Assembly (NCBI RefSeq): GCF_001748145.1
Contig: NZ_BCQA01000001.1
Span: 1,671,501-1,735,500, forward strand
Direction of reading: 5' to 3'
Length of the DNA stretch: 64,000 bases
Origin: Bosea sp. BIWAKO-01
GTDB taxonomy: Bacteria > Pseudomonadota > Alphaproteobacteria > Rhizobiales > Beijerinckiaceae
The translations under genes and the position numbers were made by a program. The notes under the pieces were generated by a model, which saw only the letters and a program-made list of their open reading frames with translations, did no database searches and had not been told where the DNA came from. Below, piece after piece: positions 1 through 64,000 of this stretch (position 1 is its first letter; each line of letters begins with the position of its first letter).

Positions 1-656
1 ACCTTGCGCTCGCGTGCCATCAAGGTGAGCGAGTCGACGATCTCCCGCGAAATCGCGGAGAGATCGACGGGGGTGTCCGGCGCGAGATGGGCGCGCAACT
101 CGATGCGCGAGAGCGAAAGCAGATCGTCGACCAACCGCGCCATGCGCAGACCCTGCTCGCGCATGATGGCGAGAAAGCGGTCGCGCGCGCCGGTATCGTT
201 GCGCGCCGGTCCCTGCAGCGTCTCGACGAAGCCGAGAAGCGAGGCGAGCGGCGTGCGCAGTTCGTGGCTGGCATTCGCCACGAAATCGACGCGCATGCGT
301 TCCGTGACGCGCAGCTCACTCAGATCCTCGAAGGTCAGCGCCACGGGATTACGCCAGACGCCCCCGGTCAAAGCTGCGATGTGGATGCGGAAGGTGCGCT
401 CGACCGGCACGCGCTCAACCAGCTCGATGACCCGGCGCCCCCCACGGCGCGAAACCTGCTCGATCGCGTCGATCAGGTCGGGGTCGCGCAGGACGAGCGT
501 GAGCGACTGGCCGCGTTCGAGCGCTGGAATGAGCGCGCGCATCGCCGGGCTCAGCGCCTGCGCCACCCCTTGCGCATCGAGCAGCACCACGGCGGCGCCC
601 AGCGCCTCGATCAGCGCTGCAGTAGCCGGCGCGTGAGGATCGACGACATCGACCAT
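1..656 (-). CDS. phoR: PhoR-type sensor histidine kinase, N-terminal part (runs off the left edge)
   Basis: About 218 residues are visible. A PAS-like region (residues about 10-100) is followed by the dimerisation/phosphoacceptor helix with the H-box NASHELRTPLASLLGF and then the second DHp helix (RMARLVDDLLSLSRIEL). The catalytic ATPase domain lies outside the window. The H-box and its flanks match rhizobial PhoR kinases, which sense phosphate limitation with PhoB; pst/pho genes would be expected further left, but this cannot be seen here. The ATG at 656 is chosen because an in-frame stop lies at 690-692. No good ribosome-binding site precedes it. No membrane helices precede the PAS region, although many PhoR proteins have them, so the protein may be soluble or the N-terminus degenerate. 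Confidence 0.75.
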   Translation of the reverse strand, partial: MVDVVDPHAPATAALIEALGAAVVLLDAQGVAQALSPAMRALIPALERGQSLTLVLRDPDLIDAIEQVSRRGGRRVIELVERVPVERTFRIHIAALTGGVWRNPVALTFEDLSELRVTERMRVDFVANASHELRTPLASLLGFVETLQGPARNDTGARDRFLAIMREQGLRMARLVDDLLSLSRIELRAHLAPDTPVDLSAISREIVDSLTLMARERK

Positions 657-1134
657 GTGAACATGCCTATCAGGAGGAAGCTGGCGCCCTCATAGGGGGT
701 GGCACGCTCTCTGCCAATCGCCCCGGGCGAGATGCCCCGCACTTGCGAGGCCCCCACAGCATGCGGCGACAGTGTCCGCGAAATCCGCGCCATCGAGGAT
801 CTCAGCAGGAGTGAAGGCACGCGCAGGTGGTCACTTCGCGACGCGCTGGGCGCCGCGGAGGCAGAGGCTGTTTCGACCGTGATCCGGGATTGTGACCGAC
901 CGCTCTCGCTCAGATAAAGAATGTATCTTCAGCCAATTATGGCCTCTTGATTGGGGCACAATCGGCCTTGGAAAGGCTACAGATAATGATGCTCAGCTGA
1001 CGGGATGATGACCATCGATCAAGCCAGCCATCTTTTGGCCTTCTACAGACATTATTCGGACATGGAACTGCTCATCCAGACCAAGAATCTGGTGGCTTGA
1101 GCCTTCCATTTCCCCCTAGTCTTGTTGAGTATTT
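657..1134. other. 478-base gap, no gene recognised
   Basis: Between the divergent kinase and M15-peptidase genes. Short open frames exist on both strands, but their translations are arginine/serine-rich and resemble no protein. Base composition drops from about 920 onward, which suits a promoter region for the peptidase gene. I see no convincing Pho box, RNA gene or terminator. Confidence 0.5.
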
Positions 1135-1560
1135 ATGCGTCATTTTATCTTGGCTGCATGCGTTGCAGTATGCCTTCCTGCGACCGCCCAAGCCAATGTC
1201 CCCACCGGCAAGGTTTCCTTCCAACCGCAAGTGAAGGGGTTGGGCTGCCTCAAACCGGAAACCCTGGCGATGATCAGCGAGTTGGTCGCCAAGATCGGCC
1301 CGATCAAGATCACTTCGACCTGCGGCGGTCGCCATGCCCGGAACTCGCAGCACTATAGCGGACGGGCGATCGATTTCAGGCCCGTGGCTGCTTCGACGCG
1401 GAGCGCGGTAGCGGCTGCCAAGGCCCTCGCGAGCACCGGCGGCGTCGGCTCCTACCCGAACGGTCTCGTCCATGTCGATGTCGGAGCGCGTGAGGCCTCC
1501 TGGTATGGGCACAAGCGGAGCCGCCGTCAGGTCGCCTACGTAGCCCGCAACAGCCGCTAA
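1135..1560 (+). CDS. Small secreted M15-type peptidase-like protein
   Basis: 141 residues with an export signal (about residues 1-20, ending ATAQA). The mature part carries the zinc-site pattern of peptidase M15 / D-Ala-D-Ala carboxypeptidases: SQHYSGRAIDF supplies His73 and Asp80, and GLVHVDVG supplies His113 with Asp115. Two cysteines (38 and 63) could form a disulfide in the periplasm. Family members cut peptidoglycan peptides or only bind them, so the exact activity is open. The ATG at 1135 is the only start that leaves an intact signal peptide; its ribosome-binding site is weak. The gene stands alone and converges on the membrane-protein gene downstream. Confidence 0.75.
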   Translation: MRHFILAACVAVCLPATAQANVPTGKVSFQPQVKGLGCLKPETLAMISELVAKIGPIKITSTCGGRHARNSQHYSGRAIDFRPVAASTRSAVAAAKALASTGGVGSYPNGLVHVDVGAREASWYGHKRSRRQVAYVARNSR

Positions 1561-1570
1561 ACCATCGCTC

Positions 1571-1610
1571 TGGAAAGTGGATTGCGGCTTTCCGGAAAGC
1601 CGATGCAATC
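1571..1610. repeat. Dispersed intergenic repeat, copy A
   Basis: About 40 bases containing GGCTTTCCGGAAAGCC (itself a palindrome) and ending CGATGCAATC. The reverse complement matches 8103-8142 with only a few differences. Together with the hairpin at 1621-1659 it forms a two-part element that recurs in inverted order near 8077-8142. Confidence 0.6.
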
Positions 1611-1620
1611 ACAGGAGGTC

Positions 1621-1659
1621 AGATCATCGAACCGGATACGAGAACCGGTCCGATGATCT
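1621..1659. terminator. Hairpin between convergent genes, possible bidirectional terminator
   Basis: AGATCATCG (1621-1629) pairs perfectly with CGATGATCT (1651-1659). Inside it ACCGG (1631-1635) pairs with CCGGT (1645-1649), leaving one mismatch and a 9-base loop. It sits between the ends of two convergent genes. There is no T-tract, so termination is inferred. It is also the second half of the dispersed repeat. Confidence 0.45.
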
Positions 1660-1686
1660 GAAGGCGCCCGGCCAAGGGACCGCGCC

Positions 1687-2661
1687 CTAGATGTCGTGGC
1701 GCTTGATGCGGCGGATCATTTCGTGCAGCGCCAGCATCACCAGCGCCAGGATGAAGGGCAGCAGGTAGTAGATGATGCGGAAGAGCAGCAAGGCTCCAAG
1801 CACATGGCCATAGGGCAGCCGGTTGAGCGCGACGAGCATCGTCGCCTCAAAGACTCCCAGCCCGCCGGGCGTATGGGCAGCGATGCCGATCAGGCAGGCG
1901 AAGACATAGGCCGCCAGGAAGGCCGGATATTCCAGCCCATAGCCGCCGGGCAGAAGCACGAAGAGCACGGCGGCGGCGGCGCAGACCTCGCAGGCGCCAA
2001 GCGTCATCTGGCCTAGCGTGATGCCGAGCCCCGGCAGCGGCAGGTTCCAGCCGCGGACCCGGAAAGTGCGTTCGTCGGTCGCGACCCAGACGAGATAGCC
2101 GAGGATGGCGAGCCCCGTGGCGCCGCCGACGACCAGCACGACCCAGGGCGAGGTGCGCGCGAGCATCGCGACAGAATCGGTGGCATAGAACAGGCAGGCG
2201 CTGAGGATCGCGCCGAGGCCGAGCCAGAAGGTCAGGCCGGCGATAATCGTCAGTCGAGCGACCTCGGAGGCGCGCACCCCCTTGGCCGAGTAGATCCAGT
2301 AACGAACGGTGCCGCCCGTCACGATCGGGAATCCGAGCGTGAAGGACACGGAATAGCTGGTGAAGGAGGCGAGTGCGGTCGTTCGGTAGGGGATCGACAT
2401 CCCCAGCCTTCTCAGCGCCAGCGCATCATAGCCGGTCAGCAGCAGATAGCTCAGCGCGGTGAAGCCGAGCGCCAGCCCGATCTGGCGGCGGCTGGCATCG
2501 GCGAAGGCACCGACTACCTGGCCCGGCTCCATCTCGCGGATGATCAGCCAGAGGACGGCCAGCGAAGCGACGAAGATGACCGTGCTGGCAAGTGGGCCGA
2601 GCCAGCGCCAGCGACTGCGTTTGCGCAGCGGCATTCCGGGCTCGTGCGGGCCGTACGACAT
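1687..2661 (-). CDS. Lysylphosphatidylglycerol synthase-type transmembrane protein (UPF0104 family)
   Basis: 324 residues with a short basic N-terminus (RKRSRWRW) and about eight hydrophobic helices. It matches the membrane half of MprF/LPG synthases, including the typical AHTPGGLGVFE segment near residue 265. In MprF this half flips aminoacylated lipid; the soluble synthase domain is absent here, so the stand-alone protein is a predicted lipid flippase or related inner-membrane protein of unknown substrate. The start at 2661 gives a cytoplasmic basic tail before the first helix. It is monocistronic as far as seen, with about 220 bases separating it from the ABC-F gene upstream. Confidence 0.75.
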   Translation of the reverse strand: MSYGPHEPGMPLRKRSRWRWLGPLASTVIFVASLAVLWLIIREMEPGQVVGAFADASRRQIGLALGFTALSYLLLTGYDALALRRLGMSIPYRTTALASFTSYSVSFTLGFPIVTGGTVRYWIYSAKGVRASEVARLTIIAGLTFWLGLGAILSACLFYATDSVAMLARTSPWVVLVVGGATGLAILGYLVWVATDERTFRVRGWNLPLPGLGITLGQMTLGACEVCAAAAVLFVLLPGGYGLEYPAFLAAYVFACLIGIAAHTPGGLGVFEATMLVALNRLPYGHVLGALLLFRIIYYLLPFILALVMLALHEMIRRIKRHDI

Positions 2662-2883
2662 GCTCTCTCATGGTCAATTGCGCGAGGTGGGAATGTGCTC
2701 GCGTCGATTGCGGACGGGAGGGCACCGCAGCGCCCTGGCCCCGACAGATAGCGCCTCGGCCGCGATCCACAAGACGCGACGACGCGGCGAATGCGCACCA
2801 TGAGGCTGATGCAGGTCGCGTCGGGCCGGCATTGCGACGGCCCGACGACATCTGTCCGCCTCAGCGCAAGCTCTTGGCCAATT

Positions 2884-4407
2884 TCAGGTTTCTCCGGCTT
2901 GAGCCGCAGCGAAAAATGCCTCCGGCCCCTCGATCTCGACCAATTTGCGATTCTCGATCAGCCAGAAGCGATTGCCGACCGCCCTGACGAAGCTGCGGTC
3001 ATGCGAAACCAGCAGGCAGCTCGCCTCATGGGCCATGAGTTCGGCTTCCAGCGCCTCCTGCCCTTCGATATCGAGATGGTTCGTCGGTTCGTCGAGCAGG
3101 TAGAAATTCGGATTGGCCAGGCGCAGGACCAACATGGCGAGCCGCGACTTCTGCCCGCCCGAGAGCGCGCCGATCCGGCTGCTCTGCATGTCGATCGACA
3201 CTCCCGCACCCGCCAGCAGGCTGCGCGCCGGCTGGTCGCCGACATCGAAGCGCCGGGTGATCACGCCATGCGGCGTATCGCTATCGGCGAGTTCGGAGAG
3301 ACTCTGACTGCTATAACCAAGGGCAAGCGACGGCGTGACCTTGATGCGCGCAGCGTCGGTTTCCGCGATCGCGTCCCTGATCAGGCCAATCAGTCGCGAC
3401 TTGCCGGTCCCGTTGCGGCCAAGCAGCACGATCCGGTCACCCTGGGCGATCGAGCGCTTGCCGGTCCTGAACAGCAGCGTGCCGTCCGGTGTCTCGACGG
3501 AAAGATCGTCGAGGGTCACCAGGACCTTGGCATGCGTGCCACGATTGGCCAGCCTGATCGCGCCCGATGAGCGCTCCTGGTAGCCAGGCCTCGCCGCCTC
3601 TTCCAGGCGCTCGGCCCTTTGCCTGAGCTGCTTGGTCTTGACCACGAGCAGGTCGCTGCCGGAGTTGATCCCGATATTGTTCAGCTTCGCCGCCTGCCGA
3701 CGCAACTGCTGCGCTGCCTTCATCTCGCGCTGGTAGCGACGCTCCTCCGAGGCATCGACCTCATCCAGCGCGGCGCGCGCCCGCGTATAGGGCAGCGCGA
3801 AGACCGGTGAGCTCTCCAGCCTGAGGAACAGCGTGCGATTGGTCACCGCGTCGAGGAAGGCGCGATCATGACTGGAGATCACGACGGGCACGTCGCGCGG
3901 CAGGCCGTTCAGCCATTCCTCGAGTTGGTTGATCCGGGCGAGGTCGAGATGGTTGGTCGGCTCGTCGAGCAGCAGCATGTCGGGATCGGTCACCCAGACG
4001 CTGGCCAGCATGGCGAAGCGCTGCCAGCCACCGCTCAGCTGCGACAGGGGGCGCCGGCGAAGCGCCTCGGGAATTTCGAGCGCTTCCAGCGCGACGTCGA
4101 CGCGCCAGGATTCCGTCTCAGCCTGCTCTGGCGGCAGGGCGCGAAGCACGAGGTCATAGAAGGGCAATGCCAGCAGTTCGGCCGGAATCTCCTGCTCGAC
4201 ATGACCGACGCGAAGTCCGCGCGAACGCGTGATCTCGCCTGTCGCGGGCTCATGGGAACCAGCAAGGCAGCGCAGCAGGGTGGATTTACCGCGACCATTG
4301 GCTGCGACGAGGCCGAGGCGATCGCCCGGCCCGATCGCAAGATTGAGATTGGAAAAGAGCGGCGCACCAAGCGTGACGCCGAGTTTGCGAGCGTTGATCA
4401 AGGCCAT
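2884..4407 (-). CDS. ABC-F family ATPase (ribosome-associated type)
   Basis: 507 residues with two ATP-binding domains and no membrane helices. The first domain has Walker A ANGRGKST, signature LSGGW and LLLDEPTNHLD; the second has GRNGTGKS, LSGGQKSRLAM and LLDEPTNHLD. A basic helical linker joins them (about residues 210-290). ABC-F proteins bind the ribosomal E site and either rescue stalled ribosomes or protect them from antibiotics; which applies cannot be read from the sequence. The ATG at 4407 (MALINARKLGV) is chosen over one 19 codons upstream because family members start at this point. Upstream lie a possible leader peptide and an overlapping hairpin, an arrangement known for drug-inducible ABC-F genes. 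Confidence 0.85.
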   Translation of the reverse strand: MALINARKLGVTLGAPLFSNLNLAIGPGDRLGLVAANGRGKSTLLRCLAGSHEPATGEITRSRGLRVGHVEQEIPAELLALPFYDLVLRALPPEQAETESWRVDVALEALEIPEALRRRPLSQLSGGWQRFAMLASVWVTDPDMLLLDEPTNHLDLARINQLEEWLNGLPRDVPVVISSHDRAFLDAVTNRTLFLRLESSPVFALPYTRARAALDEVDASEERRYQREMKAAQQLRRQAAKLNNIGINSGSDLLVVKTKQLRQRAERLEEAARPGYQERSSGAIRLANRGTHAKVLVTLDDLSVETPDGTLLFRTGKRSIAQGDRIVLLGRNGTGKSRLIGLIRDAIAETDAARIKVTPSLALGYSSQSLSELADSDTPHGVITRRFDVGDQPARSLLAGAGVSIDMQSSRIGALSGGQKSRLAMLVLRLANPNFYLLDEPTNHLDIEGQEALEAELMAHEASCLLVSHDRSFVRAVGNRFWLIENRKLVEIEGPEAFFAAAQAGET

Positions 4408-4609
4408 AATCGTTCTCTGGACTGCCCGAGCCGTTGTCCGGCATCCAGGAAAGGCGCGTTCCACGGCCTTGAGGATGCGGATGCCAGATGCCTGTGCGGC
4501 GTCAGCTCGTTGGATTGGGAGAGGCGCAGATCACCTGAGCATAAGGCTCGATGCTGCGCCGCCACGAAGGGCAGACCGGGAAGAGAACCGTTGAGCGATC
4601 GTCTTTGGG

Positions 4610-4681
4610 TCAGCCCTGCAAGACTGCTTGCAGGGCCTGAACGGGGCCACGCTGACGATGGTGACGAAAGAACGTAATCAC
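4610..4681 (-). CDS. Candidate 23-residue leader peptide upstream of the ABC-F gene
   Basis: A GTG start at 4681 follows AAAGGGGG (4686-4693) at a spacing of 4 bases. The frame encodes 23 residues beginning MITFFRHHRQR and ending LQAVLQG before a TGA at 4610-4612. Its last eight codons lie inside the 10-bp hairpin at 4613-4636, so a ribosome reaching the end must melt it. That coupling, on the strand and just upstream of an ABC-F gene, is what translation or transcription attenuation would look like. I do not recognise the peptide. It could also be a chance frame. Confidence 0.4.
   Translation of the reverse strand: MITFFRHHRQRGPVQALQAVLQG
4613..4636 (-). promoter_or_regulatory. 10-bp hairpin overlapping the leader frame, possible attenuator
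   Basis: GCCCTGCAAG (4613-4622) and CTTGCAGGGC (4627-4636) are perfect complements around a 4-base loop. On the minus strand no U-run follows. It overlaps the last codons of the leader frame and lies about 205 bases before the ABC-F start. Confidence 0.5.
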
Positions 4682-4754
4682 GCAGCCCCCTTTCTCGAAT
4701 GGCGATGGAAACTGCCCTAGCGCCGTTCCCGATCATTGGCAACCGCAGCTGGCC

Positions 4755-5318
4755 TCAGGCTGTCTTGCGAAACACGCGCAGGGTCTTGAACAGGCCGACC
4801 TCCTCGACCGGGCGCGACTTCACCCAGTCCGCAATGATCGGCTCGGCCGAGGCATAGGCGAAGGAGCCGGTATAGAACAGGATATGGCCGCCAGTGTCGG
4901 TCTGGTCGGTGAAGAGCTGCATCACCTCGAGATCGGTGAGCGCGCCATAGGCATCGTTCTTCTCGCTGCGGAATTCGCAGGAATGGAACAGGGTGACGAT
5001 GTCGAAGCGCGGCAGCAGCTTTGCGTTGCTGGTATAGATGTCGCCGAAATAGGCAGAATAGGTCTTGGTGATCGAGGGGTTCTCGGTCGCCAGCTTGACG
5101 AAAGCATCATTTTCCTTGGGCGAGGCGGTGATACCCAGCACCGTGCAGTCGAGTTCCGGCTCGGCGCAGCGGATGCCGATATAGTGGTGGCCGCCGGTCC
5201 CGAAATGATAGATGCGCTTGCCGGTGAGGTTCTCCTCCTCGAGCCATTCGACGAAATGCACGTCGCAAGGGCACTGCTCGACCCGCAGGCCCCAATAGAC
5301 GTCCCAGATATTCAGCAT
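4755..5318 (-). CDS. Methyltransferase-like conserved protein of unknown function
   Basis: 187 residues. The order of elements resembles a class I SAM-dependent methyltransferase: KRIYHFGTGGHHYIGI like motif I, an acidic FGDIY turn, RFDIVTLFHSCEF like motif IV, then GGHILFYTGSF and a final FKTLRVFRK strand. The glycine loop is not a canonical GxGxG, so SAM binding is uncertain. The ATG at 5318 (MLNIWDVYWGLR) is preferred; a longer frame reaches 5408, but its extra 30 residues are low-complexity and proline/arginine-rich. It follows the SbmA-like exporter gene in the same direction with about 108 bases between, so the two may be cotranscribed. Confidence 0.55.
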   Translation of the reverse strand: MLNIWDVYWGLRVEQCPCDVHFVEWLEEENLTGKRIYHFGTGGHHYIGIRCAEPELDCTVLGITASPKENDAFVKLATENPSITKTYSAYFGDIYTSNAKLLPRFDIVTLFHSCEFRSEKNDAYGALTDLEVMQLFTDQTDTGGHILFYTGSFAYASAEPIIADWVKSRPVEEVGLFKTLRVFRKTA

Positions 5319-5426
5319 GCGATCAGCTCCGTAACAGGCAGGTCGGCAGACCTGCGGCATGAGGCAAGGAGGGCCTGGTCGGGCCCGAGACACAGGATTT
5401 CGCGGCAAGGCCGAACGAAGGGGTCG

Positions 5427-7304
5427 TCATGTCAGGCCCCGCTCGACCGCACCGGCCCGCAGGGCGGACGTGCCATCCGGATTGGCCATTCGCGTCACGC
5501 CGCCGGCCCGCTTCATCACGAGATGGTGGCTGGCGGCCTCGGCAAAGCCAGGGCTCTGCCCCATCAGCAGGACGATGGCGCCGGGCCGAGCGGCGCGCAG
5601 CTCGGCGATGAGTTCGAGCGCAGTGTCGATTTCCAGCGCGCTGGTGGATTCGTCGAGCAGGAGCACATCGGGCGCTTCGAGTTCGGCGCGGGCGAGCGCC
5701 AGGCGCTGCCTGTCGCCCGTCGCCAGAAGCTTGTCCCAGTCGCGATGCTCGTCGAGGCTCGCGGCGAGCGGAGAGAGCCCGTAACGGCGCAAGGCATCGG
5801 CAAGCGCATCGCCCGGACGGGTCAGCGCGGTATCGAGAATCGTGCGCAGGCTGCCTTCGCTCAGGTGCAGGCTGTGCGGCACGACGGTCACCCGTGCTCC
5901 CTCCGGCAGGGAAATCTCGCCTCTGCCCCAGGGCCAGAGACCGGCGAGCGCCTGGATCAGCGCCGATTTGCCGAGCCCGAGTTCGCCCGAGAGATGCAAG
6001 GTCGCGCCGGCTGGCAGGGAGAAGCTGAGATCGGCGGCCAGGTTGCGGCCATCGCGATCGGTCAAGGTGACATCTGCAAGACAGAGCTGAGCGTCAGGGC
6101 TTTGCTTCACGCTCAGATGGTCATCCGGCGGGCTCAACTCGACACGGTCGAGCGCGTCGGCAAGTTCGTTGACGCGCCGCGCAGCGGCCAGCCATTCCGC
6201 GATGCGCATGAAATTGTCGAGCACCCAGTTGAAGGCGTTCTGCACGGCCACAAAGGCGGCGGCGACTTGAACGACCCCGCCGAGCGACATCTCGCCGGAG
6301 AGATATTTCGGCGCGGCCAGCAGCAGCGGAACGACCGGAACGAGCGCACCGCTGCCATTGGTGATCCAGGTCAGCCGGCCGCGCTGGCGGATCATGGCGA
6401 GCCAGCGCTGCGCCAGGCTGTCATAGGTGCGTGCGACGGCGCGACGCTCGCCCGCCTCGGCGCGGGCGAGCGCGATCGGCTCGCCATGATCGCGAATGCG
6501 CATCAGGGCGAAGCGCAACTTGGCCTCGCCCTCGTTTCGCGCGGCAACGAGGCGCGGCAGCCTGCGGCCGACCACGGTGATCAGCAGCGAGACCAGCACG
6601 GCATAGAGAATCGCCGCCAATACCAGATAAGCCGGGATGGTGATCGCCCGCGAGCCCACCGGGATCGTCAGGGCGCCTCCGATTTCCCAGAGGATCTCGA
6701 TGAACATCACGATGGTGATGAAGGCCGAGAGCAGGCCAATGGCGAAATCGACGAGCGGCTCGGTTGCCCAGCGCACATCGTCGGCGATGCGGTATTCGGG
6801 ATTGGCCGGCTCATCATTCGACAGGCCCAGACGGAAAAAGCGCCGCTCCCCGATCCAGCCGTCCGCGAGTTTCGCGGTCACCCATTGCCGCCAGTGCACC
6901 TGGAGTGTCTCGCGCGTGACCAGGATGACGACGCCTATGCCGGCGACGATGACAGCGAGCACCGGAAAGACCGCCATCGCGGTCAGCGCGCTTTCCGTAT
7001 CCTTCTTCTCCAGCGCATCGAAGAACCAGCCGTTCCAGCGATTGACGGTGACATTGACGAAGACGCTGAAGATGATGGAGGCCGCCAGCGACAGCGTCCA
7101 GAACCAGGCCTTGCCGCTGGTCGCCCCGCGCCAGAAGCCGCCGGTCAAACCGGCAAAGCGCCAGGCGACCTGCCGGTCAGAGGGCAGGCTGTCAGCAACA
7201 CCAGGCGCTTCGACAGATCTCAGCAAGAACAATGATCCCCCCGGATCGGAACAGCACGCGTACACCCCCGGGTTTTCCCGGTTGATGCGCACGCCTGCCA
7301 GCAC
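5427..7304 (-). CDS. SbmA/YddA-type ABC transporter with a degenerate ATPase domain
   Basis: 625 residues. The N-terminal membrane domain (helices near 68-87, 110-130, 187-207, 222-245, 320-365) is of the SbmA/BacA/ABCD type; the nucleotide-binding domain follows from about 405. Walker A (GELGLGKS, 440-447) and Walker B (DVLLLDES, 546-553) are intact. The Q-loop glutamine is His (VPHSLHLSEGS, near 477), the signature reads LATGDRQ instead of LSxGExQ, and the H-loop histidine is Gln (LLMGQSPG, 583). Hydrolysis may be weak; SbmA itself is proton-driven and lacks an ATPase. Substrates of the family include peptides and cobalamin. The start is uncertain: GTG at 7304 has a poor binding site, while TTG at 7232 follows a G-rich stretch. 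Confidence 0.7.
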   Translation of the reverse strand: MLAGVRINRENPGVYACCSDPGGSLFLLRSVEAPGVADSLPSDRQVAWRFAGLTGGFWRGATSGKAWFWTLSLAASIIFSVFVNVTVNRWNGWFFDALEKKDTESALTAMAVFPVLAVIVAGIGVVILVTRETLQVHWRQWVTAKLADGWIGERRFFRLGLSNDEPANPEYRIADDVRWATEPLVDFAIGLLSAFITIVMFIEILWEIGGALTIPVGSRAITIPAYLVLAAILYAVLVSLLITVVGRRLPRLVAARNEGEAKLRFALMRIRDHGEPIALARAEAGERRAVARTYDSLAQRWLAMIRQRGRLTWITNGSGALVPVVPLLLAAPKYLSGEMSLGGVVQVAAAFVAVQNAFNWVLDNFMRIAEWLAAARRVNELADALDRVELSPPDDHLSVKQSPDAQLCLADVTLTDRDGRNLAADLSFSLPAGATLHLSGELGLGKSALIQALAGLWPWGRGEISLPEGARVTVVPHSLHLSEGSLRTILDTALTRPGDALADALRRYGLSPLAASLDEHRDWDKLLATGDRQRLALARAELEAPDVLLLDESTSALEIDTALELIAELRAARPGAIVLLMGQSPGFAEAASHHLVMKRAGGVTRMANPDGTSALRAGAVERGLT

Positions 7305-7480
7305 GGCGCCTAGCGTGCGCTCGATGAACCGGGGCTGAATAATTCTGACCTTGCGGCACCAATGCCACCTCGCAGTTTCGAACTGTTCTATTTATTCAAT
7401 GAAAACAATAAGTTGCACAACAACAGCCTCGCGCGTACTGAGTTTCGCCATGTAAGAATCGGTCACGGCGAGGCATCGAG

Positions 7481-7771
7481 ATGAGCGAGATTTCTGCAGG
7501 GGACGTGGTTGCGGCAATCGGCCGAAGCGACGAACTCATCATCCGGGAAATGCTGCGGACCAAGGCGACGCTGCTCGAACTGCGCCGCGCGCTCGCTTTC
7601 GCAAAGGGCCCGGCCAATGCGAGCCCGGCCGCCTACCAGGCCTTGCCGGCGCGGATGCAGCGCCTCGTCGATCTGTTGACCGCCGCGCTCGAGGGCTCGA
7701 CCCGGGGCGTCGAACCAACACCGCAGAGCAAGGCCAGCAGCCGACTGGAGGACGCGCACCGTGCCGCTTGA
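7481..7771 (+). CDS. Small helical protein of unknown function
   Basis: 96 residues, largely alpha-helical by composition (LIIREMLRTKATLLELRRAL). No motif I recognise. An ATG at 7481 follows GCGAGG at a sensible spacing. Its end overlaps the start of the next gene by 11 bases, and the next gene has its own clear binding site, so both are probably translated from one message. The pair is transcribed away from the SbmA-like gene. Confidence 0.5.
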   Translation: MSEISAGDVVAAIGRSDELIIREMLRTKATLLELRRALAFAKGPANASPAAYQALPARMQRLVDLLTAALEGSTRGVEPTPQSKASSRLEDAHRAA

Positions 7772-8078
7772 ACTGATCCATGACGAGAACACCGAGGCCG
7801 CCCGCGCCGCGCTGCGGCAGGTGGTGATGACGGCATTCTGCAACGCCTTGCACGATTCCCAGCTCGCCCCGATGACCGTGATGCGGCTCGCCGCCGAGGC
7901 GATCGGCTCGATCTATCGCGAGGTCTCCGATGCCCATCGCCATGAGGACGCTTGTCCATGCGGCTGGCGGCCGAGCCCGGAGCAGGATATCGACACCCTG
8001 CAGTCGGCCCTGGCGCGCCTGGCAAGACCGGCGCCGATCGCCGATCTGAGGCTGGTCGAGGTTGCCGGCCGGGCTTAG
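7761..8078 (+). CDS. Small protein of unknown function with a CxC motif
   Basis: 105 residues from a GTG at 7761, preceded by GGAGGA (7747-7752) 8 bases away, which decides the start. An amphipathic N-terminal half (ALRQVVMTAFCNALHD) is followed by a short HEDACPCGW stretch whose two cysteines and histidine could bind a metal. The overlap with the upstream small gene suggests they work together. Function unknown. Confidence 0.5.
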   Translation: MPLELIHDENTEAARAALRQVVMTAFCNALHDSQLAPMTVMRLAAEAIGSIYREVSDAHRHEDACPCGWRPSPEQDIDTLQSALARLARPAPIADLRLVEVAGRA

Positions 8079-8092
8079 ATCATCGGTGATCT
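8077..8092 (+). terminator. Short hairpin with T-rich tail after the small gene pair
   Basis: AGATCA (8077-8082) pairs with TGATCT (8087-8092) around TCGG, followed by GAGTTTTA. It starts at the stop codon of the upstream gene and resembles a weak intrinsic terminator. It is also the hairpin half of dispersed-repeat copy B. Confidence 0.4.
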
Positions 8093-8102
8093 GAGTTTTA
8101 GG

Positions 8103-8142
8103 GTTTGCATCGGCTTTCCCGAGAACCGCTATCCACTTTTCG
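8103..8142. repeat. Dispersed intergenic repeat, copy B (inverted relative to copy A)
   Basis: Reads TTGCATCGGCTTTCCCGAGA and continues through ATCCACTTTTCG. It matches the reverse complement of 1571-1610 over about 40 bases. The adjacent hairpin also recurs, in mirrored order, so the whole element is inverted between the two sites. Confidence 0.6.
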
Positions 8143-8200
8143 GACCGATGCTTCAGGCGCGGGCACGCGCGCAAGCGCCAACGATCGAGGACGTGAGGAC

Positions 8201-8830
8201 ATGAACCAGAGCCAGGCGGCCCTTGCCGCAGCGCCCGGGGATGGCGAGGCAATGCTGCGCCTGCTCGAAACGCGCCGCTCGGTCGGGATGACGATGCTCA
8301 GCGAGCCGGGCCCAGATGCGGCAGCGCTGGCCCGCATCCTGACGATCGCCGCCCGCGTGCCCGACCATGGCGTGCTCGAACCCTGGCGCTTCATCGTGCT
8401 TGCCGGCGAAGCGCGCAAGCGGGCAAGCGAGCATGTCTCGCGGCTCTATGCCACCGAGAACGCGGCGATGGATTCCGAGAAGCGCGAGAAATTCACTGGG
8501 ATCATCGGCCGCTCGCTGACCTATGCGCCCCTGATCGTCCTCGTCGTCAGCAAGAGCGACCCCGAGGCGCGCGTCCCGGTCTGGGAGCAGGATCTCTCCG
8601 CCGGGGCGGTCTGCATGAACCTGCTCACCGCAGCCCACGCGCTTGGCTTCGGCGCGAACTGGCTCACCGGCTGGGCCGCCTACAGCCCCGGCGTGCACGC
8701 CCTGTTCGGGCTTTCGAGCGGCGAGAAGCTCGCGGGCCTCGTCCATATCGGCACGGCGAAGGAAGCGCCGACCGAGCGCCGGCGCCCCGATATCGAGGCG
8801 ATCACCTCCGTGTGGACGGGGACAGACTGA
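8201..8830 (+). CDS. Nitroreductase family flavoprotein (YdjA-like)
   Basis: 209 residues. The N-terminal RRSVGM FMN-binding arginines, the AARVPDHGVLEPWRFIVL segment and the glycine-rich GFGANWLTGW region match the small YdjA-type branch of the nitroreductase family, which forms FMN-containing dimers that use NAD(P)H. The physiological substrate is not known. The start at 8201 follows GTGAGGAC; a longer frame reaching 8105 runs through repeat DNA and is rejected. It is probably expressed on its own and converges on the glycan operon. Confidence 0.8.
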   Translation: MNQSQAALAAAPGDGEAMLRLLETRRSVGMTMLSEPGPDAAALARILTIAARVPDHGVLEPWRFIVLAGEARKRASEHVSRLYATENAAMDSEKREKFTGIIGRSLTYAPLIVLVVSKSDPEARVPVWEQDLSAGAVCMNLLTAAHALGFGANWLTGWAAYSPGVHALFGLSSGEKLAGLVHIGTAKEAPTERRRPDIEAITSVWTGTD

Positions 8831-8851
8831 CCGGAAGCCGGCGAGCCTGCG

Positions 8852-9898
8852 TCAGACCAGGGCCGGGCTGCCAGCCGCACCGATCGTCTGACCGAGATAG
8901 CTGCGCCCGAAGGTCTCCATCACGGTTGCTACCATGTTGCGGGCGACATGGAGCTGGTCTTCCTCGAAGGCGATGGCGCGCGGCGAGTTCAGGACGATCT
9001 CGTAGCTCGGGAAATAATCGACGAAATCGAAGCGCCGGTAGAGTTCCTCTGTGACGGCGCGCAGCACCGATTTCGAGGCACTGTTGGCCACGATGACATC
9101 GGCATCCTTGAACGTCGCTCCTAGCGGCACGGGCGAAACGGTGACGATGAAGCGCATCTCGGGATGGCAGTGCTCGCGGATCAGCGCAATCGTATCGAGC
9201 ATGTCGTTCAGGGTCGCCTCGTAACCGTAATCGACGAAACGGAAGCGCTCGGGCATGCGCGAGAGCCAGGTCGGGCCGGGATGGATGTTCATGGCGAGCC
9301 CGGTCTCGGAGTCGAGCCAGGTCTCGGTCAACCCGAGCGTGAAGAAGCAGATCCGCGCCTCCCTGATCCGCGCGGTCGCGGCCGTCAGGCGCTTGCGATT
9401 GGCAAGGGCGGTCTGCTGGTCGAGCAATCTCAGGCCGCTGGCATGGGGATCGAACCACTGGTCGGGCGCGAGCTCGATCAGCCCTTCGTTCGGATAGGGT
9501 TCGTCGAGCAGGACGCGCTTGAGCTCATGCGTCATGGACCGCACCGAGTACTTGTTGAGCGCGCCGCGACTCAAACTTCCACGCGCCGCACCGCCGCCGC
9601 GGCCCGTCGCCTCGTTCCAGCTCTCGAAATGCTCGGCGGGAACGCCGTGGCCTTCGAGCAGGAGCGACAGCCCACGCATCATCAGGACGTTCTCGACCTC
9701 GCGCGCGAAGCAGGAGCCCATCGTAAAAATCGGCCAGGCCGGATCGATCTGGAACTTCGGCTTATGCTCGACCGAGAGATAGTTGCCGGTCGTCAGCCGC
9801 TCCTTGGCCATGCGCTCGGGCTTGCCCGAGATCCAGCCGCGCACCGGATTGCCGCGCATGATCGTGAGCGCGGTGCCCGCGTCGTATTCGATCTTCAT
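8852..9898 (-). CDS. GSCFA-domain protein
   Basis: 348 residues. The family-defining FTMGSCFARE lies at about 58-67 and a second conserved block reads FFTLGLTETW. GSCFA proteins are predicted SGNH/GDSL-like hydrolases or acyl-modifying enzymes and are often found with polysaccharide genes; the Ser62-Cys63 neighbourhood would be the active site. No signal peptide, so it probably acts in the cytoplasm. The ATG at 9898 has a good CAGGAG site. It is the last gene of the glycan operon, separated by 145 bases from the pyruvyl transferase, the only sizeable gap in the series. A role in decorating the polymer is inferred from position. Confidence 0.75.
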   Translation of the reverse strand: MKIEYDAGTALTIMRGNPVRGWISGKPERMAKERLTTGNYLSVEHKPKFQIDPAWPIFTMGSCFAREVENVLMMRGLSLLLEGHGVPAEHFESWNEATGRGGGAARGSLSRGALNKYSVRSMTHELKRVLLDEPYPNEGLIELAPDQWFDPHASGLRLLDQQTALANRKRLTAATARIREARICFFTLGLTETWLDSETGLAMNIHPGPTWLSRMPERFRFVDYGYEATLNDMLDTIALIREHCHPEMRFIVTVSPVPLGATFKDADVIVANSASKSVLRAVTEELYRRFDFVDYFPSYEIVLNSPRAIAFEEDQLHVARNMVATVMETFGRSYLGQTIGAAGSPALV

Positions 9899-10043
9899 GG
9901 TCTGCTCCTGCCGCTCCTGGCCGTCGACACCTTGCCGCCGGCCTTTTTCAGGGTGTTCAGTTCAGGCGCCCCCATAGCTTACGCGCTGCGGCGAAGCTCG
10001 CCCTCGCCCTTCAATAATCAGGGTTCAGGACAACGGGTCAGCC

Positions 10044-11453
10044 TCACATCCGGTGGGGGGCGCCGTTCCTGTCGAGGAAGTCACGCATGCGGTCGTAGGA
10101 GGCGGCATAGCTCTTCGCGAGCGTGTTGAGCTGAGCTTCCTGATAGACAGCTCGCCACCCGCCTTCGGCGAGGGCGGACTCCGGTACGACAGGGATCTTC
10201 AGGGTCTCGGCCAGTTCCTGGCTGCGCGTGTCATAGGCGACGAGTACGCCCGGCACGCCCTGCGCCACCGCCGGCAGCACGCCGTGGACGCGGTAGCCGA
10301 CCGCGAGATCGAGCCCCTGAGCAAATGCGTCATAGCGCTCGACATCGAAGAAGGTGAAAAGCTGCTTCTCGTAGATCCGGCGCATCGCCGCATCATCGGA
10401 GCCACTCCACCAGCCCGTGTGAACGAACTCGGCAACGGCCTTCTCCATCGCCTTCTCGTCGCGCAGGAAGAAGGCTTTCTCCTCCTGCTCGCCATGCGAA
10501 GACATCACCATCTCGCTCTGGCGATCGACCTTGAGAAGCGCGGCCTTCTGGTTGCGCAGATAGGCTTCCGGGTCGGCGGTATAGCTCTTGTCCGCCTCGC
10601 GCCTGAGGCTGAAGGCGACCTTGCGGATCTCGCGCTGGTCTGGAACCCGGATGGCGAGATCGCGCTTGCGGGTCCGAAAGATCGAGGGGCAGCCGACCAC
10701 GTCGACATTGCGAATGCCGTTATGGCGCAGCGTCTCGGCGCTGAAGGCGCCGCGTACGCCAATGGCGGCGCAGCGGTCGGAAACGATCTGCCAGAACCGC
10801 TTCGAGGCGTCCGGCAGTTCAATGGCGCGGTTCTGGCTCGCCTGCGCGCCGACACCGATGGCGTAGACCGGCAGCTTGACCTTCTCCAGCACCTCGACGG
10901 CACGGAACCACTCCATTTTTTCATGGATGAAATTCGAGCCGCGGACGAAGACGTAGTCGAACTCGCTGGCATAGCGCTCGATATCGGCCTCCATCGGATT
11001 CATGATCTTCATCGGCTCGAGATGCGCATAGCGCAGAAGCTTGAGCGTCGAGTCGAAGACGATCATGTCGCCGATGTTGAAATAGTCGGAGAGCAGCTTC
11101 TCCATCGGTGCCCGGTACCAGCGCACCTTGTCGTGCTCGTAGACCTCGCCGGCCGGGTAGATCACCAGTGCGCGCAGCTTTTTCTCGGTCGCGATCGGGG
11201 CGAGGCCCGAGCCGGGCGCGATCTTGCCGCTCTCGGCATCAAGCACCGCGATCTCGCGCGGCCGACCGTCGGCGAGCCTGGGCAGCGGGATGGTGAGCTC
11301 GGCAACGGCCGCGTCGCCGGTTATCACCGCGCCCGGCAGGATCGTCGCATAATCCTGACCGTCCAGCCGCAGGCGCAGCGCCGGCCAAGCCCCATCGGGA
11401 CGCTTCGCGACGGAGACGACGATCTCGTTCGTTGTGGCACGCAGAATTTTCAA
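10044..11453 (-). CDS. Polysaccharide pyruvyl transferase family protein with N-terminal extension
   Basis: 469 residues from a TTG at 11453 that overlaps the TGA of the upstream gene (TTGA), which decides the start; longer open frames run into the neighbouring gene. Residues 1-90 form a beta-rich extension. From about 94 (LRALVIYPAGEVYEHDKVRW) the protein aligns with the paralogue at 12628-13833, including FNIGDM, VRGSNFIHEKMEW, YAIGVGAQAS and VGYRVHGVLPA. The family transfers pyruvate from PEP to sugars as a ketal, giving acidic polysaccharides. Acceptor unknown. Confidence 0.75.
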   Translation of the reverse strand: MKILRATTNEIVVSVAKRPDGAWPALRLRLDGQDYATILPGAVITGDAAVAELTIPLPRLADGRPREIAVLDAESGKIAPGSGLAPIATEKKLRALVIYPAGEVYEHDKVRWYRAPMEKLLSDYFNIGDMIVFDSTLKLLRYAHLEPMKIMNPMEADIERYASEFDYVFVRGSNFIHEKMEWFRAVEVLEKVKLPVYAIGVGAQASQNRAIELPDASKRFWQIVSDRCAAIGVRGAFSAETLRHNGIRNVDVVGCPSIFRTRKRDLAIRVPDQREIRKVAFSLRREADKSYTADPEAYLRNQKAALLKVDRQSEMVMSSHGEQEEKAFFLRDEKAMEKAVAEFVHTGWWSGSDDAAMRRIYEKQLFTFFDVERYDAFAQGLDLAVGYRVHGVLPAVAQGVPGVLVAYDTRSQELAETLKIPVVPESALAEGGWRAVYQEAQLNTLAKSYAASYDRMRDFLDRNGAPHRM

Positions 11454-12628
11454 GGCTGGTCCTTCACGATGTGGATCTTGACGCGGACGAGGTCGCGCTC
11501 GGGACCGAGCTTGCAGTCCTTCACCCGCATCCGGGTCATGAACAGGAACGCCTCGTCCCCGGTCGTTTCGAAATTGCGCGAAGTGGAGTCGGGGTCGGCA
11601 ACCGCGCCATAGGCGTAGCGGGTCGTGTCCGCGCAGTTCTTGCTCCACATCGTCGGCTGCACGACGAGCGTCTGCAGCGGCGACCAGCGCAGCAGATCCG
11701 CGGACCAGCTATAGGCGACGCGGCCGCCCGCGATCCCCTGGCTGGGGTCGGGACCGAGATGGAGCACGGCCAGATAAAGTCCGCTCGGCTCGTGCTTGGT
11801 GACGGAGCCGACCGTGGTCGGCAGTCCCTTGAGCGGCTGGCAGGGCTTCGCCTGCGAGAGGTCCTCGCGATAGGGATCGACCGCGCGCACCGTGTAGTCG
11901 GTACCGTCAAAGGCCCGCCATGAGGCGGCGTCCTTGATGTCGGTGCTGCGGAACAGGCAAACACCACCCTTCTGGCCCTCGCCGCCGGTGGTCGCGATCA
12001 GCGCATACCAGGCGCCGTCCCGCTCGATGATGTTGGACGGGTTGAAGAACCCGCGATGGCGCCCCTGGCCGACATCCTGGCGGAAGGCGGGCGCGGCGAC
12101 GAGTTGGCGCGGCTCTGCGCTGAAATGGCGCCCGCCATCGGTCGAATGCGCGGCCGTCACGACATTGTACCAGCAGCTCATCCTGTCCTTGAAACGGCAG
12201 GCGGTGCCGTAGCGGTCGGCATGGTACTCCGCATGAACCAGCCCGAAGACGTCGCGACCGTCGCTGGTCCATGTCGCGGTGAGCCAGTTCTTGTCACTGA
12301 ACTCGCTCGGGTCGGGACTGCTCTTGGCCTCGTAGGAAACCGAACAGGAAATCCCGATCCGGTCGAGGCTGGGGCCGGCCATGGCGCGGTTGCGGTAATT
12401 GCTGGCGAAGGCGACCACCGCACCATTCTGATTGCGGAAGGCCCGCAATGGTGCGTCTGGAATATGCCATTCCTCGCAGCGCTGGCGCGACCAGGCGTAG
12501 ACGGTCTCCTCCATGGCGCCGGGAACGATCTCGACGCGATAGCCGGGAGCCTGCGCAAACGACAGGTGCGGAACGGCGAGCAGCGGCAAGGCCGCTAGCG
12601 TGGCCGCAAGGATGGTGCGTTCCGCCAT
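11450..12628 (-). CDS. Secreted beta-propeller-like protein, possible glycosidase
   Basis: 392 residues with a signal peptide (MAERTILAATLAALP to SFAQA, about 1-26). The mature part has repeated beta-strand/Asp patterns such as GFFNPSNIIERDGAWYAL and LYLAVLHLG and about six cysteines, resembling the five-bladed propellers of GH43/GH32-type enzymes and sialidases. Catalytic carboxylates cannot be assigned with confidence. Start and upstream stop overlap as TGATG, so it is coupled to the pyruvyl transferase before it; its own stop overlaps the next start. A secreted protein inside a sugar-transfer operon suggests trimming, binding or modification of the exported glycan. Confidence 0.55.
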   Translation of the reverse strand: MAERTILAATLAALPLLAVPHLSFAQAPGYRVEIVPGAMEETVYAWSRQRCEEWHIPDAPLRAFRNQNGAVVAFASNYRNRAMAGPSLDRIGISCSVSYEAKSSPDPSEFSDKNWLTATWTSDGRDVFGLVHAEYHADRYGTACRFKDRMSCWYNVVTAAHSTDGGRHFSAEPRQLVAAPAFRQDVGQGRHRGFFNPSNIIERDGAWYALIATTGGEGQKGGVCLFRSTDIKDAASWRAFDGTDYTVRAVDPYREDLSQAKPCQPLKGLPTTVGSVTKHEPSGLYLAVLHLGPDPSQGIAGGRVAYSWSADLLRWSPLQTLVVQPTMWSKNCADTTRYAYGAVADPDSTSRNFETTGDEAFLFMTRMRVKDCKLGPERDLVRVKIHIVKDQP

Positions 12629-13833
12629 CAGGCCACCTTTCGTTCGGCCTCGGGAATGGCGGGTGCGAGCGCCGCCCTGGGCGCCGGTGCGCGCATCTTG
12701 GTGTCGACCTTGTTCTCGACCAGGAAGTCGCGCATCGCGGCGTAGACCTGGGCGTAGGTCGTGTTGAAGCGGTCGAAGCGCGCCTGATCCCAATGCTCTT
12801 CCAGCCTGAAATCCTGGCCGGAGAAAACGTCGAAGCTCGGGATCTGGAAGGTCTCGGCGAACTCGACCGTGCGGCTGTCATAGGTGAAGTAGATCGAGGG
12901 CGTGCCGTTGGCGAGCGCCATCAGGTTGCCGTGCAGCCGGTAGCCAAGCACGAGATCGAGGCTGCGCACGAGATTCTCGTAGTCGGCAACCACGTCCGAA
13001 TAGAACATCCGGCCGCGATAGAGCGCCTCCATCGCCTCATCGAGGTACCAGGAGGTGGCCCACTCGTTCCGGCGCAGCGCCGCCATCGCCTCCTCCTTCT
13101 GCTCCGGTGTTCCCAGCGCGAGCTTCTTCTCCTCGATCTCGCCCTGCGCCATCAGCGTCGCCTCGAACCGGCCCGCCAGCGACTTCACGAGGTCGCGGTG
13201 GAAGGTGAGGTAGCGCTTGATGTCCTGCGCATAGGTCGGCGAGACCTCGCGCCGCAGCGTGATGCCGACCTTCTTCACGCTATCAAGTGCAGGCAACTTG
13301 ATCGCGAGATCCGGCTTGTTGGCGCGGAACGCCGTGGGACAGCCGATGATCCGGACATTCTTGATGCCGATCTCGTTGAGGATCTCGGCCGAATAGGTGC
13401 CGCGCACGCCGAGCGAGGCGGTCGAATCCGCCATCAGCCTGAGTACGGTCTTGGTGTCCTCGCTGAGCTCAAGCTTGCCGCTGACCGGAGCCTGCGCGCC
13501 AATGCCGAAGGCGATGACCGGAATCTTGAGCCGGCGCAGCACATCGGCCGTCTGGCTCCACTTCATCTCGGCGTGGACGTAGTTCGAACCGCGCAGGAAG
13601 ACGTAGTCGTATTCCGCATTCATCCGGTCGATCAGCGCCATGTCCGGATTGGCGATCGGCAGAACGTCGAGCTTCTCGAAATTCAGCAGCTTCAACGAAG
13701 AGTCGAAGACGAAGGCGTCGCCGATATTATGGTAGTGATTGATATGGCTCGCGAGGTCCGCGTGCCTGTACCAACGCACATTGTCATGGTCGTAGACCTC
13801 TCCCGACGGGATCATGACGAGGATGCGGGCCAT
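12628..13833 (-). CDS. Polysaccharide pyruvyl transferase family protein
   Basis: 401 residues beginning MARILVMIPSGEVYDHDNVRW. Conserved blocks are NIGDAFVFDSSLKLL, FLRGSNYVHAEMKW, FGIGAQAPVSGKL, GVRGTYSAEIL, IIGCPTAF and LGYRLHGNLMALANG, the last being the C-terminal sugar-nucleotide-like binding half. It predicts PEP-dependent pyruvyl ketal addition to a polysaccharide or glycolipid in the cytoplasm. The ATG at 13833 follows GGGGAGAC; an alternative ATG at 13875 overlaps the previous stop and would add 14 residues. It is a paralogue of the gene two places downstream, so two different sugar positions may be modified. Confidence 0.8.
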   Translation of the reverse strand: MARILVMIPSGEVYDHDNVRWYRHADLASHINHYHNIGDAFVFDSSLKLLNFEKLDVLPIANPDMALIDRMNAEYDYVFLRGSNYVHAEMKWSQTADVLRRLKIPVIAFGIGAQAPVSGKLELSEDTKTVLRLMADSTASLGVRGTYSAEILNEIGIKNVRIIGCPTAFRANKPDLAIKLPALDSVKKVGITLRREVSPTYAQDIKRYLTFHRDLVKSLAGRFEATLMAQGEIEEKKLALGTPEQKEEAMAALRRNEWATSWYLDEAMEALYRGRMFYSDVVADYENLVRSLDLVLGYRLHGNLMALANGTPSIYFTYDSRTVEFAETFQIPSFDVFSGQDFRLEEHWDQARFDRFNTTYAQVYAAMRDFLVENKVDTKMRAPAPRAALAPAIPEAERKVA

Positions 13834-13874
13834 GGTTCTGTCTCCCCTGGTTTTCGTGTCAGCTTCTTCTGGCA

Positions 13875-15185
13875 TCAGGCGATCATTGGCGTGGCCGCGC
13901 GACTGGCCGGAACCGGCATGCCGCGCTGCTCGATCAGGCGCTGGTAAAGCGCGATATGCTGGGCTGCGCAGTCGATATGGGTGAGCGGCCGGGTGATCCC
14001 GGCGCGCAGGCGCGACCAGAGATCGGGCTCGCTCAGCGCACGGGTCATGCAGTCGACCAGGTCCTCCGAGCTGCCCGAGCGGAAATGCAGGCCGTTGACC
14101 TCGTCGACGATCTTTTCCGCCATGCCGCCGATATTGCTCGAAAGGATCGGGCGGCCATGGAAATAGGCCTCCTGGATCACGATCGGCGAGTTCTCCCACC
14201 AGACCGACGGCATCACCACCCAGTCGACCGAGCGCATCAGGTTCGGCATTTCATGGTTCTGGAAGGCACCGCAGAAGCGCACCCGCCGACCGGCATTCTC
14301 GACGAGCTCCGCGAACTTCTTCTTGTAGGCCTCGGGCTGGCGCTCGAGATTGCCGCCATAGACGAGCAGGATGGAATCCTCGCCCCAGACGGCTTCCGGA
14401 ATGCGGGTGACCGCGTCGATCAGCACATCGGCCCCCTTGTAGGGCGTGAGCTGGCCGAAATAGGCGAAGCGCGACCGCCGTGCTGCCTTGTCCGGCAAGG
14501 GCCGGGGCGGCGCGACCTCGGCAACGTCGATTCCGTTCTCGATCACCGAGAAGCGATCGGCCGAGAGGCCCCAATCCTGGTAGCGCTCGGCCAGGAAGCG
14601 GCTCGGCGAGATGAAATGATCGGCGAGATTGAGCATGCCCCGGATGAAGGTCTCGCGCGCCAGGAAGCGGCCGGGTGCGATATCCGGGAAGCAGGCATTG
14701 CAATCGGTCGGCGAAGCCCGGTAGCAGAGCTTGAAGGCACCGGTCTTCACCATCTGGCCGTGGTGATGGCAGATGCTGAGATATTCGTGGAAGGTCACCA
14801 CGATGAGAGCGTCGGGCAGCGTGTCCCGCACCGCGAACAGGCATTCGAGCCCGAGCCCGATGAAATGGTGGAAATGCACCACATCCGGCTTCAGATCGCG
14901 CAGCACGCGGACGAAATCGCGCTCGATCTCCTCGGTGTTCCGGTTCGAGAGCAGGAAGTGATCGTATTCCTCGGCGTAGTAGAGCAGCTCGCCGCCACGC
15001 TGGCGCAGGCTCATCAGCGCCGTGCCGGCATGGCGCGGCGTCGGCGAGCCGACACGGGCGAGGTAATGCGCGTCGAGGCCTTCGCTTGCCTGCAGGCCCT
15101 TGTGCAGGTTGTAGGAGGCGATTTCGGCGCCGCCGAGAGACAGGGTCGGGTGTCCATGGGACACGACGAGTACGCGCATCATCAT
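13875..15185 (-). CDS. GT4 family glycosyltransferase
   Basis: 436 residues, GT-B fold. The N-terminal GGAEIASYNLHKGL loop, central VIENGID and YFGQLTPYKGADVLIDA, and C-terminal PSVWWENSPIVIQEAYFHGRPIL carry the nucleotide-sugar binding site, with the E-x7-E pattern in ENSPIVIQE. A cysteine-rich insert (about 150-175) is shared with the GT4 enzyme at 18116-19369. Sugar and linkage are not predictable. ATGA overlap with the upstream gene gives the start at 15185. Confidence 0.85.
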   Translation of the reverse strand: MMMRVLVVSHGHPTLSLGGAEIASYNLHKGLQASEGLDAHYLARVGSPTPRHAGTALMSLRQRGGELLYYAEEYDHFLLSNRNTEEIERDFVRVLRDLKPDVVHFHHFIGLGLECLFAVRDTLPDALIVVTFHEYLSICHHHGQMVKTGAFKLCYRASPTDCNACFPDIAPGRFLARETFIRGMLNLADHFISPSRFLAERYQDWGLSADRFSVIENGIDVAEVAPPRPLPDKAARRSRFAYFGQLTPYKGADVLIDAVTRIPEAVWGEDSILLVYGGNLERQPEAYKKKFAELVENAGRRVRFCGAFQNHEMPNLMRSVDWVVMPSVWWENSPIVIQEAYFHGRPILSSNIGGMAEKIVDEVNGLHFRSGSSEDLVDCMTRALSEPDLWSRLRAGITRPLTHIDCAAQHIALYQRLIEQRGMPVPASRAATPMIA

Positions 15186-17365
15186 CCTCGCATGTTCGAA
15201 ACGGCCAGCGCCCAGCGACGGTCGAAGCTGGAGCGGTCGGCGAGCTGGGCAAGCGAGACCAGATGCGGCCGCGCCATCTCGCCATCATCGACGACGTAAA
15301 CCTCGACCTCCGGCACCCAGATCGAGGGGAAGCCGTTCATCCTGAGCTTCAGGCAGAGATCGAGGCCCTTTTCGGCCGTCGTGAAGTAGTTGCGGGCGAA
15401 GCCGCCCGCCTCGATGAAGGCCGCGCGCGACATCACGCAGCATTCGGTGGCGCCGGCCGCGACTTCCATCGGGCCGAGATTGCCGATCGCCTCCAGGGGA
15501 TAGCCGACGAAGCGGTTGAAGACGCGCCGGCTCGGCCCCTCCCCTTCCATCCAGGCGCCGGCCCAGCGGATCGAGTTGTCTTCGAAGAGCAGCGTCGGGC
15601 TCGCGACGCATTGTCCGCCGCGCGCCTTGAACGCGCGCTCAAGCCGGCCGAGCCAACCGGGCATGCGGATCTGCGCGGCCCCCGAGAGTAACGCGATGGT
15701 CTGGAAGCGGCAGGCGCGCGCGCCGGCCTCCATCGCGTCGCAGGCATCCTCGACCCCATCGACGAGCGCAAGCCGCACCGCGAGGCCGTAGAAGCGAGCA
15801 AGCCGGCGTGCCTCGGCACCGACCCGGTCGAAGCTCTCGCCGGGGACCGCGAGCACGATCGGCACCGGGCGTATCTCGGGGTCGATCGCGAGCAGGGCAA
15901 AGAGCGAGGAGAGCTCGCGCTGGCGATGGTCGAGGCCGATCACCAGCCCCAGATTCGCATCGGCCTTGAAGGCGCCGATGTCGAAGGTCTCGATCACGCG
16001 CGGCGGGGCGATCTCGGCGGCTTGCAAGGCGGGAGCGATCTGGCGTTCGACCACCGAGGCTGCGGTCGAGGATTTCGGATCAAGCAGCGCGAAGACGCGC
16101 TCGAGCGTGCGCCGCGGCTGGCCGCGCCCGGCCTCCAAAGGCAGGAAGGCAGGGCCGGATCCCTCGATCTCGAACTCGAGATAGAGCGGCTGCCCGGGCT
16201 CGGGCGTGAGCTTCGGTGCGAAGACGATGAAGCCGTGACTGTTGCGCCGGCCGCCGAGCATATGCGCAAAGCGTGGGTCGCCTGCAAAGGCATCGGCGAC
16301 GTCCGGACGCGACACGCGTGTCCAGACGCGGTCGAGCACGCAGGACTGGCTTCCGGAGCGCAGGGTCACCGCGCTGACATGGCGGTCCGGATCGAACAGC
16401 CAGCCGATGATCAGCGTGCCGGTGCCCTCCACGATGGTCGCGTCGTCGATGCCGGCCCGCACCGGCGCCTCCAGCAATGCAACCGTGTCGCGGCCATCGA
16501 AGCGCTGCGAGGCACGCCGGAGCTTGTCCGACGTCGCTTGTGGCGCGCTGCCGCGCTGCAGCCCGTCTCGCAAATGACCGGGAACCGTGATCGGTTCGAG
16601 CAGGACATGGCGCTCATAGACATCGAGCGCGCGCCAGCCATCCGTGGCGCGGAAGAACAGACGCTCGATCTCGCTGGGATGGCGGATCTGGCATTCTTCG
16701 AGCAGGCCGAAGAAGCCCCGCGCGCCGTCGGCAAGATCGTCACGCTCGAAGGTTCCTGCCTCCAGAACGGCGAAGGACAGCCCGCCATGGGCGATCAGCA
16801 GCTTGGTCCGGCCTGCCGAGAAATCGGAGGTCCAGCCCTGAATGAAAACGCCGTCGTCGATCGGCCCCATGACCTCGACGAAGCCGCCGGGCTTGGCGAT
16901 CGACTGGAGCAGCATCGAGGCAGCACGCAGGCGGCGCGGATTGGGTTTTCCGGCGAGCAGGATCTCCAGGAGCCCGTCGACAACCATTGGGAAAGCCTGC
17001 CCCGAATCCTCGGCAAGGCCGGCAAGGAAGGATTGCAGCGGCAGCGGCTTCGACGCCAGCACGAGGCGCAGCGGCCGGCCGGGACGACCGAGCAGCAGGG
17101 CGCCGGAGCCGGATCGGTCGGTCGCGGGCGCAGGTGCGAGGCAAAGGAAGCCGATGGCTGCCGGGGCCTCGGCCTGCGGCCGGCGCCAGGTCAGCGCCAT
17201 GGTCTCGGCCTTGTTGCGCGGATTGCCGTCGACGGCGACAGGCACCTTGCCCGGCATCGCGTCGCAGGTGCTCATGATCAGGATGGCGTTCTCGCCGAGC
17301 GGCGTCCAGGCGACGGTCGGCGCCGGGCTGATCCGGGTCTGATCGGGGACGATCACTTCACTCAT
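15182..17365 (-). CDS. GT2-like glycosyltransferase with accessory domains and a lost DxD motif
   Basis: 727 residues. The C-terminal third (about 470-720) aligns with the GT2 domain of the protein at 20196-22472, but where that has NSD this has SGA (about 561-563, context ALLSGAAQI). The later E-x-x-LDLCLKLRMNG acceptor-site block is kept. Loss of the metal-binding aspartate suggests reduced or absent transferase activity. The middle holds two copies of a beta-domain marked by a GW pair (177-178 and 321-322). Start at 17365 lies 4 bases after the upstream stop; the stop overlaps the next start. Confidence 0.7.
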   Translation of the reverse strand: MSEVIVPDQTRISPAPTVAWTPLGENAILIMSTCDAMPGKVPVAVDGNPRNKAETMALTWRRPQAEAPAAIGFLCLAPAPATDRSGSGALLLGRPGRPLRLVLASKPLPLQSFLAGLAEDSGQAFPMVVDGLLEILLAGKPNPRRLRAASMLLQSIAKPGGFVEVMGPIDDGVFIQGWTSDFSAGRTKLLIAHGGLSFAVLEAGTFERDDLADGARGFFGLLEECQIRHPSEIERLFFRATDGWRALDVYERHVLLEPITVPGHLRDGLQRGSAPQATSDKLRRASQRFDGRDTVALLEAPVRAGIDDATIVEGTGTLIIGWLFDPDRHVSAVTLRSGSQSCVLDRVWTRVSRPDVADAFAGDPRFAHMLGGRRNSHGFIVFAPKLTPEPGQPLYLEFEIEGSGPAFLPLEAGRGQPRRTLERVFALLDPKSSTAASVVERQIAPALQAAEIAPPRVIETFDIGAFKADANLGLVIGLDHRQRELSSLFALLAIDPEIRPVPIVLAVPGESFDRVGAEARRLARFYGLAVRLALVDGVEDACDAMEAGARACRFQTIALLSGAAQIRMPGWLGRLERAFKARGGQCVASPTLLFEDNSIRWAGAWMEGEGPSRRVFNRFVGYPLEAIGNLGPMEVAAGATECCVMSRAAFIEAGGFARNYFTTAEKGLDLCLKLRMNGFPSIWVPEVEVYVVDDGEMARPHLVSLAQLADRSSFDRRWALAVSNMRG

Positions 17366-17369
17366 CGCA

Positions 17370-18119
17370 TCACCGGTCCAGCAGGATCAGGGTCAGGGTC
17401 ACGAAAGACATCAATGCGGCGAGCCCGGAGAGCGAACCGAGCAGGATGGTCGCCTGCCGCATCGGGCGCTGCGCCTCCTTGCGGATCGTGACCAGGCGCT
17501 CGTCGAAGCTGCGCAGCGTCGCATCGAAACGGAGCTGGAAGACATCGAGCTCGGCCAGGCGCTGGGAAATATGGTCGGCACGCGCGGCCTCCGCTGCCTC
17601 GTCGCGCTGTACGCCGCGGTCCGCCATGCGCGTCGTCATCTCGTCGAGTTTCTCGACGAGTTCCTTCTGGGCGAGCTGCCCACGCCGGTTGAGCGCGATC
17701 AACGCCTCGACGCGATCGAAGAAGCGCGCAAGCGGCACGGCGATCGCAGCCTCGGCTGCGAGCTCCGCCGGCGGCGGTAATCTGAGCTCGAGCTCGAGAT
17801 CCGTGCTCGGAGAGACGCCGACGATGCTCAGCCGATCGCGGGCTGCGACCAGCGTGTCATCGAGTTCCATCGCAAAGGCATGGCGCCCGTCGCCAATGCC
17901 GTTGCGGCGAAGGTCGATGCGGCTCTGGTCTGCGACGGCCTCCAGCGCAACCCGCCCATCAAGCTTGAGCCGGACCTTGAGCCGCTCCTCGGGACGGGTT
18001 TCATCCCAGATCCAGCCATGCAGGCGGTTGCCGTCGAGGGCATCGACTCGGCCATTGAGGCGCGCCGGAACGACATTGGGCAGCCGCTCGGTTCCGTCGG
18101 GATCGCGCATCACCGTCAT
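17370..18119 (-). CDS. Coiled-coil membrane protein with GWxxD beta-domain
   Basis: 249 residues. Residues 21-112 form a beta-rich domain (RLNGRVDAL, LHGWIWDETRP, GIGDGRHAF) like the accessory domains of the neighbouring glycosyltransferases. Residues about 130-220 are predicted coiled coil, and 223-247 are a single C-terminal membrane helix (ILLGSLSGLAALMSFVTLTL). This looks like a tail-anchored scaffold holding glycan enzymes at the inner membrane, which is inference. ATGA overlap with the upstream GT4 gene sets the start at 18119, rejecting an 18-codon extension. No known family assigned. Confidence 0.6.
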   Translation of the reverse strand: MTVMRDPDGTERLPNVVPARLNGRVDALDGNRLHGWIWDETRPEERLKVRLKLDGRVALEAVADQSRIDLRRNGIGDGRHAFAMELDDTLVAARDRLSIVGVSPSTDLELELRLPPPAELAAEAAIAVPLARFFDRVEALIALNRRGQLAQKELVEKLDEMTTRMADRGVQRDEAAEAARADHISQRLAELDVFQLRFDATLRSFDERLVTIRKEAQRPMRQATILLGSLSGLAALMSFVTLTLILLDR

Positions 18120-19369
18120 GCCGCCTCCGCGAGTGTGAGCCTGTCGAACAGCGCGAGATGCGCCGTGGTGCATTCAGTGATGGTCGGCTGGGGCCGGATG
18201 CCGTCGACGAGGCGCTCCCACAGGCCCTTCTCCTCGACCGCGCGCCGCAAGGTCCGGGCAAGCTGGGCCGGATCGCCCGGCCGGACATGCAGCCCGTCGA
18301 TGCCATCCCGCACCATCTCCGCCATGCCGCCGATACCGCTGGCGATGACGGGGCGGCGGTGCTGGAACGCCTCCTGGATGACGAGCGGGGCATTCTCCCA
18401 CCAGATCGAGGGCATCACCACCCAATCGATCTCGGCCATCAGCTCCGGCATCTCCTCGCGATGATAGGGACCGCAATGGGTGACCATGCCGTCCGACGCC
18501 GCGAGCGCCGTCTCGAACTGCGCAACGAAGGCCTCGCTCTGGAACGGGGCCCCGCCATGGATGCGCAATTCGAAGCCGCGCAGGCCCGACGCACTGAGCA
18601 GCGAGGCTGCCTTGACCAGCTCCAGCACTCCCTTCCAGGGATTGACGTTGCCGAAATAGCCGAAGCTGGCACGGGGCCCGCGCTTGGCCCGGTGCGGCGC
18701 CGGCTCGCGAGCCGGGCGGGCGTTCTCGATGACGTCGATGCGGTCGCGCGCCAGCCCCCAGTCGACATAGCGCTGGCGCAGGAAGCGGCTCGGCGCGACG
18801 AACTGATCCACCGCTGCGAGATGGGTCTTCAGGAAGCGCTCGCGCAGCAGGAAGCGGTCGGAGCCGATTCCGGGAAAGCAGCCCCGGCAGCGTGTCGGAG
18901 AAGCTGCCGTGCAGCGCTCCTTGTCGGTCGGCCGCACCATCAGCCCGTCATTATGGCAGATCGGGTAATAGTCGTGCAGCGTCATCACGATCTTCACCGC
19001 CGGCAGGAGGCGTCGCGCCAACGTCAGGAACTCGGCCCCGATCAGCACGAGATGGTGGATGTGGATCACATCCGGCCGGTATTCCTGGAGCAGGCCCGCG
19101 AGATCCTGCAGGGTGCCGTAGTGATCGATCTGGCTGAGGTAGAAGCGGTCGAAATGGCCACTCCACAGCAGGACATCGCCATCGGTTCCGGTAGCCTGCA
19201 ATGCCGTGCCGGGATGCGCCTCGCGGTGGATCGCGTTGGTTGCGCCGAGGAAGAGCACGTCGCAGCCCTGCTCGCGATAGCCGCCGGCAAGGTCATGAGC
19301 CAGAATCTCGGTGCCACCGGGATGCAGATCTGGATGGTTATGCGCGACGACGAGGATGCGGCGGCTCAT
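18116..19369 (-). CDS. GT4 family glycosyltransferase
   Basis: 417 residues beginning MSRRILVVAHNHPDLHPGGT. GT-B motifs include GYFGNVNPWKGVLELVKA and PSIWWENAPLVIQEAFQHRR with the E-x7-E pair, and the cysteine insert CTAASPTRCRGCFPG matches the other GT4 enzyme of the operon. It likely adds one sugar to a lipid-linked intermediate at the cytoplasmic face. The ATG at 19369 overlaps the upstream TGA; a 22-codon upstream extension is the shadow of that gene. Confidence 0.85.
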   Translation of the reverse strand: MSRRILVVAHNHPDLHPGGTEILAHDLAGGYREQGCDVLFLGATNAIHREAHPGTALQATGTDGDVLLWSGHFDRFYLSQIDHYGTLQDLAGLLQEYRPDVIHIHHLVLIGAEFLTLARRLLPAVKIVMTLHDYYPICHNDGLMVRPTDKERCTAASPTRCRGCFPGIGSDRFLLRERFLKTHLAAVDQFVAPSRFLRQRYVDWGLARDRIDVIENARPAREPAPHRAKRGPRASFGYFGNVNPWKGVLELVKAASLLSASGLRGFELRIHGGAPFQSEAFVAQFETALAASDGMVTHCGPYHREEMPELMAEIDWVVMPSIWWENAPLVIQEAFQHRRPVIASGIGGMAEMVRDGIDGLHVRPGDPAQLARTLRRAVEEKGLWERLVDGIRPQPTITECTTAHLALFDRLTLAEAA

Positions 19370-20199
19370 CGGCTGCGCTCCGGTTTGGTCGCGATCAGCA
19401 CGTCCTGGTAATGCGGTGCGTTGATGCCGCGCCAATGGCCGCGTCCAAGGCTCTCGACGAGCAGCCCGGCAGCTTGCGTCTGCGCGATCAGGAATTCCTC
19501 CTCGATGCCGGCGGCAGCAAGCGGTGCCTCCTCGATGGCGTACCAGCCCGGCCCCTCGCGCCAGCGCTTGAACTTCAGGCGCTCCTGTCCGGTCGGCTGC
19601 CCGTCAATGGCGAAGGCGGTGAGGAACAGGCGCCCTCCCGGCGCAAGCAGGCGACAAGCTTCCTTGAGGTAGACGGTCAGTTCTTCCGGCGGCAGATGCG
19701 TCGCCACCGAGACCATCGTGATGAAATCGAAGCTCTGGTTCGCGAAGCCGAAGGCGACTTCGGTACCGGGCAGCGAGCCCTGCGGATTGTAGAGGGGATG
19801 GGCGATGTCGAGCCGCTGAAAGCGGAAGCGCGGGTAGACCGGCGTGATCGTCTGGGCACACCAGAGGATGCCGTCCATCACGGGGTCGACCCCGTCGTAG
19901 CTCGCCTTCGACGGATCGAGATACTGCGTCAGCGGCACCGCCATGCGGCCGATGCCACAGCCGATGTCGAAGACACGCTCCGTCGGCTGCAAGCGGCCGA
20001 TCCGGACGTAGTGACCCAGGAATTCCGCGCCGATCTCGCGGTAGTCGCCGTCACCGACAAAGATGTTCTCGGCCGGCGGATGCGGCAGGAAGCGGTTGGT
20101 GCGGATATGGTCGAGCAGCCAGTCGAATTCCTTGCCGGGAGGGTTGAGGATCGCGCCCGGACCGGGCTCGGTGGGACGCAGTGCCAGGGTCGCCGTCAT
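19366..20199 (-). CDS. SAM-dependent methyltransferase (class I)
   Basis: 277 residues. Motif I is RVFDIGCGIGRMAVPL, followed by YDGVDPVMDGILWC and SFDFITMVSVATHLPPEEL. The C-terminal part LLAPGGRLFLTAF completes the Rossmann-like fold. Position within a glycan operon suggests O-methylation of a sugar, or capping of the chain, but the acceptor is not shown. Both ends overlap neighbouring genes by ATGA, so translation is coupled. Confidence 0.8.
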   Translation of the reverse strand: MTATLALRPTEPGPGAILNPPGKEFDWLLDHIRTNRFLPHPPAENIFVGDGDYREIGAEFLGHYVRIGRLQPTERVFDIGCGIGRMAVPLTQYLDPSKASYDGVDPVMDGILWCAQTITPVYPRFRFQRLDIAHPLYNPQGSLPGTEVAFGFANQSFDFITMVSVATHLPPEELTVYLKEACRLLAPGGRLFLTAFAIDGQPTGQERLKFKRWREGPGWYAIEEAPLAAAGIEEEFLIAQTQAAGLLVESLGRGHWRGINAPHYQDVLIATKPERSR

Positions 20200-22472
20200 G
20201 CAGCGTTTGCCCTCCTGAGGACGGTACGGGGAAGAATTTCGGCGTCGCGCGCGGGCGCCGCCTTGCGTGGCAAAGCCGATTCATCGGCCATCAACGCATC
20301 GATCTGGGCATCCCAGCGGCTCGTCTGCAGCCAGGCATTGTGCTGCGAGGCGACGCCGCGGGTGTAGTCCAGGCTCTTCGAGATCGACTGGCGCTCGAGA
20401 TGATAGAGCGCGACGGACGGCACATATTTGATGCCGAAGCCGGCCTGCCGGATCTTCAGGCAGAGGTCGCTATCCTCGTAGTCGCCGATGACATAGCTGT
20501 CGTCGAAGCCACCCACCTCGTTGAAGAGCGAACGCGGCAACATGATGCAGGCGCCGGTGACGCCCGGTACGAGCCGCTCGACATTGGCGGGCCCATAGCT
20601 GCCCGGCATGCCCTTGAAGTAATGATGGTTGAGCCAGACGCCGTGACGGTCCCGCTTGAAGAGGAGGCCGGCATGCTGCAGCGAGCCGTCGTCATAGAGC
20701 AGTTTGGGCCCGACGGCGCCGACACGCCCGCGCCGGTCGAGCTTGCGCGCCAGCGCGGGCAGCCAGCCGGCCTCGCTTGGGATCACATCCGAATTGACCA
20801 TCGCGAGCACATCGCCACGCGCCGCCTCGGCCCCGGCATTGCAGGCGGCCGAGAAGCCGCCATTGCGGCCCATCACCACAAGCTGGATCGGCAGGCCATA
20901 GGCGAGATGCAGGCCGCCGAGCAGATGCGCGACCTCAGCCTCATGCTCGGGGGAATCGAGCACATAGATCAGCTCGGCCTTCTCGACGAACCAGGGATCG
21001 GCTGCAAAGGCCGACACCTGGATCCGCAGGAAGTCATAGACGCGGTAGAGCGGGATCACGACCGAGACACCCGGCCGGTCCGGCAGGGTGCCGATTGTCC
21101 GCAGCCGCGGCTCCGGCAGGCTGTCGCGCAGCGCGGACTGGCACGCGGCAAGCACCGGCGCGAGGCTCTGCTGCAGGATTTCAGCCGTGAGGTGCTGCGG
21201 CGGGATTGAGGCCAGGGCCCGGGCGCGGATGGTCGCGATGTCGGCGGGCTGCGGCGCCGGGCGCAGGAAAAGCGTGGTCCCCGATCTCAGCTTCAGCTCG
21301 CAGCGCGGCTGCAGGACAGGAGCGCCGCCGGCATAGTCGGGCACGAGCCCGAGGAAGCCGGTCACGGCCCGGTTGTCGCCGCCGGGCTCGGCCATCAGGG
21401 CCGGGAATCGCGCGATCCGGTCGCCGATCGGGCTCGGCGCGCCTGTGCTGCGATGGATGAGGATCTGATCGAGCAGACCGTCCGAATCGCGGTACCAGCC
21501 ACCGAGCAGCAGGCCGGCAGGGGTCGAGACCGCGAGATCGAGTTCCGCCGAGGGCAGGTCGTCGCGACGACGGACGCTCTGGACCGGCAAGGGCAGTCGC
21601 CGCTGCATCTCGATCGCGAGCAGGCGGCCCTGTTCGGACTGGCCGGCCAGTTGCTCGACGAGCCAGCTGCGCAGATCGTCATGCTCGCTGGCCTTCCCGG
21701 CCCACCAGCGGCCGAGCGTCGGCGCCGTGGCACGTTCGGGAAGGGCGCGGACGATCAGCCCGACATCGCTGTGCAGGACGAGCAGCCCCGCTCCGCGCGG
21801 CTGGGGCTCATCGAGGATCAGGTGCAGCGAGCGGCGCGCGCTCCGGTCAGGTTTGCCGAGCCGCGGACGCGCGACGATGCGCGTCAGGCTTGCAGGGCCG
21901 AGCCAATAGGCGGCCTTGACGGCCTCCAGGCGCGCGGGCACCGAGGATTCGAGGAGAACCTTGCCTTCGGGAAGGGCTGCGACGGGCAGGACCGGTGTCG
22001 GCTTGCGCGACAAGGCGAGAAGGAACTGGCGCAGGAAGCCGAGATAGGCACTGGTCTCGCGCAGGCTGAACAGGGTCGGCCAGGTAGCGATCAGGGCGCT
22101 TGCAAGCGCAATTCTGGAGGCTGGCGTCAGTTCGCGCAGGATCTCGGGAGCCTCCGCCATCGCATGGACGAATTCGGGGTCGAAGGAGACGGCCTGATCC
22201 GGACCGAGATTGCCGCCGGACAAGGTCGCAATGATCTCGTCATGGCCGGTATGCCGGAACACCGAAACGATCCGGGTGCGCCCGTCGCCAAGCCCCAGCG
22301 TAAGCGAGGCTGAGGAGACCCGTCGCTCCCGGCTTGCCAGCGAAACCACCTGCCGATCAGCAAGCGGGCCATCGAGGCTCCAGCTCAGCAGGAACACCGA
22401 GCCGCCGAGCCGCAGCAACTCGGGATTGGAGCTTTGATCGCCGGCCAAGTGGCTGGGCGTGATCGTCAACAT
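20196..22472 (-). CDS. GT2 family glycosyltransferase with N-terminal accessory domains
   Basis: 758 residues. The GT-A domain (about 465-735) has VSVVIPLYRVYDFLRIQ, the NSD metal site at 560-562 (AMVNSDVIP), PGVTGACIML and the GDYEDSDLCLKIRQAG acceptor block, so it appears active. Before it lie two beta-rich regions; one carries a GW pair near 325-326 like the other accessory domains of the operon. It is the first gene of the coupled glycan operon, 60 bases after the RTX gene and across a 13-bp hairpin. The ATG at 22472 has only a weak binding site. Confidence 0.8.
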   Translation of the reverse strand: MLTITPSHLAGDQSSNPELLRLGGSVFLLSWSLDGPLADRQVVSLASRERRVSSASLTLGLGDGRTRIVSVFRHTGHDEIIATLSGGNLGPDQAVSFDPEFVHAMAEAPEILRELTPASRIALASALIATWPTLFSLRETSAYLGFLRQFLLALSRKPTPVLPVAALPEGKVLLESSVPARLEAVKAAYWLGPASLTRIVARPRLGKPDRSARRSLHLILDEPQPRGAGLLVLHSDVGLIVRALPERATAPTLGRWWAGKASEHDDLRSWLVEQLAGQSEQGRLLAIEMQRRLPLPVQSVRRRDDLPSAELDLAVSTPAGLLLGGWYRDSDGLLDQILIHRSTGAPSPIGDRIARFPALMAEPGGDNRAVTGFLGLVPDYAGGAPVLQPRCELKLRSGTTLFLRPAPQPADIATIRARALASIPPQHLTAEILQQSLAPVLAACQSALRDSLPEPRLRTIGTLPDRPGVSVVIPLYRVYDFLRIQVSAFAADPWFVEKAELIYVLDSPEHEAEVAHLLGGLHLAYGLPIQLVVMGRNGGFSAACNAGAEAARGDVLAMVNSDVIPSEAGWLPALARKLDRRGRVGAVGPKLLYDDGSLQHAGLLFKRDRHGVWLNHHYFKGMPGSYGPANVERLVPGVTGACIMLPRSLFNEVGGFDDSYVIGDYEDSDLCLKIRQAGFGIKYVPSVALYHLERQSISKSLDYTRGVASQHNAWLQTSRWDAQIDALMADESALPRKAAPARDAEILPRTVLRRANAA

Positions 22473-22496
22473 GGCGCAGATTCCGACTGAAGGGGG

Positions 22497-22525
22497 GCGA
22501 CGCCGGCCGGAGCGGCCGGCGTCGC
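22497..22525 (-). terminator. 13-bp stem-loop between the RTX gene and the glycan operon
   Basis: GCGACGCCGGCCG (22497-22509) pairs perfectly with CGGCCGGCGTCGC (22513-22525) around a 3-base loop. Read on the minus strand it follows the RTX stop and is followed by C-rich sequence, not a U-run. It may be a partial terminator or an RNA-stabilising 3' hairpin that lets the RTX message outnumber the operon message. Confidence 0.6.
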
Positions 22526-22532
22526 GAGGTCG

Positions 22533-23327
22533 TTACGCGACGGTGAAGTAGGAGTTCGGATCGCTCTGGACGTCCTCGGCGCTGACGCCGACGAGGGTGA
22601 GCGTGTCGCCATTGCCGAGATCGACGACGGCGTTGCCGTTGACCGACGTCGTGCGCGCGGCGACGTCCTCGGCCGAGGACACGCCGGTGCCGTTGATGTC
22701 GGATGCGATCTGCAGCATGTCGTGGCCGGCTTCGAAATCGAGAACGAGATCGTTGCCGCCGCCGCCGTCGAAGACGAAGACGTCACTACCGGCGCCGCCA
22801 TGCAGGATGTCGTTGCCGGCACCGCCGAAGAGCAGATCATCGCCAGCGCCACCCTGAAGGATGTCGTTGCCATCACCGCCCATGAGCACGTCGGTGCCGT
22901 CGCCGCCCTGCAGCACGTCGTTGCCGGCGCCACCCTGAAGGATGTCGTCGCCAGGACCGCCCTGCAGGATGTCGTTGCCCTCACCGCCGAGCAGGACATC
23001 ATCGCCGTCATTGCCGCGCAGGATGTCGTCGCCCGCTCCGCCGGAGAGGATGTCGTTGCCTTCGCCGCCGAAGAGCGCGTCATTGCCCTCGTCGCCGGAC
23101 AGGATGTCGTCACCCTGGCCGCCGAAGAGGATATCGTTGCCTTCGCCGCCGAAGATCGCGTCGTTGCCGCCATCTCCGAAAAGCAGGTCGTTACCCTCTT
23201 CGCCGAACAGCGTGTCGACGCCGTTGCCGCCCTTGACGATGTCGTCTCCGGCTCCGGCGTGGATCACGTCGCTGAACCGGCTACCGATCAAGAAGTCGTC
23301 GAACGCGCTGCCTTCTATCGTGGCCAT
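22533..23327 (-). CDS. RTX calcium-binding repeat protein, predicted type I secreted
   Basis: 264 residues. A short lead (MATIEGSAFDDFLIG) is followed by 18 uninterrupted nonapeptides of the GGxGxDxLx type (residues 25-186), then FVFDGGGGNDLVLDFEAGHD and a C-terminal region ending SYFTVA. The repeats fold into a calcium-loaded beta-roll after secretion; type I signals lie at the C-terminus and are not cleaved. The exporter genes are immediately upstream on the same strand. The ATG at 23327 has a near-perfect AGGAGGTGA site, so upstream extensions are rejected. There is no enzyme domain, so a structural, adhesive or surface-layer role is inferred. Confidence 0.85.
   Translation of the reverse strand: MATIEGSAFDDFLIGSRFSDVIHAGAGDDIVKGGNGVDTLFGEEGNDLLFGDGGNDAIFGGEGNDILFGGQGDDILSGDEGNDALFGGEGNDILSGGAGDDILRGNDGDDVLLGGEGNDILQGGPGDDILQGGAGNDVLQGGDGTDVLMGGDGNDILQGGAGDDLLFGGAGNDILHGGAGSDVFVFDGGGGNDLVLDFEAGHDMLQIASDINGTGVSSAEDVAARTTSVNGNAVVDLGNGDTLTLVGVSAEDVQSDPNSYFTVA
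22770..23255 (-). repeat. 18 tandem 27-base units encoding RTX nonapeptides
   Basis: 486 bases of in-frame 27-base repeats. The units differ at the base level but keep the Gly-x-Gly-x-Asp pattern. Such arrays can change copy number by recombination. Confidence 0.85.
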
Positions 23328-23638
23328 AGTCACCTCCTGGGAGTGGATTGAAGCGCCTTGAGGACCGGCGCGCATTCGCCGCTCACTCCGACTAACGGCG
23401 CCGCCCCAATGACGAGCAGATGACTCGTCATTGCTCAACGGAGCTAAGCCTACCGAATATGTGCGATGCAGCAAGAGTTTTGTTGTGACAATATTATGGC
23501 GCGAAAAGATTTACTGCCATTAATTCTCTAATTGTCGAGCGTTATACGTTGAATGAATTTCAAAATTCGAAATATAAATCGAAACGTATTCTTACTTTGC
23601 TGAATTCATTGCGAAAATTCGCACCAGCCCGCCCCTGT
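23328..23638. other. AT-rich 311-base promoter region of the RTX gene
   Basis: Between the end of the hlyD-like gene and the RTX start. The left third is GC-rich; from about 23455 the sequence turns strongly AT-rich, unlike the coding DNA around it. It includes the 10-bp inverted repeat at 23407-23433 and TGCGAA-AA-TTCGCA at 23610-23623, just past the hlyD-like stop. An own promoter for the RTX gene is likely here. Confidence 0.5.
23407..23433. promoter_or_regulatory. 10-bp inverted repeat upstream of the RTX gene
   Basis: CAATGACGAG (23407-23416) and CTCGTCATTG (23424-23433) are perfect complements with a 7-base spacer, 80-106 bases before the RTX start codon. It could be an operator for a dimeric regulator or a 5'-leader stem-loop. 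Confidence 0.5.
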
Positions 23639-24994
23639 TCAGTCCTCCCGGAACGCCCGGTTGAAGCTCTCGGCGAAGGGGGCCAGCAAATAGTCCACGG
23701 CGCGCCGCGAGCCGTTCACGATCAGCACCTCTGCCGCCATGCCGGCATGAAGGGTGACCTTGTTCTGGGCGAGGCTCTCTGGCGTGATCTCGGCCCGGAC
23801 GATGAAATAGGCGACGCCGGTCTTCTCATCGACAAGCTGGTCGGCAGCGACATAGGTCACCTTCGAGATCAGAGGCGGCATCAGCCGCGCATTGAAGGCG
23901 GTCAGGCGCACCCGCGTCTCGGCACCGAGCTTGACTGAGTCGATGTCGCGCGGATCGACCTTGGCCTCGACGATCAGGGGCTCGCGCTCGGGCACGATGT
24001 CGAGAATGGCCTCCCCGGCGGCAATCGCACTTCCGGCGGTCCGCGCCCGGATATTGGCGACGATACCCTCCTGCGGGGACATGACCACAAGGCGGCGCAG
24101 CACGTCCTCAGCCTGAACGATGCGCTCGACCACCTCGGACAAGGCGAGCTGGCTATCCTGCAGATCCTTGGCGATCTCGTTTTGCCGTTCGAGGCCGAGC
24201 GAGGTGATCTCGAGCTGCGCGCCGGCGACCGCCTGCTCCGCCTTGGCCTTGCGGGCCGCGGCTTCGCCACTGCGCCCGGCAAGCTCGCTCTGCTTGGTCT
24301 GGAGTTCGACGAGCTGGCTGCGCTTGGCATAGCGCTTCTCGTAGAGGTCCCCGACCACGCGGACCTCCTCGTCGATCAGGCTACGCTGAAAGCGCGTCGC
24401 CTCGATCTGGGCCTGAAGCGCCTCGGTCTCGGCCTGATGCTGCTCGATGACACGCTTCTGGATGCTGATGCGCCCGTCATAGACCTGGGTGCGCGCCTGG
24501 AAGAGCTTGCGTTCCGCTCTGATGACCTCCTGCGCGATCGGCGTTCCCGCCATCTTGAGATCATCGGGAAAGTCGATCTCCGTCGCGTTGTTCTGCTCGG
24601 CGCGCAGCCGGGCCAGCCTGGCCTCGAAGCCGACGCGCTTGCCGTGGAGTTGCTGCAGCTCGGCGCGGGCACGTGCGTCCTCGAGCCGTAGCAGGGGCTC
24701 ATCCTTGACGACGCGGTCCCCTTCAAGCTTGAGCAGCATCTTCAGGACCCCGCCCTCGAGATGGCTGACGGTCTTGCGCTTGCTGTCGACCACGACGGTA
24801 CCGACCGCGACGGCAGCATTGTCGAGCCTTGCCGTCACCGCCCAGGCCCCGAAGCCGCCGAAGCCGATCGCGATCGCGCTGACGCCGGCCAGCACGAGAT
24901 TGCGCAGCGAGGGCATCCGCTCCTCCGGCTCCTCGACGGGGGTGACCGGGACGAGCGCGCGGCTCATGCTCATGGGGGCTGGGAGCTTGCTCAT
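23639..24994 (-). CDS. HlyD-family type I secretion adaptor
   Basis: 451 residues. One N-terminal membrane helix (about 31-52, NLVLAGVSAIAIGFGGFGAW) is followed by a biotinyl-lipoyl half (VAVGTVVVDSKRKTVSHLEGG), long coiled-coil hairpins (about 95-300) and a beta-barrel end with PEREPLIVEAKVDPRDID. This is the PrtE/HlyD class that bridges the inner-membrane ABC exporter to an outer-membrane TolC-like channel across the periplasm. No TolC gene is in the window. ATGA overlap with the ABC gene fixes the start at 24994. Its likely cargo is the RTX protein encoded next. Confidence 0.9.
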   Translation of the reverse strand: MSKLPAPMSMSRALVPVTPVEEPEERMPSLRNLVLAGVSAIAIGFGGFGAWAVTARLDNAAVAVGTVVVDSKRKTVSHLEGGVLKMLLKLEGDRVVKDEPLLRLEDARARAELQQLHGKRVGFEARLARLRAEQNNATEIDFPDDLKMAGTPIAQEVIRAERKLFQARTQVYDGRISIQKRVIEQHQAETEALQAQIEATRFQRSLIDEEVRVVGDLYEKRYAKRSQLVELQTKQSELAGRSGEAAARKAKAEQAVAGAQLEITSLGLERQNEIAKDLQDSQLALSEVVERIVQAEDVLRRLVVMSPQEGIVANIRARTAGSAIAAGEAILDIVPEREPLIVEAKVDPRDIDSVKLGAETRVRLTAFNARLMPPLISKVTYVAADQLVDEKTGVAYFIVRAEITPESLAQNKVTLHAGMAAEVLIVNGSRRAVDYLLAPFAESFNRAFRED

Positions 24995-26739
24995 GCCGTC
25001 ACCTCGCGGGGCTTGCTCGCGCCGGTCTGCGGCTTGGGTTCGATTTCGACGAGACCACCAGGCGTGATCATGCCGGCGATCGCGGAACGCGGTCCGAACT
25101 GGGCGATCCTGCCTTCGCGCAGCACCAGGATCTTGTCGACGATCTGCATCACCGAGGGGCGATGCGCGATCAGGATGACCATGGCACCGCCGTCGCGTGC
25201 GGCATTGATGGCGCGGATCAGGCTTTGTTCGCCTTCCGCATCGAGATTGGCATTGGGCTCGTCCAGCACCAGCAGGCGCGGCGCGCCGTATAGCGCCCGG
25301 GCGAGGCCGATACGCTGGCGCTGGCCGCCCGAGAGCTTGAAGTCGCCGTCATTGACGTTCGTGTCGTAGCCGAGCGGCATGCGCCCGATCAGCTCATGCA
25401 CGCCGGCAGTCCGGGCGGCCTCGAGAATGGCCTGCGGCTCCGGAACACGCATCCGGGCGATATTGTCGGCGATGGTACCGTTCAGCAGCGAGACCGATTG
25501 CGGCAGATAGCCGACCATGGCGCCGAAGGAGGCGCGCTCCCAGAGATAGACATTGTGACCGTCGAGATAGACGCCGCCGACATTCGGCTTGAGAACCCCG
25601 ACGAGCAGTCGCGCCAGAGTCGATTTGCCGGCTCCAGACGGGCCGACGATGCCGAGCACCTCGCCCGGCGACAATGAGAACGAGACACTCTTGATGACCG
25701 TCTGCTCGGCACCGGTCGGAGCGTAGACGACGCGGTCGATCACCAGATCGCCCTGGGTCGGTGGATTGGCGGTGGTCTGGCGCCGTGACGAGCCGAGCAG
25801 CAGCAGATCGCGAACGCGCTTCCATGCGGCGGCCGCGAGCACCCATTGCCGCCAGTCGGAGATCATCGAATCGAAAGGCGCCAGCAGGCGGCCGAGCAGG
25901 ATGCTCGCCGCCATCAGCGTGCCCACCGAGACTTCGTTCTTGATGATCAACGTGGCACCGGTCGCATAGATCGCGAGCTGCATCGTCATGCGCGAGGCGC
26001 GGGTCACGGCTGCAATCAGTTTGCCGCGGCGCGTGCCGAGATCGAGCAGCTCGATCATCGCCACCTGCTTGCCGCGCCAGCGCCTGGCCAGAGCCGGCAG
26101 CATGCCCATGGCCTCGATCGTCTCGGCGTGCCGCAGGCTGGCCCCGACATCATTGATACTGGCGACGCCTTCTTCGTTGGCCTCCTTCAGCACGCGGCGC
26201 GTCAGCACGTCGGAGAGCACGCCGAGCATCAGCAATATGACCAGCGAGATTGCACCTACGAGCCCGTAAACCGGGTGGAAGGCGAAGAGCACGGCAAGGA
26301 AGATCGGCGACCAGGCCGCCTCGAGCGGCGTCGCGATGGCCGAGCTCGCAATGAAATAGCGGATATCGTTCAGGTCGCGAATCGCCTGGGTGGCCTGGGC
26401 CGAGCCCTGTTCGAGCGAAGCACTGACGGCCGCTTCCAGCGCCGGCAGATTGAGGCGCCGGGCGAAGCCGCTCGCCATGGTCTGGAAGGTCAGGGAGCGA
26501 ATGAACTCGATGACGCCGTAGAGAACGAGACCTGCGATCGCGATCACCAGCAGCATGGTGAGCGTGTCGAAGCTGCGGCTGACGATGACACGGTCCTGTA
26601 CCTGCACCATGAACATCGGCACGGTCAGCAACAGGATGTTGACGCAGAAACTCAGGAAGGCCGCATAGGCAAGGCCACCGGCAAAGGAGCGCTGCAGTTC
26701 ACGGATCAAACCATCGGGCGCCGAGGCTGCGACCTTCAT
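24991..26739 (-). CDS. Type I secretion system ABC transporter (PrtD class)
   Basis: 582 residues. Membrane helices near 22-42, 61-81, 145-175 and 255-285 are followed by an ATPase domain with Walker A GPSGAGKS (366-373), signature LSGGQ (469-473), Walker B LLVLDEPNANLD and H-loop His526. There is no N-terminal C39 peptidase or peptidase-like domain, as expected for exporters of the PrtD class whose substrates carry C-terminal signals. It forms an operon with the HlyD-type adaptor. The promoter lies in the AT-rich gap to the divergent MarR gene. Confidence 0.9.
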   Translation of the reverse strand: MKVAASAPDGLIRELQRSFAGGLAYAAFLSFCVNILLLTVPMFMVQVQDRVIVSRSFDTLTMLLVIAIAGLVLYGVIEFIRSLTFQTMASGFARRLNLPALEAAVSASLEQGSAQATQAIRDLNDIRYFIASSAIATPLEAAWSPIFLAVLFAFHPVYGLVGAISLVILLMLGVLSDVLTRRVLKEANEEGVASINDVGASLRHAETIEAMGMLPALARRWRGKQVAMIELLDLGTRRGKLIAAVTRASRMTMQLAIYATGATLIIKNEVSVGTLMAASILLGRLLAPFDSMISDWRQWVLAAAAWKRVRDLLLLGSSRRQTTANPPTQGDLVIDRVVYAPTGAEQTVIKSVSFSLSPGEVLGIVGPSGAGKSTLARLLVGVLKPNVGGVYLDGHNVYLWERASFGAMVGYLPQSVSLLNGTIADNIARMRVPEPQAILEAARTAGVHELIGRMPLGYDTNVNDGDFKLSGGQRQRIGLARALYGAPRLLVLDEPNANLDAEGEQSLIRAINAARDGGAMVILIAHRPSVMQIVDKILVLREGRIAQFGPRSAIAGMITPGGLVEIEPKPQTGASKPREVTA

Positions 26740-26873
26740 TCATATCTCCGTTGCAGAGGGGTCCGGATCGGCCGGGGTGACGGCCAATCATCAACCACAA
26801 AATATCGCTAGAAGGGGACACGATCGATTACTAGCATGTTGCGCTAGGAGTGTCGTTATGATGACAGACTAAG

Positions 26874-26891
26874 AATCGAATATCTTCGATT
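26874..26891. promoter_or_regulatory. 7-bp inverted repeat in the exporter/MarR intergenic region
   Basis: AATCGAA (26874-26880) and TTCGATT (26885-26891) flank a 4-base spacer, about 140 bases upstream of the exporter start. It is a possible site for the adjacent MarR-type dimer; no binding evidence. Confidence 0.35.
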
Positions 26892-26904
26892 ATTAAAGAG
26901 GAAT

Positions 26905-27012
26905 ATGGCCAAAAAACGCAATACTTTGAATTTTGAAACAGTTTATACCTATCAAAAAATTGCTACAATCTTAGTTTCCACATATCGTCGATGGCATGTG
27001 CTTTGCGTATAG
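26905..27012 (+). CDS. Candidate 35-residue small protein
   Basis: The ATG at 26905 follows AAAGAGGA (26895-26902). The frame starts MAKKRNTLNFETVYTYQK, continues through a hydrophobic IATILVS stretch and ends at TAG 27010-27012. Codon use is AT-rich, unlike every other gene here. It lies upstream of the MarR gene on the same strand and could be a leader peptide or a chance frame. Unrecognised. Confidence 0.25.
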   Translation: MAKKRNTLNFETVYTYQKIATILVSTYRRWHVLCV

Positions 27013-27079
27013 GCTATTCCACTCCAGAAGGGGTTTTCTTCGGGCGGGGTGCCCATTTTCAAACGAGGCGGAGTAGAGA

Positions 27080-27700
27080 ATGCATTCGAAACCGCAATAC
27101 GGCGCCCAGTTCCTGGGTGCCGCAGTCAACGGCCAGCCCGGCCGACCAGAGCGGAAAACTGATTCGGACAATGGAATTTCGAGGAACACCGTCACCCAGC
27201 TCGACCTCGCCCGCCTGATCGACAGGGTCCACCGGCGCTTTCTCGACTATCTGCGCCTGGAGTTGACCCGGCTGGGCGTCGATGATGTTTCGCCCTCGCA
27301 GGTGATGGTGCTGCTGACGATCGGCACTGGGGAGATCGCGGTGCGCGACCTGCTCGACCGTGGCTATTACCTCGGCTCGAACGCCTCCTATAACCTCAAG
27401 CAGTTGGTCGAGAGCGGCTATCTCGAGCGCGGCGCCTCGCCGCGTGACCGGCGGCTTGCCCGAATCTCGCTGTCCCCCAAGGGCCAGCTTCTGGTCGAGC
27501 GACTCAAGCAGCTCGATGAGAGCAACCAGTTCGGCCCGAGCCAGGATCTCGACGTCGAACCGGACATGCGAACGACCTACGACACCTTGCGGCGTCTCGA
27601 GCAACTCTGGAGCGACGCCCTGCGCTATGGAGGGGTTCTGCTGGCGTCATGCGCGTCTTATTCGTTCATCGTTCAGGATCTGGTCAATTCGCTCACCTGA
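27080..27700 (+). CDS. MarR-type winged-helix regulator (LdtR-like)
   Basis: 206 residues. A disordered N-terminus (about 1-38) precedes a MarR core: LARLIDRVHRRFLDYLRLEL dimer helix, recognition helix around YYLGSNASYNLKQLVESGYL and wing ASPRDRRLARISLSPKG. The overall pattern resembles the rhizobial LdtR group, known for control of cell-envelope genes; assignment is by resemblance only. A GGAG precedes the ATG at 27080. It diverges from the exporter operon and overlaps the next gene by 52 bases, so it may control exporter, RTX and glycan genes. Confidence 0.75.
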   Translation: MHSKPQYGAQFLGAAVNGQPGRPERKTDSDNGISRNTVTQLDLARLIDRVHRRFLDYLRLELTRLGVDDVSPSQVMVLLTIGTGEIAVRDLLDRGYYLGSNASYNLKQLVESGYLERGASPRDRRLARISLSPKGQLLVERLKQLDESNQFGPSQDLDVEPDMRTTYDTLRRLEQLWSDALRYGGVLLASCASYSFIVQDLVNSLT

Positions 27701-28887
27701 TCGGGCGCCTCCTCGGCGACGGCGCCGAGGTGACGCTGGTCACGGAACATGCGGAAGCCGTCCGTCCCGGACTGCGCCAGATTCTCTACACCGTCAGCGG
27801 ACCCGTAACGGCGAGCCCCAGCCTCGCCGCGACGGAATATCACGTCAGGACAGGCGAAGCCGTGGCTTCCGTCCTGCGGCGACTGCCGCGCAATGAACGA
27901 CCCGACGTCATCATCGGCCATACCGGCTGGGGTGGGCTGCTCTTCGCGAAGGACGTGCTGCCGGACACGCCGATGCTCGGCTATTGCGAGTACTATTACA
28001 ACGATCGGGACTCGGATTTTGACTTCGAACCCGCGGACGAAGCGACGGACGCCGAGCGGATGCGGCTGAGAATGCGCAATGCCGCGCAACTCCTGACCCT
28101 GCAGGCCATCGACGCCGCCTATACCCCGACGCGCTGGCAGCACCGACAGTACCCTGCCAGCATCCGGGACCGGATCGCGATCTGCCATGACGGCATCGAT
28201 ACGCAGCTATCCCGGCCGAATGCGGAGGCCAGTTTCACACTGCCCGATGGCAGCGTGATTCGCGCCGGCGACGAGATCGTCACCTTCGTCGCCCGCGACC
28301 TCGATCCCTATCGCGGCTATCCGCAATTCATGCGCGCCGCCGCGCTGGTCGCACAGACAAGACCCGATGCCCGCTTCGTTGTCGTCGGCGGGGACGGCGC
28401 AGGTTATGGCCGGTCGCGTCCGGATGGGCGCCTCTGGCGCGAGGCGATGCTGCAGGAAACCCGGCTTGGCGAGCGCCTCGTTCACATCTCCTGGCTGGCA
28501 CATCAGGAGCTTCGGCGGCTGTTCCAGGTCTCCGCGGCTCATGTTTACCTGACTGTGCCCTTCGTCCTCTCCTGGTCCCTGCTGGAAGCGATGGCCTGCG
28601 GCAGCCTGGTCGTCGGCTCACGCACTCCTCCGGTCCAGGAGGTGATCACCGACCGCCGCAACGGGCTGCTCGCTCCGTTTCACGACGTGCCGGCCCTGGC
28701 AGCCACGATCGTGCAAGCCCTCGAACGGCAGGGCGAGTTCGAGGGCCTGCGCCGCGCGGCACGGGCGACAGTGCAGGCGAGATTCGAGCTGGAAAGCTGC
28801 CTCGACCGACAGATGCGCCTGATCGAGAGATTGGCGGCACAGGGCGATCCCACGGGGACGGAGATGCCCTGGGTCGAGGCCAGCTGA
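27649..28887 (+). CDS. Glycosyltransferase, GT4-like
   Basis: 412 residues. The N-terminus RVLFVHRSGSGQFAHLIGRL and GYCEYYYNDRDSDFDF resemble the Glyco_trans_4_3 type domain; the C-terminus has VVVGGDGAGYG, LSWSLLEAMACGSLVVGS and PPVQEVITDRRNGLL, a GT-B donor site. The start at 27649 lies inside the MarR gene, so the two are cotranscribed and coupled. It is probably part of the same surface-glycan programme as the operon on the other strand. Sugar unknown. Confidence 0.8.
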   Translation: MRVLFVHRSGSGQFAHLIGRLLGDGAEVTLVTEHAEAVRPGLRQILYTVSGPVTASPSLAATEYHVRTGEAVASVLRRLPRNERPDVIIGHTGWGGLLFAKDVLPDTPMLGYCEYYYNDRDSDFDFEPADEATDAERMRLRMRNAAQLLTLQAIDAAYTPTRWQHRQYPASIRDRIAICHDGIDTQLSRPNAEASFTLPDGSVIRAGDEIVTFVARDLDPYRGYPQFMRAAALVAQTRPDARFVVVGGDGAGYGRSRPDGRLWREAMLQETRLGERLVHISWLAHQELRRLFQVSAAHVYLTVPFVLSWSLLEAMACGSLVVGSRTPPVQEVITDRRNGLLAPFHDVPALAATIVQALERQGEFEGLRRAARATVQARFELESCLDRQMRLIERLAAQGDPTGTEMPWVEAS

Positions 28888-28894
28888 AGCCGCG

Positions 28895-29203
28895 CTATTG
28901 GACCATTTGGGCGGGGCCGCGCTGGAAGGTCATGGCCTCGGTGATCAGGCGTCCACGCCGCATCGGCTTCACGCCGGCCTCCTGCCAGCCATCGGCCATC
29001 ATCAGCCGCGCCACCATCCTGTGAATGCGCTTGAGATGGGTTGCGGGGTCGCAGGATAACCAAGTTCCGCAGGTTTCTTCGATGAGTGTGACCAAAGGCT
29101 CGAGGGGAGGATCCCCCTGCTCGGCTGCGTATTGCAGGGCCGCATAGCCGGCTGGGGAGGAAATGATCTCCCAGACTTCAAGCGGTTCAGTTCCCCTCAT
29201 CAT
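28895..29203 (-). CDS. Small protein of unknown function
   Basis: 102 residues beginning MMRGTEPLEVWEIISSPAGY. Mixed helix with conserved-looking TWLSCDPATHLKRIHRMVARLMMADGW. No family recognised. Its composition is protein-like compared with other frames nearby. It converges with the glycosyltransferase gene, leaving 7 bases between stops. Two ATGs in a row occur at the start; the binding site is weak. Confidence 0.45.
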   Translation of the reverse strand: MMRGTEPLEVWEIISSPAGYAALQYAAEQGDPPLEPLVTLIEETCGTWLSCDPATHLKRIHRMVARLMMADGWQEAGVKPMRRGRLITEAMTFQRGPAQMVQ

Positions 29204-29558
29204 GGCTGCCGGCCTTTCCGTCTGCCCGGAAGAACCGGACCTATTACTGCCGCGAGTAGAAAATCCTGCGTCCGGCCGCCATCGGATGCAGAATGCAGAA
29301 CTATACTACCGTTTCATTGAGGAAAGAAAGTGCCGGGCGTCGTTCCCCGAGCCCTTGATCCGCCGAGGCCGATGCGCCCCCGCGCTCGACCTCTTCCAAA
29401 GCACAGGAAATGAACCGTCGCGGGCCTGACGCCCGCGGCATCAGGCCGTCGCCGCGACGGTTCTGCAGCATCAGGCTGCCCGCGAGCCGGGAGCCGCCGC
29501 CAGGCAGCCGCCGAGCAACCCGGAAGCGCGGCCGCGACGCATGTCGCGGCGCGATGCC
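29204..29558. other. 355-base gap with a large imperfect hairpin
   Basis: No convincing gene. The segment 29412-29463 can fold into a nested stem: a 12-bp outer arm (GAACCGTCGCGG / CCGCGACGGTTC) and a 6-bp inner arm (GCCTGA / TCAGGC). It lies about 100 bases after the amidohydrolase stop and could end that transcript. Confidence 0.45.
29412..29463 (-). terminator. Nested hairpin downstream of the amidohydrolase gene
   Basis: Outer arms 29412-29423 and 29452-29463 are perfectly complementary over 12 bp; inner arms 29424-29429 and 29441-29446 pair over 6 bp. No U-run follows on the minus strand beyond ATTT. Confidence 0.4.
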
Positions 29559-30710
29559 TCAGCCAGCTTGCCTCGCCTCTTGGCAAGTCTCCCAGAGGCG
29601 GCCGCCGGTCACGATCCCCGCCGCCGTCAGGCGCTCGGCGCCCTGCAGGATCGCGCCGGTCGAATCGATATAGTCGAAGGCCCCGGCCTCAAGCGACAGG
29701 ATCGAGATGTCGGCGATCGTCCCGGGGGCAAGCGTACCCAGTTCCGGACGCTCGATCGCCTGCGCTGCATTGACCGTCGTGCGCCTGATGACCTCACCTA
29801 CCGGCATGCCGAGGCAGAGGAACTTTGACATCGTCGTCGTCAGATCGAAGGCCGGCCCCTCGATGCACAAGGCGTGGACGTCGCTGGAGATCGTGTCCGG
29901 AGCAAAGCCATTGGCGAGCATGGTGCGGGCGACGTCGAAGGAGAACGAGCCCATGCCATGACCGATATCGAAGATGATGCCGCGCTCACGCGCCGCACTG
30001 ACGGCCGGCAGCACGCCGCCATCCCGCGTCACGGGCGAGTTCGGGAACGGCCGGAAGCAATGGGTCAGCACGTCGCCGGGGCGCATCAGGGCGAGCACCT
30101 GCTCGAGCGTCGGAGGCGGATGATCGATATGCACCATCATGCGCATGTCGAGCCGCTCCGCCGTCTGGCGCGCGATTTCGAGCGGGACGAGGCCGGCAGT
30201 GCCTGATGCGTGATGGCCGACGCGCACCTTCAGACCGGCGAGCACATCGCGATTGGCCTCGGCGACCGCCAGGGTGTCGATCGGCGCCAGCAGGCGTTGG
30301 TCACCGCTCTCGCCGACCATGATGGTCTTCGAGAAGGCATAGATGCCGGCGAAGGAGATGTTGAGATAGGCAACGATTCGCACCGGGCAGGTGTCGATGA
30401 CATGCCGGCGGAAGCCGTCGAAATTTCCGGCACCGGCACTGCCGGTATCGACGAGCGTGGTGCAGCCGCGGCGCGCGAGGGTCAGCGGGTCGACCCCCAG
30501 CGACGTCCCGCCCCAATAGACATGGGTGTGCAGGTCGATCAGGCCGGGCGTGACGATCCTGCCGGAAACATCGTGGATCTGCGGAGCCTCCAGGCGCGGC
30601 GCCAGGGCTGCAATGCGCCCGTCCGCAATGCCGACATCAAGAACCGCATCGATGCCCTGGCCAGGGTCGACAACCCGCCCGCCGCGCAGAACCAGATCGA
30701 GAGAGGACAT
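29559..30710 (-). CDS. Amidohydrolase/deacetylase family metallohydrolase
   Basis: 383 residues. The composite beta-sandwich N-terminus (LRGGRVVDPGQGID) and GLIDLHTHVYWG (His-x-His metal pair near 61-63), then KVRVGHHASG, MMVHIDHPP, THCF and SSDVHA give the metal site of the amidohydrolase superfamily. It resembles the dihydroorotase/N-acyl-amino-acid deacetylase branch that often sits with peptide transporters. It diverges from a dipeptide-type ABC operon, so hydrolysis of an imported N-acylated or cyclic amide is likely; the substrate is unknown. Start ATG at 30710. Confidence 0.8.
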   Translation of the reverse strand: MSSLDLVLRGGRVVDPGQGIDAVLDVGIADGRIAALAPRLEAPQIHDVSGRIVTPGLIDLHTHVYWGGTSLGVDPLTLARRGCTTLVDTGSAGAGNFDGFRRHVIDTCPVRIVAYLNISFAGIYAFSKTIMVGESGDQRLLAPIDTLAVAEANRDVLAGLKVRVGHHASGTAGLVPLEIARQTAERLDMRMMVHIDHPPPTLEQVLALMRPGDVLTHCFRPFPNSPVTRDGGVLPAVSAARERGIIFDIGHGMGSFSFDVARTMLANGFAPDTISSDVHALCIEGPAFDLTTTMSKFLCLGMPVGEVIRRTTVNAAQAIERPELGTLAPGTIADISILSLEAGAFDYIDSTGAILQGAERLTAAGIVTGGRLWETCQEARQAG

Positions 30711-30803
30711 TGGTTACCCCTGGGTCATATGGAATTTAATTACAGAGCCAGATAGAAATATCAATCACTTCGGCGCATATTCACCCACATATTGCTATGC
30801 AGC

Positions 30804-30850
30804 ATGAAATTTGACGATTGACAGATGTTATTTGCGTAATAAATTTTCAT
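30804..30850. promoter_or_regulatory. Candidate operator halves between amidohydrolase and transporter operons
   Basis: ATGAAATTT (30804-30812) and AAATTTTCAT (30841-30850) are near-inverted copies in an AT-rich promoter region. RpiR-type regulators often bind such TGAAA/TTTCA halves, and an RpiR-type gene closes this operon. Suggestive only. Confidence 0.3.
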
Positions 30851-30890
30851 CACCCTCACAATAGGCAACGCGAACGGCAGGGAGAGGCCA

Positions 30891-32456
30891 ATGCGGAACC
30901 GCGATCACAATCAGAATTCTGTCACCCGGCGCGGACTGGGCATCCTGGCAGCGGCCCTCGGTGCTTCGGCTGCGCTGATGCCGATGGCGGCCATGGCCCA
31001 GAGCGTATCCAGCGCCAATCTCGCCATGGTCGGCGAGCCGCAGTCGCTCGATCCGATGGCGTCGACTGCGGATCTGGTCGGCACGATCATGCAGCATGTC
31101 TACGAGCCGCTGTTCACCTTCGATGCGAACTGGGCGACCCAGCCGATGCTGGCGGCCGCGCTGCCGACGGCGTCCGCGGACGGCAAGACCTACACGATCG
31201 AGCTGCGCAAGGGCGTGAAGCTGCATAACGGCCGTGACCTCGATTCCGAGGACGTCGTCGCCTCGCTGAAGCGCTGGCTCGAGATGACGCCGCGCGGCAA
31301 GGGCCTGGCGAAGAGCCTTGCGAGCCTGACCGCCAAGGGCCCGTCGACCGTCGAGATCCAGCTCAGCAAGGTCGAGCCGGCGCTGCTCGCCCATCTGGCG
31401 CTGCCCTCCGGCTTCGCCGCGATCATGGCGAAGGAATCGATCGCCACCCCGCTGACCGAATTCGTCGGCACCGGCCCCTACAAGTTCCGCGAGCGCAAGC
31501 CGGACCAGTTCGTCGTGCTGGTGAAGCATGATGGCTACGCCTCACGCAGCGAGCCGGCCTCCGGCTATGCCGGCAAGCGCGAAGCCAAGATCGACGAGCT
31601 GCGCTTCATCCCGGTGCCGAGCGCCAATACCCGCGTCGAAGGCGCCATCGCCGGCCAGTATCAGTTCGCCGACCAGCTGCCGGTCGAGAGCTACAAGAAG
31701 GTCTCGGCCGCGAGCGGCACGCGCCCCGTGCTGACCATGCCCTTCGGCTTCCCGTATTTCCCGACCAACACCAAGCAGGGGCCGATGGCCGACCTGAAGG
31801 TCCGTCAGGCCTTCCAGATGGCGCTCGACCTCGAAGAGGTGATGATGGCCGGCTTCGGCGAGCCGAAGTTCTTCGCACTGGCGGCCGAGCATTTCCCGAA
31901 GGGCTCGCCGTTCTATTCGGAGGCCGGCAAGGACAAGTACAGCAAGCCGGACGTCGCCGGCGCCAAGAAGCTGCTGGCCGAGGCCAAATATGACGGAGCG
32001 CCGATCCGTATCCTCAACTCGAAGCAGTATGATTTCCACCACCGCATGGCGCTGGTGATGGCCGAACAGCTCAAGGCCGCGGGCTTCAAGGTCCAGCTCG
32101 ATGTCGTGGACTGGGCCACCCTTGTCCAGCGCCGCGGCGACCCGGCGCTGTGGGACATCTACATCACCCACTCGGCCTTCCTGCCCGAGCCAATGCTGTC
32201 TCCGCCGCAACTCGGCGAAGGCGCTCCGGGCTGGTGGTCGAGCCCGGCCAAGGAGGCCGCGCTCAGCGCCTTCAACAACGAGCCCGACCCGGCGAAGCGC
32301 GGCGCGCTCTGGGGCAAGGTCCAGCAGGTCGTCTATGACGAGGTGCCCTATATCCGCGCCGGCAACTTCGCCGCATTGGCGGGCGCCTCGCCGAAGCTGT
32401 CCGGCTATGCGGCCATGCCGTGGCCGTCCTTCTGGAACGTCGCTCTCGCCAAGTAA
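30891..32456 (+). CDS. Dipeptide-type (family 5) ABC solute-binding protein
   Basis: 521 residues with a long export signal (SVTRRGLGILAAALGASAALMPMAAMAQ; the RR pair hints at Tat export). SBP family 5 signatures follow: GEPQSLDPMAST, YEPLFTFD and ELRKGVKLHNGRDLDSEDVVASLKRW. It captures the ligand in the periplasm for the permeases encoded next. Ligands of this family include peptides, amides and glycoconjugates. GGGAGA precedes the ATG. A very strong hairpin follows the gene, consistent with higher expression of this component. Confidence 0.9.
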   Translation: MRNRDHNQNSVTRRGLGILAAALGASAALMPMAAMAQSVSSANLAMVGEPQSLDPMASTADLVGTIMQHVYEPLFTFDANWATQPMLAAALPTASADGKTYTIELRKGVKLHNGRDLDSEDVVASLKRWLEMTPRGKGLAKSLASLTAKGPSTVEIQLSKVEPALLAHLALPSGFAAIMAKESIATPLTEFVGTGPYKFRERKPDQFVVLVKHDGYASRSEPASGYAGKREAKIDELRFIPVPSANTRVEGAIAGQYQFADQLPVESYKKVSAASGTRPVLTMPFGFPYFPTNTKQGPMADLKVRQAFQMALDLEEVMMAGFGEPKFFALAAEHFPKGSPFYSEAGKDKYSKPDVAGAKKLLAEAKYDGAPIRILNSKQYDFHHRMALVMAEQLKAAGFKVQLDVVDWATLVQRRGDPALWDIYITHSAFLPEPMLSPPQLGEGAPGWWSSPAKEAALSAFNNEPDPAKRGALWGKVQQVVYDEVPYIRAGNFAALAGASPKLSGYAAMPWPSFWNVALAK

Positions 32457-32469
32457 GGCGCAAGCTTGA

Positions 32470-32501
32470 TGTGGCGGGGTGCGTTCGCGCACCCCGCCAC
32501 A
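32470..32501 (+). promoter_or_regulatory. 14-bp stem with TTCG tetraloop after the binding-protein gene
   Basis: TGTGGCGGGGTGCG (32470-32483) and CGCACCCCGCCACA (32488-32501) pair perfectly around TTCG, a very stable RNA tetraloop. No U-run. It lies between stop and the next ribosome-binding site and probably blocks 3' decay or attenuates the downstream genes. Confidence 0.7.
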
Positions 32502-32535
32502 GTCATATCCGCTTCCCGCGAAAGGAGCGCATCCG

Positions 32536-33477
32536 GTGCTCGCACATATCGGACGTCGCCTCGCCGGCCTGCTGCTGGTCCTCTTTCTCGTTGCCGCGCT
32601 GGTCTTCTTCCTGACGCGGCTGGCGCCCGGCGACCCCGCGGCCCTGATGCTCGGCGACCAGGCGACGCCGGAGGATGTGGCGCGCCTGCGCGAGGCTTAC
32701 GGCCTCGACAAGCCGCTCCTGCTGCAATTCGTGCTCTGGCTGAAGGAATGCGCGACCGGCAATCTCGGCCAGTCGATCTTCCTGCAACAGCCTGTGACCC
32801 AAGCGCTGCTGCAGCGCGCCGAACCGACCTTCTTCCTCGCGATGTTCTCGCTCGCCATTGCCGCGGCGATCGGCATCCCGGCTGGCATCGCCTCCGCGGT
32901 CTGGCGCGGCCGCCCGATCGACCAGGCGGTGAGCGGGCTCGCCATGCTCGCGGCCAATATCCCGAGCTTCTGGCTCGGCCTGATCTTCATCCAGCTCTTT
33001 GCCGTGCGTTTCGGCTGGTTCCCCGTCGCTGGCTACGGCGCGCCCGACGCTTCCTTCTTCGAGCGGCTGCAGCACCTGTTTCTGCCATCCGCCGTGCTCG
33101 GCGTCGTCAACTCCGCTCTCATCACGCGCTTCACCCGCGCCAGCATGCTCGATGTTCTCGATGCCGATTTCGTGCGGACGGCACGGGCGAAGGGCATCTC
33201 GGAACTGCGCGTGGTGCTGCGCCACGCCTTCGGCAATGCGCTCGTCCCGATCATCACCGTGCTCGGCCTGACGCTCGCCCTGCTGATCGGCGGCGCGATC
33301 GTGACCGAGACCGTGTTCGGCCTGCCCGGCGTCGGCAATCTCGTCGTGTCGGCGGTGCTGCGCCGCGATTATCCCGTCATCCAGGGCGCGCTTCTGGCGG
33401 TCGCGGCGATTTACGCACTGATCAACCTGGCGATCGATGTGATCTACACCCTCGTCGACCCGCGGGTGCGCCAATGA
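32536..33477 (+). CDS. Dipeptide-type ABC permease (DppB-like)
   Basis: 313 residues, six membrane helices, N-terminal GRRLAGLLLVLFLVAALVFF and LAPGDPAALMLG, and the EAA loop DADFVRTARAKGISELRVVLRHAF that contacts the ATPase. The GTG at 32536 is chosen because AAAGGAG lies 8 bases before it and homologues begin here; an upstream ATG at 32479 sits inside the hairpin region. Its stop overlaps the next start (ATGA). Confidence 0.88.
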   Translation: MLAHIGRRLAGLLLVLFLVAALVFFLTRLAPGDPAALMLGDQATPEDVARLREAYGLDKPLLLQFVLWLKECATGNLGQSIFLQQPVTQALLQRAEPTFFLAMFSLAIAAAIGIPAGIASAVWRGRPIDQAVSGLAMLAANIPSFWLGLIFIQLFAVRFGWFPVAGYGAPDASFFERLQHLFLPSAVLGVVNSALITRFTRASMLDVLDADFVRTARAKGISELRVVLRHAFGNALVPIITVLGLTLALLIGGAIVTETVFGLPGVGNLVVSAVLRRDYPVIQGALLAVAAIYALINLAIDVIYTLVDPRVRQ

Positions 33478-34334
33478 GCTCCGCCGTGACCTCAGCTCCG
33501 ACACTTCTGTTCCTGCGCCGGCTCTTCCGCCGCAAGCTGGTGCTCCTCGCAGCCGTGATCCTTGTGATTGCCTTCGCGCTCGCCCTGCTCGCCCCTTGGC
33601 TCTCCCCGTTCGATCCTGCCTCGATGCGCCTGGCAAGGCGCTTGCGCCCGCCTGGCGAGGTGAACTGGTTCGGTACGGACGAGCTCGGCCGCGACGTCTT
33701 CTCCCGGGTGATCTGGGGAGCCCGCGCCTCACTGGGAATCGGGCTTGCCGTCGTCGTGATCTCGATCTCGATCGGGGCTGCGCTCGGCCTCGTCGCCGGC
33801 TATTTCAAGCGCGCCGACGCCGTGATCATGCGCCTGGTCGATGCCCTGATGTCTCTGCCCGACATCCTGCTCGCCATCTTCCTCGTCGCGGTGCTCGGCG
33901 CCTCTGCGGGCAATGTCGTGCTGGCGCTCGCCATCGTCTATACGCCGCGCGTCGTCCGCGTGATCCGCGCCTCGACGCTGGTGGTGCGGGAACTGCCCTT
34001 CGTCGAGGCGGCACGCGCGCTCGGCGTCTCGATCTGGCGCATCCTTTTCGTGCATGTGCTGCTCAACGTCGCCTCGCCCCTCCTGGTGCAGGCGACCTTC
34101 ATCTTCGCCTATGCGGTCCTTGCCGAAGCCGGGTTGTCCTTCCTCGGAGCGGGTGTTCCGCCGGAGACGCCGACCTGGGGCACGATGATCGCGTCGGGCC
34201 AGCAATATGCCGAGGACGCATTCTGGGTCGTCGGATTTCCCGGTGTCGCGATCGTGCTGGTCGCGCTCTCGCTGCAGATCGTCGGCGACGGCCTGCGCGA
34301 CATGCTCGACCCCAAGCTCAGAAAGGCGCTGTGA
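33474..34334 (+). CDS. Dipeptide-type ABC permease (DppC-like)
   Basis: 286 residues. The N-terminal cytoplasmic segment and first helix (LVLLAAVILVIAFALALLAPWL) are followed by WFGTDELGRDVFSRVIWGAR and the EAA motif VEAARALGVSIWRILFVHV. It pairs with the DppB-like permease to form the channel. The ATG at 33474 overlaps the upstream TGA, fixing the start; longer frames are shadows of the upstream gene. Confidence 0.88.
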   Translation: MSSAVTSAPTLLFLRRLFRRKLVLLAAVILVIAFALALLAPWLSPFDPASMRLARRLRPPGEVNWFGTDELGRDVFSRVIWGARASLGIGLAVVVISISIGAALGLVAGYFKRADAVIMRLVDALMSLPDILLAIFLVAVLGASAGNVVLALAIVYTPRVVRVIRASTLVVRELPFVEAARALGVSIWRILFVHVLLNVASPLLVQATFIFAYAVLAEAGLSFLGAGVPPETPTWGTMIASGQQYAEDAFWVVGFPGVAIVLVALSLQIVGDGLRDMLDPKLRKAL

Positions 34335-34335
34335 G

Positions 34336-35328
34336 ATGACTGCGCCCCTTCTCGCCATCGAAGATCTCGCCGTTTCCTTCCGCACCGAGGAAGGCGAGGT
34401 GACACCGGTGCGTGGCGTCTCGCTGCAGATCTCGGAGAACGAAACCGTCGCGGTGGTCGGCGAATCCGGCTCCGGCAAGTCAGTGACGAGTTTTGCCACC
34501 ATGGGCCTGCTGCCACGCCCGTCGGGGCGGGTCTCGCGGGGCCGCATCCTGTTCCGCCGCCGCTCCGGCGATACGATCGACCTCGCCACCGCGCCCCGGG
34601 CCACCATGCAGGCGCTGCGCGGCGCCGAGATCGCCATGATCTTCCAGGAGCCCATGACCAGCCTGAACCCCGTGCTGACCGTCGGCGAGCAGATCGCCGA
34701 GGCGGTGCGACTGCATCTCGGCTATGACCGACGCAAGGCCTGGGCCCACGCCGTCGAGATGCTTGGCCTCGTCGAAATCCCCGATGCCGCGCGCCGCGCC
34801 TCGGACTATCCGCATCACATGTCGGGAGGCATGCGCCAGCGCGTCATGATCGCGCTGGCGCTCTCCTGCCGGCCCGCGCTGCTGATCGCCGACGAGCCGA
34901 CCACGGCGCTCGACGTCACGATCCAGGCGCAGGTGCTGACGCTGCTTGACCGGCTGCGGCGCGAGCTTGGAATGGGCGTGCTCTTCATCACGCATAATCT
35001 CGGCGTCGTCGCCGAGATCGCCGACCGCGTGACGGTGATGTACGCAGGCGAGGTGGTCGAAAGCGCGCCGGTTCGGGACCTCTTCAACGCACCGCGCCAC
35101 CCCTATACGCGCGCCCTGCTGGAGTGCATGCCGTCGCGCGCAATCCAGGATGCAAGCGGTCGGCGCGTCGTGCGCTCGATCCCGGGGCAGGTTTCGCGCG
35201 TCGAGCGCGGTTGCGCCTTCGCGCCGCGCTGCGCTGATGCAACGCCTGCCTGCTCCGTCGAGGCCCCCATGCTGGAGAGTGATGCGGGGCGGCAGACACG
35301 CTGCCTGCGCTGGAGGGAACTTGCATGA
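34336..35328 (+). CDS. Dipeptide-type ABC ATPase (DppD-like)
   Basis: 330 residues. Walker [11 protein letters not shown]-loop [13 protein letters not shown], signature [12 protein letters not shown], Walker [13 protein letters not shown] and H-loop THNLGVV are intact. The C-terminal oligopeptide-type extension has the cysteine pattern [15 protein letters not shown], which in relatives binds an iron-sulfur cluster or stabilises the tail. Start ATG at 34336 lies 1 base after the upstream stop. Confidence 0.9.
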
Positions 35329-36293
35329 GCACAGAACCGCTCCTCACGATTGCAGGTCTTTCCAAGAGCTTTGGCAAAGCCCCCCACCTGGTGCGCGCCG
35401 TCAACGATGTCAGCTTCTCGCTGGCGCGTGGCGAAGCGCTCGGGCTGGTCGGCGAGTCTGGGTCGGGCAAAAGCACGATCGGCCGGCTTGCGCTACGCCT
35501 GATCGATGCGTCGGCAGGTCAGATCCGTTTCGAAGGACAGGACATCACGGCAGCGCCGGAACGCCGGCTGAGGCTGTTCCGGCGCCAGGCGCAGATGGTG
35601 TTCCAGGACCCCTATGCCAGCCTCAATCCGCGGCTGCGCGTCAGCAGCATCATCGGCGAGGCGCTCGATGCCCATGGCCTTGCGCGCGGCGCGGCTCGCA
35701 AGGCGCGGATCGCCGAACTGCTCGAACTCGTCGGCCTGCCCGCCGCACATATGGAGCGCTACCCCCATGAGTTCTCCGGCGGGCAGCGGCAGCGCATCGG
35801 CATCGCGCGGGCTCTCGCCGTCGAGCCGCGACTGATCATCGCCGACGAGCCGGTCTCGGCCCTCGATGTCTCGGTGCAGGCGCAGGTGCTGAACCTGATG
35901 CAGGACCTGCGGCGCCGGCTCGGGCTGGCAATGCTGTTCATCTCGCATGACCTCGATGTCGTCGAGCTGATGTGCGACCGGATCGCCGTGCTCTATCTCG
36001 GCCGCATCATGGAGGTCGGCTCGACGGAGCAGGTCGCCCGCCATCCGCGCCATCCCTATACGCGGGCGCTGATCGCCGCCTCGCCGAGGCCCGACCCGGA
36101 CGCGCCGCCGCGCGAGCGCATGCTGACCGGCGACATTCCGTCTCCGCTCGCTCCCCCCTCGGGCTGCGTTTTCCGTACCCGCTGCGTGCACGCGACGGAG
36201 CGTTGCGCCAGGGAGGCCCCGGTCTTGCGCGGGGCGGGATCGGAACATCAGTTTGCCTGTCATTTCGATATCAGCCACAGTCCGAGCGCATGA
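35325..36293 (+). CDS. Dipeptide-type ABC ATPase (DppF-like)
   Basis: 322 residues. Walker [12 protein letters not shown]-loop FQDPYASLNPRLRV, signature FSGGQRQRIGIARAL, Walker B LIIADEPVSALD and SHDLDVV; the C-terminal cysteine-containing tail is CVFRTRCVHATERC. Works as a heterodimer with the preceding ATPase to power import. Coupled to both neighbours by ATGA overlaps. Confidence 0.9.
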   Translation: MSTEPLLTIAGLSKSFGKAPHLVRAVNDVSFSLARGEALGLVGESGSGKSTIGRLALRLIDASAGQIRFEGQDITAAPERRLRLFRRQAQMVFQDPYASLNPRLRVSSIIGEALDAHGLARGAARKARIAELLELVGLPAAHMERYPHEFSGGQRQRIGIARALAVEPRLIIADEPVSALDVSVQAQVLNLMQDLRRRLGLAMLFISHDLDVVELMCDRIAVLYLGRIMEVGSTEQVARHPRHPYTRALIAASPRPDPDAPPRERMLTGDIPSPLAPPSGCVFRTRCVHATERCAREAPVLRGAGSEHQFACHFDISHSPSA

Positions 36294-37273
36294 CAGACAT
36301 CGTCCCTGCTGACGCAGCCGGCCGCCCCAGCGGCCCCGACGATTCGATTGGCGCCTCGGACATCATGAGCTCCATCCGGCAGGGGCTCGGCGCGATGTCC
36401 GAGAGCCAGCAGAAGGTGGCGCGCCTGTTCCTCGACGAAGTCGAATGGGTGGTGAAGGCGAATGTCGAGGATATCGCGGCGCGCGCCGGGGTCAGCGCGC
36501 CGACTATCGTACGCTTTGCCCGGCTGGTCGGCTGCCAGGGCCTGAGGGACCTCAAGCTGAAGCTCGCCGGAGCGGTGGCGCTCGGCGCGCCATTCCTGCA
36601 CCGCTCCGTGCGGATGGGGGAGACCGCGAGCGACGTGCTGCGCAACGTCACCGGCAGCATCACGACCGTTCTCGCCGAATGGCAACGCCGCATCGATCCG
36701 CTCGATCTCGATCGCGCCGCGGCTGCGATCAGCAAGGCAAGGCGGATCGATTGCCTCGGCACCGGCGCAACCTCGCATTTCCTGGCGCAGGATCTGCAGG
36801 CACGGCTGTTCCGCCTCGGCCTGAACGCCAATGCCTTTTCCGATGCGCATTTTCAGCTCGTCGCGGCAGCAACGCTGACCTCGGAGGATGTGCTGGTCGC
36901 GATCTCCTTCGTCGGCCGCATGCCGGCACTGCTGCGCGCCGTCGAGGTCGGCAAGGCCCGTGGAGCAACGATCATCGCGCTGGCCCAAGGCGGAACGCCG
37001 CTTGCGCAGCTCGCCGACGTCGCGCTGCCGCTGGATGTTCCGCACGACACTGCGATGCTGGTCGGGACGGATGCCTATGTGGTCCAGCTCATCGCCATCG
37101 AAGTGCTGATGATCCTTGTCGGCCTGCGTCAGGGCCCGCAGCTGATCGGCCGCATGAACGATGTGCAGCACGTCCTGCGCCATTACAGCGTCGACCGTGA
37201 AGACCCGTCGGTGCTGCATGCGGGCTGGCGCCAGATGCTGGACTCCGACCCGAAGGCCGATCCGCAGGACTGA
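36290..37273 (+). CDS. MurR/RpiR-family transcriptional regulator
   Basis: 327 residues. An N-terminal HTH (about 35-100, VEDIAARAGVSAPTIVRFARLVG) is followed by a SIS sugar-phosphate-binding domain (about 130-265, RIDCLGTGATSHFLAQDLQ and VLVAISFVGRMPALLRAVE). Such regulators sense phosphosugars or related ligands. As last gene of the transporter operon it is probably its local regulator, acting at the AT-rich promoter before 30891. ATGA overlap sets the start at 36290; a far longer open frame upstream is the shadow of the ATPase gene. Confidence 0.88.
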   Translation: MTDIVPADAAGRPSGPDDSIGASDIMSSIRQGLGAMSESQQKVARLFLDEVEWVVKANVEDIAARAGVSAPTIVRFARLVGCQGLRDLKLKLAGAVALGAPFLHRSVRMGETASDVLRNVTGSITTVLAEWQRRIDPLDLDRAAAAISKARRIDCLGTGATSHFLAQDLQARLFRLGLNANAFSDAHFQLVAAATLTSEDVLVAISFVGRMPALLRAVEVGKARGATIIALAQGGTPLAQLADVALPLDVPHDTAMLVGTDAYVVQLIAIEVLMILVGLRQGPQLIGRMNDVQHVLRHYSVDREDPSVLHAGWRQMLDSDPKADPQD

Positions 37274-37407
37274 TCGAGAGGACCGGTGTGGGCTCTGCGC
37301 GGGCCAACCTCTTCGTGTCCGATTGCGCCACGATGGCGGGCGACCAGCGCGGGAAACCTGCCCGTCACCGCCTCCGTTCACTTCCTGGCGCCTTGCCCAT
37401 CACCCGT

Positions 37408-37692
37408 TCAAACGCTGGGCGCGATGACGAAGCCCTCGCCCGGAGCGCCGAGGAGCGAGGCATCAACCTCGCTGCGATCGATGTCTTGGACGCCGGCCCC
37501 AGACGGCCCATCGAAGGCATCCGCGGTAAGCATCTCAATGATGTCGGGCGGCCCCGAAATCACGGCCTCCACCGTGCCGTCGGCCCGGTTTCTCACCCAG
37601 CCCGCTACACCCGCAGCGCGTGCGCGCGCACAGAACCACTGCCGATAGCCAACGCCCTGAACGCGGCCAGAGATGATCAGGTGAAGGTTCAT
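37408..37692 (-). CDS. acyP: Acylphosphatase
   Basis: 94 residues, full family length. The active-site loop GRVQGVGYR provides Arg17 and WVRNRADG provides Asn35; the SGP strand and C-terminal beta-strand fit the ferredoxin-like fold. Hydrolyses acyl phosphates such as acetyl phosphate in the cytoplasm. The ATG at 37692 follows AAGGGG. It converges with the RpiR gene and stands alone. Confidence 0.92.
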   Translation of the reverse strand: MNLHLIISGRVQGVGYRQWFCARARAAGVAGWVRNRADGTVEAVISGPPDIIEMLTADAFDGPSGAGVQDIDRSEVDASLLGAPGEGFVIAPSV

Positions 37693-37866
37693 GCCCCTTG
37701 CCGTGTTTTGCGCACCCGCGACAACCGCACGGGCACTGCATCGCTCAACCTCAGGCTGACCATCGCAGCCGGGCGAACGGACATCCCCATACTACCGGAC
37801 GCCCTTCGACGACGCATCCTCGCAATGCCGTTGCGGGCTCGCGACCGGCGGCTTGCGCGTCAATCA

Positions 37867-37892
37867 ATCATATGATGATATGATCATATCAT
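37867..37892. promoter_or_regulatory. Overlapping palindromes at the GntR gene start, likely operator
   Basis: ATCATATGAT (37867-37876) overlaps ATGATATGATCATATCAT (37875-37892), a perfect 18-base palindrome whose last two bases are the first two of the start codon. FadR-like GntR dimers bind such symmetric AT-rich sites. No ribosome-binding site fits between palindrome and ATG. Confidence 0.65.
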
Positions 37893-38679
37893 GGCGCGCC
37901 CTTCCAATTTCCATTCGCATCTGGTCGACCGCCTTGGCCGCATGATCGTCGGCGGCCAGATCGGCAACGACGGGGCATTGCCGCGGGAAGACGAGCTCGC
38001 CACCCAATTCGCCGTCAGCCGCACGGTGATCCGCGAAGCGACGAAGACCCTTCAGGCGCTCGGGCTGATCACAACGGGCCCCCGCGTGGGCTCGCGCATC
38101 CAGCCAATGTCATCGTGGCGGCTGCTCGACCCTCAGGTGATGGACTGGATCACCGACGCCGACATGGCGAGCGGCTTCGAGCGCGATCTTCTCGAGCTGC
38201 GCAGCATGATCGAGCCTGCGGCAGCAGCCTTCGCCGCCGAGCGCGGTACTCCCGCTCAGATCGGGACCGTCACGGCGGCGCTGGAGGAGATGGCGAGCGC
38301 CCCGGGCAAAGCGGAACATGAGGCGGCAGATTTTCGCTTCCATGAGGCCATTCTGGAGGCGTCCGGAAACAGTCTCCTGCTCCAGCTCAAGCCGATCTTG
38401 CATGCCGTGCTGAAGGCCTCGTTCCGGCTTTCGATGCACGACCACGAGCGGGCACAGGCCTCCGTCGCGATCCACCGCCATGTCGCATCCGCGATCACCG
38501 CGCGCAGGCCCGAGCAGGCCCGCGAGACCATGATCGCGCTTCTGAAAGTTGCCCAGGCCGATATCGACCTCGCCCCCGGGCGGGCGGTTCCCGTCGGGGA
38601 CGAAGGCACGACAAAAAGAAACGCACAGGAAACGCATCATGCTCGCCAAAGCCGAAAGTTGGATCCTACGAGGGCTTGA
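37891..38679 (+). CDS. GntR-family (FadR/DgoR-like) transcriptional regulator
   Basis: 262 residues. Winged helix (about 8-75: ALPREDELATQFAVSRTVIREATKTL and PRVGSRI), the WRLLDPQVMDW linker typical of DgoR-like proteins, then an FCD ligand domain (about 95-225) with metal-site residues in FRFHEAIL and AIHRHV. It likely senses a sugar acid and represses the coupled TRAP/dehydratase operon and itself. A perfect palindrome covers the start codon, suggesting tight autorepression and possibly a leaderless transcript. Its 3' end overlaps the dctQ-like gene by 41 bases. Confidence 0.85.
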   Translation: MARPSNFHSHLVDRLGRMIVGGQIGNDGALPREDELATQFAVSRTVIREATKTLQALGLITTGPRVGSRIQPMSSWRLLDPQVMDWITDADMASGFERDLLELRSMIEPAAAAFAAERGTPAQIGTVTAALEEMASAPGKAEHEAADFRFHEAILEASGNSLLLQLKPILHAVLKASFRLSMHDHERAQASVAIHRHVASAITARRPEQARETMIALLKVAQADIDLAPGRAVPVGDEGTTKRNAQETHHARQSRKLDPTRA

Positions 38680-39184
38680 GGCTGTCCTGGTCATTCTGCT
38701 CGCCGGGATGGTCGTGATGGTCTTCGGAAACGTCGTCCTGCGCTACGCCTTCAATTCCGGCCTCGACCTGTCCGAGGAGCTGTCGCGCTATTTCTTCGTC
38801 TGGCTGACCTTTATCGGCGCGGTCGTGGTGATGCGCGAGAACGGGCATCTCGGCGTCGACACGCTCGTTGGCGCCCTCGGCCGCCAGGGCCGGCTGATCT
38901 GCATGATCATCAGCGACGCCTTCATCCTGGCCTGCAGCCTGATGCTGCTCGACGGCACCTGGAAGCAGCATGAGATCAACGCCACCGCGGTCGCGCCGGT
39001 CACCGGGCTTAGCATGGGCTATGTCTATGGTGTGCTGTACTTCGCCGGGATTGGCATCGGCTTCATCACTCTTGCCCGGCTCGTTCGCGCCCTGACGGGA
39101 AAGCTCGGCGAATTCGAACTGGCCGAGTTTGCCGGCGACTACAGCGGCAACCCTTCGCATGACCTGAAGGGCCACCTCGAATGA
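38639..39184 (+). CDS. TRAP transporter small membrane subunit (DctQ-type)
   Basis: 181 residues with four membrane helices (ILRGLEAVLVILLAGMVVMVF near the start) and the family pattern ELSRYFFVWLTFIGAVVVMREN. It forms the sodium-driven carrier with the large subunit. The ATG at 38639 follows ACAGGA; an in-frame start 30 codons upstream is the shadow of the regulator gene. Confidence 0.88.
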   Translation: MLAKAESWILRGLEAVLVILLAGMVVMVFGNVVLRYAFNSGLDLSEELSRYFFVWLTFIGAVVVMRENGHLGVDTLVGALGRQGRLICMIISDAFILACSLMLLDGTWKQHEINATAVAPVTGLSMGYVYGVLYFAGIGIGFITLARLVRALTGKLGEFELAEFAGDYSGNPSHDLKGHLE

Positions 39185-40464
39185 CGATCACCATCTTCCT
39201 CCTCTCGCTCTGCGGGGCGATGGCGCTCGGCATGCCGATCGCGTTTGCGCTGATCGTCTGTGCGGTCGCGTTGATGCTTTGGCTCGGCGTCTTCGACACC
39301 CAGATCATCGCCCAGAACATGATCATCGGCGCGGATTCATTCCAGCTCCTGGCGATCCCGTTCTTCCTGCTCGCCGGCGAGCTGATGAATGCCGGCGGCC
39401 TGTCCAAGCGAATCGTCAATTTCGCGCTCTCGCTGGTCGGCCATCTCCATGGCGGCCTGGGTTATGTCGCGATCTTCGCCTCCATCATCATGGCTTCGCT
39501 GTCAGGCTCGGCTGCGGCCGATACCGCTGCGCTCGCCTCGATCCTGCTGCCGATGATGCGCCAGGCCGGCTACGACACCGGTCGCTCGGCCGGCCTGATC
39601 GCATCTGGCGGCATCATCGCCCCGATCATCCCGCCCTCGATCGGCTTCATCGTCTTCGGCGTGGCCGCCAATCTCTCGATCACCAAGCTCTTTCTCGCGG
39701 GTGTCTTTCCCGGATTGCTCATCGGCCTGTCGCTGGTGATCGCCTGGTTCATCGTCTGCCGCCACGACAAGATCACGGTCCTGCCGCGGCGCAGCGGCGC
39801 CGAGCGCCTGAAGGCGACCTGGGACGGTTCGCTTGCCCTGCTGATGCCGCTCGCAATCCTCGGCGGCATCCGCTTCGGCATCGTCACGCCGACCGAGGCG
39901 GCCGTGGTCGCGACCGTCTACGCGCTCGTCGTCGGCATGTTCGTCTATCGCGAGCTCAAGCCGCGCGACCTCTACAAGGTGGCGCTGACCGCAGCCAAGA
40001 CGACGAGCGCAGTCATGTTGCTGGTCGCCGCGGCCGTCGTCTCGGCCTGGCTCATCACCCAGGCCAATATCCCCGCCGAGCTGTCGAGCGTGCTCGAGCC
40101 TTTCATGGACAACAAGACGGTCCTGATGATCGTCATCATGCTGCTGGTCATGGTCGTCGGCACTGCGCTCGACTTCACGCCGACAGTGCTGATCCTGACA
40201 CCGGTACTGATGCCGGTGATCAAGCAGGCGGGCATCGACCCGATCTATTTCGGCGTGCTTTTCATCATCAACAACGCCATCGGCCTGATCACGCCGCCGG
40301 TCGGCATCGTGCTCAACGTCGTCTGCGGCGTGGCCCGTATCCCGATGACGCTGGTGATCCGCGGCGTCTGGCCATTCCTCGTCGCCCAGACCGTCGCGAT
40401 GTTCCTGATGATCCTGTTCCCGCAACTCGTGACCGTTCCGCTTGCCTGGCTGAGCGGCCGCTAA
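39181..40464 (+). CDS. TRAP transporter large permease (DctM-type)
   Basis: 427 residues, about twelve hydrophobic segments. Typical blocks are FFLLAGELMNAGGLSKRIV, SIIMASLSGSAAADTAALA, GGIIAPIIPPSI and NNAIGLITPPVG, which form the substrate and sodium sites in the DctM fold. ATGA overlap with the DctQ-type gene couples translation. Confidence 0.92.
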   Translation: MTITIFLLSLCGAMALGMPIAFALIVCAVALMLWLGVFDTQIIAQNMIIGADSFQLLAIPFFLLAGELMNAGGLSKRIVNFALSLVGHLHGGLGYVAIFASIIMASLSGSAAADTAALASILLPMMRQAGYDTGRSAGLIASGGIIAPIIPPSIGFIVFGVAANLSITKLFLAGVFPGLLIGLSLVIAWFIVCRHDKITVLPRRSGAERLKATWDGSLALLMPLAILGGIRFGIVTPTEAAVVATVYALVVGMFVYRELKPRDLYKVALTAAKTTSAVMLLVAAAVVSAWLITQANIPAELSSVLEPFMDNKTVLMIVIMLLVMVVGTALDFTPTVLILTPVLMPVIKQAGIDPIYFGVLFIINNAIGLITPPVGIVLNVVCGVARIPMTLVIRGVWPFLVAQTVAMFLMILFPQLVTVPLAWLSGR

Positions 40465-40496
40465 TCCAAAAACCAAGGCAATCAGGGAGAAAGCCC

Positions 40497-41510
40497 ATGC
40501 TGAGCTCACGTCTCGTCTCCATCCTCGCCGGCGTCGCACTTGCGGCGCTTGCAGGGTCCGCCCAGGCGCAGATCAAGGAACGCAACATCCGTGTTTCCAA
40601 CGGCATCAACGAGGACCACCCGGTCGGCAACGGAGTCGCCAAGATGCGCGCCTGCATGACTGAAAAGTCCGGCGGCAAGCTGAAGCTTCAGGGTTTCTGG
40701 GGCGGCGCGCTCGGCGGCGACCTGCAGGCGACGCAGGCGCTGCGCGCCGGCACGCAGGAGATGGTCATCACCTCCTCCTCGCCGCTGGTCGGCATCATGC
40801 CTGCGCTTGGCGTCTTCGACCTGCCCTTCCTCTTCACCAACGAAAAGGAAGCCGATGCAGTCCTCGACGGAGCCTTCGGCAAGTACATCTCCGACAAGCT
40901 GCCTGCTTTCGGCGTCGTCAATCTCTCCTACTGGGAAAACGGCTTCCGCAACCTGACCAACTCGAAGCGCGCCGTCTCGAAGGCTGAAGAGCTCACCGGG
41001 CTCAAGGTCCGCGTGATGCAGAACAACATCTTCCTCGACAGCTTCAAGAGCATGGGCGCCAACGCCACGCCGATGGCGTTCGGCGAGGTTTTCGCGGCGC
41101 TCGAGACGCACGCGATCGACGGCCAGGAAAACCCGCTCGTCACCATCGACACCTCGAAGCTCTACGAGGTGCAGAAGTACCTGACGATGACACGCCACGC
41201 CTATACCCCGTTCCTGGTGCTCTATTCCAAGAAGCTTTGGGACCAGCTCTCCAGCGAAGAACAGGCGATCCTGAACGAGTGCTCGACCGTTGGCCGCGAT
41301 GAGGAGCGCCGTGTCTCGCGCACGCTCAACGACACGTCGATGGCGAACCTGAAGAAGCAGGGCATGCAGGTTTCGGACGTCTCAGCCGACGAATTGACCA
41401 AGATGCGCGAGGCTACCGCGGCCGTTTACCAGCGCCACGAGGCCACGATCGGCAAGGAGACGATCGACCGTCTCAAGGCCGATCTCGCCAAGATCCGCGG
41501 CACCAACTGA
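40497..41510 (+). CDS. TRAP transporter solute-binding protein (DctP-type)
   Basis: 337 residues with a signal peptide (about 1-24, [12 protein letters not shown]). DctP blocks include [42 protein letters not shown] (the conserved arginine that clamps the ligand carboxylate) and [17 protein letters not shown]. It delivers an organic acid to the DctQM carrier; a sugar acid is inferred from the dehydratases downstream. CAGGGAGA precedes the ATG. A stem-loop follows the stop. Confidence 0.9.
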
Positions 41511-41518
41511 TCAGGAGG

Positions 41519-41547
41519 GCCCCGGAGCCACACTATCGCTCTGGGGC
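41519..41547 (+). promoter_or_regulatory. Stem-loop after the TRAP binding-protein gene
   Basis: GCCCCGGAG (41519-41527) and CTCTGGGGC (41539-41547) form a 9-bp stem with one G-U pair and an 11-base loop. It begins 8 bases after the stop codon and covers the G-rich stretch in front of the next start (41555), so it may both protect the upstream message and restrain translation of the next gene. Confidence 0.5.
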
Positions 41548-41554
41548 TACCGCC

Positions 41555-42673
41555 ATGCGCATCACCCGCATCGAACCCTTCATCCTGCATATCCCGGTAA
41601 CGGGCGGCTCGATCGCCGACTCGACCCACCGCATCAGCCATTGGGGCGTCGTCGGCGCGAAAATCGTCACCGAGGACGGCCTCGAAGGCTACGGTTTCAC
41701 CGGCACTCATGCCGACCTTGCCTCCGATCGGCTGATCACTTCCTGCATCCGCGACTGCTACGCGCCGTTGCTGATCGGCGAGGACGCTTCCGAGATCACC
41801 CGGCTCTGGCTGAAGCTCGCCCGCCACCCGGCCCTGCAATGGGTCGGACGCGCCGGTATCACGCAGCTCGCGCTTGCCGCGGTCGACATCGCGCTCTGGG
41901 ACCTCAAGGCGAAGGCGGTCGGGGTACCGCTTTGGCACCTGCTCGGCGGCGCGACCAAGCCGAAGCTCGAAGCCTACAACACCGATATCGGCTGGCTTTC
42001 GATTCCGCGGGACGAGCTTGTCGAAGGCTGCCGCATGGCGGTGGAACGCGACGGCTTCCGGCGTCTCAAGGTCAAGGTCGGCCATGCCGATCCCGGCACA
42101 GACATCGCCCGGCTCGAAGCCGTGCGCCGTGCCATTGGCGACCAAATCGCACTCGCCATCGACGGCAACGGCAAATGGGATCTGCCAACCTGCAAGCGCT
42201 TCTGCGCGCGGGCCGAGGCACTCGACATTTTCTGGTTCGAGGAGCCGCTCTGGTATGACGATGTCGGCTCGCATGCCGCGCTGGCGAAGGCGACGTCGAT
42301 ACCGATCGCGCTCGGGGAACAGCTCTATTCGCTCGACGCCTTCCGCGCCTTCGTCGCGGCCGACGCGATCCACTACGTCCAGCCCGACGTGACCCGCCTC
42401 GGCGGCATCACCGAGTACATCCAGGTCTCCGAGCTTGCACTCGCCAGCCGCCTGCCTGTCGCGCCCCATGCTGGCGAGATGAGCCAGGTCCATGTCCATC
42501 TCGCCTACTGGCATCAGGCGACGCCGATCCTCGAATACATTCCCTGGATCAAGGATGCTTTCGTCGAGCCCGCCAATGTCGCCGATGGCTATTTCCTAAG
42601 ACCCCAGCAGCCCGGCGCCGGCACAACGCCGACCGCCGAGGCCCTCACCCGCTACGCCAAGCCTCTCGCTTGA
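41555..42673 (+). CDS. Enolase-superfamily enzyme, mandelate racemase group
   Basis: 372 residues. N-terminal capping domain (about 1-125), then a barrel with RRLKVKVG (Lys-x-Lys catalytic bases near 171-173), [17 protein letters not shown] and LGEQLYS as metal ligands, and [13 protein letters not shown] with the catalytic histidine near 304. The His/Lys pair fits acid-sugar dehydratases or racemases. Substrate unknown; the TRAP system and GntR regulator point to a sugar acid. Stop overlaps an alternative TTG start of the next gene. Confidence 0.82.
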
Positions 42674-42681
42674 GAAACCTC

Positions 42682-43887
42682 ATGAAAATCACTGCTGTTG
42701 AAACCATCCGCCTGACCGAGTTCGGCAACATCATCTGGGTGCGGCTCCACACAGATGCGGGCCTGGTCGGCCTCGGCGAGACCTTCATGGGCGCCGCCTC
42801 GGTCGAAGCCTATCTGCACGAAACCGTGGCGCCGAAGCTGCTCGGCAAGGACCCGCTCCAGATCGAGGCGCGCAACGCCAGCCTGAACAACTATCTCGGC
42901 TGGCGCGGCTCGGGCGTCGAGACGCGCGGCAACTCGGCCGTCGACATCGCGCTCTGGGACATCTACGGCAAGGCGATCGGCCAGCCGGTCAGCGTCGCGC
43001 TCGGCGGCAAGTCGCGTGACACGATTCGCACCTACAACACCTGTGCCGGCTACAAATATATTCGCGATGCGCGCTCGCAGGCTGTCGCCAACTGGCATGT
43101 CGGCGAGCAAGGCGGCCCCTATGAGGATCTCGAAGGCTTCCTCTATCGCGCCGACGAGCTCGCCCACTCCCTGCTCGAGCAGGGCATCACCGGTATGAAG
43201 ATCTGGCCCTTCGATATCGCGGCAGAACGTTCGGCCGGCTGGGACATCACGCCTCAGGAACTGAACACCGCGCTGGAGCCGTTCCGCAAGATCCGCAAGG
43301 CGGTCGGCGACAAGATGGACATCATGGTCGAGTTCCACTCGCTCTGGAGCCTGCCGATGGCGAAGAAGCTGGCGGAGCGCCTGGCCGAGTTCGACACCTA
43401 CTGGCACGAGGACCCGTTCCGGCTCGACAATGTCCACGACCTCGGCGAATACGCCCGCCACTCCAAGGCCTGGGTCTGCGCCTCGGAAACACTGGCCTAT
43501 ACCCATTCCTTCCGGGATTATCTGGAGACCGGTGCAGCCGGGGTCGTCATGCTCGACCTGTCATGGTGTGGCGGCCTTTCGGAAGCCCGCAAGATCGCGG
43601 GCATGGCCGAGGCCTGGCACACGCCGGTCGCCCCGCATGACTGCACAGGCCCGGTCGTCTACGCGGCATCGTGCCATTTCTCGATGCATGCCCGGAACAC
43701 GCTGATCCAGGAATCGGTCCGAGCCTTCTATACCGGCTGGTACACCGAGCTGGTCACCGACCTGCCCAAGGCCGAGAACGGCATGATCACAATATCGGAC
43801 GCGCCCGGCCTCGGCCTCGAGCTGCTCCCTGGGCTGGAAAAGCGCGCCGACGCTATCGTGCGCTTCAGCCGCCTGTCCGACCTCTGA
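42682..43887 (+). CDS. Enolase-superfamily enzyme, second dehydratase-like paralogue
   Basis: 401 residues. Capping domain with [18 protein letters not shown], barrel with GMKIWPFD, MVEFHSLW, YWHEDPFRLD, SETLAYTHSFRDY and APHDCTGPVVYA. It differs in catalytic pattern from its neighbour: Lys in KIW and a histidine in EFHS near the first metal ligand, closer to galactonate/arabinonate dehydratase types. ATG at 42682 is preferred; TTG at 42670 would add four residues and overlap the upstream stop. The two enzymes may act on different stereoisomers of the imported acid. Confidence 0.82.
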   Translation: MKITAVETIRLTEFGNIIWVRLHTDAGLVGLGETFMGAASVEAYLHETVAPKLLGKDPLQIEARNASLNNYLGWRGSGVETRGNSAVDIALWDIYGKAIGQPVSVALGGKSRDTIRTYNTCAGYKYIRDARSQAVANWHVGEQGGPYEDLEGFLYRADELAHSLLEQGITGMKIWPFDIAAERSAGWDITPQELNTALEPFRKIRKAVGDKMDIMVEFHSLWSLPMAKKLAERLAEFDTYWHEDPFRLDNVHDLGEYARHSKAWVCASETLAYTHSFRDYLETGAAGVVMLDLSWCGGLSEARKIAGMAEAWHTPVAPHDCTGPVVYAASCHFSMHARNTLIQESVRAFYTGWYTELVTDLPKAENGMITISDAPGLGLELLPGLEKRADAIVRFSRLSDL

Positions 43888-43918
43888 ACTTCGGCATCGG
43901 CGCCCCGCCGCCGCAATT

Positions 43919-43947
43919 CGACCCGGCCTCCGAGCGAAGCCGGGTCG
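43919..43947. terminator. Hairpin between convergent genes, possible bidirectional terminator
   Basis: CGACCCGGC (43919-43927) and GCCGGGTCG (43939-43947) pair over 9 bp with an 11-base loop in the 92-base gap between the convergent dehydratase and SDR genes. Confidence 0.5.
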
Positions 43948-43979
43948 CAGCAAGGATCTTGCGGTCGCTCTGCTCCCCC

Positions 43980-44756
43980 TCAGCTGAGCATGCGCGTGTC
44001 GCCGCAGACCGAGATTTCCTGACCGGAGATCGTCTTGGCGAAGGGGGACGCCAGGAAGACGATCTGCCTGGCAATGTCGTTGGGGTCGACGAACTGCTTG
44101 ATCGAGACGCCCGCGAACAGGCGCTGCGTCATCTCCTCATGCGAGATGTTGAAGCTGCGCGCCTTGTTGGCGATCACGCTCTGGATACGGGCACCGTCTA
44201 CCAGGCCGGGGCAGATCGCATTGGCCCTGATTCCGAACTCGCCGAGCTCCGCCGAGATCGCCTTGGTGAAACCGATGACACCCCATTTCGCCGCGCCATA
44301 GGGCGAGCGCAGCGGAAAGCCGTGCTTGCCGGCCTGACTCGACAGATTGACGATGCTGGCATTGGCGGATTGCTTGAGATGCTGCACGGCAAGCCGGGTG
44401 CAGTTGTACTGACCGGTCAGATCGACCGCGACGCAGGCATCCCAGTCCGCGGGGTCGATTTCGTCGACGCGACCGGTCGGCCCGGCAATGCCGGCATTGT
44501 TGACGAGGCAGTCGAGCCCGCCGAGCGCCGCCAGCGCCTCATTGAACAGGTTGGCCACCGCGTCGCGGTCGGAGACGTCGCAGACCGATTGCGTGATCGC
44601 CGGATCGCTGGCCGCCATCGCTGCCAGGGCCTCGCGATCGACGTCGCAGATATGGACCCTGGCGCCTTCCGCCGCGAAGGCGCGCGCCGTCGCCCGGCCG
44701 ATGCCGTTGGCGCCAGCCGTAACCAGAACGCGCAGTCCCCTGATCTGCAAATCCAT
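43980..44756 (-). CDS. Short-chain dehydrogenase/reductase
   Basis: 258 residues, classical SDR. Cofactor loop TAGANGIGRATA, an acidic residue in CDVDRE at the end of beta-2 (favouring NAD), VNNAGIAGP, and the catalytic Ser-x-Tyr-x3-Lys in SSQAGKHGFPLRSPYGAAK. Cotranscribed with the GntR regulator (57-base gap). Substrate unknown; it may oxidise a hydroxy acid in the pathway served by the divergent Liv operon. Confidence 0.87.
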   Translation of the reverse strand: MDLQIRGLRVLVTAGANGIGRATARAFAAEGARVHICDVDREALAAMAASDPAITQSVCDVSDRDAVANLFNEALAALGGLDCLVNNAGIAGPTGRVDEIDPADWDACVAVDLTGQYNCTRLAVQHLKQSANASIVNLSSQAGKHGFPLRSPYGAAKWGVIGFTKAISAELGEFGIRANAICPGLVDGARIQSVIANKARSFNISHEEMTQRLFAGVSIKQFVDPNDIARQIVFLASPFAKTISGQEISVCGDTRMLS

Positions 44757-44813
44757 TGTCGTCTCCCCCCGATGCCCGCGCCGTAGCGCCTCTCAGATTG
44801 CGGTGAACCCGGA

Positions 44814-45578
44814 CTATGGCGCCAGGCCACCGGTGCTTTCGATATGGGCCGCGGCTGCAGCGATATCGGCTTCCAGCGCGGCCCTTGCAGCCTGCGGATC
44901 CCGGCGACGCAGGGCATCGAGCAAGGCGGCGTGGGAAACCACGGCACTGCCACCGTCAAGGCGGCGCGGTTCGTGGCGCATATCGAGATTGAGGATGGGG
45001 CCGGCCTTGAGCCAGAGTCGCTCGATCATCTCGACCAAGGTCGGCATGCGCGCAGCCTCATAGAGCGTGAAATGCAGATTGCGGTTGGCTGCGACTGCGC
45101 CGGCGGCGTCTGGGGGATCGGCGCTCGCCGCCTGTCGGAACGCGGCCTCGTGCCGAGCGATCTCCTCGATCTCGGCTTCGTTCGCTGCCTTCGCGGCTTC
45201 TTCGGCCGCAAAACCCTCGACAACCAGTCGCACCCGCGTCAACTCCCGAAACTGCGCCAATCTCAGTACGGGGACGCGGACGGCACGTCCGGGCAGCACC
45301 TCCAATGCACCGTCCGCGGCAAGCCGGCTGACGGCCTCGCGCACCGGCATCATCGAGACACTGAGAGCTTCCGCGACACGCCGCAGCGAGAGTTTTTCGC
45401 CCGGAGCGAGCCGGCCGGCGACGAGAAGCGCCCGCAATTCCCCGGTGACCCTCTCCCCCAGGGTCTCGCGCGTCAGCGCGCCGACCTCGTCGAGGGCTGA
45501 GGGATCACGGCCGGTCGAGGCATCGCCGATCCCATCGTCGGCGGCTGGGTTCGCGAAGGACTGGACAGGGGCAACCAT
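44814..45578 (-). CDS. GntR-family (FCD) transcriptional regulator
   Basis: 254 residues. Winged helix (about 30-100, KLSLRRVAEALSVSMMPVREAVSRLAADGAL) and FCD domain with LHFTLYEAARMPTLVEMIERLW. The ATG at 45578 is preferred because the alternative GTG at 45602 lies inside the palindromic operator. It diverges from the Liv-type transporter and probably controls both directions through the site at 45593-45610. Confidence 0.85.
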   Translation of the reverse strand: MVAPVQSFANPAADDGIGDASTGRDPSALDEVGALTRETLGERVTGELRALLVAGRLAPGEKLSLRRVAEALSVSMMPVREAVSRLAADGALEVLPGRAVRVPVLRLAQFRELTRVRLVVEGFAAEEAAKAANEAEIEEIARHEAAFRQAASADPPDAAGAVAANRNLHFTLYEAARMPTLVEMIERLWLKAGPILNLDMRHEPRRLDGGSAVVSHAALLDALRRRDPQAARAALEADIAAAAAHIESTGGLAP

Positions 45579-45592
45579 GTCTGCCAACCTAA

Positions 45593-45610
45593 CTGTGATC
45601 ACAGATCACG
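45593..45610. promoter_or_regulatory. Palindromic operator candidate between GntR and Liv operons
   Basis: CTGTGATCACAG (45593-45604) is a perfect palindrome, and GTGATC-ACA-GATCAC (45596-45610) is a second overlapping inverted repeat. It lies in the 118-base divergent gap, 15-32 bases before the GntR start. Confidence 0.6.
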
Positions 45611-45696
45611 ACAAGTGGATATCAAGCCGTAAGCAGAGCAGACAGCAGGTCGACAATTTCCAGCGCAAAGCGCGGAACCGTTCTGGGAGGAACGCA

Positions 45697-46962
45697 ATGG
45701 CAGACCATCAGCAGTCGAAATTTTCTTTGTCACGACGTCAGGCCCTTGCCGGGCTCGGAGCCGGTGCCGCCACCGGATTGATCGCAAGCCCGTCGCTGAT
45801 CCTGGCGCAGACGCCGGACGCCATCCGCTTCGGCCACCTGACGCCGCGCACCGGCTTCCTCGGTCCGCTCGGCGAGTACGGTGTCATGGCTGTCGATCTC
45901 GCCGTCGAGGAGATCAATACGGCGGGCGGCATCAACGGCCGCAAGCTCGAGGCCCTGAAGGAGGATTCGGTCAATCCGCAGACCGCCTCGACCAAGGCCG
46001 AGCGCATGATCGAACGTGACAAGGTCGCGTGCATCCTCGGCGAGATTTCCTCGGCCTCCTGCCTGACGATCTCGCAGGTCGCAGCGCGCAACAAGATCCT
46101 CTTCGTCAATACCGGCGGCAATTCCGATGCCCTGCGCGGCGAAAGCTGCAACCGCTACATGTTCCATGTCGAGCACCAGAACTCGATGTATGTGAAGAGC
46201 TGCGGCCGCTCGCTGATGGCGCAGGGGCTGGTCAAGGGCAAGAAGTGGTTCTCGCTGACCGCCGACTACGCCTTCGGCCATGACCTGCTCAAGGTCGCCA
46301 AGCGCTTCATGGAGGCCAATGGCGGCCAATTCGCCGCCGACAAGCTGGTGCCGACCGACGCAACCGACTTCTCGGCGCTCCTGATCGAAATCCGCGCCGC
46401 CAAGCCCGACATCGTGATCTCGAACCTTGCCGGCAACCAGATCACCAATTTCCTCAAGCAGTATTCCGAATTCGGCCTGACCTTCCCGGTCGCCGGGTTC
46501 GGCTTCGACACGGCGCTCGCCTGGGCTGCCGGCAAGGACAATTTTGGCGGCGTCTGGCCCTGCGTCTGGCACCACCTGATCGACACGCCGGCGAGCAAGA
46601 CCTTCGTCTCCGCCTTCACCAAGAAATACGGCAAGCCGCCCGAGAACCAGGCCTGGGGCGACTACATGGCTGTGAAGATCATGGCCCAGTCGATGAACGA
46701 GCTGAAGAGCACCGACACGGCCAAGATCCTCGAGCATTGGGAGAAGGGCGCGAAATTCGACGTCATGAAGACGCGCGAAGGCTATTTCCGCGCCTCGGAC
46801 CACCAGCTGATGAGCGAGATGTACACGATCACGGCGCTGCCGGCAGCGCAGGTCAAGAACCAGTGGGATCTCTTCACCTCCTCGCCGCCCGTACCGGGAC
46901 CGAACGAAAGCCTCGAAGTCATCGCGACAACGGGGGACGAGGCGGTCTGCAAGATGAGCTGA
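45697..46962 (+). CDS. Liv-type (family 6) ABC solute-binding protein
   Basis: 421 residues. Twin-arginine-like signal (LSRRQALAGLGAGAATGLIA, cut near LILAQ). The periplasmic-binding fold shows IRFGHLTPRTGFLGPLGEYG, AVEEINTAGGINGRKL, ILGEISSASCL and FSLTADYAFGHD. Family 6 members bind branched-chain amino acids, amides, urea or aromatic and quaternary-amine compounds. GGGAGGAA precedes the ATG at 45697. It is separated from the permease gene by 200 bases with a strong hairpin. Confidence 0.88.
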   Translation: MADHQQSKFSLSRRQALAGLGAGAATGLIASPSLILAQTPDAIRFGHLTPRTGFLGPLGEYGVMAVDLAVEEINTAGGINGRKLEALKEDSVNPQTASTKAERMIERDKVACILGEISSASCLTISQVAARNKILFVNTGGNSDALRGESCNRYMFHVEHQNSMYVKSCGRSLMAQGLVKGKKWFSLTADYAFGHDLLKVAKRFMEANGGQFAADKLVPTDATDFSALLIEIRAAKPDIVISNLAGNQITNFLKQYSEFGLTFPVAGFGFDTALAWAAGKDNFGGVWPCVWHHLIDTPASKTFVSAFTKKYGKPPENQAWGDYMAVKIMAQSMNELKSTDTAKILEHWEKGAKFDVMKTREGYFRASDHQLMSEMYTITALPAAQVKNQWDLFTSSPPVPGPNESLEVIATTGDEAVCKMS

Positions 46963-46994
46963 GGCGCTCCCACTGCCAGATCCGCGCCGTCAAG

Positions 46995-47028
46995 TCCGGA
47001 TCGGCCGCGCCAGCGACGCCGATCCGGA
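46995..47028 (+). promoter_or_regulatory. 11-bp stem-loop after the Liv binding-protein gene
   Basis: TCCGGATCGGC (46995-47005) and GCCGATCCGGA (47018-47028) pair perfectly around a 12-base loop, 32 bases after the stop codon. No U-run. Likely an RNA-stabilising or attenuating intercistronic hairpin. Confidence 0.6.
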
Positions 47029-47162
47029 AGCCATCGTAGAGCCCAGCGCCCTGGGATGGTCCCGGCACCCCGCTTCGTTGCGGCCGGGATCAAGGCGCCT
47101 CCCGAACCTCTCGGGCGCGACGCGCCCCTGCCCGGCCCTGTCGATCAAGCAAAGGCATCCCC

Positions 47163-48038
47163 TTGCTCATTCTCTTCATCCAGCAGGTGCTGAACGGACT
47201 GCTCGACGGCGTCTATTACCTCCTGATCGCGCTCGGCCTGTCGCTGATCTTCTCGCTCGGCGGCATCGTCAATCTCGCGCATGGCGCCTTCTATGCGATC
47301 GGCGCCTATCTCACGATCGTGCTCGCGCCCCATATTGGCTTCGGCGGCGCGATCATCGCGTCGCCGGTGCTGGTGGCGCTGATCGGTATCGTCGTCGAGC
47401 GCGGCCTGTTCCAGCGCTTCTACCGATCGGACCCGATCCTCTCGCTGCTGCTGACCTTCGGGCTCGCGATGGTGGCGGAGCAATCCCTGCGCATGATCTT
47501 CGGAGCGCCACCACTCTCGTTCTCGATCCCGCCTGCACTGCGCGGCCAGATCTTCCTCGGCGAATTCATCTACTCGCGCTATCGCGCGCTTCTGCTCCTG
47601 ATCGCAGCAGCTTGCGTACTCGGGCTCTGGTTCCTGCTCCAGCGCACGGCCTTCGGTCGCGTCGTCCGGGCCGGCGTGCAAAATCCCGACATGCTCGGTG
47701 CGCTCGGGATTTCACTGCAGCCCTACATGATGGCCGTGGCCGGCATTGGCATCGGGCTTGCCGGCCTGGCCGGCGTTCTGCTCGCGCCGATCTACTCGAT
47801 CCATCCCGCCATGGGGCAGGAGATCATCACGCCGGCCTTCGTCGTCGTCGTCATCGGCGGCCTCGGCTCCTTCTGGGGCGTGGTCGTGGCGGCGCTGATG
47901 GTCGGCGTGGTCAAGGGCATCACCATCGGCCTCGGCTTCACGCAATGGTCGACCGCAGTGATCTACCTGATGATGCTGCTCGTCCTGCTGTTCCGGCCGC
48001 GCGGCCTGTTCGGCGAACGCATCCAGCGCTTCGAGTGA
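47163..48038 (+). CDS. livH: Liv-type ABC permease (LivH-like)
   Basis: 291 residues, about eight membrane helices. Family blocks GLLDGVYYLLIALGLSLIFSL, GIVNLAHGAFYAIGAYL and the cytoplasmic loop AFGRVVRAGVQNPDMLGALGI contact the ATPase. The start is a TTG at 47163 after AAAGG; no ATG lies nearby in frame before the first helix. Seven bases separate it from the fused gene. Confidence 0.88.
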   Translation: MLILFIQQVLNGLLDGVYYLLIALGLSLIFSLGGIVNLAHGAFYAIGAYLTIVLAPHIGFGGAIIASPVLVALIGIVVERGLFQRFYRSDPILSLLLTFGLAMVAEQSLRMIFGAPPLSFSIPPALRGQIFLGEFIYSRYRALLLLIAAACVLGLWFLLQRTAFGRVVRAGVQNPDMLGALGISLQPYMMAVAGIGIGLAGLAGVLLAPIYSIHPAMGQEIITPAFVVVVIGGLGSFWGVVVAALMVGVVKGITIGLGFTQWSTAVIYLMMLLVLLFRPRGLFGERIQRFE

Positions 48039-48045
48039 GGGCGAA

Positions 48046-50571
48046 ATGACAGCCGCTCAGCGCGACCGCGCGCCTCTCCTCATTGCCGCCATCGGCCTCG
48101 CCGCCCTGCCCTTCCTGATGCATTTCATCGGGCTCGGCACCACTTCGGCGACCGAGATCGTCGTCTTCGCCATTGCCTGCATGGCCTTGAACATCCTCGT
48201 CGGCACCACGGGACTTGTCTCGTTCGGCCACGGCGCCTGGTTCGGGCTCGCCGCCTATGCTGCAGGCTTGATCCAGCGCAACTGGCTGCCCGGCCAGTTC
48301 GCCCTGCCGATCCTGCTCGCGGTGCTCTTCGTGGGCGTGCTCGCCTTCGCGTTCGGCGCCCTGATCCTGCGCCGCAAGGGCGTGTATTTCTCGCTCCTGA
48401 CCCTGGCACTCGCCGCCATGACCTATTCGATCGCCTTCCGCTGGACCGCCGTGACCGGCGGGGAGGATGGCCTCGGCGGCATCAGGCGCCCGCTCTTCGC
48501 AGGCGTCGATTTCGATCAGGCGCTGCCGTTCTACATCCTCGTCGCACTGATCAGCATGGCGGTGGTCTACGGGCTCTGGCGCTTCCACCGCTCGCCGGTC
48601 GGCACCGTTCTGGTCGCGATCCGCGAGAACGAACAGCGTGCCCGGTTTCTCGGCTACCAGACGAACCGCTACAAGCTCGTCGCCTTCACCATCTCGGCGG
48701 CCCTGACCGGGCTCGCCGGCGCGCTGCTGCTGTTCAACAACCGCATGACCTCGGCCGAGCCGATCTCGGTCGCCTTCTCCGGCGAATTGCTGGCGATGGT
48801 CGTGATCGGCGGCATGCGCTCCTTCCTGGGCCCGGCTCTCGGCGCGCTCTTCTTCGTGATCTTCCGCGACTATCTCTCGAGCCTGACGCCAAACTGGCTG
48901 TTCTGGTTCGGGCTGCTCTTCGTCGGCTTCATCGTCTTCTCACCCATGGGGCTCGTTGGCGTCGGCGAGCGGCTGCTGCGGCCCTTCCGCAAGCAGGCCG
49001 CCGAAGATGCGGCAATGTCGGCGCGAAAGGTCGGCGCAGTCACGCTCCCGGATTTCATGAAGCCGCAGGACTGGGTCGAGGGCCCGATCCTCATCGCGAC
49101 CGGCCTCGCCAAGAGCTTTGGCGGTATCAAGGCGGTCGAAGGCGTCGACCTCGCCATGCGCGACCGGGCGCTGCATGCGCTGATCGGCCCGAACGGTGCC
49201 GGCAAGACGACCGCCTTCAACCTGATCTCGGGTCAGTTCCGGCCGGATCGTGGCGAGGTTCGCCTGCGCGAACGCGACATTACCGGCCTCGCGCCCGAAG
49301 CGATCACCCGCGCCGGCATCGGCCGCGCCTTCCAGATCACCAATCTGTTCCCGTCGCTTTCTGTCGCCGAGAATGTCCGCCTCGCCGTGCAGGCGCGCGC
49401 TCCGGAGCGTTTCGGCTTCTGGCGCGCGGCAGGATCGCTGGCACAGGTTTCCGACGAGACGCGGCAGGTCATCGAGACGATGGGCCTGCGCGGCATCGAG
49501 AGCGCCGAGGCCGGCTCGCTCAGCTATGGCGGCCAGCGCCTGCTCGACATGAGCCTCGCGCTTGCGACCAAGCCGCGCGTCCTGCTCCTGGACGAACCGC
49601 TCGCGGGCCTCGCGGCGGCAGAACGCGAACGCGTCGGCAACCTGATCAAGTCGATCTCGACCGACCTGCCTGTGCTGCTGGTCGAGCACGACATCGACCG
49701 CGTCTTCCAGATCGCGGACCATGTCACGGTGATGAACGAAGGCGGCGTGCTGGTCGACGGCACGGTCGAGGACGCGCGCTCCTCCCCAAAGGTTCAGGAG
49801 GTCTATATCGGCTCGGGCGCGCATGCGCTGGCCGAGAAGCCGCGCCCCAGTGCGGCTGGGGAGCAGGTCCTGCTCGGACTTTCCAGTGTCGATACCTATT
49901 ACGGCAAGAGCCATATTCTCCGCGACGTCGGCTTCGACGTTCATGAGAACGAGATCGTGGCGCTGCTCGGCCGCAACGGCGCCGGCAAATCGACCTTGCT
50001 GAAGACGATCACCGGCATCGCACCGCCCGCCACGGGAACGATCAATCTTGCCGGTGCCGACATCGCACGCCTACCACCGGCCGTGATCGCGCGCGCCGGC
50101 ATCGCCTATGTGCCGCAGGGGCGCGGTCTCTTCGCCGGCATGAGCGTCAAGGACAACATGGAGCTCGGCCGCCTCAAGCGCCTGACCGGCAACGGCACGC
50201 GCTGGGAGGACGACAAGATCTTCGCCTTCTTCCCGCGCATCAAGCAGCGCTGGCATTCCCCCGCCGACTACCTCTCCGGTGGCGAGCAGCAGATGGTGGC
50301 GGTGGCACGCGCGCTCTCCGGTGACACGCGTGTCCTGCTGCTGGACGAGCCCTTCGAGGGCCTCGCTCCCGCTGTGGTCGAGGAACTTTTCGAGGCCTTC
50401 GACAAGCTGAGACAGGAGATCGCGATCGTGATCGTGGACCACCATCTCGACCTTGCGCTGGCGCTTTCGGACCGCACGGTCGTGCTTGAGCGCGGCCAGG
50501 TCAGTCATATCGGCCCGTCGAAGGCTCTCAGCCAGGACCTGGCGCTGCGCCGGCAGGTGCTCTGGCTGTGA
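48046..50571 (+). CDS. Fused Liv-type permease and two ATPases (LivM-LivG-LivF in one chain)
   Basis: 841 residues in one uninterrupted frame. Residues 1-320 are a LivM-like permease (GTTGLVSFGHGAWFGLAAY; VAIRENEQRARFLGYQ). Residues about 345-590 are a LivG-like ATPase: Walker A GPNGAGKTT near 381-389, LSYGGQR near 491, LLLDEPLAGL. Residues about 605-841 are a LivF-like ATPase: GRNGAGKST near 642-650, LSGGEQQM near 743, LLLDEPFEGL. Short linkers join them. With LivH it would make a complete importer from two polypeptides. No stop, frameshift or internal start with a good binding site is evident at the joints. Confidence 0.9.
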   Translation: MTAAQRDRAPLLIAAIGLAALPFLMHFIGLGTTSATEIVVFAIACMALNILVGTTGLVSFGHGAWFGLAAYAAGLIQRNWLPGQFALPILLAVLFVGVLAFAFGALILRRKGVYFSLLTLALAAMTYSIAFRWTAVTGGEDGLGGIRRPLFAGVDFDQALPFYILVALISMAVVYGLWRFHRSPVGTVLVAIRENEQRARFLGYQTNRYKLVAFTISAALTGLAGALLLFNNRMTSAEPISVAFSGELLAMVVIGGMRSFLGPALGALFFVIFRDYLSSLTPNWLFWFGLLFVGFIVFSPMGLVGVGERLLRPFRKQAAEDAAMSARKVGAVTLPDFMKPQDWVEGPILIATGLAKSFGGIKAVEGVDLAMRDRALHALIGPNGAGKTTAFNLISGQFRPDRGEVRLRERDITGLAPEAITRAGIGRAFQITNLFPSLSVAENVRLAVQARAPERFGFWRAAGSLAQVSDETRQVIETMGLRGIESAEAGSLSYGGQRLLDMSLALATKPRVLLLDEPLAGLAAAERERVGNLIKSISTDLPVLLVEHDIDRVFQIADHVTVMNEGGVLVDGTVEDARSSPKVQEVYIGSGAHALAEKPRPSAAGEQVLLGLSSVDTYYGKSHILRDVGFDVHENEIVALLGRNGAGKSTLLKTITGIAPPATGTINLAGADIARLPPAVIARAGIAYVPQGRGLFAGMSVKDNMELGRLKRLTGNGTRWEDDKIFAFFPRIKQRWHSPADYLSGGEQQMVAVARALSGDTRVLLLDEPFEGLAPAVVEELFEAFDKLRQEIAIVIVDHHLDLALALSDRTVVLERGQVSHIGPSKALSQDLALRRQVLWL

Positions 50572-50626
50572 GGGCCCTGCCTCACCCCTATCCCGACCTT
50601 CGTCGCTCCCCGCAGGATCAACACGC

Positions 50627-51565
50627 ATGACCAAGATCGCGATCATAGGCTCTGGACTGATCGGCCGTGCCTGGGCCACCATCTTCGCCAGTCATGGTTT
50701 CGACGTCGCGCTGCATGATGTCGCGCCCGGAGCGGCCGAGGCCGCCCGCGCCCATATCAGCAGCAATCTCGAGGAACTCGCCGGCCACGGCCTCGTCGAG
50801 GACCCAAGGGGCTCGCTCGCACGTATCCGCGTCGCCTCGGGCCTGGCGGATGCTTTGAGCGGCGCCGACCTCGTCCAGGAGAACGGGCCGGAGGCCGTGG
50901 ACACCAAGCGCGCCCTCTTCGCCGAGATGGATACGCTTGCCGCGCCGGAGACGATTCTCGCCTCCTCGACCTCGTTCATCATGGCGTCGGTGTTCAGCGA
51001 AACGCTCCCGGGGCGGGCCCGCTGTCTCGTCGCCCATCCCGTCAATCCGCCGCATCTCGTACCCATCGTCGAGCTTGCGCCGGCACCCTGGACGGATCCG
51101 GCCGTCCTCGCCCGGGCCAAGGCGCTCTACGAACAGGCCGGACAGGTTCCGATCGTGCTGCGCAAGGAGAAGCCGGGCTTCGTCCTCAACCGCTTGCAAG
51201 CCGTGCTGCTGGCGGAAGCCTTTCGCCTCGTTGGCGAGGGCGTCGCGAGCGCGGAGGACGTCGACAAGACGATCCGCGACGGGCTCGGCCTGCGCTGGTC
51301 CTTCATGGGCCCCTTCGAGACGATCGAGCTCAACGCACCCGGCGGTATTCCCGATTACTGCGCCCGTTACGGGGCTTCGATCGAGGCCATGGCGGCACAG
51401 GCCGTCGGCGGCGACCCGTTTGGCGCGGAAACCGTGACCAAGGTGATGAGCGAATGGCCAGGCACGCAATCGCCAGAACGGGTCAAGCATCTCAGCGACT
51501 GGCGCGACACGCGGCTGGCCGCACTGCAAGCCCATAAGCGCTCCGCCGCGCGCAAGCCTGTCTGA
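50627..51565 (+). CDS. 3-hydroxyacyl-CoA dehydrogenase-type enzyme (carnitine/gulonate dehydrogenase-like)
   Basis: 312 residues. N-terminal NAD site IGSGLIGRAWATIFASHG (8-17 core), VQENGPEAVDTKRALF, AHPVNPPHLVPIVEL with the catalytic histidine, and KPGFVLNRLQAVLLAEAF. The HPVNPP form is typical of the lambda-crystallin, L-gulonate and L-carnitine dehydrogenase branch, not of fatty-acid FadB. With the cleavage enzyme next to it, it would oxidise a 3-hydroxy acid to a 3-keto acid. ATG at 50627 with a nearby GCAGGA. Confidence 0.83.
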   Translation: MTKIAIIGSGLIGRAWATIFASHGFDVALHDVAPGAAEAARAHISSNLEELAGHGLVEDPRGSLARIRVASGLADALSGADLVQENGPEAVDTKRALFAEMDTLAAPETILASSTSFIMASVFSETLPGRARCLVAHPVNPPHLVPIVELAPAPWTDPAVLARAKALYEQAGQVPIVLRKEKPGFVLNRLQAVLLAEAFRLVGEGVASAEDVDKTIRDGLGLRWSFMGPFETIELNAPGGIPDYCARYGASIEAMAAQAVGGDPFGAETVTKVMSEWPGTQSPERVKHLSDWRDTRLAALQAHKRSAARKPV

Positions 51566-51599
51566 AATCCTCCATCCTGCTCGCCTGAAGGGAGCCGCC

Positions 51600-52532
51600 A
51601 TGGCCAAGAACCGCAAAGTCATGATCACCTGCGCGGTGACCGGCGCGATCCACACCCCCTCGATGTCGCCTTACCTGCCGGTGACGGCCGATGAAATCAT
51701 CGATGCTGCGGTCGGCGCGGCGGAGGCAGGGGCGGCGCTCGTGCATGTCCATGCCCGCGATCCCGTAACCGGCAAGCCAGACCAATCGCCGGAGGCATTC
51801 GAGCCCTTCCTTAAGGTCATCAAGCAACGCAGCGATTGCGTCATCAACATCACCACGGGCGGAGCGCCAACCATGGGCGTCGAGGAGCGTCTGCGTCCCT
51901 GCGCCCATTTCAAGCCCGAGGTCGCCTCGCTCAACATGGGCTCGATGAATTTCGGTCTGTATCCGATGTTGAGCCGCTTCAAGGCGTTCAAACATGACTG
52001 GGAGCACCCCTATCTCGAAGGCTCGAAGGACCGCATCTTCAAGAACACATTCCAGGACATCGAGAACATCCTGACGACCTGCGCCGAGAACGGCACGCGC
52101 TTCGAGATCGAGTGCTACGATATCGGACATCTCTATACGCTGGCGCATTTCGTCGATCGCGGGTTGGTGAAGCCGCCTTTCTTCGTCCAGTCGGTCTTCG
52201 GCCTGCTCGGCGGCATCGGCCCGCACCCGGAGGATGTCGCGCATATGAAGCGCACGGCCGATCGGCTCTTCGGCGACCAGTACCACTGGTCGGTGCTTGG
52301 CGCCGGGCGCCACCAGTTGCCGATCGCCGCGATGGCTGTCGCGATGGGCGGCAACCTGCGCGTCGGCCTGGAAGATTCGCTCTGGATCGGGCCGGGACAA
52401 CTGGCAAAATCCAATGCCGAACAGGTCCGGGCGGCGCGGAAGATCATCGAAGGCCTCGGACTGGAGCTGGCGACGCCGGACGATGCGCGCGAATTGCTGC
52501 ACCTCAAGGGGGCAGACAAGGTCGCCTTTTGA
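51600..52532 (+). CDS. Beta-keto acid cleavage enzyme (BKACE, DUF849)
   Basis: 310 residues, TIM barrel. MITCAVTGAIHTPSMSPYLPVT and ALVHVHARDPVTGKP give the zinc histidines 49 and 51; INITTGG, SLNMGSMNFG and GLEDSLWIGPG are family hallmarks. BKACEs condense a beta-keto acid with acetyl-CoA, releasing acetoacetate and a new CoA ester; known substrates include 3-keto-5-aminohexanoate and dehydrocarnitine. It follows the dehydrogenase by 34 bases and completes the operon. The exact substrate is inferred only. Confidence 0.87.
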   Translation: MAKNRKVMITCAVTGAIHTPSMSPYLPVTADEIIDAAVGAAEAGAALVHVHARDPVTGKPDQSPEAFEPFLKVIKQRSDCVINITTGGAPTMGVEERLRPCAHFKPEVASLNMGSMNFGLYPMLSRFKAFKHDWEHPYLEGSKDRIFKNTFQDIENILTTCAENGTRFEIECYDIGHLYTLAHFVDRGLVKPPFFVQSVFGLLGGIGPHPEDVAHMKRTADRLFGDQYHWSVLGAGRHQLPIAAMAVAMGGNLRVGLEDSLWIGPGQLAKSNAEQVRAARKIIEGLGLELATPDDARELLHLKGADKVAF

Positions 52533-52572
52533 ACGGCGCCGCGATGTCCGAGCAGCCTGCCGGGCGTGGCAA

Positions 52573-52827
52573 TCAGATAGGCGCGTGCTGCCAAGGCGCA
52601 TTGGCCAGAGGCAGGTTGCCGGCTAATCGACTGCGATCATTCGACCGATCCGCTGGCGTCGGATAGCCGCATAGCTCGAACAGGGAAGTGCCCAGTACCA
52701 TCTCGAAATCGTGGATGAGGCGGCTGACGGTTGGTTGGGTGACAGCAAACGCCTCCGCGGCGGCCGTCATGCGGCCGGTCATCATGACGGGGCGGAACGC
52801 CTCGACCTGCCGCGACGAAAGGTGCAT
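52573..52827 (-). pseudogene. Remnant of a LysR-type regulator
   Basis: The frame encodes a good LysR N-terminal HTH ([20 protein letters not shown] then [25 protein letters not shown]) for about 53 residues, then changes to unrelated low-complexity residues and stops at 84. A full regulator has about 300 residues; the effector domain is missing and does not resume in another frame before the Liv operon. Probably the stump of a deleted gene. Confidence 0.65.
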
Positions 52828-52862
52828 CGGCCCTCACGACCCCGTGCCCCGGACGATCCTGC

Positions 52863-54086
52863 TCAACGCGAGCGTTTGCTGGAACGCATGATTGACGCCA
52901 CCGCCACGGCGCAGAGGCCGAGCAGACATGCCGAGACAAGCAGGGTCGGCATGATGCCGGCGCTGTCGAAGCCTGCCGCATAGATCAGCGGCATGACCGA
53001 CTGCCCGAGCATGGCCGCCATGGAGTGCAACGCCATCATCGCGCCCTGGGTTTGAGGGGTCAGGGTCGCCAGATAGGTCTGAAGCGGAATGGCTGCACTG
53101 CGATAGGCGAAGCCGAACGCCAGCAATGCCCCGAACTGCAAAAGCCAGGGAAGATGGGCACTCAGACTTGCCATGGCGAGCGTCATGACCAGCCCGCCCG
53201 CCAGTGTGAGATGGACTGGCGGTATCCAGCGCAGAGTGCGGCGCAGGCTGACCCCATAGGCAATGCTGCCGATCATGAAGCCGGAGAGCACGATGCCGAC
53301 GGTGGACGCACTGCCTCCGACGAGAAACGCAATGTGCGGGAACAAGCCCTGTGTCAGTCCGGTCAGGGCAAGCTGCAGCCCAAGACCGCGGCGAGCGCTC
53401 GCCAGCCCGAGAATCCGGCGATAGGCAGAGAACGCCGAACCGAACCCCGCGCGCGATGACGAGACTTCGCGGGTATCGCGCAGCGCCGCCGTGACGATCG
53501 CGAAACAGGTCAGGCCGATCAGGCCGGCCACGAGCAGGCTGCCGCGCCAGCCGAGCGCATCGGCGATGAAGCCGGACCCGACGGCCCCGGCAAGCGACCC
53601 CGTGACCGAGGCCGCACTGGCCTTGCCGAAAGCCTCCTGATGCCCCTCAGGCGCGATCCGCTCCGCCAGGATGGCAAAACACAGCGGGAATGTGCCGGCC
53701 GTGCAGAAGCCGACGACGAGCCGGGTGGCGAGCAGTAGCTCGAAACTGGGGGCAAGGCTGCCAAACACCGTACCAAGCGCGCTCACCCCGAGGCAGACGC
53801 GCATCACCCGCAATTTGCCGAGTTGGTCGCCGAGCGCGCCGGCAATGGGCTGTGCCAGGGCATAGGCGAGCGCAAATGCTGTCGCCATGGCCACAACCTG
53901 GCTCCGAGGCACCGCAAAATCCCGGCTGAGCAGGGGCAGAACGGGGTCGAACAGGAACACTCCAAGCGAGGAGCCGAAGCAGGCGAGGCCGAGAATGCGC
54001 AGCAATGCATGCTGCTGGCCGGGCGGCGGCTTCGCGACCTGGCACGAGGCGTGGCCCCCTGGCGTGCCGCCGGGCAGACTGGTCAT
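52863..54086 (-). CDS. MFS transporter
   Basis: 407 residues, twelve predicted helices with a central loop near 205-225. The loop after helix 2 reads GALGDQLGKLRVM (the MFS D-x-x-G-x-R/K type motif), and helix 4-5 has RLVVGFCTAGTFPLCFAILAERI. It resembles sugar/drug efflux proteins of the AraJ type, but the substrate is unknown. The gene is followed at 36 bases by the LysR remnant. Confidence 0.83.
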   Translation of the reverse strand: MTSLPGGTPGGHASCQVAKPPPGQQHALLRILGLACFGSSLGVFLFDPVLPLLSRDFAVPRSQVVAMATAFALAYALAQPIAGALGDQLGKLRVMRVCLGVSALGTVFGSLAPSFELLLATRLVVGFCTAGTFPLCFAILAERIAPEGHQEAFGKASAASVTGSLAGAVGSGFIADALGWRGSLLVAGLIGLTCFAIVTAALRDTREVSSSRAGFGSAFSAYRRILGLASARRGLGLQLALTGLTQGLFPHIAFLVGGSASTVGIVLSGFMIGSIAYGVSLRRTLRWIPPVHLTLAGGLVMTLAMASLSAHLPWLLQFGALLAFGFAYRSAAIPLQTYLATLTPQTQGAMMALHSMAAMLGQSVMPLIYAAGFDSAGIMPTLLVSACLLGLCAVAVASIMRSSKRSR

Positions 54087-54657
54087 CAGCTTGCGCAGCC
54101 CCCCTCATCGTCACCGGCTGCCCCGAACTCGGGCTCATCTGCTCAGGCACAGACAAGGGATATCCCGGACGAGGCGCCTCGCCCATGACACGCGAATGCC
54201 GGCATGAGCTCATGTGATTTGACCCTGCACCGGCGCGAACAAGATGCGCGCTTTCGTCAAATTCCAGGCGGATCGGCCGTTCTCGCGGCTCTTTCGGCAG
54301 CATCTTTCAGAGGGCATGGCCCAGACGATCGTGGTCATCGGCGCTGGCGCCATGGCGCATCCATTGCGGCATCGCGAGCGGAGCGAGGGGCCTGCACTAT
54401 TACACGCGACGTTTGGGGGATCGAGCGCCGCACCGAAGGCCGGAACATCCTCAATCGCTGCGGTTCGGAGATTGAGTTCGGCGTGGCGCCGGCTCTCACC
54501 GGCCAGCCGCAATGTGCCGAGAAGCACTGGGGTTTTCAGCGTTTCTCAGCGTCTACGTCGCGGCCGCAAGGGAAGCGCGACAGGCGCGGCTATGCAGCTT
54601 CATTCCTGCAAAGCGAGCCGACCACCCGCACGGGTGCGGGGGCTCGAGATTGCCCGA
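54087..54657. other. 571-base stretch without a convincing gene
   Basis: Open frames run on both strands, but composition is poor in typical proteins. One short piece, at 54316-54354 on the plus strand, reads MAQTIVVIGAGAM, like the start of a Rossmann dehydrogenase, and then loses similarity. Together with the LysR stump this suggests decayed DNA. A 6-bp hairpin (54625-54640) lies just past the small secreted protein gene and may end its transcript. Confidence 0.4.
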
Positions 54658-54987
54658 TCAGCGGCGGCAGACTTGCACGTGGCGGACGACCCAGCGGCCG
54701 CGATGGTCGCGCACGCGACGGTTTTCCCACCAGCAGCGGCCATGGCGTGGCGCGACATGCCGCGGGGGCGAACGGTGCCATTGTGCGAGTTCGACGCCGG
54801 GATTGCTGGCAACGCCACCACCTGATGATACCGGAGCCGCAAAGGCAGTGCCCGAACACAGGGCTCCGAGAACCATCCCAGCAGCGAACGCCGCTCCGCG
54901 AATATCAACCAGTTGATCCTCCTTGGCCTCAAGCCAGATGTTGACCCGGCGCATCCCCACGCCAGGCAATCGATCGGCCTCTGTCAT
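54658..54987 (-). CDS. Small secreted protein of unknown function
   Basis: 109 residues if started at 54987. A hydrophobic signal (AAFAAGMVLGALCSGTAFA) leads to a short basic mature part rich in His, Arg and Trp (RCWWENRRVRDHRGRWVV) with two cysteines. Proteins of this style are common in Hyphomicrobiales envelopes, with unknown roles. The true start is uncertain: ATGs at 54987 and 54954 both give long leaders, and one at 54879 gives a very short one. It lies 69 bases after the SLC13-type gene. Confidence 0.5.
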   Translation of the reverse strand: MTEADRLPGVGMRRVNIWLEAKEDQLVDIRGAAFAAGMVLGALCSGTAFAAPVSSGGGVASNPGVELAQWHRSPPRHVAPRHGRCWWENRRVRDHRGRWVVRHVQVCRR

Positions 54988-55056
54988 GGCCGATCGTTCC
55001 TGCTCCGCCCGCTTTGACCGCGAGATCGGCGAGAACTCTCGGCTGTCGGACAGAAT

Positions 55057-56892
55057 TCAGAAGCGCCAGATGAGCGGTACGATGAAGACGGCCACCACGA
55101 AGAACCAGATCAGCAGCGGCAAGCCGAGCTTCCAGTAATCGCTGAAGGCATAGCCGCCCGGCCCCATCACCATCAGATTGGTCGGCGTCGCGATCGGGGT
55201 CAGGAAAGCTCCGGCGGCGGCAACCGCCGTGCTCATCAAGACCGGCCGCGGCGAAATCCCCATGCTGGCAGCCGCAGCCACCCCGATCGGGATAACGATG
55301 AGCGCGGTCGCGGTATTGCTGATCAACTGCCCCATGATGGCAGTCAGCACGAACAGACCCGCAAGCAGAGCGACCGGCCCGGCATCGCCAACCATGTAGA
55401 CGAGCCGCTCGGCCATGAGCTTCGCCGCCCCGGTTTCGACCATCGCGGTCGAGAGCGGCATCATGGCGCCGACGAGGATCACGGTCGTCCAGCTGATCGA
55501 GCGGTAGGACTGCTCGACATTCATGATCCCCGACAGGATGATCGCGCCTGCGGCCAGCAAGCCAGCGACTGCGGGCGGGACGGCGCCCGTGGCAAGCAGC
55601 AGAACCATCGCGACGAGAATGACGACCGCCTGCTTCGCGCCGGGCCCCATCGGCACGGCCTGACGGCGCACCAGCTCGGGCGAGCTCACGACGAGGACAT
55701 CGGGATCGTCGAGATGGACGTCGAGCGCCTTCCACGTGCCCTGCAGCAGCATGGTATCGCCGGCTTGCAGCACGATGCCGCCGGAATCCTTGGTTGCATT
55801 GGCCGCGGCGAGTTCCGCCCCCGCGCGTTGTACGGCCAGAACAATCAGGTCGCCGCTGTCGGTGACCATCCCAGGGAAGACGGTCTGGCCGATCAGGCCG
55901 GAGCGCGGCGGGATCACGACCTCGGCCAGACCGGAGCGCTGGTTGAACAGCGTCTCCGCGCCCTGCCCCTGCTTTGCCTCCTCACGGAAGGCGAGATGCA
56001 TCTCCGCCGCCAGTGTCGCGGCCGCATCGGCTTCACCGCGAACCAAGAGATGATCGCCATCGGCAATGACCGAGCGGCGAATGGGGCGTGCGGTTTCGCC
56101 CTCCTGAATAGCGACCAGCTGCAGTCCCGGATAGGCCGACAGATCAATGCTGGCGGGGGCAGTGCCGAGATAGGGCGAACTGGCACGCACGCGCATCTGA
56201 TAGATGCCGCTGGCAAGGCCGTATTGCTCGACCAGCGTCTTGGCATGCCGGCTGAAATCGGCAGGCATGGTCGCGCCATTGCGCTCAGGCAGCAGGCGCT
56301 GGCCGAAGAGGATGATGATCGCCATCGTGCCCGCCAGCAGCGGCACGCCGACCAAGGCGAATTCGAAGAAGCCGAAGCTGCCCATCCCTGCATCGCTGCT
56401 GGCCTCGGAGACCAGCACGTTCACGGGAGTTCCCGTCAGCGCCAGCATCGAGCCCGCATGCGCGGCGAAGACCAGCGGCATCAGCAACTGCGAGGAATTG
56501 CGCTTGAGCCGGACCGCGATGACGACAACAACCGGCAGCAAGGCGGCAACCGCGCCATTGAGGCTGATCACCGCGGTCAGCAACGACACGAGAATCATCG
56601 TGAGCAGCAGAAGGCGGGTTCGGCTCTCCTCGCCCGCTCCCTTGATCAGGAGCTGTCCAGCCCAGGCGGTGACGCCCGTAACCTCAAGCCCGGAGCTGAC
56701 GACGAAGAGCGAGGCGATGAATATGACAGCAGGGTCGCCGAAACCACCCAGAGCCTGGGGCAGCGTCAGGACCCCGGTCGCCCAGAGGGCAAGCGCTACT
56801 CCCATCGCGACCAGAACGACGGGAATCTTGTTCCAGATGAACAAGACCACGGCAACGGCGATGATGGTGCCGGTATAGGCTATCGGGCTCAA
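55057..56892 (-). CDS. SLC13/DASS-family carrier with two TrkA-C (RCK_C) domains
   Basis: 611 residues. Two membrane halves flank a soluble middle (about 210-400). The middle contains two RCK_C-type folds (ASIDLSAYPGLQLVAIQEGE and SGLIGQTVFPGMVTDSGDLIVLAVQR). Membrane motifs include ALTGTPVNVLVSE and LTPIATPTNLMVMGPG, the paired Asn/Thr helix-tip motifs that bind sodium and a carboxylate or sulfate in this family. Same strand as the AbgT/M20 genes. Confidence 0.83.
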   Translation of the reverse strand: MSPIAYTGTIIAVAVVLFIWNKIPVVLVAMGVALALWATGVLTLPQALGGFGDPAVIFIASLFVVSSGLEVTGVTAWAGQLLIKGAGEESRTRLLLLTMILVSLLTAVISLNGAVAALLPVVVVIAVRLKRNSSQLLMPLVFAAHAGSMLALTGTPVNVLVSEASSDAGMGSFGFFEFALVGVPLLAGTMAIIILFGQRLLPERNGATMPADFSRHAKTLVEQYGLASGIYQMRVRASSPYLGTAPASIDLSAYPGLQLVAIQEGETARPIRRSVIADGDHLLVRGEADAAATLAAEMHLAFREEAKQGQGAETLFNQRSGLAEVVIPPRSGLIGQTVFPGMVTDSGDLIVLAVQRAGAELAAANATKDSGGIVLQAGDTMLLQGTWKALDVHLDDPDVLVVSSPELVRRQAVPMGPGAKQAVVILVAMVLLLATGAVPPAVAGLLAAGAIILSGIMNVEQSYRSISWTTVILVGAMMPLSTAMVETGAAKLMAERLVYMVGDAGPVALLAGLFVLTAIMGQLISNTATALIVIPIGVAAAASMGISPRPVLMSTAVAAAGAFLTPIATPTNLMVMGPGGYAFSDYWKLGLPLLIWFFVVAVFIVPLIWRF

Positions 56893-56992
56893 TCGCTCAG
56901 CTCCCTATTGGGCCCTGCCAGGCCGCAGAAATGCTCAGGGCGCAGTGTGCCGGCGCAGGCTGCGCTCCGGCACGCCGCGCCCAGCCAAGGCC

Positions 56993-58207
56993 TCAGTCTT
57001 CCAGGGTCGCCATCAGGATGCCGATGCGGCAACCCTTTTCGTACTCCGTGAGATTCACATATTCCTTGATGGTATGGATCTCGGCCTGCCCGGCGCCAAT
57101 GGTGATGGTCGGAACGCCGTGCTTGTCAAACCAGTTGGCGTCGAGGCCGCCATTGGAGAACAGATAGGTCGGCTCGATGCCGAGCAGCTTGAGCGCCTTG
57201 GTGGCACGCTTCACGACCGGAGCGTCCTGGCCGAGTTCGAAGGGTGGATAAGCCGGCTTCTGGCTGAACTTCACTTCGGCCGTGTTGCCTTCGTGATCCT
57301 TCACCTCGCCCTGCGCCTTGGCAAAGGCCTCCTTGTAGCCGTTCGCGATCTTGGTCGCGAAGGCAGCCTCGGGACTGCGCGCCTCGCCGCGGATATAGAC
57401 GTAGTCGGTGACGACGTTGGTCGCATCGCCAGCGGCGACCGTGCCGCCCTTGCCGCCGAAAATGCCGACATTGCTGGTGCCGCGGCCGTCGGATTTGACG
57501 ACCTTGCCGAACCAGCCGTTACGCTGGGCCTCGGCGATCGCGATGGCGCCGACGAGCGTGGCCGAGATGCCCTTTTCCGGCGCGACGCCGGCATGCGAGG
57601 CCTTGCCCTTGATCTCGACTTCCCAGTTCTCCTGACCGACTGCGCCGACTAGCAGCTCCGAGGCGAGCTGGCCATCGACATTGATGCACATGGCGGCGCC
57701 GCCGAGATCAGCCGGGTTGAGCTCACGGGCACCGTGCAGTCCGCTCTCCTCGCGGACGGTGAACAGCAGGGTGATCGGCGGATGCGGCAGCTTGTGCTTG
57801 ATCAGCGTCTCGGCAAGCACGACCAGGAGCGCGACGCCGGTGCGGGCATCGCCGCCGAGCGCCGTCGTGCCGTCGGAGACGATGCGATCGCCCTCACGCC
57901 GGGGCTTGGCGCCGGCGCAGAGCGGCACCGTGTCGAGATGGGTGGAGAACAGCAGGCGCGGCCCTGGCCGCGTGCCCGGCAGATCGACGAAGAGGTTGCC
58001 GGTCTCTGTCGGCACCGGGATGCGCTTGTTGGCATCGTCGAAGCGGATCGCGGAAGCAGGGACCCCGACCTTCTTCAGCGCCTCGCTGACGGCGGCCCCG
58101 ATCTTGGCTTCCTGACCGGTCACGCCTTCGACCGAGAGGAAATTCATCAGGTGATCGATCGCGCTGGCGACGTCGAGAGGGATTGAGGGACTGCTCATGA
58201 TGTTCAT
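56993..58207 (-). CDS. M20-family metallopeptidase (PepT-like)
   Basis: 404 residues. Metal-site motifs STHLDTVP, GGDARTG (bridging aspartate), TVREESGLHG (catalytic Glu pair) and C-terminal GAGQAEIHTIKEYV; a lid domain carries KASHAG. The class includes tripeptidases and aminoacyl hydrolases that use two zinc ions. It follows the AbgT-type transporter by 45 bases, recalling the pairing of AbgT with AbgAB hydrolases, so it may cut an imported acyl-glutamate or dipeptide. A second ATG four codons in (MSSPS) is also possible. Confidence 0.86.
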   Translation of the reverse strand: MNIMSSPSIPLDVASAIDHLMNFLSVEGVTGQEAKIGAAVSEALKKVGVPASAIRFDDANKRIPVPTETGNLFVDLPGTRPGPRLLFSTHLDTVPLCAGAKPRREGDRIVSDGTTALGGDARTGVALLVVLAETLIKHKLPHPPITLLFTVREESGLHGARELNPADLGGAAMCINVDGQLASELLVGAVGQENWEVEIKGKASHAGVAPEKGISATLVGAIAIAEAQRNGWFGKVVKSDGRGTSNVGIFGGKGGTVAAGDATNVVTDYVYIRGEARSPEAAFATKIANGYKEAFAKAQGEVKDHEGNTAEVKFSQKPAYPPFELGQDAPVVKRATKALKLLGIEPTYLFSNGGLDANWFDKHGVPTITIGAGQAEIHTIKEYVNLTEYEKGCRIGILMATLED

Positions 58208-58252
58208 CCGATCAGGTCAGGGTTGCTTCGTTTCGGGCTGTGCGACCGGCTG

Positions 58253-59809
58253 TCACAGGCCCCAGGGCAGGCCGAGCATCTTCCAGACCGCGAAGAGTGC
58301 CGTCCACAGCACGAAGATCCAGACGACATAGGGCAGCATCAGGGAGACGATTGTGCCGACACCCGCGGTCTTGTCGTATTTCTGGGCGAAGCCCACGACG
58401 AGGGCGAAATAGGCGTTGAGCGGGGTGATCGCGTTCATCGGGGAATCGCCGACGCGATAGGCCGCCAGCACCGCTTCCGGCTCGACGCCGAGCTTCATCA
58501 GCAGCGGCACGAATACCGGCGCGAAGATCGCCCATTTTGCAATCGCCCCGGTCAGCAGCAGGTCGATGATCGCGACCACGACGATGAAGCCGAGCAGCAG
58601 GGGCAGCGCGCCTATATTGGCGGCCTGCAACACGCCGGACAGGCTCAGCGCCATGACCGTGCCCATGTTGGTATAGGTGAAATAAGCGACGAACTGGCTC
58701 AGCACGAAGAACAGGAAGATCGTGCCACCCATGCTCTTGATCGATTTCTCGATCGCCGCGATCACCTCCGCCAGTGTGCGCATGGTGCCGGCACCGATGC
58801 CGTAGGTCCAGCCGCTCACCAGGAACATCAGCATGATCAGGGCGATCAGCCCGTTCATGAAGGGCGAATTGCCGATCAGTTCGCCAGTTGTCGGGTTGCG
58901 CAGCGGCGCTCCCGACGGCAGCGTCAGCAGGCAGAACACCGCGATCAGCGCCAGCATGCCGAAGCCGGCATAGCGCAGGCCGCGCGATTCCTGTTCGGAC
59001 AGCGAGGCGCCCTGCTCCGTCGCGGTGCCTTCGGCCGCCAGCTTCGGATCGTAGACGCCAAGGCGTGGCGCGATCATCCGGTCGGTGATGAAGGCGATGA
59101 CGACGGTGAGGAACAGCACCGACGCGATTGAGAACCAGACGTTCGAGGCCAGGCCGATCGAGCGATTGGGGTCGACGAGACGGGCCGCGTCATTGGTGAA
59201 TTCGACGAGAACCGCATCGAGCGGCTTGATCAGCATATTGACCGTGAAGGCTGCGGCGACGGCAGCGAAACCGAGCGCCAGGCCGGCAAGGGGATGCCGC
59301 CCGACCGCCAAATAGGCAACACCTGCGAGCGGGATCAGGACCAGATAGCCGGCGTCCGCTGCGACGCTTGAGATAATGCCGACGAAGGACAGGATATAGG
59401 TGAGGGCCCAACCCGGCGAGACGATGACGAGCTTGCGGATGAGCGCGGTGACCAGCCCGGACTCTTCAGCGACACCGGCGCCAATCATCGCGGCGATCAT
59501 GAGCCCGACGGCCGTGAAGCTCATGAAGTTCGGGATCAGCGACGAATAGATGAAACGAATACCTTCAGCATTCAGCAGGCTGCGGATCGCCGTCGTCGCG
59601 GTTTCAACCTTGTGTGTGTCGGGATTGATGCGCTCGAAGGTGACCGCCGCTCCGAAGAGACTGAGCACGGCCGACAGGACCATGACGATCCCGATCAGGA
59701 TCAGGAAGATGACGACGGGGTGGGGAACCATGTTCCCAACCTTCTCGACACCGTCGAGAAACCTCTGCATCGCGGTCTTTGGCGCGACGTCCCCACTGGA
59801 CACGGACAT
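58253..59809 (-). CDS. abgT: AbgT-family transporter
   Basis: 518 residues, about eleven to twelve helices and two re-entrant loops. Conserved segments VGNMVPHPVVIFLILIG, GVAEESGLVTALIRKLV, LPLLLGFIVVVAIIDLLLTGAIAKWAIFAPVFVPL and RVGDSPMNAITPLNAYFAL match p-aminobenzoyl-glutamate transporters; some members export sulfonamides. First gene of the transporter/peptidase series. GGGGAGG precedes the ATG at 59809. Confidence 0.9.
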   Translation of the reverse strand: MSVSSGDVAPKTAMQRFLDGVEKVGNMVPHPVVIFLILIGIVMVLSAVLSLFGAAVTFERINPDTHKVETATTAIRSLLNAEGIRFIYSSLIPNFMSFTAVGLMIAAMIGAGVAEESGLVTALIRKLVIVSPGWALTYILSFVGIISSVAADAGYLVLIPLAGVAYLAVGRHPLAGLALGFAAVAAAFTVNMLIKPLDAVLVEFTNDAARLVDPNRSIGLASNVWFSIASVLFLTVVIAFITDRMIAPRLGVYDPKLAAEGTATEQGASLSEQESRGLRYAGFGMLALIAVFCLLTLPSGAPLRNPTTGELIGNSPFMNGLIALIMLMFLVSGWTYGIGAGTMRTLAEVIAAIEKSIKSMGGTIFLFFVLSQFVAYFTYTNMGTVMALSLSGVLQAANIGALPLLLGFIVVVAIIDLLLTGAIAKWAIFAPVFVPLLMKLGVEPEAVLAAYRVGDSPMNAITPLNAYFALVVGFAQKYDKTAGVGTIVSLMLPYVVWIFVLWTALFAVWKMLGLPWGL

Positions 59810-60190
59810 GTCTTGCCTCCCCTAAGCCTTGGACTTCCGCCTCACGGGGGCGGTAAGCAGGTAGGCCGCCGGAATCGTTGCCGAGGCGGTCATACCGGCA
59901 ACTTAATTCCCTGTGCGCCAAGGGCATCGGCACAGAATCCCAAAGCTTGCACCGCCTGTCCCAAAATTGACGGCCAGACGGCCGTGCGACGGCAAGGCAT
60001 TTCGCAAGCTTGCTGCCGCCGGATCGGTTCTTTATCCTGGCACAGCCGTTCGAGATCCTCCGATCTCCTATTCGCAGATTGGGGACGTCGACGTGATGCC
60101 GACGCACGGTAAGGCATGCAAGAGCGATCCGGTAAGCCCGTTACTGCCTGCGATGCCTGGCACGCGCCCGAATCCTGGAGCCCTTTGACC
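59810..60190. other. 381-base divergent intergenic region
   Basis: Between the AbgT and hydrolase genes. No gene-like frame. A small hairpin CCGCC...GGCGG lies near 59840-59856 in the probable 5' leader of the AbgT gene. No riboswitch or RNA gene recognised. Confidence 0.4.
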
Positions 60191-61342
60191 ATGGGCCGCC
60201 GCCTCGACAGGTTGCGGATGAGTCTGGCGGGACTTGCCGTCGCGTTCGGCCTCAGTGCCTGCGCTTCGGCGCCACGCGGATTGCTTCAACCCGTCGAGCC
60301 CGTTGCCGGTACCGACCGCGTGAACATGCTTGCCGCGACGACGCGCGCCCCCTCGGCGGAAGCAGGCGTCCTGTTCAGCGGCGAGCGCGGAGATACGGTC
60401 TCGTTCAGCAATATCGTCGTCTCGATCCCGAAGGGTCGGGAGGTCGGCACCATCCAGCTGCCGCGCACGGCTCCCGGGAATGCGGCAACGGATTTTGTGG
60501 TCACCTCGACGACACCGGTCGCCAAGGCGGATCTGCCCAAATGGTTCAAGTCGACGGGTGGGCGCAAGCGCCGGGTCTTCGTGTTCGTCCACGGCTTCAA
60601 CACGCCGTTCGACCGCGCCGTCTTTCGTTTCGCGCAGTTGACCCATGACGCCGATGCCGACGCGTCCCCGGTGCTCTTTTCCTGGCCGTCGCGCGGCCAT
60701 CTGCTCGACTACAGCCGGGATTTCGACAATGCGTCGTATTCGCGATCGGACCTCGCCTATCTGCTGAAGGCGGCTGCAAGCAGCCCCTCCGTCGGCGAAA
60801 TCGTCATCCTCGCCCATTCCATGGGGAGTTGGCCGGCCGTCGAGGCCGTCAGGCAGATCGCTCTCGAGCAGGGCGGGGTCCCCCGGAAGATCAACAATCT
60901 CATTCTGGCCTCGCCCGATCTCGATGTCGGCGTGTTCCGCCGGCAAGTGGAGGACATGGGCTCCCAGCGTCCGCAGATCACGCTTTTCGTCTCGCAGAAC
61001 GACAGGGCGCTCCAGCTCTCCCGCTTCATCTCCCGCGGCGCGACCCGCCTCGGCGGAATCGACCTGACGCGCGACGAATATCAGCAGCAGCTCGCGGGGC
61101 TATCGGGCATCACAGTGCTCGATCTCAGCGCCATCAATGCCGGAGATCGCATCAATCACGACCTCTTTGCCGCCAGCCCCGATGCGGTCCGCCTCATTGG
61201 TGGCCGGTTGCTCCAGGGCCAGGTCATTACCGATTCCGACATTTCTCCGCCGCTGATGGCTGCGGATGCCCTTGGTTCGGCTGCCAGCCTCATCGTTACC
61301 GCGCCAATTCGCGTCTTCGACGCAGCGTCCCCGCGCCAGTAG
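60191..61342 (+). CDS. Alpha/beta-hydrolase lipoprotein (DUF900 type)
   Basis: 383 residues. A lipoprotein signal ends in LSAC with Cys24 as lipidation site. The hydrolase core has FVFVHGFNTPFDRAVFRFAQ (oxyanion HG) and LAHSMGSW with nucleophile Ser210; LILASPDLDVGVFRRQ supplies the likely acid and NHDLF a late histidine candidate. Proteins of this type are esterase/lipase-like and envelope-bound. ATG at 60191; a longer frame from 60116 would bury the signal. Confidence 0.8.
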   Translation: MGRRLDRLRMSLAGLAVAFGLSACASAPRGLLQPVEPVAGTDRVNMLAATTRAPSAEAGVLFSGERGDTVSFSNIVVSIPKGREVGTIQLPRTAPGNAATDFVVTSTTPVAKADLPKWFKSTGGRKRRVFVFVHGFNTPFDRAVFRFAQLTHDADADASPVLFSWPSRGHLLDYSRDFDNASYSRSDLAYLLKAAASSPSVGEIVILAHSMGSWPAVEAVRQIALEQGGVPRKINNLILASPDLDVGVFRRQVEDMGSQRPQITLFVSQNDRALQLSRFISRGATRLGGIDLTRDEYQQQLAGLSGITVLDLSAINAGDRINHDLFAASPDAVRLIGGRLLQGQVITDSDISPPLMAADALGSAASLIVTAPIRVFDAASPRQ

Positions 61343-61520
61343 CGAGCCAACTGCCGCAACAGGATCATTCTCTCCGACCCGATAACGACAATTCTCAGCA
61401 GTTTATTGCTTGCCATTGCTAACTCAGAGCGTCACAGTTTCTTCACGCCACTGAGAAACATTGACGTCCCGTTGGTACGCGGGGCCAAGATTAACCTAAC
61501 GCTATCGCGAGGAGAATGCC

Positions 61521-62603
61521 GTGTCGGCTCTCTCTAGTACCAATTCAGGGATCCCGGGCGGAGCGGTCTTCGTTCAGAATTTCTCGACCAAGGGACTGCC
61601 CCCGGAGGATCAGTTCGACGCGTGGCGTTCTCTGCTCTCCGAGACGATCGATCTCCTGCCTACGCCGGACGGACCCGAGCCATTCGAAGCCGAGTTTTCC
61701 TCGTGGAGCTTCGGCGACGTCGTCCTGACCAGGACACTCTACGCCGACGCCCCTGCCCGCCATTGGCGGCACAGGCCGCGGTCCTTCATGGATCATTGGT
61801 GCGTGGTGCTCGCGCACTCCTGTTCGCCCGAGTGCAACCAGCTTTCCCTGAGGCCGCCGGAGCGGCAAGGCAATCTCAGCTTCCGCTCGCTCGCCATGCC
61901 GTTCGAAGGCCAGGCCCAGGACACGGAAGTCCTGACGCTATTCCTGCCCCGGAACTTTTGCCGGGAGGAACTCGTCGATTTCGAGCGGGCGCACGATCTG
62001 GAAATCAACCCCGAGCTGGGCGCCCTGCTCACGGGCTACATGGAGAATCTGGCTCGGCAACTGCCACATATCTCGGCGGAGCACGCACAGGGCCTCGCCA
62101 CCGCGACGCGTTCGCTGGTCGCGGCCTGCATCGCGCCGCGGGTCGAACGCTCCGAGGCTGCGGAGGTACCGCTGACCTCCCTTCTGATCGATCGTGCCCG
62201 TCGCGTCGTCCGGCAGAACATGGCCTCCCCCGAGTTTGGTCCCGAGCGGCTGGCACGCCTCATGGCGATGTCCCGCTCCAAGCTTTATCGGCTGTTCGAG
62301 AGCACGGGGGGCGTCGCTCATTTCATCAATCGCGAAAGGCTGCGCGAGGCGCATCGCCGGCTCGCGTCGACTCGCGATGTCCTGTCGATCCACGTCATCG
62401 GCAATGAAGTGGGCTTCATCGATCATTCGACCTTCAGCCGCGCATTCCGACGTGAGTTCGGCTACAGCCCCACGGAGGCGCGCGAAAGGCACCTGACCAA
62501 GATCTCCTCGCTCCCGTCTGACCTTGCCCAGCAGGATGCGGCGCCGGACGGTGCATTGGGAGGGAGTGGGAATGAACGCGCCGCACACAGCCTTGCGGGC
62601 TAG
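61521..62603 (+). CDS. AraC-family transcriptional regulator
   Basis: 360 residues from a GTG at 61521, preceded by CGAGGAGA. The N-terminal AraC_binding_2-like domain (about 30-200, FDAWRSLLSETIDLLP) is followed by two HTH motifs: FGPERLARLMAMSRSKLYRLFE and IGNEVGFIDHSTFSRAFRREFGYSPTEAR. It is probably a local activator of the MFS gene 24 bases downstream. Ligand unknown. Confidence 0.87.
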   Translation: MSALSSTNSGIPGGAVFVQNFSTKGLPPEDQFDAWRSLLSETIDLLPTPDGPEPFEAEFSSWSFGDVVLTRTLYADAPARHWRHRPRSFMDHWCVVLAHSCSPECNQLSLRPPERQGNLSFRSLAMPFEGQAQDTEVLTLFLPRNFCREELVDFERAHDLEINPELGALLTGYMENLARQLPHISAEHAQGLATATRSLVAACIAPRVERSEAAEVPLTSLLIDRARRVVRQNMASPEFGPERLARLMAMSRSKLYRLFESTGGVAHFINRERLREAHRRLASTRDVLSIHVIGNEVGFIDHSTFSRAFRREFGYSPTEARERHLTKISSLPSDLAQQDAAPDGALGGSGNERAAHSLAG

Positions 62604-62626
62604 CCGAAGAGCATGAGCGTCTCGGC

Positions 62627-63834
62627 ATGAAGGGGGCGACGGGGCGCCTCTCCTTTCTCTATGCGGCCCTTTTCTTCGAGCTCGGCGTCAATCTGCCGTT
62701 CTTTCCGCTCTGGCTGCGCGCGCAATCGCTTGGTGACGATGCGATCGGCATCGTGCTTGCCGCACCGCTGCTGACCCGCATCATCGCAAATCCGGTCGTT
62801 GGCGTCCTCGCGGACCGGAGCGTGCGCATGACCATCGCGCTGGTCGCCTGCTCCGCGGCTGTCGTCATCGGCACAGGTTTTCTCGCCTTTGCCGCAGGCT
62901 TCCTGCCAATCCTGCTGCTGGTGATTGCGATCGCGCTCGCCCAGGGTCCACTGATCGCCCTGACCGATGCCGTAACCCTGCGCAGCCTCGAGGGCTTGCG
63001 CTCGGCAGAGCTGCGCTACGGGCGGATTCGCCTGTGGGGCTCGGCGGGCTTTGCGCTCGCCAATCTCTCGGCGGGCTGGATGCTCGACTGGCTGCCGATC
63101 TCGTCCATCATCGGAATGTTGCTGCTATCGGCGCTTGCCACAGCGCTGGCCACGGCCGCCGTCGCAACCATTCGCCTGCCGGAGAGATCAGCCCCTTCCG
63201 ATGAGAGGGACGGGGTGGTGGAAAAGCCGCGTTTGCTGATCCTGACGATTGCCGGCGCAGCACTCGTCCAGGCGAGCCATGCCGCCGTCTACGGCTTCAG
63301 CACGTTGCACTGGCAAAGCCTCGGCATTTCCGGGGGTACCATGGGAAGCCTCTGGGCGGCGGGCATCGCGTCCGAGATCACATTCTTCAGCCTGCTCGGA
63401 TACATCATACGGGGCTCGGCCGGAGCAGGCGTGCTGCTGGCCGCCAGCGGCGCTGTCGCCACATTGCGCTGGGCCGGCATGGCTCTCGACCCGGATATCG
63501 CCTTCGTCGTCCTGTTGCAGTTGACCCATGGCCTGACCTTCGGCGCGACGCATCTGGCCAGCATCTTCCTGCTCGCGAAGTTCGCGCCGCGCAGCATGCT
63601 GGCCCAGGCTCAGTCCTGGCTTGCCGCCGGATGGGCCGGGGTGATGGCGGCTCTGACGACCCTTGCCGGCTATCTCTACGGCTCGTGGGGGAGCATGTTT
63701 ATGGCCTGATGGCGATCGCTTCCGGCATCGGCTTCCTCTTGCTGATCCCCGTCGCAGCCAGCTTGAGACGGGAGGATACGGCTCCGCACCAGGGGCCTCC
63801 AGACGCCGAGTACCCTGTCCCAAAATTGGGATGA
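62627..63834 (+). pseudogene. MFS_1-like transporter with a probable one-base frameshift near its end
   Basis: The first frame (62627-63709) encodes 360 residues: helix 1 LYAALFFELGVNLPFFPLWL, VVGVLADRSVRM, LWGSAGFALANLSAG, and so on through helix 11. It then ends GSWGSMFMA. The next frame, open to 63834, continues the missing twelfth helix (GLMAIASGIGFLLLIPVAASL) and a hydrophilic tail. Adding one G to the GGGGG run at 63687-63691 joins both into about 402 residues, a normal length for the 3-phenylpropionate-transporter-like group. It is either a true mutation or a sequencing error in a homopolymer. Confidence 0.7.
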
Positions 63835-63981
63835 CCAGCGCAGAGTTGGGATTCTGAGCTAATCCGCGCTTCCCGGACTGTTGGTAGCGTCCGTCCCTGC
63901 CGCCCGAAGAGATTGGCGACGGACCCTTGTCTTGCGCCCGAGGTTCCACGGCCTCTGCCTTGCGGTTGCCAGAGGAAGAAC

Positions 63982-64000
63982 ATGATGCTTTTGAATGACT
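63982..64000 (+). CDS. Start of a gene running off the right edge
   Basis: ATGATG at 63982 follows AGAGGAAG (63971-63978) at good spacing; only MMLLND is visible. Nothing can be said of function. Confidence 0.3.

Follow-up and report, generated by a model that had tools for sequence, protein, structure and literature searches.

What kind of surface system is encoded where the genes for an RTX protein, its type I exporter and a run of glycan enzymes share one locus? We analyzed such a locus in a stretch of 64,000 nucleotides from Bosea sp. BIWAKO-01 (the window). A sequence-only reading had placed it at positions 8852-26739 and had seen in it a possible new surface-layer system, a calcium-dependent RTX coat held by a pyruvylated glycan. 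Comparison with S. meliloti 1021 pSymB gave a different answer. Eleven genes were found collinear with wgcA-wggR-wgdAB-wgeA-G at protein identities of 35-60%. Judged by sequence, the locus, which spans about 8.85-28.9 kb of the window, is very probably a Bosea version of the galactoglucan (EPS II) locus of S. meliloti, namely of its core half wgcA-wggR-wgdAB-wgeA to G. The S. meliloti genes wgc, wgg, wgd and wge were formerly named expC, expG, expD and expE. The genes of the earlier interval were all retained, while the interval itself was too short, as it omits a divergent MarR gene (27080-27700) and a GT4 gene (27649-28887) that both belong to the locus.

The exporter, adaptor and RTX genes were each found as previously described, as were the ten glycan-related genes that extend to position 8852, all on the minus strand. 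The exporter pair lies beside a WgeA-type RTX gene, followed by the wgeB-G homologues in order. The PrtD-type type I secretion ABC ATPase/permease (24991-26739) is the counterpart of WgdA (ExpD1), with 59% identity over 555 aa and 592.9 bits on TIGR01842 (cut-off 510), and the HlyD-type adaptor (23639-24994) is that of WgdB (ExpD2; 50% identity over 452 aa; TIGR01843, 321 bits). The genome holds nine further PrtD-type exporters above the cut-off. Within the blocks PrtD-HlyD and GT2-to-GSCFA, 8 of 10 junctions are overlaps of 1-4 bases, in agreement with the first description; the number falls to 7 of 10 if the first pyruvyl transferase starts at 13833 and not at 13875. The two other junctions are gaps of 4 bases (17366-17369) and 145 bases (9899-10043). 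The RTX gene is set apart by 311 bases from the HlyD gene and by 60 bases from the GT2 gene. Divergent to the exporter, on the plus strand, lie the homologues of wggR and wgcA. The MarR-type regulator (27080-27700) shows 49% identity over 147 aa to WggR (ExpG; MarR_2, 6.8e-12). The GT4 glycosyltransferase (27649-28887; Glyco_trans_4_3, Glycos_transf_1) shows 50% identity over 415 aa to WgcA (ExpC) and adjoins the MarR gene in the same place as on pSymB; because of a 52-base overlap with the MarR open reading frame, its start may lie downstream of 27649.

The RTX calcium-binding protein (22533-23327) is the counterpart of WgeA (ExpE1; 52% identity over 263 aa). Its length was corrected from 313 to 264 aa, with the start ATG at 23327 behind a good ribosome-binding site; the longer open reading frame matched HemolysinCabind of Pfam at 1.8e-53. 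Between residue 24 and the secretion domain we counted 19 nonapeptide-like units. The protein had been called repeat-only, which holds for the repeats and overlooks the C-terminal secretion domain. The calcium part of the earlier inference is reasonable. An N-terminus MAT[IL]EG and a C-terminus DLGxGDTxTLVxxxAxDxQ...YFTV are common to the RTX proteins of the loci and of S. meliloti, and a sequence search against the PDB yielded RTX-repeat proteins alone among the 27 matches listed. In the Caulobacter RsaA S-layer locus, too, RTX repeats and type I secretion are found close to glycan genes. That locus has glycan genes of a different kind, and its RTX protein differs in length and domain make-up: RsaA spans about 1000 aa and has a distinct part for anchoring, whereas the predicted Bosea protein, at 264 aa with repeats and secretion domain alone, has no space left for a distinct anchoring domain. 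A perfect 13-bp hairpin without a T run (22497-22525, minus strand) follows immediately after the RTX stop codon. Perfect stems of at least 9 follow the RTX gene in 43 of 110 loci, with 0.2 expected from mononucleotide shuffles. The hairpin may yield more RTX protein than enzyme, as would suit a surface layer.

The core glycan genes follow the S. meliloti order. The GT2 glycosyltransferase with a long N-terminal region (20196-22472) corresponds to WgeB (ExpE2; 41% identity over 624 aa), a family with an NSD motif in 110/110 aligned rows. Behind it lie a SAM methyltransferase (19366-20199; Methyltransf_23), the counterpart of WgeC (ExpE3 by gene order; 51% identity over 251 aa), and a GT4 glycosyltransferase (18116-19369) corresponding to WgeD (ExpE4; 57% identity over 411 aa). 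A 249-aa protein (17370-18119) corresponds to WgeE (ExpE5 by gene order; 37% identity over 208 aa) and has one C-terminal membrane span by hydropathy. The counterpart of WgeF (ExpE6 by gene order; 15182-17365; 35% identity over 700 aa) is a degenerate GT2-like protein, and that of WgeG (ExpE7; 13875-15185; 60% identity over 423 aa) is again a GT4 glycosyltransferase. Most of WgeF is related to the WgeB-type protein (hhalign E 9e-44, 583 columns), and the catalytic motifs of WgeB are absent from it in the profile alignment. A structure model showed a GT-A fold for its C-terminal part, for which polypeptide GalNAc-transferases were the nearest PDB folds; TM-scores were low and this is fold evidence only. 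A conserved glycosyltransferase relative devoid of catalytic motifs, as WgeF appears to be, may be a new detail, though an earlier report is possible; a literature search for ExpE6/WgeF and related names gave nothing on rhizobia among the matches listed.

A hydropathy scan covered the Bosea wgd/wge counterparts, the wga-side proteins of S. meliloti and the pSymB gene after wgeG; among the core proteins, the WgdA counterpart alone had several membrane spans. Pfam and the same simple scan of the locus proteins detected no polytopic flippase, polymerase, glycan ABC exporter or synthase, and the sequence-only reading was right that a polymerase and a Wzx/ABC glycan exporter are missing here. The S. 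meliloti wga-side proteins are alike in that the scan showed no flippase or polymerase among them.

The end of the run, with the genes for decorating the glycan, differs from the known cluster. Two pyruvyl transferases had been reported among the glycan genes, and both matched PF04230: PvT1 (12628-13833, alternative ATG 13875; 401 aa; 2.2e-25) and PvT2 (10044-11453, TTG start; 469 aa; 2.1e-24). No other gene in the 7.33-Mb genome matched PF04230, and the two share 23-25% identity with the S. meliloti pair. The superfamily PF04230 is common to them and to CsaB of Gram-positive S-layer anchoring. On the CsaB equivalog model TIGR03609, however, they scored 32.2 and 33.5 bits at a cut-off of 213, and the Bosea locus is without an SLH partner, as no SLH domain was among the Pfam matches of the locus proteins scanned; both results argue against a surface layer. 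PvT1 gave no match against PDB sequences. Between the two lies a putatively secreted beta-propeller (11450-12628) with a hydrophobic N-terminus, six invariant cysteines and a modelled glycoside hydrolase/sialidase-like fold (AlphaFold pLDDT 90.7). Its best PDB folds were lyase, sialidase, GH43 and GH62 propellers (E 2e-6 to 1e-5) at query-normalised TM-scores below 0.5, and its profile reached a best E of 0.37 against PDB sequences. The run ends with the gene for a GSCFA-family protein (8852-9898; PF08885, 1.7e-47), and the Bosea locus has no sugar-nucleotide genes next to it.

Besides gene order, the promoters resemble those of S. meliloti. A candidate WggR-type operator upstream of the RTX gene (23559-23571, plus strand) matches TTCRAAANTYGAA perfectly, and a second one in the exporter/regulator intergenic region (26925-26937, minus strand) does so with 1 mismatch. 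Allowing at most 1 mismatch, these putative palindromes at the wgd/wgg- and wge-type promoters are the only two in the 64-kb window, and the perfect match before the RTX gene is the only one in the 7.33-Mb genome. The same search of a 45-kb pSymB stretch returned solely the promoters of wgdA/wggR, wgaA and wgeA, which are the three WggR targets named in a review (PMC3233446). In the sampled loci, sites with at most 1 mismatch were found in 11/30 and 8/31 cases, about two thirds being without one; since TTCRAAANTYGAA was refined after inspecting loci, its count in those loci is not independent. A first consensus, TTCAAAANTTGAA, gave a weaker signal: in 48/110 exporter and 24/110 RTX upstream regions, no more than 1 of 40 shuffles did equally well. 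The control promoters and the single genome-wide match are the better operator evidence compared to the locus counts.

In contrast to S. meliloti, the Bosea locus has no adjacent wga operon and no dTDP-sugar genes, and its wge run is extended by the two distant pyruvyl transferases, the propeller and the GSCFA protein. The S. meliloti wga genes encode a DUF6212 protein, a double glycosyltransferase, two pyruvyl transferases and dTDP-sugar enzymes. A linked wga operon was searched for and rejected, as window matches to the S. meliloti proteins were just superfamily-level ones to pyruvyl transferase and glycosyltransferase; the 325-aa pSymB gene after wgeG also has no counterpart in the window. 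An unlinked wgaA/wgaB-like pair (GT2 and DUF6212) lies at 6.52 Mb of genome contig C1, without an operator match. Because the wga counterparts are unlinked and the pyruvyl transferases are just 23-25% identical, the glycan may not be galactoglucan, which in S. meliloti is built from acetylated glucose and pyruvylated galactose.

In order to see whether the parts stay together, homologous loci were compared. The sequence-only reading had named their occurrence apart in most relatives as a finding that would refute it; the check was run and the parts were found together. RTX gene and core glycan genes occurred jointly in 75/75 named loci of at least 19 kb. In similarity to WgeD, the named loci are the best 80 among 312 confirmed ones, and the figure is therefore conditioned on a close WgeD; five of the 80 are below 19 kb and were not counted. 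Counting short loci too, it is 77/80, the misses L079, L086 and L087 being short or cut. Presence meant a tblastn match above per-gene bit cut-offs set by us. Using the RTX C-terminus (E at most 1e-20) or WgeD (at least 460 bits) as marker, with cut-offs set after a gap was seen in the lists, the identical 19 of 397 order-level genomes were obtained by either marker; this comparison omits weaker RTX matches in G781, G800 and G544, one extra G007 site and nine genomes in which WgeD-like matches score 218-360 bits. The claim of one locus for RTX, exporter and glycan genes was thereby borne out. As their size, tallies and listed handles coincide, we treated the two 397-genome samples as one. Among sampled non-Bosea loci with a strong WgeD match, the RTX gene lay directly before the GT2 gene in 27/27, with the exporter ATPase in 26/27 and the adaptor in 25/27 (L131 and L142 reach a contig end). 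With weaker WgeD matches this order was found in just 5/18. The sampled set was counted without the Bosea loci L151-L153, and L150 and L178 are second places of already counted genomes. Identity-distance matrices of exporter and glycan genes correlated with r 0.88-0.97 over 100 loci, a measure that also increases under plain vertical descent. As the loci are related by descent, their counts are not independent events.

The accessory genes vary more. Among the best 80 of 312, PvT1 was found in 64/80 named loci. PvT2 reached at least 400 bits in 28/28 Bosea-type loci and 0/52 others, and the GSCFA protein was found in 24/28 Bosea-type loci within the available flank; among the records of the Bosea-type set (L033-L060) are some that carry the labels Rhizobiales, Beijerinckiaceae, Boseaceae and Methylobacterium. 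Bosea thiooxidans DSM 9653 and B. lathyri DSM 26656 also have the locus in their records. Chelatococcus, Microvirga, Kaistia, Azospirillum and other wge/wgd loci with PvT1 have the same core order. The 52 non-Bosea named loci among the best 80 of 312 contain a PvT1 counterpart in 36 and a propeller counterpart in 27 cases, and no PvT2 (400 bits) or GSCFA gene (300 bits) within available flanks. Some non-Bosea loci have a second pyruvyl transferase of 25-40% identity, and in Azospirillum loci a WgeE-like gene sits after PvT1. A 35-kb stretch of S. fredii NGR234 (L113) holds WgeF, WgeG and PvT1 counterparts. Exporter, adaptor, GT2, methyltransferase and WgeD were absent from this stretch, and the RTX protein had just a weak match (37%) there, on the opposite strand, so the tail of the run can occur alone.

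For Bosea we propose that a WggR-type MarR regulator would control both the exporter/RTX and the glycan genes. The type I exporter, with a TolC-like duct, would secrete the small RTX protein, which would fold on outside calcium. Cytoplasmic glycosyltransferases would build an acidic exopolysaccharide, the two pyruvyl transferases would add pyruvate ketals to its sugars, and the secreted propeller might trim or modify the polymer. If S. meliloti is a guide, finishing or release of the polysaccharide may require the secreted RTX protein, which, loaded with calcium, could perhaps pair with the negatively charged chains on the cell surface. According to the accessible part of a review (PMC1403797), ExpE1 is calcium-binding and secreted via ExpD1/ExpD2, and expD mutants are blocked in EPS II. 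The background section of PMC2912261 reports that a tolC mutant makes no galactoglucan, attributed to missing WgeA secretion. In Rhizobium leguminosarum, RapA2 and RapD are described in an excerpt of PMC9298526 as type I-secreted, calcium-binding and exopolysaccharide-binding, RapD affecting polymer length; these proteins are cadherin-like, whereas the Bosea protein is of the RTX type. A literature search gave no Bosea mutant, secretome or polysaccharide data among the matches listed.

A bolder and rather doubtful extension is that WgdAB-TolC is the exopolysaccharide exit route, or part of one. The polymer would be finished in the cytoplasm by WgeB/D/G on a WgeF and WgeE scaffold and leave with the RTX protein, whose outside folding pulls or caps the chain. 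If true, this would add to the Wzx/Wzy, ABC and synthase systems a further polysaccharide secretion route, one that Hyphomicrobiales, Azospirillum and other Alphaproteobacteria inherit as a single unit. We also consider it unlikely that the parts are neighbors by history only, the glycan using housekeeping Wzx/Wzy and the RTX protein being an adhesin or a NodO-like host-signalling protein. Four PF02397 priming-transferase and five Wzy_C matches in the genome outside the locus, together with the nine other PrtD-type exporters, would allow this; the joint presence in two samples, without exception for close WgeD matches, and the operator-like sites at both promoters speak against it, as do the excerpts of PMC1403797 and PMC2912261, according to which the S. 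meliloti polymer requires exporter, RTX protein and TolC. It is less probable still that the RTX protein is itself the glycan acceptor, glycosylated by cytoplasmic enzymes and carried out by the type I exporter as a glycoprotein. The RTX gene directly before the GT2 gene (75/75 loci from the best 80 of 312, plus 27/27), the single multi-span membrane protein of the core and the distant GalNAc-transferase fold of WgeF would fit. S. meliloti EPS II, however, is described in parts of PMC1403797 and PMC3233446 as a free polymer of disaccharide repeats, and a bulky glycan is a problem for this idea because type I export is thought to require an unfolded chain (PMC9298526, in part). A calcium-dependent RTX surface layer on a pyruvylated glycan, analogous to Caulobacter RsaA or SLH-bearing S-layer proteins, is highly improbable and was rejected despite the linkage of RTX, exporter and core glycan genes, on gene-by-gene homology to an exopolysaccharide cluster (wge/wgd/wgg/wgc), on how short the RTX protein is and which domains it has, and on the low CsaB score.

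With the galactoglucan-type reading, an apparent new surface-layer system becomes a member of a class-wide locus family. An old puzzle is thereby sharpened: in S. meliloti the polymer reportedly depends on type I exporter, RTX protein and TolC, yet the genes analyzed are without flippase, polymerase or glycan exporter. Since RTX and glycan genes occur jointly in all close matches of two samples, share similar candidate operators and have the type I ATPase as sole multi-span protein, the question of export or licensing by a protein machine is directly testable, and the conserved pseudo-enzyme WgeF, as its sequence suggests it to be, offers a concrete new lead.

The window covers 64 kb of the 7.33-Mb, two-contig genome of Bosea sp. 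BIWAKO-01. Its minus strand carries, from 26739 to 8852, genes for a PrtD-type ABC ATPase, for an HlyD adaptor and for an RTX protein of 264 aa (22533-23327), followed by ten glycan-related genes. Start codons were chosen from frame overlaps and upstream sequence. These gene calls agreed with the gene list and overlaps of the sequence-only reading, whose interval 8852-26739 was right for the genes inside but omitted two that belong to the locus, a MarR regulator gene divergent from the exporter run (27080-27700) and a GT4 glycosyltransferase gene (27649-28887). A gene for an SbmA/BacA-like ABC transporter (PF06472, PF05992; 5427-7304, minus) lies 1.5 kb past the GSCFA gene and is grouped in a run with genes for an LPG_synthase_TM protein (1687-2661) and an ABC protein that matched ATPase models twice (2884-4464).

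When 25 proteins of the window were compared with a 45-kb stretch of S. meliloti 1021 pSymB containing the galactoglucan (EPS II) genes, eleven were found collinear, with identities of 50% for WgcA, 49% for WggR, 59% for WgdA, 50% for WgdB, 52% for WgeA, 41% for WgeB, 51% for WgeC, 57% for WgeD, 37% for WgeE, 35% for WgeF and 60% for WgeG. We were aware of the fact that the pSymB stretch carried no gene labels; names were assigned from order and reviews, those of WgeC, WgeE and WgeF from order alone. Both ends of the Bosea RTX protein are common to the S. meliloti RTX protein. The proposal of an S-layer system was not borne out; the locus is, with good support, related to a known exopolysaccharide locus, from which it differs by a rearranged decoration module. 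Searching the literature by title and start of abstract, with most subscription journals outside coverage, yielded no earlier description of such loci outside rhizobia among the papers listed.

Linkage was analyzed in three ways, using named loci, sampled genomes and a reverse search from the RTX C-terminus. The 80 named loci, the best 80 of 312, were found by the WgeD protein alone and taken together with up to 10 kb of flanking DNA; in all 75 of at least 19 kb the genes for RTX, HlyD, PrtD, GT2, methyltransferase, WgeD, WgeE, WgeF and WgeG were present, and the RTX gene immediately preceded that for GT2. Searching 387 class-level and 397 order-level genomes with WgeD gave matches at 1e-60 in 20 and 28 genomes, respectively, source genome included, and the neighbourhoods were inspected for all but the source genome. 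For the 27 non-Bosea sampled loci with WgeD of at least 360 bits, RTX stood directly before GT2 in every case, PrtD was found in 26 and HlyD in 25, while 5 of 18 loci with weaker WgeD matches showed RTX before GT2. The 76-aa RTX C-terminus found 19 genomes of the order sample at E<=1e-20, the same 19 with WgeD of at least 460 bits, and both matches lay 3.1-3.3 kb apart in each. On the question raised by the sequence-only reading, whether RTX and glycan genes occur apart in relatives, all three approaches found them together where the WgeD match was close.

The tail of the locus is separable from the core, as a 35-kb locus of S. fredii NGR234 (L113; pNGR234b 802616-837755) contains WgeF, WgeG and PvT1 (pyruvyl transferase 1) counterparts, while exporter, adaptor, GT2, methyltransferase and WgeD were not found there. 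Either this locus has decayed, or the tail is used separately there. Within the genus Bosea the locus seems optional, since PvT1 had no match in 10 of 37 genomes (source genome included, some assemblies incomplete); one further genome (G011) gave a 38% match only. The WgeD-type glycosyltransferase of the window shares 96% identity with its counterpart in a strain labelled Bosea sp., and the locus of Bosea sp. 67-29 (L060) shows two tandem WgeD-like matches of 74% and 69% identity, representing a duplication or a frameshifted gene. In distant Alphaproteobacteria (L131-L178) the order is reshuffled. Several of these loci keep RTX directly before GT2 even though the neighbouring exporter or WgeF/G genes are absent or lie elsewhere, so this pair may represent the oldest unit. 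Kaistia and relatives (L078, L083, L085, L086, L156, L159-L162) have a larger RTX-like ORF of 596-678 aa downstream of pyruvyl transferase 1.

Clear differences from S. meliloti became visible in the decoration module. Past wgcA, S. meliloti has a DUF6212 protein, a double GT, two pyruvyl transferases, a protein that matched no Pfam family (N-terminus signal-like by eye, not called by hydropathy) and dTDP-sugar genes (Pfam identified three; the scan covered all but a fourth ORF), whereas the Bosea wge run ends in pyruvyl transferase 1 (12628-13833, minus), a putatively secreted protein (11450-12628, minus), pyruvyl transferase 2 (PvT2; 10044-11453, minus) and a GSCFA protein. Between the two organisms, the pyruvyl transferases share only 23-25% identity. 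Because the decoration genes differ, the Bosea polymer is probably related to galactoglucan without being identical to it. Among the 52 non-Bosea named loci, drawn from the best 80 of 312, PvT1 was found in 36 and the secreted-protein candidate in 27; PvT2 (400 bits) and GSCFA (300 bits) were found in none within flanks of up to 10 kb. Some relatives' loci hold a second pyruvyl transferase of 25-40% identity. A pair like wgaB/wgaA, a GT2 of 729 aa and a DUF6212 protein of 526 aa with a one-base gene overlap, lies at about 6.52 Mb on contig C1 of the Bosea genome (L198, 8275-12044), unlinked to the wge/wgd locus and without WggR-type operator match; it adjoins two long ORFs that both contain PATR repeats, one of them also an autotransporter domain. 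The protein 11450-12628 was predicted as a beta-propeller (pLDDT 90.7), its closest folds being lyase, sialidase, GH43 and GH62 propellers (E 2e-6 to 1e-5, query-normalised TM-scores below 0.5). Secretion would be consistent with its hydrophobic N-terminus and its six invariant cysteines, and the simplest guess is an enzyme that trims the polymer.

WggR of S. meliloti is reported to bind palindromes upstream of wgaA, wggR/wgdA and wgeA (PMC3233446). Allowing for one mismatch at most, the pattern TTCRAAANTYGAA is found three times in the pSymB stretch, at 28858 (wgdA/wggR), 30885 (before wgaA) and 25466 (upstream of wgeA, one mismatch), and only twice in the window, at 26925-26937 between exporter and regulator (one mismatch) and 23559-23571 upstream of the RTX gene. 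The latter is the single perfect occurrence in the whole genome, where a reversed control pattern gave 0 matches. Sites with up to one mismatch were counted in 300 bases upstream of each gene in the named loci, S. meliloti and S. americanum; we are aware that the consensus was refined on the same loci. Exporter genes had sites in 64/77 cases and RTX genes in 50/79 (first-order Markov shuffles: about 1.2 and 1.9 expected), control genes in 2/79 (GT2), 0/80 (methyltransferase), 0/79 (WgeG) and 0/79 (adaptor). For the class and order samples the counts were 11/30 (exporter, 0.3 expected) and 8/31 (RTX, 0.4 expected), with controls at 0/46 (GT2), 0/33 (methyltransferase), 0/31 (WgeG) and 1/30 (adaptor). 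A hairpin with a perfect 13-bp stem follows the RTX stop codon (22497-22525), and 43 of 110 loci have perfect stems of at least 9 pairs, differing in sequence, behind the RTX gene, versus 0.2 expected from mononucleotide shuffles. This would fit an RTX product exceeding the enzyme product.

WgeF and WgeB are related over most of their length (hhalign E 9e-44, 583 columns). In WgeB the NSD motif is conserved in 110/110 aligned rows and the two residues of the ED pair in 110 and 109 of 110; in WgeF 2/104 rows have D at the position of the NSD aspartate, and Bosea WgeF has KG for ED. As the predicted model (pLDDT 85, pTM 0.66) has a C-terminal GT-A fold and the catalytic motifs are lost, WgeF is likely a non-catalytic partner.

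ExpE1 (WgeA) is described in a review as calcium-binding and secreted via ExpD1/ExpD2, with EPS II blocked in expD mutants (PMC1403797), and the background of another paper attributes the lack of galactoglucan in an S. meliloti tolC mutant to WgeA not being secreted (PMC2912261). According to a review, glucose, most of it 6-O-acetylated, alternates in EPS II with 4,6-pyruvylated galactose (PMC3233446). Homology, gene order, operator-like sites and joint occurrence were demonstrated for the Bosea locus; by analogy with S. meliloti, its RTX protein would be secreted through WgdAB-TolC and would be required for the polymer. A reported precedent is RapD, a type-I-secreted calcium-binding protein which binds exopolysaccharide and alters its length (PMC9298526). 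Ten PrtD-type matches above cut-off were found in the Bosea genome, five of them (contig C1, 416281, 4797348, 5114390, 6025601 and 6341980) at 647.4-648.5 bits with open frames of 602 codons in four and 593 in one, which suggests a multiplied type I secretion cassette. By hydropathy, WgdA alone among the core proteins is multi-span, HlyD and WgeE having one span each and WgcA one borderline segment; in S. meliloti, neither the nine proteins of the wga side nor the product of the gene after wgeG showed more than one hydrophobic segment. No Pfam match to a flippase, polymerase or synthase was found in the Bosea locus or the S. meliloti proteins scanned, in agreement with the sequence-only reading, which saw no polymerase or Wzx/ABC glycan exporter. 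Elsewhere in the Bosea genome four priming-transferase and five Wzy_C matches represent possible housekeeping partners. The interest of the locus lies in a type I exporter and its RTX substrate being tightly linked to a polysaccharide without a visible exporter.
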